Part shown: piece after piece, positions 1 to 35,653 of the stretch
Layout of the letters: each line of letters starts with the position of its first letter
How positions within the stretch are numbered: position 1 is the stretch's first letter
Source: Paludibacteraceae bacterium
GTDB lineage: Bacteria > Bacteroidota > Bacteroidia > Bacteroidales > Paludibacteraceae
DNA: 35,653 bases
Reading direction: 5' to 3'
NCBI GenBank assembly: GCA_017439235.1
Contig: JAFSJN010000023.1
Span: 1-35,653 of the forward strand
Translations under genes and position numbers: made by a program
The notes under the pieces: generated by a model
What the model was told of the DNA's origin: nothing
What the model saw: the letters and a program-made list of their open reading frames with translations, nothing else
The model's database searches: none

Positions 1-126
1 TAGAACTTCGTTCGCATCCGCACAGTCACTACTTACAAACACTTGATGCCCGGCTTTTTGCAAAGCAGCTGCCACTTCCGAGACGAACTTTTTGTTCTCC
101 CGATTCTCTTTAATAAATATCTTCAT
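1..126 (-). CDS. Partial 5' end of an unidentified gene (first 42 codons)
   Basis: Only the N-terminus lies in the window; the frame stays open to base 1. The ATG at 126 is preceded on the minus strand by a GGAG about 8 nt upstream, a plausible ribosome binding site. The peptide starts MKIFIKENRENKKFVSEV and continues with ALQKAGHQVFVS, a beta-strand/helix/strand start with a 'GHxV' turn of the kind common in glycosyltransferases and other Rossmann-like enzymes. That is too little to assign a family. A well-formed Bacteroides-type promoter lies at 186-217 and a strong stem-loop at 142-174 falls in its leader, so this is probably the first gene of its transcript. The reality of the gene is likely; its function is unknown. 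Confidence 0.7.
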   Translation of the reverse strand, partial: MKIFIKENRENKKFVSEVAAALQKAGHQVFVSSDCADANEVL

Positions 127-141
127 GGCCTTCTCCATATG

Positions 142-174
142 GCTTGTTCCTTTCTTATGTCAAAAGGAACAAGC
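142..174 (-). promoter_or_regulatory. 12-bp perfect stem-loop in the 5' leader of the partial gene
   Basis: Bases 142-153 (GCTTGTTCCTTT) are the exact reverse complement of 163-174, with a 9-nt loop. On the minus strand the predicted transcription start from the promoter at 186-217 is near 179, so the hairpin would sit within the first few nucleotides of the mRNA and end about 15 nt before the start codon. There is no T-tract after it, so it is not an ordinary terminator. It could be an mRNA-stabilising 5' stem, a protein-binding leader or a DNA operator; the sequence does not decide. Confidence 0.6.
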
Positions 175-185
175 TGAATCGGGTG

Positions 186-217
186 CAAAATTACAAAAAG
201 ATTTGCACGTAAGCAAA
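186..217 (-). promoter_or_regulatory. Bacteroides-type promoter for the partial gene at 1-126
   Basis: On the minus strand a -33 TTTG (complement of 214-217) is followed after 20 nt by the -7 box TAATTTTG (complement of 186-193), matching the known Bacteroides primary-sigma consensus TTTG-N19-21-TAnnTTTG. The predicted start is near 179. It interlocks with the plus-strand promoter at 202-233, each -33 box lying in the other's spacer. Confidence 0.7.
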
Positions 218-233
218 ATATTTTGTACTTTTG
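202..233 (+). promoter_or_regulatory. Bacteroides-type promoter reading right into the 240-465 region
   Basis: TTTG at 202-205 and TACTTTTG at 226-233, separated by 20 nt. The predicted start is near 240. Its first product would run antisense to the small ORF at 283-375 and could continue into the 466-3117 gene, which has its own promoter at 419-449. The only plus-strand ORF close to its start is a 15-codon one at 285-332, which I do not call as a gene. Confidence 0.65.
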
Positions 234-238
234 CAGTC

Positions 239-259
239 AAAAAGATGGCATTTGCCATC
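239..259 (-). terminator. Rho-independent terminator of the small-peptide unit
   Basis: On the minus strand GATGGC, a 4-nt loop, GCCATC and then TTTTT (stem 244-259, T-tract 239-243). It lies 23 nt after the stop codon of the ORF at 283-375 and just before the promoter pair at 186-233. On the plus strand the same stem has no T-run after it, so it acts only for minus-strand transcription. Confidence 0.6.
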
Positions 260-282
260 ATTTGCATAAATAGAGACTACTA

Positions 283-375
283 TTATGGCACAAAACGCAA
301 CACCTGCATGGTCTCGGCATACAGTCCAATAGCCGGGAGGCACATCGCAATGCCTATCAAGATTTTTCGGTTCAT
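283..375 (-). CDS. Small ORF (30 aa) encoding a predicted exported peptide
   Basis: No family is recognised. The peptide has the layout of a Sec signal sequence: a basic start (MNRK), a hydrophobic stretch (ILIGIAMCLPAIGL) and a possible cleavage site after LYA, leaving about ten residues (ETMQVLRFVP). The frame ends with three consecutive in-frame stops (TAA TAG TAG). It has a matching promoter (403-433) placing the transcript start about 20 nt before its ATG, and a terminator (239-259) after it, so the ORF sits in a complete transcription unit of its own. Alternatives are a decayed 5' remnant of a larger secreted-protein gene, or chance. It overlaps a plus-strand transcript predicted from 202-233. 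The existence of the unit is moderately supported; the peptide's function is unknown. Confidence 0.4.
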   Translation of the reverse strand: MNRKILIGIAMCLPAIGLYAETMQVLRFVP

Positions 376-402
376 CCTAATCACATTATCGAATTTTTGG
401 CG

Positions 403-433
403 CAAAGATATAAAAAATTTTGCATTATGCAAA
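403..433 (-). promoter_or_regulatory. Bacteroides-type promoter for the small ORF at 283-375
   Basis: On the minus strand TTTG (complement of 430-433), 19 nt, then TATCTTTG (complement of 403-410). The predicted start is near 396, about 20 nt before the small ORF's ATG. It interlocks with the plus-strand promoter at 419-449. Confidence 0.6.
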
Positions 434-449
434 AAAAAATGTACTTTTG
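419..449 (+). promoter_or_regulatory. Bacteroides-type promoter for the 466-3117 gene
   Basis: TTTG at 419-422, a 19-nt spacer and TACTTTTG at 442-449. The predicted start is near 456, giving a leader of only about 10 nt before the ATG at 466 and no room for a conventional ribosome binding site. Confidence 0.7.
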
Positions 450-465
450 CACAAAATTTTGAGTT

Positions 466-3117
466 ATGAGGTATCGAGATATACAAACCATAGTGAGAAG
501 TCTGTGCATAGCCTTCGTTGCAATAGCGGCTACAGGCTTGGCACAAGCGCAGATAAGTCAGTACGCATTGGCGGATTCGTTGACCGAATATGCCAACAGA
601 ATTGCCGTAGTAGGTACCATAAAAGTGAGTAACGTACGCATCAAAAACCAGTATATATCCATCTACACCAACGGCAACATAGCCGCCCTGTCTCTCTCCG
701 AACGCGAGATAGCACGTCTGCGCGGCAAGGTAAGCGAATGGGTGCGCGGCGACCGCAATGGTAAGGTCAGCATCTTCACCGACGGACACGAGATAGGCGA
801 GTTGGTGACATCGCGTCACCGCCTGCGTCCCGCTAAACAGCGTTACGTGCTGCAGCCCGACCCGATGATAACGAATACCTCGCTACCCGTCACCTTAGAC
901 AACGCCTTAGCAGGGCAAAACATAACCGTATGGGGTAGCCACGGACGTTACTATAATGCCGAGAAAGATGCATGGCTATGGCAACGAGCCAGAATGTGGA
1001 CCATGGTAGAAGATCTATACACTACCTCCTACACCGCTCCCTATCTGGTGCCCATGCTGCAGAACGCCGGAGCCGTTGTCATCCAGCCCCGCGAGTATTA
1101 CCTGCCCGGCAAACAAGCCGTATATATACGATGGCAGACACCGCCGCAGAAAGGTAAGAAACGAACACCCGCCTACACCGACGTCACCGTGCGTCACGGA
1201 GGCATAGAGACTATCTACCGCGTCAATACCCGTATGGGCGGAGGCGTTTGGCAATACCTATGCATGGTAGAAGATACAGCCTGCATTGTGACAGGTGAGG
1301 GCATCGACGTTTGGTTCGGAGGCGGAGAAGGTACCATAGGCCGCGGACCACAGACTACCACCTCCGGTATGCCCCGATGGATGGAAGCGGCACGCTACTG
1401 GCTCGAATATGCCGGCTATCCCGACAGCCTCTACAATATCAACGAAGATATCAACGACTACAAAGACGACTACCAATGTCGCGGCTATTGGGTCAGTTAC
1501 CTCACCGGCGGCAGCGTATGCGCACCTAAGGCTCCCGGATTAGGTATACCCCTGCTGATGAGTATGGCCTTCCACACCGACGGCGTCTCCGTGCCCGAAG
1601 ATACGGCTATCATCGGCACCTTAGCCATCTACAGCGAGAAGAACGAAGATAAAGGCCTCACCTACCCGACCGGCCATTCCCGTCTTCTCGGACGCGACCT
1701 CGCCGACTATATACAATACCAGATAGTACACGACATACGCGCCGTCTATGCTCCCCAATGGCCCTGTCGCCGACTGCTCAACGCCCCCTATTGCGAATGC
1801 CGCTATCCCGAGGTGCCCAGTATGCTCTTGGAGATGCTCAGTCATAAGAACATGGGGGATATGATTTACGGTCTCAACCCTGCCTATAAGATGCTCGTAG
1901 CACGTGCCATATACAAGGCTATGGCTCGTTTTGCCGCCGCACAACAGGGGATAGAAGCCGTCATCCAGCCCCTCCCCGTCAGCCGTATGCGTCTGCAGCC
2001 GACCGGCGAGAAACACACCCTGCGCCTCAGTTGGCAGGCTACGGTCGACAGTCTGGAGCCGAGTGCTAACCCCACCTATTATATCGTATACACACGCACC
2101 ACACGTCTGCACGGCGAACAACTCATACAAGGCGACTGGGACAACGGACGCAAGGTCACCACACGCTACACCGACATCGTTCTCGAGCCGGGCGTAGGCT
2201 ACGAATGGTACGTAGCCGCCGGTAATGCAGGCGGATGGAGCCTGCCCTCGGAGACCCTCTCCGCAGGCATCAGCATGCAGAGCGAACAGCAACCTATACT
2301 GGTCATCAATGCCTTCCACCGCGTAGACGGGCCCCAATGGTTCTCCGACTCTACCTACGGCGGCATAGTGCCCGAGACATACGCTATACCCGACCGCTAC
2401 GAACTCAGTTACTTAGGACAGCAGTTCGACTTCGACCGCTCACGCGACTGGATATCGGACGACGAGTCGGGGTACGGTATGTGCCACAGTACGATGCAGG
2501 GACAGGTGATGGCCGGCAACACCTTCGACTACCCCTCCCGCCACGGCTATAGTCTGCTGCGCCAAGGACGCACCTGGTGGAGCTGCTCCGCCGACGCGAT
2601 AAATAAAATAGACACCCTCTACGCCTTAGCCGACGTCATCCGCGGTAAGGAGAACACCCCCGACACCGTCCTCAACGCCGCCCTGCACGACTATGTCGCC
2701 CGCGGCGGACGCGTACTCATCAGCGGAGCATATATAGCCTCTACAGATTCAGCCTTAGCCGCCGACCTGATGCATGCCCGTCTGCGTGCCGACCACGCTA
2801 CCAGCACCGGTCGTATCCGTGCCCGTGAAGCAGCCCTGCGTGCCGCTAATGACTACACCCTCTACCTCACACCCAGCAGTCGGACACTGCATGCCGAATG
2901 CGTAGACGGACTGGAACCCGTAGATAGCGCACGTGTAGTAGCCCGCTACAGCGATACACAGATGGGCGCCGGTATAGCTACCGATAAGACCCTGCTATGG
3001 GCCTTCCCTATGGAGAGTTTACACGAATTTGATACCCTATACGAGCGGTCGATACAATGGCTGCTCAACCCTCAAGACGATGAAAAAGAAAAACCTACCG
3101 CTGCTGGAGCATATTGA
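466..3117 (+). CDS. Large secreted protein with amidase-like fold, FnIII-like and C-terminal domains
   Basis: 883 aa. Residues 1-29 are a Sec signal peptide ending LAQAQ. Residues about 150-500 resemble the zinc N-acetylmuramoyl-L-alanine amidase (Amidase_3) fold: a first-strand 'GSHGRYY' with H159, a possible ligand E166, 'AFHTDG' with H370, and a late 'LLEMLSHKNMGD' with E456 in the position of the catalytic glutamate, followed by an AxAIYKAMARF helix. Residues about 520-615 look like a fibronectin type III domain (TYYIVYTR, YEWYVAAGN), and about 625-860 form a further alpha/beta domain (ILVINAF, GGRVLISGAY). Bacteroidota proteins of this layout are often labelled golvesin-domain or 'xanthan lyase' proteins; I infer a cell-wall or glycan role, not a proven reaction. 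The 3' end overlaps rlmD by 38 nt. Third positions are C-rich compared with its neighbours. Confidence 0.75.
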   Translation: MRYRDIQTIVRSLCIAFVAIAATGLAQAQISQYALADSLTEYANRIAVVGTIKVSNVRIKNQYISIYTNGNIAALSLSEREIARLRGKVSEWVRGDRNGKVSIFTDGHEIGELVTSRHRLRPAKQRYVLQPDPMITNTSLPVTLDNALAGQNITVWGSHGRYYNAEKDAWLWQRARMWTMVEDLYTTSYTAPYLVPMLQNAGAVVIQPREYYLPGKQAVYIRWQTPPQKGKKRTPAYTDVTVRHGGIETIYRVNTRMGGGVWQYLCMVEDTACIVTGEGIDVWFGGGEGTIGRGPQTTTSGMPRWMEAARYWLEYAGYPDSLYNINEDINDYKDDYQCRGYWVSYLTGGSVCAPKAPGLGIPLLMSMAFHTDGVSVPEDTAIIGTLAIYSEKNEDKGLTYPTGHSRLLGRDLADYIQYQIVHDIRAVYAPQWPCRRLLNAPYCECRYPEVPSMLLEMLSHKNMGDMIYGLNPAYKMLVARAIYKAMARFAAAQQGIEAVIQPLPVSRMRLQPTGEKHTLRLSWQATVDSLEPSANPTYYIVYTRTTRLHGEQLIQGDWDNGRKVTTRYTDIVLEPGVGYEWYVAAGNAGGWSLPSETLSAGISMQSEQQPILVINAFHRVDGPQWFSDSTYGGIVPETYAIPDRYELSYLGQQFDFDRSRDWISDDESGYGMCHSTMQGQVMAGNTFDYPSRHGYSLLRQGRTWWSCSADAINKIDTLYALADVIRGKENTPDTVLNAALHDYVARGGRVLISGAYIASTDSALAADLMHARLRADHATSTGRIRAREAALRAANDYTLYLTPSSRTLHAECVDGLEPVDSARVVARYSDTQMGAGIATDKTLLWAFPMESLHEFDTLYERSIQWLLNPQDDEKEKPTAAGAY

Positions 3118-4513
3118 GATAACCGGCATAGCCGCAGAAGGAAAGGCGTTGGTCCGATTAGGAATTAGTGATTCTCGATTAGAGAATACCTCTGACGGGA
3201 TAGTGTGTTTTGTGCCGTACTGCGTGCCGGGCGACATAGTGGACCTGCAAGTGACGCGCAAGAAACACTCGTTTATGGAAGCCCGCGTAGCGCGCCTGAT
3301 ACAGCCCTCACCGCTGCGTTGCGATGCCGTATGCCAACACTATGGCACCTGCGGCGGATGCAAATGGCAGATACTGCCCTACGAGGAACAGAAACGATGG
3401 AAACGCCAACAGGTAGAAGATAACCTGCGCCGCATAGGACATATCGAATTGCCCGAGATACAGCCCACCTTAGGCTCCGCTAAGATTTACGGCTATCGAA
3501 ACAAACTGGAGTTCACCTTTGCCGACCATAAATGGCTGACTACGGAGCAGATGCGCGCCGGTGTACCATTTGAGCCGGGACTGGGCTTTCATATTCCCAA
3601 CTGTTTCGATAAGGTGCTGCAGATAGATACTTGTCACCTGATGGACCCGCTCAACAATGAAATAAGGAACACAGCGCGCGCATACGCGATAGAGCACGGT
3701 CTGACTTTCTACAACGAACACTCGCACCAGGGCCAGTTACGTAACCTCATCCTGCGCACCAATCACGCCGGTGAATGGATGGTCATCGTCGTCTTCGGCG
3801 AGCCTCTGACGGAAGCGGGCAAGGGACTGTTAGAGCATCTGAGCACGCAGTTCCCGCAAATCATCAGCCTGCTGTACTGCGTGAACGAGAAGATGAACGA
3901 CACCATAGGCGACCAGGAAATACTCGTCTATCGCGGTCAGGACTATATCATGGAGCGGATGGAAGATCTGCAGTTCAAAGTAGGTCCCAAATCGTTCTAC
4001 CAAACCAATACCGACCAGGCGTATGAGCTATACAAAGTAGCCCGCGAATATGCCGCACTGACGGGCACGGAGACGGTCTATGACCTCTACACCGGCACCG
4101 GCACGATAGCTAATTTCGTAGCCCGCAAGGCTCAAAAAGTAGTAGGTATCGAATATGTGCCGGAAGCGATAGAGGACGCTAAGATAAATGCGAAGATAAA
4201 CGGCATCGACAACACGGAATTCTTCGCGGGGGACATGAAGGACATTCTTACCGACGCGTTCGTGGCTTCACACGGCCGTCCGGACGTCATCATCACCGAC
4301 CCGCCACGCGCCGGAATGCACGAAGATGTTATCAAAGTAATCTTAGCTGCTGCCCCGCGCAGGATAGTATATGTGAGTTGCAATCCCGCCACCCAGGCAC
4401 GCGACTTGCAAATGATGGACGAGGCTTATAAGGTAACCCGCGTACAGCCCGTAGATATGTTTCCGCACACGCAGCATGTAGAGAACGTTGTACTGTTAGA
4501 GGCGAGGGCATAA
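3080..4513 (+). CDS. rlmD: 23S rRNA (uracil-C5)-methyltransferase, RlmD/RumA type
   Basis: 477 aa. An SAM-dependent enzyme of the TrmA/RumA family that methylates a conserved uracil of 23S rRNA. A TRAM RNA-binding domain covers residues about 8-75. The 4Fe-4S ligands are visible as C85-x5-C91-x2-C94 (CQHYGTCGGC) with C185 as the probable fourth. The SAM site is YDLYTGTGT, then VGIEYVPEAIEDA, TDPPRAG, and the catalytic C434 in YVSCNPAT. I chose the ATG at 3080 because the TRAM domain begins just after it; an ATG at 3029 only adds residues overlapping the upstream gene. Between EGKALVRL and IVCFVPY there are about 12 residues (GISDSRLENTSDG) that I do not expect in homologues; they are encoded by the heptad repeat at 3156-3190. 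The exact target uracil cannot be read from sequence. Confidence 0.88.
   Translation: MKKKNLPLLEHIEITGIAAEGKALVRLGISDSRLENTSDGIVCFVPYCVPGDIVDLQVTRKKHSFMEARVARLIQPSPLRCDAVCQHYGTCGGCKWQILPYEEQKRWKRQQVEDNLRRIGHIELPEIQPTLGSAKIYGYRNKLEFTFADHKWLTTEQMRAGVPFEPGLGFHIPNCFDKVLQIDTCHLMDPLNNEIRNTARAYAIEHGLTFYNEHSHQGQLRNLILRTNHAGEWMVIVVFGEPLTEAGKGLLEHLSTQFPQIISLLYCVNEKMNDTIGDQEILVYRGQDYIMERMEDLQFKVGPKSFYQTNTDQAYELYKVAREYAALTGTETVYDLYTGTGTIANFVARKAQKVVGIEYVPEAIEDAKINAKINGIDNTEFFAGDMKDILTDAFVASHGRPDVIITDPPRAGMHEDVIKVILAAAPRRIVYVSCNPATQARDLQMMDEAYKVTRVQPVDMFPHTQHVENVVLLEARA
3156..3190 (+). repeat. Five-unit heptad array inside rlmD
   Basis: Five consecutive 7-nt units beginning GATTAGG and AATTAGT, then GATTCTC, GATTAGA and GAATACC. 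It aligns unit by unit with the array at 18032-18066. It codes for residues of the apparent insertion in the TRAM domain of RlmD. Confidence 0.6.
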
Positions 4514-4517
4514 AAAA
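4512..4517 (-). terminator. ffs: T-tract at the 3' end of the SRP RNA
   Basis: Six T residues on the minus strand directly follow the closing strand of the SRP RNA terminal helix (CCTGTCC). The RNA's own helix plus this tract can serve as the terminator. The tract overlaps the rlmD stop codon at 4511-4513. Confidence 0.55.
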
Positions 4518-4614
4518 GGACAGGCTCTCTACATCGCACCGCTACAACCTCCTACCCTTGCTTCGGTCAAGACCTGGGGGAATTCAGAGGGAGCTGGTCG
4601 TATAGCACCTGTCC
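4518..4614 (-). ncRNA. ffs: Bacterial signal recognition particle RNA (4.5S type)
   Basis: About 97 nt. The 5' GGACAGG pairs exactly with the 3' CCTGTCC. The SRP54/Ffh-binding core is present: CAGGTC, a 6-nt apical segment and GAAGCA, which matches the Escherichia coli 4.5S core with its CGGAAG apex replaced by TTGACC. The flanking strands can continue the hairpin (CCC with GGG, CTCC with GGAG), and GATGTAG near the 3' end also resembles 4.5S RNA. A promoter stands at 4631-4662. The RNA would guide Ffh-dependent insertion of inner-membrane proteins. The apparent lack of a GNRA tetraloop is unusual against the E. coli model. It is convergent with rlmD and abuts its stop codon. Confidence 0.85.
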
Positions 4615-4630
4615 TAAACGAATCCGGCTG

Positions 4631-4662
4631 CAAAGGTACAACAAATTTTTGACTTACGCAAA
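4631..4662 (-). promoter_or_regulatory. Promoter of the SRP RNA
   Basis: On the minus strand TTTG (complement of 4659-4662), 20 nt, TACCTTTG (complement of 4631-4638). The predicted start is about 10 nt upstream of the mature 5' end, implying a short trimmed leader. The -33 box continues as TTTGCGTA, as in several other promoters here. Confidence 0.7.
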
Positions 4663-4682
4663 TTTTTGGGGAAGAAATTAAA

Positions 4683-4717
4683 AATTTTCGATTAGTGATT
4701 AGTGATTAGGGATTTTA
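4683..4717 (+). repeat. Heptad array carrying the start codon of the helicase gene
   Basis: GATTAGT twice (4690-4703), then GATTAGG and GATTTTA, preceded by a looser AATTTTC (4683-4689): five 7-nt units in all. The GTG start codon at 4702 spans the junction of two units. Confidence 0.65.
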
Positions 4718-6027
4718 TTATACGACGCATATATGCCGCTTTGCCATTCAAGGCGAATGAGGATCAGGAGGCCGCCATCAGCAGTTTGGCGACCTTTTTG
4801 AGCAGTCGTGATGAGCGTCCCGCTTTTCTGCTGAGCGGCTATGCCGGCACCGGTAAGACGAGTGTTGTCAGTGCCTTAGTCAAAGCCATGCACGAATTGC
4901 AGCAACCCTGTGTACTATTAGCCCCTACCGGGCGAGCCGCTAAGGTGATGAGTCACTATTCAGGTTTTCAGGCTTTTACGATACATAAATGGATTTACCA
5001 CTGCCATCCGGAGACGATGGAGTTTCGGCTGGGCTACAACAAAGCGCAAAACACGCTCTTTGTGGCCGACGAGGCGAGTATGATAGATATGCAGGTGCTG
5101 AACGACCTGATACAATTTGTGTTCCAGGGTCAGGGTTGCCGTCTTCTGCTCTTGGGCGACGAGGCACAGCTTCCGCCAGTCGGTTATGACGAGAGTCCGG
5201 CACTGGATAAGCCCACCTTAGCCTCGTACGGGCTGAATATGTATACCGCCCGATTGACACAAGTGGCCCGACAAGCCGAGCAAAGCGGTATATTACTGAA
5301 CGCCACCACCTTACGTGAGCGATTGGAGATAACTCCCACGCCCGATGTATGCTATATAGAACCGGCACAGGTAGCGGAGACCATAGAACAGAGTTACCGC
5401 GAAGTAGGCCTCGAGGAGACCCTCGTCATCACGCGCAGCAACCGCCGCACCAACCTCTACAACCAAGGCATCCGTGCGCAGATTCTATGGCGCGAAGATA
5501 TCCTGCAGGCGGGCGACAGAATTATGGTGTCGCGCAACAACTATTTCTGGACGCTGCAGTACGATGATCTACCCTTCCTGGCTAATGGCGACATGCTGGA
5601 GATTGTGCGTATGCGCAACGAACGCGAGATATACGGTTTCCGCTTTGCCGATGCGGTCTTGCGCAGTCTGGACTACGAATGGGAGATAGACGCCGTCGTA
5701 TGGTTGGACACGCTGACGACCGCCACGCCGGAAGAGAGTTATCAGTTGCAGCGCACCCTCTACGGCAAGATAGCGGAAGACTATCCCGAGATACGCAGTA
5801 AGAAAGAGTTACGCGACAAGGTAACCGCCTCACCCTACTACAACGCCCTGCAAATCCGCTATGCCTATGCCGTGACCTGCCATAAATCACAAGGCGGACA
5901 ATGGAGACACATCATCATCGATGCCGGACCTGCACCCGAAGATTTGAGCGAAAAAGATGACCTCAGATGGCATTATACTGCCCTTACCAGGGCCACAGAA
6001 CAGGTGTATTTGTTAAAAAACAAATAA
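4702..6027 (+). CDS. RecD-like superfamily 1 DNA helicase / ATP-dependent exonuclease subunit
   Basis: 441 aa. A soluble ATPase with Walker A GYAGTGKTS at residues 46-54, Walker B VADEASMID, motif III LLGDEAQLPPVG, and C-terminal helicase motifs TCHKSQGGQW and HYTALTRATEQVYL. This is the compact RecD-like helicase widespread in Bacteroidales, without RecB or RecC partners beside it; a role in DNA repair is inferred from the family. The start is GTG at 4702: a stop lies two codons upstream, and the N-terminal residues (IRDFIIRRIYAALPF) agree with what I know of related proteins. The start codon lies inside the repeat at 4683-4717. No clear promoter is seen in the 85 nt between it and the SRP RNA. 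Confidence 0.85.
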   Translation: MIRDFIIRRIYAALPFKANEDQEAAISSLATFLSSRDERPAFLLSGYAGTGKTSVVSALVKAMHELQQPCVLLAPTGRAAKVMSHYSGFQAFTIHKWIYHCHPETMEFRLGYNKAQNTLFVADEASMIDMQVLNDLIQFVFQGQGCRLLLLGDEAQLPPVGYDESPALDKPTLASYGLNMYTARLTQVARQAEQSGILLNATTLRERLEITPTPDVCYIEPAQVAETIEQSYREVGLEETLVITRSNRRTNLYNQGIRAQILWREDILQAGDRIMVSRNNYFWTLQYDDLPFLANGDMLEIVRMRNEREIYGFRFADAVLRSLDYEWEIDAVVWLDTLTTATPEESYQLQRTLYGKIAEDYPEIRSKKELRDKVTASPYYNALQIRYAYAVTCHKSQGGQWRHIIIDAGPAPEDLSEKDDLRWHYTALTRATEQVYLLKNK

Positions 6028-6030
6028 ATA

Positions 6031-6062
6031 TTTGGTCATATCAAAAATATTTTGTAATTTTG
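6031..6062 (+). promoter_or_regulatory. Promoter of the 6100-17769 gene run
   Basis: TTTG at 6031-6034, a 20-nt spacer and TAATTTTG at 6055-6062. The predicted start is near 6069, directly after the helicase gene, which excludes the upstream TTG at 6067 as a start codon for the next gene. Confidence 0.7.
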
Positions 6063-6068
6063 CGCGTT

Positions 6069-6103
6069 GATTTGTAATTTATACAGCAAAATGCAAAATA
6101 TGA
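6069..6103 (+). repeat. Possible weak heptad array in front of the lipoprotein gene
   Basis: The stretch can be read in 7-nt steps (GATTTGT, AATTTAT and so on), and GCAAAAT occurs twice in tandem at 6086-6099, directly before the ATG at 6100. It is weaker than the other arrays and could be chance in AT-rich leader DNA. Confidence 0.3.
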
Positions 6104-7965
6104 AGTATTCTTTTCTCTCTTCAGTTGTCGCTCTGGCTATCGTAGCAGGGCTGATGAGCAGTTGTAAAGCCGATGTCGACTTGAAGAACATCGACAAGCG
6201 CACCTGGGTGAATGTGGGCTTGGCTCTGCCTATAGGAGACATCACCGCCACCTTGGGCGATTTCTTAGGCGACAACCAGGTGGACAACATCTTTATCAAT
6301 GACAAAGGTATCATCTATTTCCGCGACACCTTTGATATCTCGAGAACGTACCACGAGGTAGACTTAGCCAAGTATATCTCGGAGGCTCATCAGGATTTCA
6401 AGGTATACGAGCAATTGGAAGGGCTGCCATTCTTTGAGGACGGTAAGATTACCGGTATGGGCATAGAGATTCCCCTATCCTTCCCGCTGACGATTAAGTT
6501 GAACGGCATCAACACAGATGTCGACAATGAGCGTCTGGATAGTGCGCAGATTAAGAACGCCAGCTTCGTGAGCAATATCCATACTACCGACCTGCCCTTA
6601 CCTTGGGAATGGATTACTCGTGTGGAGATAGAATTGGGCGAAGCCTTCTCGCGTCCGGAAGGTAACACCGTTCGCGTATACACCAAAGGCGACGGATACG
6701 GATACAATCAGGATATTGATATTCCTATCGAGGACTTCACAATATGCTTGATGAAGAACCGCAATCTCAATCCCGCTACCGACCAAAACAAATACAACTA
6801 CAACACGATTGACAGTTGTAACTTTACCGTACACTTCTATTTCGAGGTGCCCATGGGCATAGAGGTAACAGTGCCGACAACAGCTGCCTTCAACTACGAT
6901 TTGGCGGTACAATTCATCAAATACTACGCTATCTGGGGCTACTTTAAGCCGTCCTCAGAGATGCGCGATGCGGATACGGTAGTTATCGCTAAAGAATGGC
7001 CCAAATGGAAAGACCTGCAGCGTGCACGTCTGCCCTTTGCGGAGCCGACGGTAGATATGATGGTGACCACACAGGTGGCCGGCCGCACCGTAATGCACGG
7101 CGAATATCTCTATGCCGAGACAACGGCTGACGGACAAAAAGAATACGCTACCTTCAACGGCAGTCACAAACGCGACTATCCGTTTACCGAAGGCCAATGG
7201 TTGCCGCTGACCAGCGAGATAGGCGATTCGGCTACAGCACACATCCCCTTTGACAATACCGAGACCAACGGACGTATAGACCGCTTATTTGCAGTGCGTC
7301 CCGATATCTTGGGATATAAGTTCAATATCGAATTTGACCGTATGGTTACGCCGCAGATACGTATTACCGAGAATACGGACATGCGCATCGACGCCGACAT
7401 TACCCTGCCCTTTATCTTCAACGAGGGCATAGGATTGAACTATTTCGATACGGTAAACGATGTCAACCTCACCGATTACACCATTGACTCGCTGCTCGCC
7501 GATGCCAATATATTGGACACCGTAGTAGCCAGCGACATTCGCGTCTACTTACACGCTCGCAACCGTATCCCGCTCAATATCAAGGGTGTTGTACGTTTTG
7601 CCGATTCGTTAGGCAATATCATTATGGACCCCGTTGACCCGACAGTACCGATGCGTCTATCCAATACGGATACGCTGCGTTTCCTGCCACCTAAGTATGT
7701 GCGCGAAGGTGGTACCTATCACATCAGCGAACCGGGTGAGAGCGTATTCATCTTAGTAGTAGACAAACCGCACTTCGATTTATTCAATCAAATCAAGTCG
7801 ATACGCTTCAATGCTTTTGCAGATGATGACCCGTTGCATTCGGCTTATCGCGACATACCGGGATTCCAAGTTAAGTTGGATTCGTTGGATGCGCTGACGA
7901 TACAGATAGGTGTAGCGGCTAACATAGATGCCGTCATTAACCCCGATGGTAACACTAAAAAATAA
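6100..7965 (+). CDS. Large outer-membrane lipoprotein of unknown function
   Basis: 621 aa from the ATG at 6100. The signal MKYSFLSSVVALAIVAGLMSSC carries a lipobox with the lipidated cysteine at position 22. An in-frame ATG at 6091 would add three residues. The rest is soluble and beta-rich, full of Asp/Thr turns, with no transmembrane segment or catalytic motif I recognise. It lies 12 nt before the OmpA-like gene and heads the same transcript from the promoter at 6031-6062, so the pair may act together at the outer membrane. I would call it a Bacteroidota-specific lipoprotein of undefined role. Confidence 0.75.
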   Translation: MKYSFLSSVVALAIVAGLMSSCKADVDLKNIDKRTWVNVGLALPIGDITATLGDFLGDNQVDNIFINDKGIIYFRDTFDISRTYHEVDLAKYISEAHQDFKVYEQLEGLPFFEDGKITGMGIEIPLSFPLTIKLNGINTDVDNERLDSAQIKNASFVSNIHTTDLPLPWEWITRVEIELGEAFSRPEGNTVRVYTKGDGYGYNQDIDIPIEDFTICLMKNRNLNPATDQNKYNYNTIDSCNFTVHFYFEVPMGIEVTVPTTAAFNYDLAVQFIKYYAIWGYFKPSSEMRDADTVVIAKEWPKWKDLQRARLPFAEPTVDMMVTTQVAGRTVMHGEYLYAETTADGQKEYATFNGSHKRDYPFTEGQWLPLTSEIGDSATAHIPFDNTETNGRIDRLFAVRPDILGYKFNIEFDRMVTPQIRITENTDMRIDADITLPFIFNEGIGLNYFDTVNDVNLTDYTIDSLLADANILDTVVASDIRVYLHARNRIPLNIKGVVRFADSLGNIIMDPVDPTVPMRLSNTDTLRFLPPKYVREGGTYHISEPGESVFILVVDKPHFDLFNQIKSIRFNAFADDDPLHSAYRDIPGFQVKLDSLDALTIQIGVAANIDAVINPDGNTKK

Positions 7966-7977
7966 GGAGGCAGGACA

Positions 7978-10461
7978 ATGAAGACACTACGACGTTTCGC
8001 ACTTATCGCCCTGACCCTTGTCACGGCATCGGTATCGGCCCAAGAGGTTGCCACATTATTCTTCCTGGAGAATGCTCCTATGCGTCATATGCTCAACCCG
8101 GCCTTCCAACCGGTGAGTGACGGCTATGTATTAGTATCGCCATTGGGCTATACCAGTCTATGGTTGGGTAATAACTCGCTGACCGCCAGCGACCTCATCT
8201 TCAAGCAGAACGGTCAGACAGTCACCGCCCTGCACCCGGACGTAAGCAGAAGCACGGTATTGAAACCAATCCGCAAAGTGACCCTCAACGATATGTCGCT
8301 GACGATGAACTTAGCCAGTTTTGGATTCCGCTACAAAGAGAAAGGCTATATACATATCGGCATCTCGGAGCGCGTAGAGGTCGGTCTGTCGGTGCCCCGT
8401 ACGCTTGCTGAGTTCGTATTGGACGGCGGGATGGCCAACCCGGATGGTATCAACTCGTATGATATCACCCGTTTGGGTTCACGTATGAGTGCGTACATGG
8501 AGATTGCCGGAGGCTATTCGCACCAACTCAACGAGAAGTGGACGATAGGTGGTAAGTTGAAATTCCTATTGGGCCACGCGTATATAGGCTTCCATAACAA
8601 CGACCTGAAGATCAAGACCTCGACCGAATCGTGGCATATACAAGGTACAGGTAACGTAGTTATCGCCGCTCCCATCAACAAGAGCGTGCTGCCTAACGAG
8701 TTGACCTACGACAATACCAAGGGTATCAACGTAGGTGACCTGCTCAAAGGCCTGGCTGCAGCCGACTATATAGAGCCGCAAGGTTACGGTGCTGCCTTAG
8801 ACTTCGGTTTTACCTATAAGCCCCATAAACAGGTGCAGATCTCTGCCGCCCTGAACGACTTAGGATTCATCGTCTGGAACAAAGGATATTCCTATAAGAC
8901 ATCCGATGACTCGATATACACCGGCATACCGGGCATGCAATACGACCGTTATAAGGATGCCAATAATAAGTTCGACAGTCAGAAATTGCTGGACGATGTA
9001 GTAGACGCCCTCGAGAACTACGCCCGCAGTATCCACTCGCAGACGCATACAACCAGTTTCACCCGCATGCTCTCGGCTCGATTGAATGTAGGTGTAGATG
9101 CCAACTTCTGCCACAACATCTTAGGTGTAGGCATATTAAGCAAAACACGTCTATTCAACAACCGTCTGTACGAGGAGGTAACAATAGGCGGCGCTGTACG
9201 TCCCGTAAACTGGTTTAACTTCGCCCTCTCCTACTCGCTCATCAACAACGGTAAGTACAGCAACTTTGGTGCCGGTATCAGTATTATGCCTTACGACGGC
9301 ATCAATATGACGCTGGCTATGGACTATATCCCCACCACCTATGCATATACAGGCAAGGCCCCCATCCCGTACAAGACCAGCGGAGTGAATCTCGCCTTAG
9401 GCTTCTCCATCGTATGGGGCACCAACCACAAGCCCGACCAGGATAAGGACGGCGTATGGGATAAGATAGATATGTGTCCCAATACACCCAGAAATATAAC
9501 AGTAGACCTGTTGGGTTGTCCTATGGACACCGATGGCGACGGAGTGCCCGACTATTTGGACCAATGCCCGGAGACTTCGGAGAAAGCCTACGGATTGATA
9601 GATACCTTAGGATGTCCGTTAGATACCGACAGCGATGGCGTTGCCGATTATCTGGACCGCTGTCCGCATACGTTGCCCGAAGCAAGAGCCTATGTTGACT
9701 CCTTAGGTTGCGATAAAGACACCGATGGCGACGGCGTACCAGACTATATGGATTCGTGTCCCAACACGTTACCAGAGGCCAGAGCCTATGTAGACGGTCT
9801 CGGTTGCGACAAGGATACCGATGGCGACGGAGTGCCCGACTACCGCGACCAGTGTCCGGACACCAAACCGGAAGCTATTCCATTTATCGACTCGCTCGGT
9901 TGCGACCGCGACGACGACGGTGACGGTGTTCCGAACTATATTGACAAATGTCCCGAGCAACCCGGTCCCGCTTACAACAGCGGATGCCCGGAGGTGAAGA
10001 AAGAGGTTCGTAACCTGCTCAAGAAAGCTATGCAGGGTATCCAGTTCGAGACCGGTAAAGCCATCATTAAGTCCTCGAGTAATCCTATCATGAATGAGAT
10101 AGCGGCACAGTTTATCGCTAATCCCAATTACATGATAGAGGTACAAGGTCACACCGATAACGTCGGCAAGCCTGAGCGCAACAAAGAACTCAGTCAGCAG
10201 CGTGCCGAAGCGGTACGTGAGTACCTGATTGGTGCCGGTGTACCTGCAGAGCGTCTGACGGCCGTAGGTTATGGTGACGAGATGCCCATTGCAGACAACA
10301 AGACCAAGAAAGGTCGTGCCGAGAATCGCCGCGTAGCCTTCGACATAACGATAGAGCAGATATCTTACGAGACTATCTATGACCACGCCGATTCTACCCT
10401 CCTCCGTCAACACTTAGAGGAGATAAAGGCTATGCAGATGCCGCAAGAAGAACAAAAATAA
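7978..10461 (+). CDS. OmpA-family outer membrane protein with DUF5723-like barrel and six TSP3 repeats
   Basis: 827 aa. Signal peptide at residues 1-22 (ending VSAQ). Residues about 23-480 look like a membrane beta-barrel of the DUF5723 kind. Residues about 487-671 carry six thrombospondin type-3 calcium repeats of roughly 32 aa with DxDGDGVPDYxDxCP cores. Residues about 680-805 are an OmpA C-terminal peptidoglycan-binding domain (IQFETGKAII, VQGHTDNVG, RLTAVGYGDEMP, RRVAFD). It probably links outer membrane and cell wall. A GGAGG sits about 10 nt before the ATG, an unusually clear Shine-Dalgarno for this phylum. Repeat units at DNA level are nearly identical (for example around 9528 and 9821), so repeat number could vary between strains. 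Confidence 0.88.
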   Translation: MKTLRRFALIALTLVTASVSAQEVATLFFLENAPMRHMLNPAFQPVSDGYVLVSPLGYTSLWLGNNSLTASDLIFKQNGQTVTALHPDVSRSTVLKPIRKVTLNDMSLTMNLASFGFRYKEKGYIHIGISERVEVGLSVPRTLAEFVLDGGMANPDGINSYDITRLGSRMSAYMEIAGGYSHQLNEKWTIGGKLKFLLGHAYIGFHNNDLKIKTSTESWHIQGTGNVVIAAPINKSVLPNELTYDNTKGINVGDLLKGLAAADYIEPQGYGAALDFGFTYKPHKQVQISAALNDLGFIVWNKGYSYKTSDDSIYTGIPGMQYDRYKDANNKFDSQKLLDDVVDALENYARSIHSQTHTTSFTRMLSARLNVGVDANFCHNILGVGILSKTRLFNNRLYEEVTIGGAVRPVNWFNFALSYSLINNGKYSNFGAGISIMPYDGINMTLAMDYIPTTYAYTGKAPIPYKTSGVNLALGFSIVWGTNHKPDQDKDGVWDKIDMCPNTPRNITVDLLGCPMDTDGDGVPDYLDQCPETSEKAYGLIDTLGCPLDTDSDGVADYLDRCPHTLPEARAYVDSLGCDKDTDGDGVPDYMDSCPNTLPEARAYVDGLGCDKDTDGDGVPDYRDQCPDTKPEAIPFIDSLGCDRDDDGDGVPNYIDKCPEQPGPAYNSGCPEVKKEVRNLLKKAMQGIQFETGKAIIKSSSNPIMNEIAAQFIANPNYMIEVQGHTDNVGKPERNKELSQQRAEAVREYLIGAGVPAERLTAVGYGDEMPIADNKTKKGRAENRRVAFDITIEQISYETIYDHADSTLLRQHLEEIKAMQMPQEEQK

Positions 10462-10489
10462 GCATATTAACTAATAAAACATTTATACT

Positions 10490-11209
10490 ATGGGAAGAGC
10501 TTTTGAATATCGCAAAGCGACAAAACTGAAACGGTGGGGTCATATGGCCCGTACATTTACCAAACTGGGTAAAGAAATCACGATAGCAGCCCGCGAGGGC
10601 GGTGCCGATCCGGATGGTAACCCGCGCTTGCGTATGCTGATTCAGCAGTGCAAACGTGAGAATATGCCTAAGGACAATATCGATCGCGCCATCAAGAAAG
10701 CTACCGATAAATCGTCGGAAGGCTACAAGGAGATCAACTACGAAGGATACGGACCACATGGTATAGCTATCTTTATCGAGACCGCTACCGATAATCACAT
10801 GCGTACGGTTGCCAATATCCGCTCCTACTTCACCAAACACGGCGGCAACTTAGGTACACAAGGCTGTCTGCAGTTCTTATTCGACCGTAAGGCCTGCTTT
10901 ACCGTAACGCGCAAGGACGGCGTTGATTTGGATGAATTAGAGTTGGAGTTGATTGACTTCGGCGTAGAGGAGTTAGACGTAGACGAGGAAGAAAACACCA
11001 TCGTTATCTACTGTGACTTCGATCAGTACAACGGCATGCAGAAATACCTGGAAGACAACGGTTTCGAAATCCAATCGTGCGAATTTGTCCGCATACCGAA
11101 CGATACCAAGACGCTGAACGATGAAGAACGCGAGTCCGTACAAAAACTCATCGACAAGATTGAGGAGGACGAAGACGTTCAAAATGTATTCACCAATTTA
11201 GCAGACTGA
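10490..11209 (+). CDS. yebC: YebC/PmpR family protein
   Basis: 239 aa, the normal family length. The N-terminus MGRAFEYRKATKLKRWGHMA, followed by LGKEITIAAREGGADPDGNPRL and MPKDNIDRAIKKA, is diagnostic. Members were first described as DNA-binding regulators, and some promote translation of proline-rich stretches; which applies here is not visible. It follows the ompA-like gene after 28 nt and precedes rsmG by 2 nt, which fits a translation-related role in this run. Confidence 0.93.
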   Translation: MGRAFEYRKATKLKRWGHMARTFTKLGKEITIAAREGGADPDGNPRLRMLIQQCKRENMPKDNIDRAIKKATDKSSEGYKEINYEGYGPHGIAIFIETATDNHMRTVANIRSYFTKHGGNLGTQGCLQFLFDRKACFTVTRKDGVDLDELELELIDFGVEELDVDEEENTIVIYCDFDQYNGMQKYLEDNGFEIQSCEFVRIPNDTKTLNDEERESVQKLIDKIEEDEDVQNVFTNLAD

Positions 11210-11211
11210 TT

Positions 11212-11829
11212 TTGAATCTTATCCCCACATATTTCCGGCTTACGGACACGCAGGCGACGCAGATGGCCGCCCTGGAGGAGCTATATCCCGAATGGAACGA
11301 GAAGATCAATCTTATCTCGCGTAAGGACATAGCTAACCTGGAGGAGCACCACTTGCTGCATTCTCTCGCCATAGCTAAAGTATTGTCCTTTACGCCCGGC
11401 ACTACCCTGCTAGACGTTGGGACAGGAGGCGGTTTCCCGGGAATCCCGTTGGCGATACTGTTTCCGGAGTGTCAGTTTACACTTATCGACTCTATCGGTA
11501 AGAAGATTCGCGTAGCGCAAGATATTGCTGCGCATATCGGCTTGACCAACGTAACGTGTATACAAGAGCGGGCAGAAGAGGAACACGGACAGTACGACTT
11601 TGTTATCTCGCGAGCCGTGATGCCCCTGCCGGATTTGGTCAAACTGGTGCGTAAGAATGTGCATCACCGTCATCGTAATGCTATGCCTAACGGCTTAATC
11701 GTACTGAAAGGCGGCAACCTGGACGGTGAGATACATGCTTACCGCAACATAGCCGAAGTGACGGAGATAAGTCAATTCTTCCGCGAAGAATGGTATCGCG
11801 AGAAGCGCGTCATATACTTGCCCATATGA
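11212..11829 (+). CDS. rsmG: 16S rRNA (guanine-N7)-methyltransferase G
   Basis: 205 aa. SAM-dependent enzyme that methylates G527 of 16S rRNA in the family. The SAM-binding loop DVGTGGGFPGIPLAI, LIDSIGKKIRVA and the SRAVMPL motif are all present. The start is TTG at 11212, 2 nt after the yebC stop: no in-frame ATG precedes the conserved N-terminal helix, and LNLIPTYFRLTDTQ matches the expected beginning. The gene ends in an ATGA overlap with the next gene, indicating translational coupling. Confidence 0.92.
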   Translation: MNLIPTYFRLTDTQATQMAALEELYPEWNEKINLISRKDIANLEEHHLLHSLAIAKVLSFTPGTTLLDVGTGGGFPGIPLAILFPECQFTLIDSIGKKIRVAQDIAAHIGLTNVTCIQERAEEEHGQYDFVISRAVMPLPDLVKLVRKNVHHRHRNAMPNGLIVLKGGNLDGEIHAYRNIAEVTEISQFFREEWYREKRVIYLPI

Positions 11830-12200
11830 GTGAGCGCAAGGACATACCGAGGGCCGTCAACGGCATCTTCAAGGACCGCGGCAGTAAGTTCCTGAGTTTC
11901 GCAGAGCCTATCGGCTCAGAAGATGAAGCTAAGGCACGTATAGCCTGGTACAAAAAGAAATACCACGACGCCAGACATGTATGTTACGCCTATCGTCTGG
12001 GAGAGGATTTATACCGCACCAAAGACGACGGCGAGCCTCACGGAACGGCAGGAGCCCCTATCCTACGGACTATAGATGCAGGGAATTGGGATAAAATATT
12101 GGTAGTAGTAGTGCGCTATTTTGGCGGCACATTATTAGGAACAGGCGGCCTAATGGTTGCCTATAGAGAAGCGACAAAAGATGCTTTGTCAAAATTGTAA
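11826..12200 (+). CDS. Short YigZ/IMPACT family protein lacking the C-terminal domain
   Basis: 124 aa. Contains the whole UPF0029 (Impact N-terminal) domain: DRGSKFLSFAEPI, YHDARHVCYAYRLG, DDGEPHGTAGAPIL and VVRYFGGTLLGTGGL. Usual bacterial YigZ proteins have about 200 aa with a second ferredoxin-like domain (DUF1949); here the frame stops at DALSKL right after the first domain. The ATG at 11826 overlaps the rsmG stop codon. Function in bacteria is poorly defined; the eukaryotic relative Impact acts in translational stress control. Whether the short form is active is unknown. Confidence 0.85.
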   Translation: MSERKDIPRAVNGIFKDRGSKFLSFAEPIGSEDEAKARIAWYKKKYHDARHVCYAYRLGEDLYRTKDDGEPHGTAGAPILRTIDAGNWDKILVVVVRYFGGTLLGTGGLMVAYREATKDALSKL

Positions 12201-12204
12201 TTGT

Positions 12205-13224
12205 ATGAAAGTAAGAATGAGTAATCCTTATCGACACATCCAGGCATACCCGATGAACGGATTGCTGCAAATCACAGACTACGTAGCCTTACTGCCTTTC
12301 TTGCGCAGTTTGGCTAAGAAGACTTGCACCAGTCTGACATTAGATTATGCCGAAGGTCAGAAGGAGACTATCGAACAGGATATCAAGCACGGAGCCATGT
12401 TTATGACCAACCATCGTGATATCGTGATGGATGCCGGTTTCCTGACATTGCTGGTGCGTGCCAAATACAATATCCGCCCGTACGTAGGCATGGGTAACAA
12501 CCTGTTCGGCAAGTGGTGGATTAAGCCCTTAGCGCGATTTAATCACGCGTTTGTGGTGATTCGTGACGGCGGTCCGCGCGAGATTATGCAGCATAGTCAG
12601 ACTATGGCTTCGTATCTGCGATTCTTGCGTCGCAAGCATCATAGTATTTGGTTGGCTCAGCGTGAAGGACGCGCCAAGGACAGCGACGACCGCACGCAGC
12701 CGGCTGTATTAAAGATGCTGACCTTAGGATTCGACAAGTCGACCTGCTTCCTGGATGCGATGAAGGAAATGAATATCTGTCCCGTGTCAATCTCGTACGA
12801 ATTCGACCCGTGCGACTATTTGAAGGCACAGGAGATGCAACAGAAACGCGACGATGCGGCTTGGACTAAGTCCAAACACGACGATATCGTATCGATGAAA
12901 ACCGGTATCATGGGCCATAAGGGCCGCGTCGTGTTCCGCCTGACACCCTCTGTCAACCACTGGATAGACGCCAACCGCGAGAAATTGGACGCTATGACGC
13001 GTAACGAACAGATATTGGCCGTAGCTGCTCAGATAGATAGACAGATTCACCAAAACTATGAGCTCTTTGAACGTGGAGAAGAGTTTACGACCTACCTCCA
13101 GCAACAGGTGGCAAAAGTAGATATTCCCAACAAAGACGAGGCCTTCCTGTTGGAAAAAATGAATGAGATGTACACTAATCCGGTTAAGAATTATGAAGCA
13201 AGCAATCTTCCCGGGGAGCTTTGA
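12205..13224 (+). CDS. PlsC-like phospholipid or ornithine-lipid acyltransferase
   Basis: 339 aa from the ATG at 12205 (a second ATG at 12217 is equally possible). The glycerol-acyltransferase motif appears as MTNHRDIVMDA, later IWLAQREGRAKD (a variant of the substrate-binding EGTR block) and CPVSISYEFDP. This is the Bacteroidota version with NHRDIV in place of NHxSxxD. It would transfer an acyl chain to a lysophospholipid or related acceptor at the inner membrane; the acceptor is not deducible. It overlaps coaD by 32 nt. Confidence 0.82.
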   Translation: MKVRMSNPYRHIQAYPMNGLLQITDYVALLPFLRSLAKKTCTSLTLDYAEGQKETIEQDIKHGAMFMTNHRDIVMDAGFLTLLVRAKYNIRPYVGMGNNLFGKWWIKPLARFNHAFVVIRDGGPREIMQHSQTMASYLRFLRRKHHSIWLAQREGRAKDSDDRTQPAVLKMLTLGFDKSTCFLDAMKEMNICPVSISYEFDPCDYLKAQEMQQKRDDAAWTKSKHDDIVSMKTGIMGHKGRVVFRLTPSVNHWIDANREKLDAMTRNEQILAVAAQIDRQIHQNYELFERGEEFTTYLQQQVAKVDIPNKDEAFLLEKMNEMYTNPVKNYEASNLPGEL

Positions 13225-13642
13225 TCCCTTTACGGTAGGACATTACGATATCGTTAAGCGCGGTCTGGAAATCTTTGACCACATCACCATCGGCATAGGT
13301 CGCAACTCTACTAAGAAGGAGACCTTCCCTATTCGTGAGCGATTGACAGCTATCCAAAAGATATTTGCTGACGATGCGCGCATAGATGTGCAGATATACG
13401 ATTGCCTGACGGTAGATTTTGCCAAACAGGTAGGGGCTGAGTTTATTCTGCGTGGCATTCGTTGCGTAGAAGACTTTGAATATGAGCGAAATATGGCAGA
13501 AGCCAATAAACAATTAGGCAATGTAGAGACGATTTTGCTATACACGCGTCCCGAATATGCGCACATCAGTTCTACCCTCGTACGCGACCTATACGCCTAC
13601 AATAAAGATGTATCGGCGTACGTTCCTAACCATTTGAAATAA
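13193..13642 (+). CDS. coaD: Phosphopantetheine adenylyltransferase
   Basis: 149 aa. Transfers AMP from ATP to 4'-phosphopantetheine in coenzyme A synthesis. Key motifs are GSFDPFTVGHYDIVKRG near the N-terminus (nucleotidyltransferase TxGH site), LRGIRCVEDFEYE and the ISSTLVRDL block. The ATG at 13193 puts GSFDP at the usual distance; the frame could extend upstream only within the acyltransferase gene. It is followed by the protease gene after 6 nt. Confidence 0.95.
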   Translation: MKQAIFPGSFDPFTVGHYDIVKRGLEIFDHITIGIGRNSTKKETFPIRERLTAIQKIFADDARIDVQIYDCLTVDFAKQVGAEFILRGIRCVEDFEYERNMAEANKQLGNVETILLYTRPEYAHISSTLVRDLYAYNKDVSAYVPNHLK

Positions 13643-13648
13643 ACAACT

Positions 13649-15235
13649 ATGCACTCTCCGGCACGAAAGATATTGGTAGGTTTGCTGTTGGCTTCCGCTA
13701 CGCTGTTACAGGCACAAAAAGCCGATCAGACCTCGCTCATTCAAAAACACCTGACTATCTACACCGATGTCATGCGGCAGTTGGATATCAACTATGTGGA
13801 CACGCTCAATTACGAGGATTTAGTAGAGACCGCTATTCAGCAGATGCTCCGCAAGGTCGACCCATATACGGTCTATATCCCTAAGAGTGAGGACGATAAC
13901 CTCAAGATGATGACCACAGGCAAGTATGGAGGCATAGGTGCTATCATTATGCAGCGTGACTCGTTTGTGATAGTCAGTGAGCCGTATGCCGGCAATCCTG
14001 CTGCCGAGAATGATGTTTTGGCTGGAGATACTATCGTGTCCGTAGACGGATTCGACTGTTTCAAAAAGACCACCAAGGATGTGAGTGACCACTTGAGGGG
14101 CAATCCCGGCACTAAGGTTAAGATTACCCTTCGTCGCGGCGGCTATGATGAGCCATTGGTACGCGAGTTTGAACGCCGCGAGATACACTTGCCAGCTGTC
14201 ACCTACTCGACTAAAGTAGGAGGTGAAGATTCGGGAATAGGCTATATCCTCTTCTCGGAATTCACTTCGGGTAGTGCACAGGACTTCTTAGTGGCCTTAG
14301 AGCGTTTGGTTCGCGAACAAGGAGTCAACAAGCTCATCATTGACCTTCGCGGCAATGGCGGCGGCATCATTGATGAGGCTATTCAGATGGTCAGTTACTT
14401 TGTGGACAAGGGTACCGAGGTAGTTACTACCAAAGGCAAGACCGAGGCATCGAATCGTTCATACAACACACGTACGTCGCCTATCTATAAGGATATGCCG
14501 TTAGTTGTATTAGTAGACGGACACTCTGCTTCAGCCGCCGAGATTGTATCGGGCAGTCTGCAAGACTTCCACCGAGCTACACTGATAGGTCAACGCACCT
14601 TTGGTAAGGGATTGGTGCAATCGGTTCGCCCGATAGCCTATGAAGGTCACCTAAAGGTAACTACGGCACATTATTACCTGCCCAGCGGACGCTGCATACA
14701 GGCTATCGACTACTCCGCTCGTCAGAAAGGCGAACAACTCAAACGCGACACCGCCGGTGGTATTTTGCCCGATATAGTGATGGATGATTCGGCAAAAGTG
14801 GATATCACTTACTCGCTGTATATCAAGCATATGCTTTTCGATTACTCTACGCGTTATCATCGTATGCACGACACTATTGCCCCTGCCGACCAATTTGAAT
14901 TAAGCGATGCAGAGATAGAGGATTTCCTTGGATTCTTAGACGAACGTGGCTTTGAATACGAGACGGAGACGAGTAAGTATTTCAAGCAGACTTTGGAAGT
15001 AGCCGAACACGAAGATTTGGACTCGACCACTATCGCATCGCTGAAGGCCTTTAAGGCGCAGTTGATTCCTTCGTACCGCGAGGCCGTCTATCGCAATCTG
15101 CAAGCCGTCAAAGATGCTCTGGCCGCAGAGATAGTACAACGGTATTATTTCCAGCAGGGTCGCGTAGCCTATCTGCTGCGCTCGGATAAGGAATTAGAAC
15201 GCGCGATAGAAATTATTCGTAACGAAAAAGAATAG
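13649..15235 (+). CDS. S41 family C-terminal processing protease
   Basis: 528 aa. A signal peptide covers residues 1-23 (ending LLQAQ). A PDZ domain follows at about 85-165 (GGIGAIIM, AAENDVLAGDTIVSVDG). The S41 catalytic core has the nucleophile S295 in HSASAAE and the general base K320 in FGKGLVQ, 25 residues apart as is usual for the family, plus LIIDLRGNGGG. A C-terminal helical extension follows. It is periplasmic and likely trims envelope proteins. It lies 3 nt before the Ig-like lipoprotein, which could be a partner or substrate, though nothing proves it. Confidence 0.9.
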   Translation: MHSPARKILVGLLLASATLLQAQKADQTSLIQKHLTIYTDVMRQLDINYVDTLNYEDLVETAIQQMLRKVDPYTVYIPKSEDDNLKMMTTGKYGGIGAIIMQRDSFVIVSEPYAGNPAAENDVLAGDTIVSVDGFDCFKKTTKDVSDHLRGNPGTKVKITLRRGGYDEPLVREFERREIHLPAVTYSTKVGGEDSGIGYILFSEFTSGSAQDFLVALERLVREQGVNKLIIDLRGNGGGIIDEAIQMVSYFVDKGTEVVTTKGKTEASNRSYNTRTSPIYKDMPLVVLVDGHSASAAEIVSGSLQDFHRATLIGQRTFGKGLVQSVRPIAYEGHLKVTTAHYYLPSGRCIQAIDYSARQKGEQLKRDTAGGILPDIVMDDSAKVDITYSLYIKHMLFDYSTRYHRMHDTIAPADQFELSDAEIEDFLGFLDERGFEYETETSKYFKQTLEVAEHEDLDSTTIASLKAFKAQLIPSYREAVYRNLQAVKDALAAEIVQRYYFQQGRVAYLLRSDKELERAIEIIRNEKE

Positions 15236-15238
15236 ACT

Positions 15239-17119
15239 ATGAATAGATCGGTTGTAATAGGTAGTTTGCTGATACTGATGGGCTTATCTTCCTGCGCCAA
15301 TCGTGGTGTGGGGCCTCAAGGCGGTCCGATAGACAGTATTCCACCCTCTATTGTGCGCACGAATCCGGATAACGGTTGCCTCAATTATACCAAACCTACC
15401 ATCGATATCTATTTCAATGAGTATATCCAGTTAGACGGCAGCACGGACAATATCCTGGTATCACCACCGCAACAACGGCCGCCAGAGATTAAGGTCATCG
15501 GCAAACATATTCACGTAGCCTTTCAGGACACCTTGCAGCCCAATACGACCTACACGATTGATTTTGCGAACTATATCGTTGACAACAACGAGAAGAATCC
15601 CTACCCTGAATATGCTTTCTCCTTCTCGACGGGTGACGCCATCGATTCGCTGGAGATATACGGGCAATTGATCAACGCAGAGAATCTAAATCCTATGTCG
15701 GGTGTTGTAGTTGGTCTGCACAGTAACCTCCACGACAGCGCCTTCACCACACAACCCTTCACGCGTATCGGCAGAACTGACGAGAATGGTGAGTTCTCTA
15801 TCAAGAACATCCATGCAGGTACGTATCGCTTGTATGCTCTGCATGACCAGAGTCGCGACTATATTTATCAGCCCGGCGAGGCAGTAGCCTTTGTTATGGA
15901 GCCTATCACGCCCCGTATCGATGTACAGATAGAACACGATACTATTTGGAAGAAAGACACCTTAGACGCACAAGGGCACAAGATTGCAGACAGTATCTAC
16001 ACATCCGAATACTACTATTACGAGCCATCGGAGTTGCTGCTCAAGTGCTTCAAGGAAGACAAACGACGCATCGCTTTCCAACGAGTTATACGTGAGAATG
16101 CTCACTATTTCCAATTGATTTTCAGTGCCCCGCAACAAGACTTGCCCACGCTGCGTGCCTTGCGATTGGAACAGGACTCATTGGCCGCTGATACAACGTG
16201 GGTTAACTTCCTCGACTACTGCGTATTACAACCCTCTACCGGCCTCGATACACTCACCTATTGGCTGACGGATTCGGCGGCCATTAAGATGGATTCGATA
16301 CGCTTCGAGTTGACCTACATGAAGACCGACTCGGTATACCAATTGCAGCCACAGACGGATACTATCATGGCTGTCTATCGTGCTCCACGTCTGAGCGCCA
16401 AGGTATTGGCACAGCAGAAGCGCAAGGAGAAAGCGCTGGGATTGCAAATCAATGCCAATGTGAATAAGAAATTCAATATCTACGACACTATTTGCATCCT
16501 TTCGCCAACTCCCATTGCCCGCATCGAACGCGACAGCGTGCATCTGTTGGAATATATCAACGACTCAACAACTATACCGGTGTCTACCCGTGTGCAACTA
16601 CGTGACTCATCACGGATGGCATATCAAGTCATCGCCCGCTTGCGTCACGATGCAGATTATGATTTGGTCTTAGACTCAGGAGCAGTAGTGGACGTTTACG
16701 GCAAGACGCACAAGAAAGAAACCTTTATCATGCATGTGCGCCCGCAAGAGGACTACGCCACACTGACGATTCGTTTGGCTACTCCCTGTCCTAACGCCAT
16801 CATACAGCTGTTAGACACTAAGGATCAGCCTGTTCGACAAATGCCCGTAACCGGTAATAATGCTGCTTTCCGCTATGTGGAGCCAGGATCTTATTACCTG
16901 CGTATGTTCGTCGATACCGACCATAATGGTCGCTGGACAACCGGTGATTGGCTCACCAAACGGCAACCCGAAGAGGTGTACTACTTCCGCAAGAAACTCA
17001 CCTTACGCGCCAACTGGGACTTCGAAGAGATTGTCGATTGGCAGAATGTTCCCCTATTGCAACAAAAACCTCGTGCTATCCGCAAAGACGAGAATAGCAC
17101 CAATAAAAAGAAACGTTGA
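15239..17119 (+). CDS. Ig-like domain (Big_5) lipoprotein
   Basis: 626 aa. Lipoprotein signal MNRSVVIGSLLILMGLSSC with lipobox cysteine at position 19. Residues about 33-130 form a bacterial Ig-like domain (PPSIVRTNPDNG, DIYFNEYIQLD, PNTTYTIDF), followed by a carboxypeptidase-regulatory-like beta-sandwich (EIYGQLINAENLNPMSGV, GTYRLYALHD). The C-terminus repeats a 'pGsYyLRmFvDtDhNGrW' segment typical of such sandwich domains. It is probably outer-membrane anchored and structural. No catalytic residues are recognised. It ends in a TTGA overlap with the next gene. Confidence 0.85.
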   Translation: MNRSVVIGSLLILMGLSSCANRGVGPQGGPIDSIPPSIVRTNPDNGCLNYTKPTIDIYFNEYIQLDGSTDNILVSPPQQRPPEIKVIGKHIHVAFQDTLQPNTTYTIDFANYIVDNNEKNPYPEYAFSFSTGDAIDSLEIYGQLINAENLNPMSGVVVGLHSNLHDSAFTTQPFTRIGRTDENGEFSIKNIHAGTYRLYALHDQSRDYIYQPGEAVAFVMEPITPRIDVQIEHDTIWKKDTLDAQGHKIADSIYTSEYYYYEPSELLLKCFKEDKRRIAFQRVIRENAHYFQLIFSAPQQDLPTLRALRLEQDSLAADTTWVNFLDYCVLQPSTGLDTLTYWLTDSAAIKMDSIRFELTYMKTDSVYQLQPQTDTIMAVYRAPRLSAKVLAQQKRKEKALGLQINANVNKKFNIYDTICILSPTPIARIERDSVHLLEYINDSTTIPVSTRVQLRDSSRMAYQVIARLRHDADYDLVLDSGAVVDVYGKTHKKETFIMHVRPQEDYATLTIRLATPCPNAIIQLLDTKDQPVRQMPVTGNNAAFRYVEPGSYYLRMFVDTDHNGRWTTGDWLTKRQPEEVYYFRKKLTLRANWDFEEIVDWQNVPLLQQKPRAIRKDENSTNKKKR

Positions 17120-17769
17120 AAGGCAAGTGGATCTTTTTGAGCATAGGATGGGCAGTACAGGTAATCGCCTATCTGTGGATGCCCGCTAATCCATGGTCGC
17201 TGGTGAGCGGACTGTTAGGCATAGCCAGTGTCGTGCTATGTGCCGAAGGGAGTTTACTGACCTTCTTTTTCGGAGTAGGACAGATACTGACCTACACCTA
17301 TTTATGTTGGTTGGAGCGATTCTACGCCGGCATAGCCATTAACGCCTTCTATTTTGCATCACAGTTTTACGGTCTTTGGCATTGGCGCAGACGCATCGTA
17401 CAAGGCGGCGATATAGCCTCCTTGGCTTCGGTTGCGGTGCCTACTAAGACCCTATCGTGGCGTATGATGGTGATGATTATTGCCCTATTAGGCGGAGCAT
17501 CGTTGCTGGTAGGCTTTCTACTGCAGCGTTTGACTAACGATACGCAGCCCTATTTAGATGCCTTAACGACAGTACCGGCTATCGTAGCACAGATAATGAT
17601 GGTGCGCGCCATTCGCGAACACTGGTTCTTATGGTTCGCTATAGATATCCTATATATCGTAATGTGGATGCGCGCAGGAGACTGGTGTATGACGATGCAA
17701 TATTCATTCTGGTGTATGAATTGCATCTACGGATACATACGCTGGACTCATAATGTGCAGAAAGCATAG
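17116..17769 (+). CDS. pnuC: Nicotinamide riboside transporter PnuC
   Basis: 217 aa, inner membrane, with several hydrophobic helices (VIAYLWMPA, LLTFFFGVGQILTY, MVMIIALLGGASLL). The PnuC hallmark FYGLWHWRRR is present, as are WFAIDILYIVMWM and YSFWCMNCIYGYIRW. It imports nicotinamide riboside for NAD synthesis. The start is TTG at 17116, overlapping the upstream stop as TTGA; no ATG fits the first helix. No NAD-responsive riboswitch is possible directly upstream because that DNA is coding. The last 22 nt overlap the convergent deacetylase gene. Confidence 0.87.
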   Translation: MKGKWIFLSIGWAVQVIAYLWMPANPWSLVSGLLGIASVVLCAEGSLLTFFFGVGQILTYTYLCWLERFYAGIAINAFYFASQFYGLWHWRRRIVQGGDIASLASVAVPTKTLSWRMMVMIIALLGGASLLVGFLLQRLTNDTQPYLDALTTVPAIVAQIMMVRAIREHWFLWFAIDILYIVMWMRAGDWCMTMQYSFWCMNCIYGYIRWTHNVQKA

Positions 17770-18401
17770 CCCTGACTGAGCAGATATTCAATCACTTGCG
17801 GCAAGGCTTCAGGAGTACAATGCGCACTCTTGAGCGAATCGTGAAAGAGAATAATACTGCCCGGACGAACATAACGACGGACGGTACGTACGATCTCTTC
17901 CGCCGTGCGCTGACGCTCATAATCGTAAGTAATGACATCCCATAAGACGATTCGATAGCCCTGTTGGCGTAAAGCACGCAATTGGGAGGGTTTGGCCCAG
18001 CCGTGAGGAGGACGGAAGAGTTTGGATGTGCGATGCTCGATTAGTGATTCTTGATTAGGGAAGCAAGCCGTGTTGGCCAAATAGTCGCGGATAGTAGATT
18101 TAAGTCCCTGCAAATGATTATAGGTATGATTGCCAACCTGATGACCTTCCTCCTGTACCTGTTGCGCCACCTGCGGATACTTGTGTATATTCTCTCCTAC
18201 CTGAAAGAAGGTTGCTTTAACATTATAACTACGTAAGATAGCTAAGATAGCAGGCGTTACCTCAGGAATAGGTCCATCGTCAAAAGTCAGATACACACAG
18301 GGTTTCGTGGCGCCCGAACGAGCGATATACCGTTCTCCCCTCCACACGATAGTGCGCCAAAGAGATTGTATCCACGAAGGTACGCGATAGAGGTGTATCA
18401 T
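17748..18401 (-). CDS. Polysaccharide deacetylase (NodB homology domain)
   Basis: 217 aa. Metal-dependent de-N-acetylase of carbohydrate esterase family 4. Motif 1 TFDDGP (D41, D42), motif 2 NHTYNH (H92, H96), motif 3 FRPPHGW, then LWDVITYDY and ILFHDS give the full catalytic set. It could deacetylate peptidoglycan or a surface glycan. No clear signal peptide is seen. Residues about 113-125 (FPNQESLIEHRTS) look like an insertion just before motif 3 and are encoded by the heptad array at 18032-18066. The promoter is at 18425-18456. It overlaps pnuC tail to tail by 22 nt with no terminator visible. Confidence 0.88.
   Translation of the reverse strand: MIHLYRVPSWIQSLWRTIVWRGERYIARSGATKPCVYLTFDDGPIPEVTPAILAILRSYNVKATFFQVGENIHKYPQVAQQVQEEGHQVGNHTYNHLQGLKSTIRDYLANTACFPNQESLIEHRTSKLFRPPHGWAKPSQLRALRQQGYRIVLWDVITYDYERQRTAEEIVRTVRRYVRPGSIILFHDSLKSAHCTPEALPQVIEYLLSQGYAFCTL
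18032..18066 (+). repeat. Five-unit heptad array inside the deacetylase gene
   Basis: 7-nt units GATGCTC, GATTAGT, GATTCTT, GATTAGG and GAAGCAA read on the plus strand, antisense to the gene. The order matches the array in rlmD unit by unit (18 of 19 bases identical across the core). It encodes the extra residues before deacetylase motif 3. Confidence 0.6.
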
Positions 18402-18424
18402 GCCGGAAATGACTAATTAGGTTG

Positions 18425-18456
18425 CAAAGATATAAAAAAATTTGCGTACGTACAAG
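18425..18456 (-). promoter_or_regulatory. Promoter of the deacetylase gene
   Basis: On the minus strand CTTG (one mismatch to TTTG, complement of 18453-18456), 20 nt, TATCTTTG (complement of 18425-18432). It is interlocked with the opposite promoter at 18441-18472. Confidence 0.6.
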
Positions 18457-18472
18457 TTTTTTTGTACTTTTG
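18441..18472 (+). promoter_or_regulatory. Promoter of the HAD hydrolase gene
   Basis: TTTG at 18441-18444, a 20-nt spacer, TACTTTTG at 18465-18472. The predicted start is near 18479, about 11 nt before the ATG at 18490. The central 8 nt between the two -33 boxes are CGTACGTA. Confidence 0.7.
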
Positions 18473-18489
18473 CATGTTTTTTAAGCATA

Positions 18490-19161
18490 ATGATGAAATC
18501 ATTTCAAGCATATTTTTTTGATATGGATGGCACCCTATTCGACTCAATGCCTCACCATTCGCAAGCCTGGGAGACCGTGATGCGTCGTCACGGATTGGAT
18601 TTTACCGCTTACGATTGCTATCTGAATGAGGGACGTACAGGTCAAGATGTCATCCACGAAGCTATATGGACGAAGGAACACCGCGAAGCCTCAGAAGAAG
18701 AGATTTGGTCGATTTACAACGAGAAGACCGAGGAGTTTCATCGTTTAGGAGGTGCAAAGCCCATTCCGGGAGTGAAAGATTTGTTAGAACTCTTGGTTTC
18801 GCAAGGAACACAAGTATGGATAGTGACCGGTAGCGGACAGCAGACACTATTCGATACGCTCGATGAATCGTTCCCGGGTATCTTTACTCGAAAGTATATG
18901 ATAACCGCCTTAGATGTCGTTCATGGCAAGCCTCATCCCGAACCTTATCTGCGCGCTTGGGAACGTTGCGGATTGCCCAAAGAAGAATGCTGCGTAATAG
19001 AAAACGCCCCTCTGGGTATTCAATCGGGCAAGGCTGCAGGGTTGTTCACTATCGGTGTGAATACAGGCATCTTACGGCCGGAAGACCTGCTTCGCGCAGG
19101 GGCGGACCATGTTTATAATAACATGGCCGCCCTACGAGAAGCGATTATAGAGGCTTTCTAA
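18490..19161 (+). CDS. HAD-family hydrolase, beta-phosphoglucomutase/sugar-phosphatase-like
   Basis: 223 aa. Motif I DMDGTLFDS supplies the nucleophile aspartate and acid/base aspartate, motif II is VTGSG, motif III lysine is in GKPHPEPYL, and motif IV is VIENAPLGIQSGKAAG. A helical cap lies between motifs I and II. The substrate is probably a small sugar phosphate. The ATG at 18490 is chosen because the promoter -7 box is at 18465-18472; longer frames would start inside the promoter. An ATG at 18493 is equally possible. It ends immediately against the convergent ROK kinase stop codon with no spacer. Confidence 0.88.
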   Translation: MMKSFQAYFFDMDGTLFDSMPHHSQAWETVMRRHGLDFTAYDCYLNEGRTGQDVIHEAIWTKEHREASEEEIWSIYNEKTEEFHRLGGAKPIPGVKDLLELLVSQGTQVWIVTGSGQQTLFDTLDESFPGIFTRKYMITALDVVHGKPHPEPYLRAWERCGLPKEECCVIENAPLGIQSGKAAGLFTIGVNTGILRPEDLLRAGADHVYNNMAALREAIIEAF

Positions 19162-20118
19162 TTACTCTTCCCAAGCTAACGAGCTGGCACCTAGAACGGC
19201 TGCGTCAGCTTCTTTGAGGTCAGAGAACAAGACCTTCACTTTGTTGCGCCATAAGGGCAACACGTTGTCGTTAATGGCCTTAACAACTGGATCCAAGATC
19301 CAATGACCGGACTTAGTCAGACCACCGAACATAATGATAGCCTCAGGAGCAGAGAAGGCAATAAAGTCAGCTATCTGCTGTCCTAAGATAGTACCTGTAT
19401 AGTCGAAGATTTGCTTTGCAACCTCGTCACCCTGTTCGGCAGCATCGAAGACATCCTTAGAGGTGATGTTATCAATATCTAAATTGCGCAGGATAGTCTC
19501 TTTGGTAGTGGAGGAGATAATCTCCTTAGCCGTACGAGCGACACCGGTAGCCGAGGCGTATGCCTCCAGACAACCCTTCTTGCCGCAGTTACATTGACGT
19601 CCTTCCGGTCCGCGAACAGCCGTAGTATGTCCTAACTCACCGGCAAAGCCATCGTGACCATATACTACCTTACCGTCGATAACGATCCCCGACCCCACAC
19701 CGGTGCCTAAGGTAATCATGATGAAGTCCTTCATACCCTTAGCAGCACCATAGGTCATTTCGCCCTGTGCGGCAGCGTTGGCGTCATTGGTTATCTTGCA
19801 GGGGATACCAAAGCGCTCGGTCATCAACTCAGCAAATGGCACCGAAGGCCAAGGCAAGTTCATGGCACCCTCAATACGACCGGTGTAGTAGTTACCATTG
19901 GGTACGCCGGCTCCTATTCCGCGGAACAGCGAGAAGCCGCCGATAGGTTCCACAATCTTAACTGCCTCTTCATAGAGAGCATTGATGTAGTCGTTGATAT
20001 CCGGATACTGTTGCGTTTTGATAGACGTGCGAGCGATAACGTGACCGCGTACATCTACGATTCCTAAAACGGAGTTGGTGCCTCCCATGTCAAGACCAAG
20101 TACATAAGGTTTTTCCAT
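19162..20118 (-). CDS. ROK-family sugar kinase (glucokinase-like)
   Basis: 318 aa. The N-terminal phosphate loop DMGGTN, GAGVPNGNYYTGRIEGAMNL, the catalytic NDANAAAQGE and TLGTGVGSG are typical, followed by the ROK zinc site CNCGKKGCLEAYAS. It phosphorylates a hexose, most likely glucose. It is the last gene of the long minus-strand run and starts 38 nt after the efflux outer-membrane gene; no internal promoter is evident in that gap, so it may depend on upstream transcription. Confidence 0.9.
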   Translation of the reverse strand: MEKPYVLGLDMGGTNSVLGIVDVRGHVIARTSIKTQQYPDINDYINALYEEAVKIVEPIGGFSLFRGIGAGVPNGNYYTGRIEGAMNLPWPSVPFAELMTERFGIPCKITNDANAAAQGEMTYGAAKGMKDFIMITLGTGVGSGIVIDGKVVYGHDGFAGELGHTTAVRGPEGRQCNCGKKGCLEAYASATGVARTAKEIISSTTKETILRNLDIDNITSKDVFDAAEQGDEVAKQIFDYTGTILGQQIADFIAFSAPEAIIMFGGLTKSGHWILDPVVKAINDNVLPLWRNKVKVLFSDLKEADAAVLGASSLAWEE

Positions 20119-20156
20119 AGTATTAAAATTTTAAGTGATTAATGTTATTATATTCT

Positions 20157-21551
20157 TTATTTTCCGCCGCCACCAAGAGCGATATACAATGCGATAAGTG
20201 CCTGTGCGCCATTATAGAGGTTAGAGGCTTCGTTCAGTTGGGCCGAAAGTAGCGATTCCTGTGCAGTCAGCACTTCGAGGTAGCTGGCCTTACCGCTATG
20301 CATCAATTCGTGCGTACCCTGGTAAGCATGGTGCAGCACCTCAACCTGACGTTTGTAAAGGACATCCTTGTCGCGTGCTGTCTGACAATCGGCCAAGCAC
20401 TCGTTGACCTGGTTACCGGCATCGATGACCGTCTGCACGTAACTATTCAACTTATCCTGTTGATTAAGTTTGGCAATCTTCAGACTGGCCACCAATTTTC
20501 CTTGCGAGAAAATAGGTTGTACCAACGAGGCTGCCGCCTGCATGAGTAATGATCCGGGATCGGCTATCACACCGCTATTGTTAGTCCAGCCGAGTAACCC
20601 GGATAACGAGAACGACGGATAGAATGCCGCCTTGGCTGCAGCCGTGTTATAGAAGGCTTCAGCAAGCGCCTGATCGGCAGCCTTGATATCAGGTCTGTTT
20701 TGCAACAGCGCAGCCGGCACCCCCATACTCCAGCGTTCGGGAAGTTCATAAGTCCCCCACTCTGCACGCTCGATTGTCTGAGGCGTGATAAGCAAGAGTT
20801 TGCACAAGGTGTTCTCAATGTTGCGAATGCTCCGACGCGTATCTACAATCTGCATCTTGACGCTTAGATTCGATGACTCCATTTGATTAACGGCTGTCGA
20901 ATAAGCCTGTCCGTTCTCCCACAAGGCCCGCTCGGTTTCCAGAGAGATATCCCATAGACTATCAGTGGTGATAAGAATCTGCAACTGTTTATCCAAGAGG
21001 AGCAATTGGAAATACTCTTGTGCCACAGTGGATACGAGGTTGGCTTGCGTTGCCGTACGCGAGGCTTGTGCCTGCTCCAATATAGCTTTTGATTTGCGTT
21101 TATTGACCGTCACCGAGCCTGAGATACCAATATTCCAATCCAGCGACAGAGGCACATTATACGACAACGTCGACGAGCCGAGTGTCCCGCTGGAGGACAT
21201 CATCCGAGAGATACCAACTTGCGGAGAGAGACTCAGCGAAGGCAAATAGGCCAACTTAGCTGCCTTAAGGGCTGCTTGCGCCTGTTCCACGGCTATTTGA
21301 GCAGATTGCAGATCGGTATTACGCGCCAAGGCTGAATCGATGAGATTCTGCAGCAGCGGATCTACAAAGAAATCACGCCAACTAATCTCAGAAGCGGTGA
21401 TGGACTCCGTATTCAAAAGTGAATCCTCCGGCAGTGCTCCGAACAAGTTGTCAGGCGCATCGGTCTGCGATTTATATTTTTTGTACACACCGCAACTGCT
21501 CAGCAGCAGCATACAGCATATAGAATACAGAATACAGTTTTTTGTTCTCAT
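20157..21551 (-). CDS. RND efflux outer-membrane channel lipoprotein (TolC/OprM type)
   Basis: 464 aa. Lipoprotein signal MRTKNCILYSICCMLLLSSC with lipobox cysteine at 20. Two outer-membrane-efflux repeats rich in helices follow (ALARNTDLQSAQIAVEQAQAAL, FYPSFSLSGLLGW, EVLTAQESLLSAQLN), as in the NodT family. It forms the trimeric exit duct of the tripartite pump. The start overlaps the RND pump stop as ATGA. Codons 5-16 of the signal peptide are built from the heptad repeat at 21504-21538. Confidence 0.92.
   Translation of the reverse strand: MRTKNCILYSICCMLLLSSCGVYKKYKSQTDAPDNLFGALPEDSLLNTESITASEISWRDFFVDPLLQNLIDSALARNTDLQSAQIAVEQAQAALKAAKLAYLPSLSLSPQVGISRMMSSSGTLGSSTLSYNVPLSLDWNIGISGSVTVNKRKSKAILEQAQASRTATQANLVSTVAQEYFQLLLLDKQLQILITTDSLWDISLETERALWENGQAYSTAVNQMESSNLSVKMQIVDTRRSIRNIENTLCKLLLITPQTIERAEWGTYELPERWSMGVPAALLQNRPDIKAADQALAEAFYNTAAAKAAFYPSFSLSGLLGWTNNSGVIADPGSLLMQAAASLVQPIFSQGKLVASLKIAKLNQQDKLNSYVQTVIDAGNQVNECLADCQTARDKDVLYKRQVEVLHHAYQGTHELMHSGKASYLEVLTAQESLLSAQLNEASNLYNGAQALIALYIALGGGGK
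21504..21538 (-). repeat. Heptad array in the signal-peptide codons of the efflux channel gene
   Basis: Read on the minus strand: ACTGTAT, TCTGTAT, TCTATAT, GCTGTAT and a looser GCTGCTG, five 7-nt units (35 nt). Because 7 is not a multiple of 3, gain or loss of a unit would shift the frame after codon 5. Confidence 0.5.
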
Positions 21552-24500
21552 TTTGTTTCCTCCTTTCCATTTTTCGCTTTCTTCGTTTCTCCGTCCTCTT
21601 TCACCGGACTACCGCTCACTTTCTCTTCCAGGATTTGGAAGATGATGAAGAACGCCGGGACAACGAATACCAAGGCAAGTGTGCCGACCGACATCCCCCC
21701 AACGACACCTAAAGCGAGAGCACGGTTACCGTTAGCACCTGCACCACCCGCGATAATCAAAGGAATCATGCCGACAATCATCGTTATAACGGTCATCAAG
21801 ATAGGACGCAAACGGTCTTTACAAGCCTCCAATGCAGCATCCACGATGGACAGACCTTGCTTACGACGCTCACTGGCAAACTCGGTAATCAAGATAGCCG
21901 TCTTAGCGAGCAGACCAATCAACATAATCACACCGGTCTGCAAGTAGATGTTATTCTCCATACCGGGCAAGCCCATCTTATTACCTACCCATGAGAAGAG
22001 GAAGGAGCCCATCAGACCGAACGGCACAGATAAGAGCACCGCAAATGGCGTAAGCCAAGAGTTATAGAGCGAACCCAGGATGAGGTAAATCAAGATAATA
22101 CAGATAGCATAGATAATGACAGTCATATTGCTCTTAGAGCTCTCCTCTACCTCACGCGACATCGAGCCGTACTCGTATGAACAATAGGTCGGCATAGTCT
22201 CTTTGAATACCTCTGCAATTACTTGATGTGCTTCCACTTCCGAATAGCCATTACCCGGCGTTACGGAACAGGAGATAGATTGGAAGAGGTTGAAGTGCTT
22301 ATGCGATGACGATCCGACAATCTCTTCCAACCGAACAAATTGGGAAAGCGGCGCCATCTTATTGTCGCTAACCTTAATATACATATTGTTCAGCGATGAG
22401 GGGTCCAGACGATACTCGGGCGCAGCACCTACCAGAATATTGTATACCTTACTGAACTGGTTGAAGTTACCCACATACGAGCCGCCACAATATGAGCCGA
22501 GCACATTGAGAACCGCTTTAGCCGTAATACCGGCACGTTGGCATTGGATGGGATCGACGTGGACCTTGAATTTCGGGAAGCGCTCCGAATAAGTGGACAT
22601 CGCATTACTGATTTCCGGACGCTCCTGCAGTTTAGCAAGGAAGGCATTGGTCTTATTACCGAAATCGGACATGTCACCGTCACTTCTATCCTGCACCTGC
22701 AGATCAATACTATTTGAGGTACCGTAACCCGGAATCTGCGGCATCTGGAAGGGCAATACTTGCGCATTCTTGATACTCTTGCAATCCAGGTAGAAGCGAT
22801 AGATTACGAGGTCAATATAGTGTTTGAAACCCGGACGGTCGTCCCAGTTCTTAAGACGAATAATGAGCGTAGCATAACTCGAGCCGTTGGACGATATCAG
22901 ACCATAACCGCTACACAGGCCATAACTCTCCAACTCAGGAATCGCTTTTACCTTCTCCTCTACCTGCTTCATTATCTCGCTGTTCTCATGCAGAGTCGAG
23001 CCTTCCGGCATACGCACCTCGCACATGATTACACCTTGGTCTTCTTGCGGAACGAGGCCCGAAGGCATAATCTTCATAAACAGCACCATGAGAACGATAG
23101 CACCGCCTAACAAGGCAAACGATAACGCAGGACGCTTCAGGTATTTTTGCACAGCTCCTTGGTATTTGCCGAGGATAGCATTATAGCTGGCTTCGTAAGC
23201 AATCTTGGTATAATAGTCAATGCCTTTCCACTTACCGCCTTTTGCGTTTGTCTCCTCGTTAGGTCGCATCAGTAACGCACAGAGCGCAGGACAGAGAACC
23301 AACGCACATACGCAGGAGAGACCTACCGATCCGGCAATCGTGATACCGAATTGGGTGAAGAATGTACCGGATGTACCACTCATAAAGGTGACAGGGATAA
23401 ACACCGCCATAAATACCAACGTACACGAGATAACGGCTACAGACACCTCACTCATCGCCTGACGGGTAGCCTCGATGGCTTTATCCTTAGGCGTATTGCC
23501 TGGCATCTTACCTGTCTCGAGTTTGGCCATTACGGCTTCAACGACGACAATGGCATCATCCACCACCGTACCAATAGCCAATACAAGAGCGAACAGAGTC
23601 AATATATTCAACGAGAAACCGGCTAATTGCACGATAGTAAACGTACCCAGCAGAGACACGATAATCGAAATAGAAGGAATCAACGTAGCCTTCCAGTTCT
23701 GCAGGAAGAAATAAACTACCAAGATAACAAGCAGAATAGCGATAACGAGCGTCTCAACCACATTGTGAATAGCAGCAAAGAGGAAGTCGTTACTGGTTTC
23801 TAAGATCACGAACTCCAATCCGGCAGGAAGAGTCGGTGTGAGCTGTTTATACAACTCATCAATCTGCTGGTTCACCAACGTTGCGTTAGCTCCGGGCGAT
23901 TGGTTAACTAAGTAGAATACACCAGGTTGACCATCCATACTGGAGGTCATCGTATAGCTCTTAGCGCCAATCTCGACAGTTGCCACGTCTTTCAGGTACA
24001 GCACGTTACCGCCTTCGGTAGTACGTAGAACGATATTCTCAAACTCCTCGATGGACTTGAGCGTACCCTTGTACTCCATAGGATATTGGTAAGCGTTCTC
24101 GGACTGCTGACCAAGGGTACCGGTAGAAGTCACGAAACTCTGGGCCTGAATAGCCGACGATACATCGTTCGGTTCCAAACCATACTGCGCCATTTGATCC
24201 GGTTTGAGCCATACGCGCAGGGCGTAAGTGTTACCCAAGTTGCTGACGTTACCGACACCTGTGATACGCAGCAGACGCGGTTTAACGTTGATATCAATAT
24301 AGTTCGAGATAAAGTCTGCATCGTACTTGCCGTCGGTCGATTTAAGACCGGCAATCTGTAGAATACTATTCTGACGTTTGCTCACCGTTACACCGGTCTG
24401 AATAACATCACTTGGCAGCAATGCTTCAGCCTGCGACACACGGTTCTGGACGTTCACCGCAGCCAGGTCGGGATCCGTACCCTGCTTGAAATAGACCACG

Positions 24501-24772
24501 ATAGACACGTCACCCGTCGATGAAGCGGTAGCAGTCATATAGGTCATATCCTGAACACCGTTAATCTGCTCTTCAAGAGGCTGGATAACGGATTTCATAC
24601 ACGTATTAGCATCCGCACCTGTGTAAGAGGTAGAAACATCCACCGTCGGCGGCGCGATATTCGGATACTGCTCAACAGGCAAAGTGTTAAGGCTGATATA
24701 TCCGACCAGCATGATGACAAGCGCAATCGAGATTGCCATCACGTTTCGTTGAATGAAAATATTTCCCTTCAT
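21548..24772 (-). CDS. RND multidrug efflux pump, inner-membrane subunit (HAE1/AcrB type)
   Basis: 1074 aa, normal length. N-terminal helix VMAISIALVIMLVGYISLNTL then PVEQYPNIAPP; periplasmic porter domains; the TM4 proton-relay region LALVLAIGTVVDDAIVVVEAV carries the conserved double aspartate; FMAVFIPVTFM and the second helix bundle (LIYLILGSLYNSWLTPF, GLLAKTAILITEF) follow. It exports hydrophobic compounds using the proton gradient. The three pump genes are in the order adaptor, pump, channel. No regulator gene is adjacent. Confidence 0.95.
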   Translation of the reverse strand: MKGNIFIQRNVMAISIALVIMLVGYISLNTLPVEQYPNIAPPTVDVSTSYTGADANTCMKSVIQPLEEQINGVQDMTYMTATASSTGDVSIVVYFKQGTDPDLAAVNVQNRVSQAEALLPSDVIQTGVTVSKRQNSILQIAGLKSTDGKYDADFISNYIDINVKPRLLRITGVGNVSNLGNTYALRVWLKPDQMAQYGLEPNDVSSAIQAQSFVTSTGTLGQQSENAYQYPMEYKGTLKSIEEFENIVLRTTEGGNVLYLKDVATVEIGAKSYTMTSSMDGQPGVFYLVNQSPGANATLVNQQIDELYKQLTPTLPAGLEFVILETSNDFLFAAIHNVVETLVIAILLVILVVYFFLQNWKATLIPSISIIVSLLGTFTIVQLAGFSLNILTLFALVLAIGTVVDDAIVVVEAVMAKLETGKMPGNTPKDKAIEATRQAMSEVSVAVISCTLVFMAVFIPVTFMSGTSGTFFTQFGITIAGSVGLSCVCALVLCPALCALLMRPNEETNAKGGKWKGIDYYTKIAYEASYNAILGKYQGAVQKYLKRPALSFALLGGAIVLMVLFMKIMPSGLVPQEDQGVIMCEVRMPEGSTLHENSEIMKQVEEKVKAIPELESYGLCSGYGLISSNGSSYATLIIRLKNWDDRPGFKHYIDLVIYRFYLDCKSIKNAQVLPFQMPQIPGYGTSNSIDLQVQDRSDGDMSDFGNKTNAFLAKLQERPEISNAMSTYSERFPKFKVHVDPIQCQRAGITAKAVLNVLGSYCGGSYVGNFNQFSKVYNILVGAAPEYRLDPSSLNNMYIKVSDNKMAPLSQFVRLEEIVGSSSHKHFNLFQSISCSVTPGNGYSEVEAHQVIAEVFKETMPTYCSYEYGSMSREVEESSKSNMTVIIYAICIILIYLILGSLYNSWLTPFAVLLSVPFGLMGSFLFSWVGNKMGLPGMENNIYLQTGVIMLIGLLAKTAILITEFASERRKQGLSIVDAALEACKDRLRPILMTVITMIVGMIPLIIAGGAGANGNRALALGVVGGMSVGTLALVFVVPAFFIIFQILEEKVSGSPVKEDGETKKAKNGKEETK

Positions 24773-24773
24773 A

Positions 24774-24808
24774 AAAAATCTTCAATCTAAAATCTTAAAT
24801 CTTCAATC
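24774..24808 (-). repeat. Five-unit heptad array filling the adaptor-pump intergenic gap
   Basis: Read on the minus strand: GATTGAA, GATTTAA, GATTTTA, GATTGAA and GATTTTT, exactly 35 nt. The first unit contains the last codon and stop (GAT TGA) of the adaptor gene; the last unit ends 1 nt before the pump ATG. Confidence 0.7.
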
Positions 24809-25906
24809 TTTTTCTTCAGGAAAAAGTACTCTCTGTCCTTCAACGAGGTTATTGGCTCCTTCGGTAACGATGACGTCGCCCACTTCCAATCCTTTGGTAA
24901 CCACCAGGTCGCGTTCGCTGCTGATACCGATGGTCTCAACGATTGTACTATAGGCACAACTGTCTGCTGCCACCTTGTATACCAGCGATTTGCTCTGCAG
25001 ACGCACTACGGCGTTCTGCGGAACGACCATCACCTCTTTTATCTCAATAGGAACAACTACCGTACCTTGGATACCCGAATAGAGCACACCGTTTGGGTTG
25101 GGGAACGTAGCCTTGCAGGTCAGTGCACCTGTTGTACGGTCTACAGTACCGGTGATACTGGTGATACGACCTTTCTTATTGTACTCTGTTCCGCTCTTGA
25201 ACAGGAAAGTAACATCCGGGAAATCTTCCAACGAACCCTGATCATCCATATTCTCGGCATTTGCACGTTCCTCCAATATCGACTCACTTACGGAGAACTC
25301 GGCGTACATCTTGGCATTACCGCTGACCATGGTCAGATAAGTAGCCGTATTTACTTGGTCACCGGCAAAGACAGGTATCGAACCGATGATACCATCCACA
25401 GGGGCAGTAATAGTGCAGTAGCCGAGGTTCACACGGGCACGGTTGGCCGTTGCCTGGTACTGAGCTACCGAAGCTTGTGCCTGCTTAAACTGGTTCTCTG
25501 CATTGTCAAGCACGTATTTGCTGACGATACCTTTTGCGAACAAGTTCTTGTTGCTCTCAAACTCCAACTTAGCACTACTCTCTTGTGCCTGTGCTGCCAG
25601 CAGATTGGCCTCTGCGGACTCCAATTCCAACTGTGCATCACGACTATCAATACGGAAGAGGACATCGCCTTTCTTGACCTGTTGACCTTCAACGATGCAT
25701 ACTTCCATCAGTTGTCCGCTCACCTGCGGTTTGATGGTGACATCCGATGTACCTTTCAGCGTAGCGCTGTATTTGAGCGGCAGGGTAATGTCGCTCTTGC
25801 TGATGGTCATTGTCTGATACGAAGTCTGAATGGCTTTAGGGATGTCCAAGCCGCATGCAGTCAGCATCAATGCTGCTGCGAAAAGAGTTACGTGTTTGAT
25901 TCTCAT
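24803..25906 (-). CDS. RND efflux periplasmic adaptor (membrane fusion protein)
   Basis: 367 aa. Lipoprotein signal ending LTAC (cysteine 18). A lipoyl-like hairpin half (SGQLMEVCIVEGQQVKKGDVLFRID) precedes a helical hairpin (residues about 95-165), the second lipoyl half (ITAPVDGIIGSIPVFAGDQV), a beta-barrel and a membrane-proximal domain. It bridges the pump and the outer channel. Start 31 nt after lepA, on the same strand, so the pump may be read from the lepA transcript; no promoter box is found in that gap. Confidence 0.93.
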   Translation of the reverse strand: MRIKHVTLFAAALMLTACGLDIPKAIQTSYQTMTISKSDITLPLKYSATLKGTSDVTIKPQVSGQLMEVCIVEGQQVKKGDVLFRIDSRDAQLELESAEANLLAAQAQESSAKLEFESNKNLFAKGIVSKYVLDNAENQFKQAQASVAQYQATANRARVNLGYCTITAPVDGIIGSIPVFAGDQVNTATYLTMVSGNAKMYAEFSVSESILEERANAENMDDQGSLEDFPDVTFLFKSGTEYNKKGRITSITGTVDRTTGALTCKATFPNPNGVLYSGIQGTVVVPIEIKEVMVVPQNAVVRLQSKSLVYKVAADSCAYSTIVETIGISSERDLVVTKGLEVGDVIVTEGANNLVEGQRVLFPEEKD

Positions 25907-25937
25907 AAGTGGTTATGATTTTTGTTAGTATTTTTCT

Positions 25938-27713
25938 TTAATCCAGTTTCAATACAGCCAGGAAGGCTTTTTGCGGTACTTCTACGTTACCTATCTGCTT
26001 CATGCGTTTCTTGCCTCGTTTCTGTTTCTCGAGCAGTTTGCGTTTACGGCTCACGTCACCGCCGTAACATTTGGCTAACACATCCTTACGCACCTGTTTA
26101 ACGGTCTCGCGGGCAATAATCTTAGCGCCGATAGCGGCTTGAATAGCAATATCGAATTGCTGACGTGGCAACAGTTCTTTGAGTTTCTCGCACATGCGTC
26201 GTCCGAAATCCATCGCATTATCTCTGTGCGTCAACGTACTCAGCGCATCCACCTGTTCGCCGTTGAGGAGAATATCCAGTTTGATCAGATTCGAAGGCCT
26301 AAAGCCATTCATATGCCAATCGAACGAAGCGTAGCCTTTGGATATAGACTTGAGTTTATCATAGAAGTCGATGACTATCTCGCCCAAAGGCATATCGAAG
26401 AGCAATTCCATACGGTTGCCGGATATGTACTCCTGCTTAACTAACTCACCGCGTTTGCCCAGACATAGCGTCATAATAGGACCTATGTAGTCGGCTGTCG
26501 TAATGACCGAAGCGCGGATATAGGGTTCCTCGATGCGGTCTATTTCGGTTAAGTCAGGCATACCGGCAGGGTTATGTACCTCTACTTTGCCACCATCTTT
26601 AGTGTAGACATTATACGATACGTTGGGAACCGTTGTGATAACATCCATATCGAACTCTCGATCCAATCGTTCTTGTACAATCTCCATATGCAACAGTCCC
26701 AAGAATCCGCAACGGAATCCGAAGCCTAAAGCCATCGACGACTCGGGCTGGAAGGTGAGTGAAGCATCGTTGAGTTGGAGTTTCTCGAGGCTGGCGCGCA
26801 GGTCTTCGTAGTCCTCGCTCTCGATAGGATACACACCGGCGAATACCATGGGTTTTGCTTCCTCAAATCCGTCGATAGCCTTGTCGCAGGGGCGTGCCAC
26901 ATGCGTTATCGTGTCGCCTACCTTCACTTCCGTACTCGTCTTAATGCCGGAAATAATATATCCTACATTACCGGCGCTTATCTCGTTACGCGGACTGAAG
27001 TCCAGTTTGAGGACGCCTATCTCGTCGGCATCGTATTCTTTACCGGTATTAACAAAGCGCACGCGGTCTCCGGTATGCATGGTGCCGTTCACTACCTTGA
27101 AATAGGCAATAATACCTCTAAAGGAGTTAAATACCGAGTCGAACACCAGACACTGCAGCGGAGCATTTGCATCGCCCACAGGAGCCGGTATGCGTTCGAT
27201 AATAGCGTCTAATATAGCCTCTACACCTTCACCTGTCTTGGCGGAACAACGCAGTATCTCCTCGCGTTTGCAGCCCAACAGATCGACGATTTCATCTTCT
27301 ACGCGTTCGGGCATAGCGTTCTCCATGTCGCACTTGTTGAGCACAGGGATAATCTCCAAGTCGTGCTCGATAGCCATATACAGATTGGATATCGTCTGCG
27401 CTTGTACTCCTTGTGTGGCGTCTACTACGAGTACCGCACCTTCGCAAGCGGCGATGGAGCGGCTCACCTCGTAACTGAAGTCTACGTGACCCGGAGTGTC
27501 GATAAGGTTGAGAGTATACCCTTTATGGTTCATCTGTATGGCGTGACTCTTGATGGTAATGCCGCGTTCTTTCTCCAGGTCCATATCATCCAGTACCTGG
27601 TTCTCCATCTGCCGCACATCAACCGTATGTGTCAATTCCAACATACGGTCAGCCAAGGTCGATTTGCCGTGGTCTATATGAGCTATTATACAAAAATTTC
27701 GGATGTTCTTCAT
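25938..27713 (-). CDS. lepA: Elongation factor 4
   Basis: 591 aa. Ribosome-associated GTPase. G1 is [13 protein letters not shown], the switch region is [13 protein letters not shown]3 DTPGHVDF, G4 NKCDM. The LepA-specific C-terminal domain is present ([59 protein letters not shown]). The ATG overlaps the stop of the ABC ATPase gene by 4 nt, implying coupled translation. Confidence 0.97.
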
Positions 27714-28414
27714 CTATCTTCTATGGGGTGAAATATATCTAAGCCAAAGGCTTGTGTAAATGCATTTGTTTCGCGAAGTGCTTCGGCGGTATCCAAAACC
27801 ACCGACTTCGCCATTAAAAGTATGCGGTCCGAGAAGCGCATAGCCAGGTCTAATTCGTGCGTCGCGATAAGGATGGTCTTGCCTTCATCATGCGCTAAAC
27901 GGATAAGTAGACGGAACAAGTGGATGCGGTTCGGCAGGTCCAAATGAGCCGTTGGTTCGTCTAACAGGATGACGGGTGTCTGCTGCGCCAAAGCCTTAGC
28001 GATGAGGACGCGTGCCCGTTCGCCGTCGGAGAGCGACGAGAAGAGGCGTTCCCCTACTCCGTCTATGCCGGCTGCCGTCAGCGATTCGGATATGATGTGT
28101 TGATCACGGTCGGTCAGTCCGCCTAAGAACGAAGTATACGGATAGCGTCCTAAGGCTACCACATCGTGCACGGTCGCGTCCGCGAGCCCCTCCGCGCGCG
28201 TAAGAACAAGCGCCGTATCGGGCATAGAGTACGAACCGGCCAACGGTGATTGCAGGCCGGCTAAGGTGCGCAGTAAGGTTGACTTACCGCACCCGTTAGG
28301 TCCCAACAGACACACCAACTCGCCCTGTCGGAATGACAGATTCATATCCGCTTGTACGATCTTGTTCTCGTAGCCGATAGATAGCGCGTTAAGATGGCAG
28401 TTGGTCAGGTGCAT
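27710..28414 (-). CDS. ABC transporter ATPase of the iron-siderophore/heme/cobalamin class
   Basis: 234 aa. Walker [10 protein letters not shown] (38-46), signature [16 protein letters not shown], Walker [13 protein letters not shown] and switch histidine IATHELDL. The compact FecE/BtuD-like form would power a FecCD-type permease. No permease or binding protein lies next to it in the window, so it is an orphan ATPase or its partners are elsewhere. It starts directly after the murF-alr stop codon with no spacer. Confidence 0.88.
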
Positions 28415-30247
28415 CTATTCGTAAAAATATTGTCGCGTTACACGTCGTGAGACGGAAGTAAGTATTTCGTAGTTTATCGTGCCTAAGCGCTCTGCCAATT
28501 CGTTGAGCGGCATATGTTCGCCAAACACTTCAACTATGTCTCCGGGACGGGCATCTGCACCGGTAACATCTATCATCGCCTGGTCCATACATACATTGCC
28601 CACTACGGGACATCGTTTGCCACGTACCCATACTTCGCCGCCGTAATTAGAGAAGCGTCTGTCGAAGCCGTCCGCATAGCCGATAGGTATGACGGCTATT
28701 ATGCGGTCGGAGGTTAGCATTGTATGTCGTCCGTAGCCTATTGTCTCGCCGGCCTTGACGGTCTTGACGGACAGGATAGTAGTGCGTAGCGTGCACACAT
28801 TATGCAGCTCGGCTCCCACAAACGAGAATCCGTACAAGCCGATACCCAAACGGCACATATCAAACTGATAATCAGCAAATCGCTCTATACCTGCCGAGTT
28901 GCAAATATGTTTAATAACAGGATAGTTAAGTCCGGCTTTTAGGACTTCGGCGCAGGCATCGAAATAGTGTATCTGCTCTAAGGTAAAATCATCAAACTGC
29001 GCTTCATCCGAACCCGCGAGGTGCGAAAAGACAGACGCTACACGCACGGCTTTCTGATGGGTCAGTTTATCGATGAGCCAAGGCATATCCTCACGATAAA
29101 AACCAAGGCGATGCATGCCCGAGTCTATCTTGATATGTACCGGCACCTGTTCCAGTCCCTTAGCCTCTGCTGCAGCAATGACGGTCTTAAGGGATTGGTG
29201 GCTATAGACGTTCGGTTCGAGGTTGTTTTCGAGAATCAAATCCATCGCTGCCACTTCCGGGTCCATAATGATGATGGGCAGCGTGATACCTGCGCGACGC
29301 AGTTCTACGCCCTCATCGGCAACAGCCACGGCCAGGCAGTCGACGTCCCCACTCTTTTGCAGCGCCTTGCTCACCTCGACACTCCCGGCGCCGTACGCAA
29401 AGGCCTTGACCATGCACGTGAGTTTGGTAGTAGGTTTGAGCAGACTGCGGAAATAGCGGACATTCTTAACCAATGCCGTCAGGTTGACCGACAGCACCGT
29501 CTCGTGCGTCTGCTGCAGGATACGGGCAGCTATGGTCTCCTCGTCGTACCCCAGATAGCGCATCACAGCAGCGCAGGTGCGCACATTCTGATGCGTGGGG
29601 TCTTCGATGACTACCTCGCTATGCGTAAACAACTGCATCTTTTCCTCTCGCTTGGCTTCTATGGACGGGAAGTTCTCGCCATGCTCGGGACCTATGTATG
29701 TGAGTACGCCTATTGTCGGACGGATGATGCGCTCCAAGCGCTGCATCTCACCGGGTTGCGATATGCCGGCCTCAAAGATAGCCAAAGCGGGCTTGTCGCT
29801 ACTCTCTTGCCCATCGCTAATCGAGGCTAACTGCCATACACTCAGCGGAACGCCTATCTGCGAGTTGTACGACTTAGGCGAGCGGATGATGGTATAGTCG
29901 TCTTTGAGCAGTTGGTAGAGCCATTCTTTGACCACTGTCTTACCATTCGAGCCGGTGATGCCGATGACTATACCTTTATATTTTTCGCGCACGTACGTAG
30001 CCAGCGTCTGAAGTGCCACTAAGGCATTCTCACGCACAAAGGCCTGCACGCCGCGAGTCTGTAAATCGGGAATATACTTAGCGCCGTCGTTGCGATCGGT
30101 ACGCAGGGCGAAGAAGAGTGTATGCTCAGGGTCAGAACCTAACTGCCGTGAGTCGGTGAGTAGCGCACGGATATCCAGGTCTTGCGCTGCAGGACCTTCT
30201 ACCCTCGACACTCCGGCTAAGGCTTTATTGATTTCCTCTACCCGCAT
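28415..30247 (-). CDS. MurF-Alr fusion with shortened MurF part; complete alanine racemase
   Basis: 610 aa, against roughly 820 aa for the usual Bacteroidota fusion (from memory). Residues 1-90: MurF substrate-binding domain (LLTDSRQ, LFFALRTDRNDGAKYI). Residues 91-242: part of the Mur ATPase domain with P-loop GITGSNGKT (96-104), NSQIGVPLSVWQ and GPEHGENF. The expected 'NDSYNS' motif and the C-terminal ligase domain are absent: ETIAARI leads straight into LQQTHETVLSVNL, the start of Alr. Residues 250-610: alanine racemase, PLP lysine K281 (VKAFAYGAG) and catalytic tyrosine in IGYGRHT. Alr supplies D-alanine for the cell wall; I infer that MurF ligase activity is lost or altered here. Residues about 141-155 also look inserted. 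Confidence 0.85.
   Translation of the reverse strand: MRVEEINKALAGVSRVEGPAAQDLDIRALLTDSRQLGSDPEHTLFFALRTDRNDGAKYIPDLQTRGVQAFVRENALVALQTLATYVREKYKGIVIGITGSNGKTVVKEWLYQLLKDDYTIIRSPKSYNSQIGVPLSVWQLASISDGQESSDKPALAIFEAGISQPGEMQRLERIIRPTIGVLTYIGPEHGENFPSIEAKREEKMQLFTHSEVVIEDPTHQNVRTCAAVMRYLGYDEETIAARILQQTHETVLSVNLTALVKNVRYFRSLLKPTTKLTCMVKAFAYGAGSVEVSKALQKSGDVDCLAVAVADEGVELRRAGITLPIIIMDPEVAAMDLILENNLEPNVYSHQSLKTVIAAAEAKGLEQVPVHIKIDSGMHRLGFYREDMPWLIDKLTHQKAVRVASVFSHLAGSDEAQFDDFTLEQIHYFDACAEVLKAGLNYPVIKHICNSAGIERFADYQFDMCRLGIGLYGFSFVGAELHNVCTLRTTILSVKTVKAGETIGYGRHTMLTSDRIIAVIPIGYADGFDRRFSNYGGEVWVRGKRCPVVGNVCMDQAMIDVTGADARPGDIVEVFGEHMPLNELAERLGTINYEILTSVSRRVTRQYFYE
29809..29822 (-). repeat. Possible decayed heptad element in murF-alr
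   Basis: On the minus strand GATTAGC followed by GATGGGC, preceded by CTC as in the deacetylase copy. It falls where the protein has extra residues (ASISDGQESSDKPA) before the conserved IFEAGISQPGEM. Only two units are recognisable, so this is tentative. Confidence 0.3.
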
Positions 30248-30249
30248 AC

Positions 30250-31350
30250 TTACTCCACCTTAGCGTTTTGCAGTTCCCAACCGGTCATCGTAGCTATATA
30301 GGGGATTAGCACATGGGCTACTTTGCGATGTGCCTCATAATTAGGATGCGAGTCGGCACCTAAGTTACGGTTGTCGTTGTGGAACAGTCCTTCGAACAGG
30401 CCGCAGTAATGTACGTTCTGCAGTCCGCATTCGCCTGCCACCTGTTGTACATAGGCAAAGAGGTAGTCTTGACCTTTCTTCGTGCAGCACAGGATAGGAT
30501 GTTCTTCTCCGTAGTTAGCTTTTACCTCGTTCAGCAACTGCATATAATGCTCGCGGAAGGCTGGGAACGAAGGCTGCATCTTTACCGAGAAGTCATTGGC
30601 TCCCAGGAAGATAACGGTGATATCCGGGCGGAAGTCCGAGCGGGTCACCTGCCAACGTGTAGTGGCTGTCGAGTCCTCGTCAAAGGTCTGCATATAACGG
30701 TCGGGCATATACCATCCGGGGAGTTTGGTGTTGTAATTACGGGCGATACCCATACCAGAATGGGCGATTAGCATATAGTCGGCATCGAAATAACGGGCTA
30801 CGATAGAGGCATACGATTTAGCGGATGTCTCGGTAGCGGGCGTGAAGCGGTCGGTACGTACGCTGTTCTCAGCGCCGTAGCCGCAGGTGTAGCTGTCGCC
30901 CACGAACTCTATCTGTCTGGGTTTGAGACTGTCGGCTTGTAATAAGTCGCCCTGTACCAGTATCTCTTTGAGCGTGAAGCGTCCTTGTTCGCCTTCGGTG
31001 CGTTTGAACAGAGTGAGCGTATGGGTGCGGGCCTTACCTTTGGCGCTGAACAGGGTGACGATAGTGTCGCCGCTGACAGTGATTACTTGGTCGGGCTCGG
31101 CACTCATCTCGCGGTCCACATAGACATTAAACCAATCTTTTCCCGTATCCGAGCATACCATGCGCAGTTGTGTGCCGGTAAAGCGCAAACGGACATAGGT
31201 GGCGGTCCAATCGAAACTGACGGATGTGCCTTCTTGCCATGTACGACCGACATAGGTGATGCGCGAATCGGTAGCGTGTACGCCCGTCTGGGCATATATA
31301 CTCAGCGTCCCTAAGACGCAGCAGATAAGGGTTAAGATAGTTGTTCTCAT
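30250..31350 (-). CDS. Secreted SGNH/GDSL esterase, carbohydrate esterase family 2-like
   Basis: 366 aa. Signal peptide 1-20 (ending SIYA). A jelly-roll domain (about 25-135; VSFDWTATYVRLRFTGTQL, WFNVYVD) precedes an SGNH hydrolase domain with nucleophile S153 in FVGDSYTCGYG, the oxyanion block FLGANDFSV, and D333/H335 in GADSHPN. This two-domain layout is that of CE2 acetyl-xylan esterases, which remove acetyl groups from polysaccharides. The gene is 2 nt before murF-alr and shares its transcript. The natural substrate is not deducible. Confidence 0.88.
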   Translation of the reverse strand: MRTTILTLICCVLGTLSIYAQTGVHATDSRITYVGRTWQEGTSVSFDWTATYVRLRFTGTQLRMVCSDTGKDWFNVYVDREMSAEPDQVITVSGDTIVTLFSAKGKARTHTLTLFKRTEGEQGRFTLKEILVQGDLLQADSLKPRQIEFVGDSYTCGYGAENSVRTDRFTPATETSAKSYASIVARYFDADYMLIAHSGMGIARNYNTKLPGWYMPDRYMQTFDEDSTATTRWQVTRSDFRPDITVIFLGANDFSVKMQPSFPAFREHYMQLLNEVKANYGEEHPILCCTKKGQDYLFAYVQQVAGECGLQNVHYCGLFEGLFHNDNRNLGADSHPNYEAHRKVAHVLIPYIATMTGWELQNAKVE

Positions 31351-31371
31351 GTCTATGTAATGATTTATCGG

Positions 31372-32397
31372 TTATTCAAAAGCGCCCATTTGGAGCATCG
31401 ATACCTCTTTGGGAGTGAGGAAACGATAGTGTCCGCGGGTAACGTTTTTCTTCGTCAGACCGGCGAAGCTCACGCGATCCAGTTGGGCTACTTTGTACCC
31501 TACTTTCTCGAATATACGGCGTACGACGCGGTTTTGGCCGGAGTGAATCTCCAAACCTATATGCTTGCGGTCGCCCTTCGTGAACTCCAATGCATCGGGA
31601 ATGACGCGTTCGTCATCCAATACGACACCTGCGCGTATCTCGGCTTCGGTATCTTCGTCTAAGTCGCGGTCCAGAGTTACGGCATAGATCTTTTTCTTAC
31701 CGAACTTAGGATGGGTCAGACGGGCTGCCAAATCGCCGTCATTGGTGAGCAGCAGTACGCCCGTGGTGTTGCGGTCGAGTCGTCCTACAGGATAGATACG
31801 CTCCGCGCATGCGTTGCGCACGATATCTATTACGGTGTGGCGTTCTTCCGGATCGTCGGTGGTAGTAACGGTATTCTTCGGCTTATTGAGCAGGATATAT
31901 ACCTTGCGTTCGCGGCGAACGGGCTGGTCATGGAACATGACGCGGTCGGTCGGCAGCACTTTAGCGCCGAGGTTATCTACTACGGTGCCGTTAACGGTTA
32001 CTACGCCTGCCTGGATAAAGTCATCGGCCTCGCGACGCGAACATATACCGGCGTTAGCGAGGAACTTATTCAGGCGAATGGGTTTTGTCGGGTCCTCATA
32101 GCGCTGCTTGTATTCCATGCGTTTCTTTTGCGAATACATACCTTCATTGCGCTGGATACGGGGACGGAAGCCTTCACGGCGTTCAGTGCGCTCCGGACGT
32201 TCTACACGTTCGTAGCGGTCGGTGCGTTCAAAACGCTCACGACGTTCGGGGCGTTCTACGCGTTCATAACGTTGGTTAGGATTGAAACGAGGGCGCGGAG
32301 TGCGTCCTGTCATCGGTTGATTGTCCTTTTGCTCACGCGAACTCTCGTTCTGACGGTAGCCACCCGGACGTGGGGTGCGGTTGTTTCTGTCGAACAT
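31372..32397 (-). CDS. RsuA/RluB-type rRNA pseudouridine synthase with charged N-terminal extension
   Basis: 341 aa. Residues 1-100 are a low-complexity Arg/Glu/Pro tail in which RYERVERPER occurs at 43-52 and again at 61-70 (18-aa period). An S4 RNA-binding domain follows (RLNKFLANAGICSRREADDFI, about 107-150), then the catalytic domain with D209 in YPVGRLDRNTTG and LLLTNDG. It isomerises a uridine in large or small ribosomal RNA; RluB is the closer guess. The tail probably binds RNA; similar extensions are common in Bacteroidota. It is 76 nt downstream of rpmF, with a strong hairpin between. Confidence 0.9.
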   Translation of the reverse strand: MFDRNNRTPRPGGYRQNESSREQKDNQPMTGRTPRPRFNPNQRYERVERPERRERFERTDRYERVERPERTERREGFRPRIQRNEGMYSQKKRMEYKQRYEDPTKPIRLNKFLANAGICSRREADDFIQAGVVTVNGTVVDNLGAKVLPTDRVMFHDQPVRRERKVYILLNKPKNTVTTTDDPEERHTVIDIVRNACAERIYPVGRLDRNTTGVLLLTNDGDLAARLTHPKFGKKKIYAVTLDRDLDEDTEAEIRAGVVLDDERVIPDALEFTKGDRKHIGLEIHSGQNRVVRRIFEKVGYKVAQLDRVSFAGLTKKNVTRGHYRFLTPKEVSMLQMGAFE

Positions 32398-32423
32398 AAT
32401 ACTAAAATCTTTTTTCTACTTAC

Positions 32424-32456
32424 GATATAGGCTCCGGAAGCGCCGGAGCCTATATC
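32424..32456 (-). other. 14-bp perfect hairpin between rpmF and the pseudouridine synthase gene
   Basis: GATATAGGCTCCGG (32424-32437) is the exact complement of 32443-32456, with a 5-nt loop. No T-tract follows on either strand, so it is not a standard intrinsic terminator. It ends 26 nt before the ATG at 32397. It may separate rpmF from downstream expression by processing or attenuation. Confidence 0.65.
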
Positions 32457-32473
32457 ATTGTTGTGTCGCACGA

Positions 32474-32659
32474 TTAAGCTTCTGCAGCTTGCTCGATAGC
32501 GAGTTTACCACGATAGTAGCCACAGCTGGGGCATACGGTGTGATAGATGTAATGAGCACCGCAGTTGGGGCAAATAGCCAAAGCGGGCATTACAGCCACG
32601 TCATGGGTACGACGTTTCGCTTGTCTGGTGTGCGATTGTCTTCGTTTAGGATGTGCCAT
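32474..32659 (-). CDS. rpmF: Large ribosomal subunit protein bL32
   Basis: 61 aa. The basic start MAHPKRRQSHTRQAKRRTHD is the bL32 signature, and a zinc ribbon is formed by CPNC and CPSC (residues about 30-46). Paired with the DUF177 gene upstream as in most bacteria. The usual downstream fatty-acid genes (plsX, fabH) are absent here; a pseudouridine synthase follows instead. Confidence 0.96.
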   Translation of the reverse strand: MAHPKRRQSHTRQAKRRTHDVAVMPALAICPNCGAHYIYHTVCPSCGYYRGKLAIEQAAEA

Positions 32660-32663
32660 AATT

Positions 32664-32712
32664 ATTTACAATTTACAATTTACAATTTCAAATTTACTAT
32701 TTCCAATTTATG
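32664..32712 (-). repeat. Seven-unit heptad array between DUF177 gene and rpmF
   Basis: Read on the plus strand, ATTTACA three times in tandem (32664-32684), then ATTTCAA, ATTTACT, ATTTCCA and ATTTATG: seven 7-nt units (49 nt). It fills the 48-nt intergenic gap and includes the stop codon of the DUF177 gene. Confidence 0.7.
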
Positions 32713-33115
32713 CTTCGGGCTCTTCCTCGGTGCGGCAAAGGTGAGCTTGGAGAAGTTGATCCATTTCGGGATTACACTCGCCTTCAGGGTGACAGTGCAC
32801 TGTCGGAAGATTAACTATTATCAATTCATATGCCAACCATTCGATGTCTAAGGTCTGCGCATCTTCCTCTATCTCCATCATATCCTCGGCCTCCACGGGA
32901 AGCGTCATCGGCTCGAGACATCTGTCGCAGGTAACCTGCACCTCGCCGCTCACGAATATACGCAAATCAAAATCGTTTTCGCGCAAATCCAACCATGCGT
33001 GCGCATGCACCTGACCGCCCAGGAGTAAGGGGTGCTCCATCGACGCAAAATACGCGCTATCCAACTCGTAATCATACTCGTAGCGCCCTATCTGCAATTC
33101 GTTTAAGCGTATCAT
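32708..33115 (-). CDS. DUF177 (YceD-like) protein
   Basis: 135 aa. The start is MIRLNELQIGRYEYDYEL; a longer frame only adds promoter-leader residues. The core VQVTCDRCLEPMTLPVEAE and a second cysteine/histidine block VHCHPEGECNPEMDQLL are typical. The family is linked to 23S rRNA maturation and accompanies rpmF. First gene of the minus-strand run under the promoter at 33144-33175. Confidence 0.9.
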   Translation of the reverse strand: MIRLNELQIGRYEYDYELDSAYFASMEHPLLLGGQVHAHAWLDLRENDFDLRIFVSGEVQVTCDRCLEPMTLPVEAEDMMEIEEDAQTLDIEWLAYELIIVNLPTVHCHPEGECNPEMDQLLQAHLCRTEEEPEA

Positions 33116-33143
33116 ACTTAACCTTTTCACCAAAATTGGCCTG

Positions 33144-33175
33144 CAAAGGTACAACATTTTTTCGATATACGCAAA
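33144..33175 (-). promoter_or_regulatory. Promoter of the DUF177-rpmF transcript
   Basis: On the minus strand TTTG (complement of 33172-33175), 20 nt, TACCTTTG (complement of 33144-33151). The predicted start is near 33137. The -33 box is extended as TTTGCGTA, as in the SRP RNA promoter, and the -7 box TACCTTTGCAG is identical to the one there. Confidence 0.72.
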
Positions 33176-33239
33176 TATTTTTGTAAAAAATAGAAATTTT
33201 TCTCGTTTTGGGCCTTATTCCAAAAAAATGACAGAAATA

Positions 33240-33271
33240 TTTGTGTATATAATTTTTTTTCTATAACTTTG
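33240..33271 (+). promoter_or_regulatory. Promoter of ppdK
   Basis: TTTG at 33240-33243, a 20-nt spacer, TAACTTTG at 33264-33271. The predicted start is near 33278, giving a leader of about 48 nt. The 64 nt between this and the opposite promoter at 33144-33175 are AT-rich with no further feature I can name. Confidence 0.7.
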
Positions 33272-33325
33272 CAGGCCTTTTGTGTATGAGACTGATTTAA
33301 AACTTTATTATATAATCAACTGACA

Positions 33326-35653
33326 ATGGAAAACAAAAAACGTGTTTACACTTTCGGTAACGGTAAAGCCGAGGGTAATGCCCAGATGCGTGAGCAATTG
33401 GGTGGTAAGGGTGCAAACTGCGCCGAGATGAACCTTGTTGGTGTGCCTGTTCCTCCGGGATTCACTATCACCACGGACGTCTGCAACGAGTATTACGAAG
33501 TAGGTCAGGAGAAAATCATGGAGCTATTGAACGACGACGTTATGGCCGCCGTTAAGCACATTGAGACCCTGATGAACAGCAAATTCGGTGATCCTGCCAA
33601 CCCGCTGTTGGTATCCGTTCGTTCGGGTGCACGCGCTTCGATGCCTGGTATGATGGATACCATCCTCAACCTGGGTCTGAACGATACCGTAGCTGAGGGC
33701 ATGGTAAAGAAGACCAACAATCCTCACTTCGTATACGACTCTTACCGCCGTTTCGTACAGATGTACGGTGACGTAGTGCTGGGTATGAAACCCGTCAACA
33801 AGACCGATATCGATCCCTTTGAGAAGATTATCGACGAGGTTAAGGAGATTCGCCACATTAAGTTGGATAAGGACCTCAACGTTGAGGAACTCAAGCTCCT
33901 GGTAGCCCGCTTCAAGACCGCTATTAAGGACCAGACCGGTAAGGACTTCCCCAACGATCCTATCGAGCAACTCTGGGGCGCTATCTGCGCTGTATTCCGC
34001 AGCTGGATGAACGAGCGTGCTATACTCTATCGTAAGATGGAAGGAATTCCTGACGAATGGGGAACAGCCGTTAGCGTTATGGCTATGGTATTCGGTAACA
34101 TGGGTGAGACATCGGCTACGGGTGTATGCTTTAGCCGTGACGCCGCTACCGGTGAGAACATCTTCAACGGTGAGTACCTGGTTAACGCCCAAGGTGAGGA
34201 CGTAGTAGCCGGTATCCGTACTCCGCAACAGATTACTATCGAGGGCAGCCGTCGTTGGGCCGCTTTGCGCGGTATCAGCGAGGAAGAGCGCGCCTCTAAA
34301 TATCCTTCTATGGAGGAGACCATGCCGGAGCTCTATAAGGAGTTGAACGACATCCAGCTCAAGCTGCAAGCTCACTATCGCGACATGCAGGATATGGAGT
34401 TCACCGTTCAAGAAGGTAAGCTCTGGTTCCTCCAGACACGTAACGGTAAGCGTACCGGTACGGCCATGGTGAAGATTGCTATGGACCTGTGCCGCGAGGG
34501 CGTTATCTCTGAGAAAGAGGCCATCATGCGTTGCGAGCCGCAGAAGTTGGACGAACTGCTCCACCCTGTCTTCGATAAGGACGCTTTGAAGAAGGCTCAG
34601 GTTATCACGCAAGGTCTGCCCGCTTCTCCGGGTGCTGCCTGCGGTCAGATAGTCTTCCACGCCGACGATGCACAAGAATGGCATAACGACGGTCATAAAG
34701 TTATCATGGTTCGTATCGAGACCTCTCCTGAGGACTTGGCAGGTATGAGTGCAGCCGAAGGTATCCTGACCGCTCGTGGCGGTATGACTTCGCACGCAGC
34801 TGTTGTAGCTCGCGGTATGGGTAAGTGCTGCGTATCGGGTGCAGGTGCTATCATGGTTGACTACAAGGCTAAGACCGTTACTATCGAGGGCGTTACCTAT
34901 AAGGAAGGCGACTATATCTCGCTCAACGGTTCGACGGGTCAAGTATATGCCGGTCAGATTCCTACTAAGGCTGCAGAACTCAGTGGTGACTTCAAGGCTC
35001 TTATGGACTTGTGCGACAAGTATACCAAGATGCAGGTTCGTACCAATGCCGACACGCCGCATGATGCACAAGTAGCTCGCGCCTTTGGTGCTAAGGGTAT
35101 CGGTCTGACGCGTACCGAGCACATGTTCTTCGATGATAAGAAGATAGTAGCTATGCGTGAGATGATTCTCGCCAAGGACAGCGAGGGCCGCGAGAAAGCA
35201 CTGGCTAAACTGCTGCCGTACCAAAAGGCTGACTTCAAAGGTATCTTGGACGCTATGGACGGACTGCCTGTGAACATCCGTCTGCTCGATCCGCCTTTGC
35301 ACGAGTTCGTTCCGCATGATCTGAAGGGACAAGAGCAGATGGCGAAAGAGATGGGCGTTTCCGTTGAGGAGATCCAGACCCGTGTAGCTCAGTTGGCAGA
35401 GAACAACCCGATGCTCGGTCACCGTGGTTGCCGTCTGGGAATCACCTTCCCGGAGATCACCGCGATGCAGACCCGCGCTATCCTCAGTGCCGCTTGCGAA
35501 CTGAAGAAAGAAGGCAAGAACCCGATGCCGGAGATCATGGTACCGCTCATCGGTATCCTCTATGAGCTCAAACAGCAGAAAGAGATCATCCAGCGCGTGG
35601 CTAAAGAAGTATTCGCTGAGTATGGCGTAGAGGTAGAGTTCGAGATCGGTACA
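33326..35653 (+). CDS. ppdK: Pyruvate, phosphate dikinase (3' part beyond window)
   Basis: 776 codons are visible and the frame is still open at the window end. The enzyme interconverts pyruvate, ATP and phosphate with phosphoenolpyruvate, AMP and pyrophosphate. The N-terminal nucleotide-grasp domain includes LGGKGANCAEM, VSVRSGARASMPGMMDTILNLGLN and the QDMEFTVQEGKLWFLQTRNGKRT block. The swivelling phosphohistidine is about residue 490 in GGMTSHAAVVARGMGKCCV. The PEP-binding barrel begins with GIGLTRTEHMFF and LLDPPLHEFVP; its catalytic cysteine would lie outside. Coding in this frame is unmistakable although a long ORF exists on the opposite strand. Confidence 0.97.
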   Translation, partial: MENKKRVYTFGNGKAEGNAQMREQLGGKGANCAEMNLVGVPVPPGFTITTDVCNEYYEVGQEKIMELLNDDVMAAVKHIETLMNSKFGDPANPLLVSVRSGARASMPGMMDTILNLGLNDTVAEGMVKKTNNPHFVYDSYRRFVQMYGDVVLGMKPVNKTDIDPFEKIIDEVKEIRHIKLDKDLNVEELKLLVARFKTAIKDQTGKDFPNDPIEQLWGAICAVFRSWMNERAILYRKMEGIPDEWGTAVSVMAMVFGNMGETSATGVCFSRDAATGENIFNGEYLVNAQGEDVVAGIRTPQQITIEGSRRWAALRGISEEERASKYPSMEETMPELYKELNDIQLKLQAHYRDMQDMEFTVQEGKLWFLQTRNGKRTGTAMVKIAMDLCREGVISEKEAIMRCEPQKLDELLHPVFDKDALKKAQVITQGLPASPGAACGQIVFHADDAQEWHNDGHKVIMVRIETSPEDLAGMSAAEGILTARGGMTSHAAVVARGMGKCCVSGAGAIMVDYKAKTVTIEGVTYKEGDYISLNGSTGQVYAGQIPTKAAELSGDFKALMDLCDKYTKMQVRTNADTPHDAQVARAFGAKGIGLTRTEHMFFDDKKIVAMREMILAKDSEGREKALAKLLPYQKADFKGILDAMDGLPVNIRLLDPPLHEFVPHDLKGQEQMAKEMGVSVEEIQTRVAQLAENNPMLGHRGCRLGITFPEITAMQTRAILSAACELKKEGKNPMPEIMVPLIGILYELKQQKEIIQRVAKEVFAEYGVEVEFEIGT

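Follow-up and report, generated by a model that had tools for sequence, protein, structure and literature searches.

The window analysed here is a stretch of 35,653 nt from a Paludibacteraceae bacterium (contig JAFSJN010000023.1), and it contains six arrays of tandem 7-nt units, all of which were found where the sequence-only reading had placed them. The first, a GATT-type array of five units (3156..3190, plus strand), lies within an RNA (uracil-5-)-methyltransferase-like ORF (3029..4513, plus strand; PF05958), the true start of which is probably downstream of the listed TTG, and forms an in-frame insert of 11 residues (about LGISDSRLENT). This insert was absent from 25 of the 29 orthologues examined, and other inserts were present in 4 of the 29. 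A GATTAGT/GATTAGG array (4676..4717, plus strand) separates the methyltransferase gene from a helicase-like gene, whose real start is uncertain because the listed GTG start (4702) falls inside the array. Another GATT-type array (18032..18066, plus strand) occupies a loop of a polysaccharide deacetylase gene (17748..18401, minus strand; PF01522), with FPNQESLIEH as the minus-strand reading. A CTGTATT-type array (21504..21538, minus strand) is located at the start of an outer-membrane efflux protein gene and encodes part of its apparent lipoprotein signal peptide (ILYSICCMLLLSSC), and a GATTTAA/GATTGAA array (24774..24808, minus strand) fills the junction of HlyD-like and AcrB-like genes. The words CTGTAT and GATT previously given for these two arrays are present, but on the minus strand only. 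Finally, an ATTTACA array of about seven units (32664..32712, plus strand) is flanked by the genes for a pseudouridine synthase and a YceD-like protein, and the plus-strand frame running through it is probably not a gene. An Rfam search at the gathering level of the window and two further loci (L215 and L220) gave a single match, a small SRP RNA.

The 7-nt periodicity of the window was evaluated by lag-7 identity, with 18 of 28 as the minimum. As a result, five regions (4670-4725, 18021-18061, 21499-21554, 24767-24820, and 32649-32715) were detected, compared with a mean of 0.08 in 50 dinucleotide-preserving shuffles. Five of the six arrays therefore stand out, but not the 3156-3190 array, which alone stayed below 17 of 28; its support comes from a family match with an array in a TonB receptor gene (L012:9139), with which it shares 31 of 35 bases in the same frame. 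The unit-by-unit alignment proposed between the arrays at 3156 and 18032 was reduced to three consecutive similar units by eye, and the TonB receptor array is the better partner of the former. The genome-scale scan with shuffled controls that had been proposed covered 435,653 of 1,485,886 bases and revealed 39 regions at a threshold of at least 19 of 28 and 24 regions at a threshold of at least 22 of 28, against 0.5 and 0, respectively, in the shuffles. All other lags from 2 to 40 gave at most 13 regions, except for the multiples 14 (25 regions) and 21 (26 regions), and the pattern (GATTNNN)3GATT had 75 matches compared with 10 for the reversed control. Accordingly, a chance origin is rejected by the shuffles of both the window and the genome sample, as the sequence-only reading had supposed. 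An assembly artefact is thought unlikely because several species carry in-frame arrays at the same loops, and a core shared between arrays ('GGAACGATTA') was set aside as a separate dispersed hairpin repeat.

The constant length of five units that had been read from the window did not hold, since the shortest of 124 arrays from samples of nine genomes had 4 units, the longest had about 21, and the most frequent number was 6, as measured by a detector that is blind below about 5 units. Over these 124 arrays, neighbouring units are the most alike, with a mean identity of 0.73 at lag 7 that declines to 0.62 by lag 28. About a third of the arrays in the genome sample (15 of 39) lie inside long open frames; many sit directly before start codons, and others fill operon junctions and protein loops. 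The GATT core seems less variable than the remaining three positions of the unit in two sets of sites, one of which had been selected for this core.

The arrays are concentrated in one genus of Bacteroidales. Per 100 kb, 12.6 lag-7 regions occurred in this genus, compared with 0.3 in the sequence sampled from 17 other families (20 outgroup stretches, of which three under 2.4 kb were left out), and thus a general trait of the order was not borne out. The density in samples within the genus varied from 1.2 to 31.7 regions per 100 kb, with rich and poor species, and the (GATTNNN)3GATT pattern was matched in 13 of 40 other families, a few of which have long arrays of their own words. The words themselves are specific to species. 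The sequence GATTAGNGATTNTCGATT occurs 17 times in this genome, at most 6 times in any of 177 congeners, and not at all in 159 of the 178 genomes, and identical consensus words amounted to 3.6% within genomes versus 0.76% between genomes (0 of 1000 permutations). Several word families coexist in one genome, and one relative (G046) has ACTGA-type arrays. Array words differ between species while the flanking genes stay, and a comparison of orthologous loci, also proposed earlier, showed that these differ in array presence. Orthologous junctions are often without an array: among the 17 of 30 loci with both genes on the plus strand, the spacer is no longer than 12 nt in 8 of 17.

Two genomes with 95.2% identity, G017 and G051, were compared at the same loci. 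The sequence ACCTGNNACCTGNNACCTG, an ACCTGNN word, had 48 matches at 17 sites in G017 and 2 in G051, and elsewhere 23 matches at 15 sites in G056 and 0 in three other genomes; its reversed control had 0 in G017. Arrays occupy the PcrA linker and two loops of lysyl-tRNA synthetase (LysRS) in G017, whereas unrelated sequence is found there in G051, between flanks that are about 94-100% identical. The length differences at these sites were 24, 6, and 54 nt, with the frame kept in all three, and the GpsA start and the GpsA-LysRS junction were also changed. Microhomology at the boundaries (AGCAA at GpsA; CAGG and CCTG at LysRS loop 2) was noted by eye, without a control. The direction of change between the two genomes is taken from parsimony, and array gain does not appear one-sided, since for three arrays of G051 nothing equivalent was found in those parts of G017 that were sampled. 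Among 30 LysRS orthologues, heptad arrays were present in 8 of 60 loops, and both loops share one word family in each of G000, G035, and G017. An array was also located in the gene of a PrmC-like methyltransferase, and one word was found in both orientations in neighbouring genes. Two genes share 59 bases with a 21-nt period, and because of this period the match is weaker evidence than its length implies.

One explanation for these patterns is pure local slippage, in which each array arises from a chance 7-nt duplication in place and shared words reflect composition or a species-specific replication bias; an explanation of the 7-nt period through the footprint of the polymerase has been put forward (Mrazek 2007, as cited in PMC4679880 and PMC4692102). 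Slippage accounts for the whole-unit differences between orthologous arrays (77 nt in one, 7 nt in two), for the likeness of neighbouring units across all arrays, and for the 6- and 9-nt repeats in the LysRS loops of other species. It is also consistent with the higher within-array homogeneity in G017 (0.267 and 0.381 versus 0.190; 0 of 1000). However, the same words with their minority variants recur in one genome at numerous unlinked positions and are absent in relatives, the same 35-base array lies in frame in both the RNA methyltransferase and the TonB receptor, and a word appears inverted in neighbouring genes. Moreover, the within-array unit sharing in G000 (0.156 and 0.144) was close to that of the genome pool (0.117; 46 of 1000), so that the units of an array resemble a random draw from this pool, unlike fresh slippage. 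Local slippage as the whole explanation is in our view fairly unlikely.

The copying of fixed multi-unit blocks as a rule was weak at best, since unit order was little above that of shuffles. In G017, the mean shared run of unit order was 1.51 versus 1.56 in shuffles and pairs with at least 3 units in order numbered 14 versus 19.5, although the longest run, of 7 units, was unusual (11 of 500). In G000, the mean run was 1.20 versus 1.11 (1 of 500) and 10 pairs versus 5.1 shared at least 3 units in order (21 of 500), with none sharing at least 4. Like words within 10 kb formed 51 pairs versus 41.8 (33 of 500), which is not significant and suggestive only.

These results also bear on the idea that the arrays belong to a small, discrete mobile element, comparable to REP, MITE, or Rickettsia palindromic elements, that would use a dedicated enzyme, would have a heptad array as its body, and would enter junctions and, in frame, genes. 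The in-frame copies in unrelated genes, the burst in one species of the close pair G017 and G051, and three near-identical array-connector-array copies in G000 would fit such an element. Nevertheless, neither array length nor unit order is fixed, no conserved ends or target duplications were seen in the sites listed, and the loop sequence was replaced rather than merely interrupted between G017 and G051. The three G000 copies may be ordinary duplications, because the shared stretches extend well beyond the array. We therefore consider an element of this type unlikely. Of the earlier proposal that the arrays have their own means of spreading, a spreading process is indicated, whereas machinery belonging to the element is not supported; the likeness of neighbouring units and the whole-unit differences between orthologues agree with what slippage predicts.

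A carrier was considered in the genes for four-helix-bundle proteins (23S rRNA intervening-sequence protein, PF05635), copies of which would bring arrays at their ends. In G017, an inserted segment of 545 bases that is bounded by arrays contains one of these genes (the only Rfam match of the segment was at chance level), and several genes of this kind have an array at one end or at both. However, the number of arrays did not correlate with the number of gene copies across 61 genomes (rho 0.15, p 0.25), the 0.33 arrays per junction (18 of 54) compares with 0.04 to 0.29 for five other genes, and G003 lacks such a gene but shows 80 matches to the pattern. These genes are largely disfavoured as a driver, and this origin seems very improbable, although they may be linked to array birth at a few sites.

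By analogy with the suggestion for the TAACTGA repeats of Beggiatoaceae, the arrays might be retained because they are useful to the cell, perhaps by binding a protein that acts in translation or organises DNA. The many arrays directly before start codons and the apparently steadier GATT core would fit such a role. On the other hand, words are swapped between species with the flanking genes retained, 15 of 39 arrays are inside genes, and orthologous junctions often have none; we regard maintenance for function as distinctly unlikely.

The claim that no equivalent is described in Bacteroidales could not be sustained, because TAACTGA arrays are reported from Beggiatoaceae, cyanobacteria, and five Bacteroidetes including Paludibacter by MacGregor 2015 (PMC4679880), where other heptamers are also mentioned beside TAACTGA in Bacteroidetes. 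Judged by LysRS identity, the genus studied here appears to belong to Paludibacteraceae. The TAACTGA arrays are similarly placed close before start codons and patchily distributed; however, they are described there as one exact word with genic copies mostly at protein ends, whereas here many words occur (GATTNNN, CTGTATT, and ATTTACA in the window) and internal loops of essential enzymes are involved. Cyanobacterial STRR sequences (Calothrix, Nostoc) and the heptamer-rich long simple sequence repeats of Mrazek 2007, as described in PMC4692102 and PMC4679880, likewise have tandem 7-nt units and many dispersed copies, mostly in weakly constrained DNA, with slippage at 7 nt as a proposed mechanism. 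The present arrays share tandem 7-nt units above chance at many genome sites, but the units are degenerate (mean lag-7 identity 0.73 in 124 arrays) rather than perfect or near-perfect copies, several word families occur per genome, even close species differ in their words, and roughly one in three of the sampled arrays is intragenic. The GGGNATC and GGGGATT repeats of Xanthomonas and Nostoc (Rehm 2015, PMC4692102) are of the GATTNNN type when rotated or complemented, are dispersed on both strands, and differ in length between species. According to that source, they are 89-93% intergenic, form G-quadruplexes, and are 83% at the same place in two species, whereas here most words have no G tracts, turnover is fast, many arrays are intragenic, and orthologous loci often have no array or another word. 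Rickettsia palindromic elements, according to a review (PMC10969869), are also small repeats in frame in unrelated protein genes that tolerate them; they are palindromic, about 150 bp, with conserved ends and a conserved peptide, whereas the present arrays are short tandem heptads of variable length, and most GATT sites have no shared flanks. Searches of the open-licence PMC literature for heptanucleotide or 7-bp tandem repeats in Bacteroidetes and Bacteroides found nothing closer than the papers cited here, and a search for Paludibacteraceae tandem repeats gave no match.

In our preferred reading, to which we give about an even chance, the arrays are lineage-specific degenerate heptanucleotide satellites that turn over rapidly within the genus by 7-nt slippage together with ectopic copying into weakly constrained DNA. 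That the arrays spread is well supported. Existing arrays would grow, shrink, and drift in 7-nt steps through replication slippage. At a stalled fork or gap, a 3' end may anneal through a few bases to an array at another site, whichever way that array is oriented, copy some units, and return, and a new site would thus be seeded. Most new arrays would be purged by selection, and the survivors would be those that lie in operon junctions or that encode parts of signal peptides, surface loops, or linkers while keeping the frame and introducing no stop. We infer this microhomology-primed template switching, the direction of change, the near-neutrality of the outcome, and the absence of a dedicated enzyme from the patterns given above. 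A bolder version is put forward tentatively and has a modest probability. In it, the satellite would copy itself to unlinked positions over no more than species-level divergence, frequently entering loops of essential proteins in frame, and each lineage would have swapped the word for another. To our knowledge, no tandem-repeat copying process of this kind is known in bacteria.

Bacterial short tandem repeats are mostly treated as intergenic filler or on/off switches, whereas the present arrays appear to be written into genes including those for lysyl-tRNA synthetase, PcrA, and the PrmC-like methyltransferase, the first two differing between genomes that are about 95% identical. The arrays would then be material from which new protein loops and new operon spacing can arise, and a self-copying satellite would steadily supply loops, signal peptides, and operon spacers. 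The old question of why repeats of seven are preferred can be tested within a single genus, since it includes both rich and poor species. The carriers of heptad arrays are a group of uncultured gut bacteria.

All six stretches in the window that the sequence-only reading had described as tandem 7-nt units (starting at 3156, 4683, 18032, 21504, 24774, and 32664) were present as described. Self-identity at a 7-nt offset (lag 7) was scored in a sliding 28-nt span, with 50 dinucleotide shuffles of the window as the control. At a threshold of at least 18/28 matches, five lag-7 regions were detected versus a mean of 0.08 in the shuffles, and the array at 3156, which is too degenerate, was missed by this test alone. 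The excess over shuffled sequence anticipated by that reading was also confirmed in a sample of the own genome (G000) comprising the window and 20 stretches of 20 kb chosen blind to arrays (435,653 of 1,485,886 bases), with 39 regions versus 0.5 at ≥19/28 and 24 versus 0 at ≥22/28. Apart from multiples of 7, the best lag was 12, with 13 regions and 1 region at these thresholds, respectively. Two longer in-gene tandem repeats, at 9621-9842 (96 nt) and 32198-32273 (27 nt), are unrelated to the heptads.

The density of lag-7 regions was 9.0 per 100 kb in the own genome and, across eight sampled congeners, lay between 1.2 (G028) and 31.7 (G046); pooled with a further congener, G017, it was 12.6 per 100 kb (930,755 bases). 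Across 296,983 bases sampled from 17 other families of Bacteroidales, a single region was detected (0.3 per 100 kb), and 50 kb of E. coli K-12 contained none. The heptad arrays are real, dynamic, and concentrated in a single genus. Congener G011 favoured lag 8 (12 lag-8 versus 4 lag-7 regions per 100 kb; L099-L103), and thus the preferred period may differ between species. Several word families coexist in the own genome (GATT followed by AGN or NTC, GATTTAN, GGTTACG/GGTGACG, and AATTAAN), and the words differ in congeners (ACTCATA and GATATCC in G014; AAATCTC and AATTATC in G046). The consensus word was the same in 3.6% of array pairs within a genome and in 0.76% of those from different genomes (0 of 1000 permutations; neighbouring arrays included). 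The sequence GATTAGNGATTNTCGATT had 17 matches in the own genome, at most 6 in any of the 177 congeners, and none in 159 of the 178 genomes.

Long open frames, assigned by a simple rule, contained 15 of the 39 arrays of the own-genome sample (the case at 32659 is doubtful); a QueH gene carried one of them, and a single PrmC-like methyltransferase gene carried three. The array at 3156 encodes 11 extra residues in an RNA methyltransferase. Orthologous loci, which the earlier reading had proposed to compare with and without the array, did differ: among the 29 orthologues examined (56 other genomes had some match), the site was empty in 25 and held other inserts in 4. A near copy of this array (31/35 bases; RLGISDSRLENT versus RLGISDSRLDIT) lies in the same frame of a TonB-dependent receptor gene. 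The array at 21504 codes for a portion of what appears to be a lipoprotein signal peptide; in G035 and G034 this peptide is made from different heptads. In the deacetylase loop at 18032, one locus (L078) carried CTCTACA-type heptads, and the loop peptide of several further orthologues showed a 7-residue period by eye. The HlyD-AcrB spacer was 12 nt or shorter (e.g., TAATTTATG) in 8 of 17 orthologous junctions compared, out of 30 loci, and at least 6 of the 17 had, by eye, heptad-like arrays of other words. In the window (20157-24772) the AcrB-like gene and the outer-membrane efflux gene are separate; in many relatives they appear to form a single open frame of about 1,507-1,562 residues, and several loci read through the junction. 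An ordinary Bacteroidales small SRP RNA (4514-4621, minus strand) lies between the methyltransferase gene and the array at 4683.

Two loops of lysyl-tRNA synthetase (LysRS) were compared in 30 of the orthologues found (60 loops; 1000 base shuffles each, p ≤ 0.005). LysRS of the MAG Paludibacteraceae bacterium RGIG5934 (90% identity to the query) falls inside the genus range, and that of Bacteroides oleiciplenus (77%) outside it. The LysRS genes of congener G015 and of the MAG RUG12549 have identical coordinates. Heptad arrays were detected in 8 of the 60 loops: both loops of G017, G000, and G035, loop 1 of G029, and loop 2 of G015. Approximately the same 31 bases occur in both loops of G000 and G035, but not in G026, although its AcrB is closer to that of G000 (93% versus 84% for G035). 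By eye, the loops of G056 and G046 contain 6- and 9-nt repeats. Loop 1 of G026 (L282) and G055 (L302) has in common a non-heptad insert of about 35 bases (GGCGCGGTCAGCGACCGAGG...), possibly another dispersed element.

Aligned stretches of the close pair G017 and G051, about 100 kb in total, have a mean identity of 95.2%. Four weak arrays were identical in the two genomes; the length of one shared array differed by 11 units (77 nt) and that of two more by 7 nt. Such whole-unit differences, together with similarity that drops with the distance between units, support replication slippage acting on the arrays. The PcrA linker and both LysRS loops carried ACCTGNN or CAGGTNN arrays in G017 and unrelated sequence in G051; the flanks were about 94-100% identical, and the two genomes differed there in length by 24, 6, and 54 nt, each a multiple of three. 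In G051 a stop and a start codon overlap between LysRS and GpsA; in G017 the junction has 545 extra, array-bounded bases with a four-helix-bundle (PF05635) gene (L266:2419-2974), and the first GpsA codons contain an array. Three G051 arrays had no counterpart among the sampled G017 stretches, possibly through a sampling gap. Genome-wide matches to ACCTGNNACCTGNNACCTG numbered 48 in G017 (17 sites), 23 in G056 (15 sites), and 2 in G051, with zero in G000, G005, and G052; the reversed control had none in the genomes compared, except 2 in G056. Ten further G017 sites all lay inside open frames of 357-597 nt, and in seven the frame was open across almost the entire 551-601-nt fragment.

Slippage alone does not explain the arrays, because the same words occur at unlinked sites, one array lies in frame in two unrelated genes, a word is inverted in neighbouring genes, and the close genomes G017 and G051 differ by 17 versus 2 sites. 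Ectopic copying was therefore added to the account: primed by short homology, it would seed arrays at unlinked sites. By eye and with no control, the GpsA array starts at a point where AGCAA, also the end of the array unit, is present in both genomes, and LysRS loop 2 of G051 is bounded by CAGG and CCTG, which match the two orientations found at the ends of this loop in G017. Against such copying, unit order between sites was scarcely above shuffles (in G017, below them on two measures), and like words within 10 kb were not significantly clustered. The units of a G000 array resemble a random draw from the unit pool of the genome, which argues against fresh local slippage. Both the weakly shared unit order and the pool-like units would be compatible with old arrays whose units have been mixed through exchange. 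The spread of the arrays is well supported; we infer the copying step, and no function is indicated.

According to passages of PMC4679880 and PMC4692102, heptamer repeats are known in cyanobacteria, Xanthomonas, and Beggiatoaceae, TAACTGA arrays are on record for five Bacteroidetes, and a 7-nt slippage bias has been proposed in work cited there. Rickettsia palindromic elements are described in part of PMC10969869 as small repeats in frame in unrelated genes. Unlike the known heptamer repeats, the present arrays combine many fast-changing words with copies in essential-enzyme loops, a combination that searches of open-licence papers did not bring up.

A dispersed hairpin-like repeat (TAATCGTTCC-loop-GGATAAG, loop variable) occurs in 66 of the 178 genus genomes (reversed control, 0), including G000:C7:9784-9804 (L236), G000:C8:6105-6125 (L213), G000:C20:3066-3086, and loci L228-L257 of relatives. 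It often adjoins promoter-like sequence, lies within heptad arrays at some loci, and has a paired variant, GTGCCC..GGGCTAAG, in L245. An array-connector-array unit (GATT units, GTGAGGGGCGATAG, AATTAAN units) is present in three near-identical copies (L215:997 and two in L220), which may have arisen by duplication of a larger element, since two of them have a longer downstream stretch in common.
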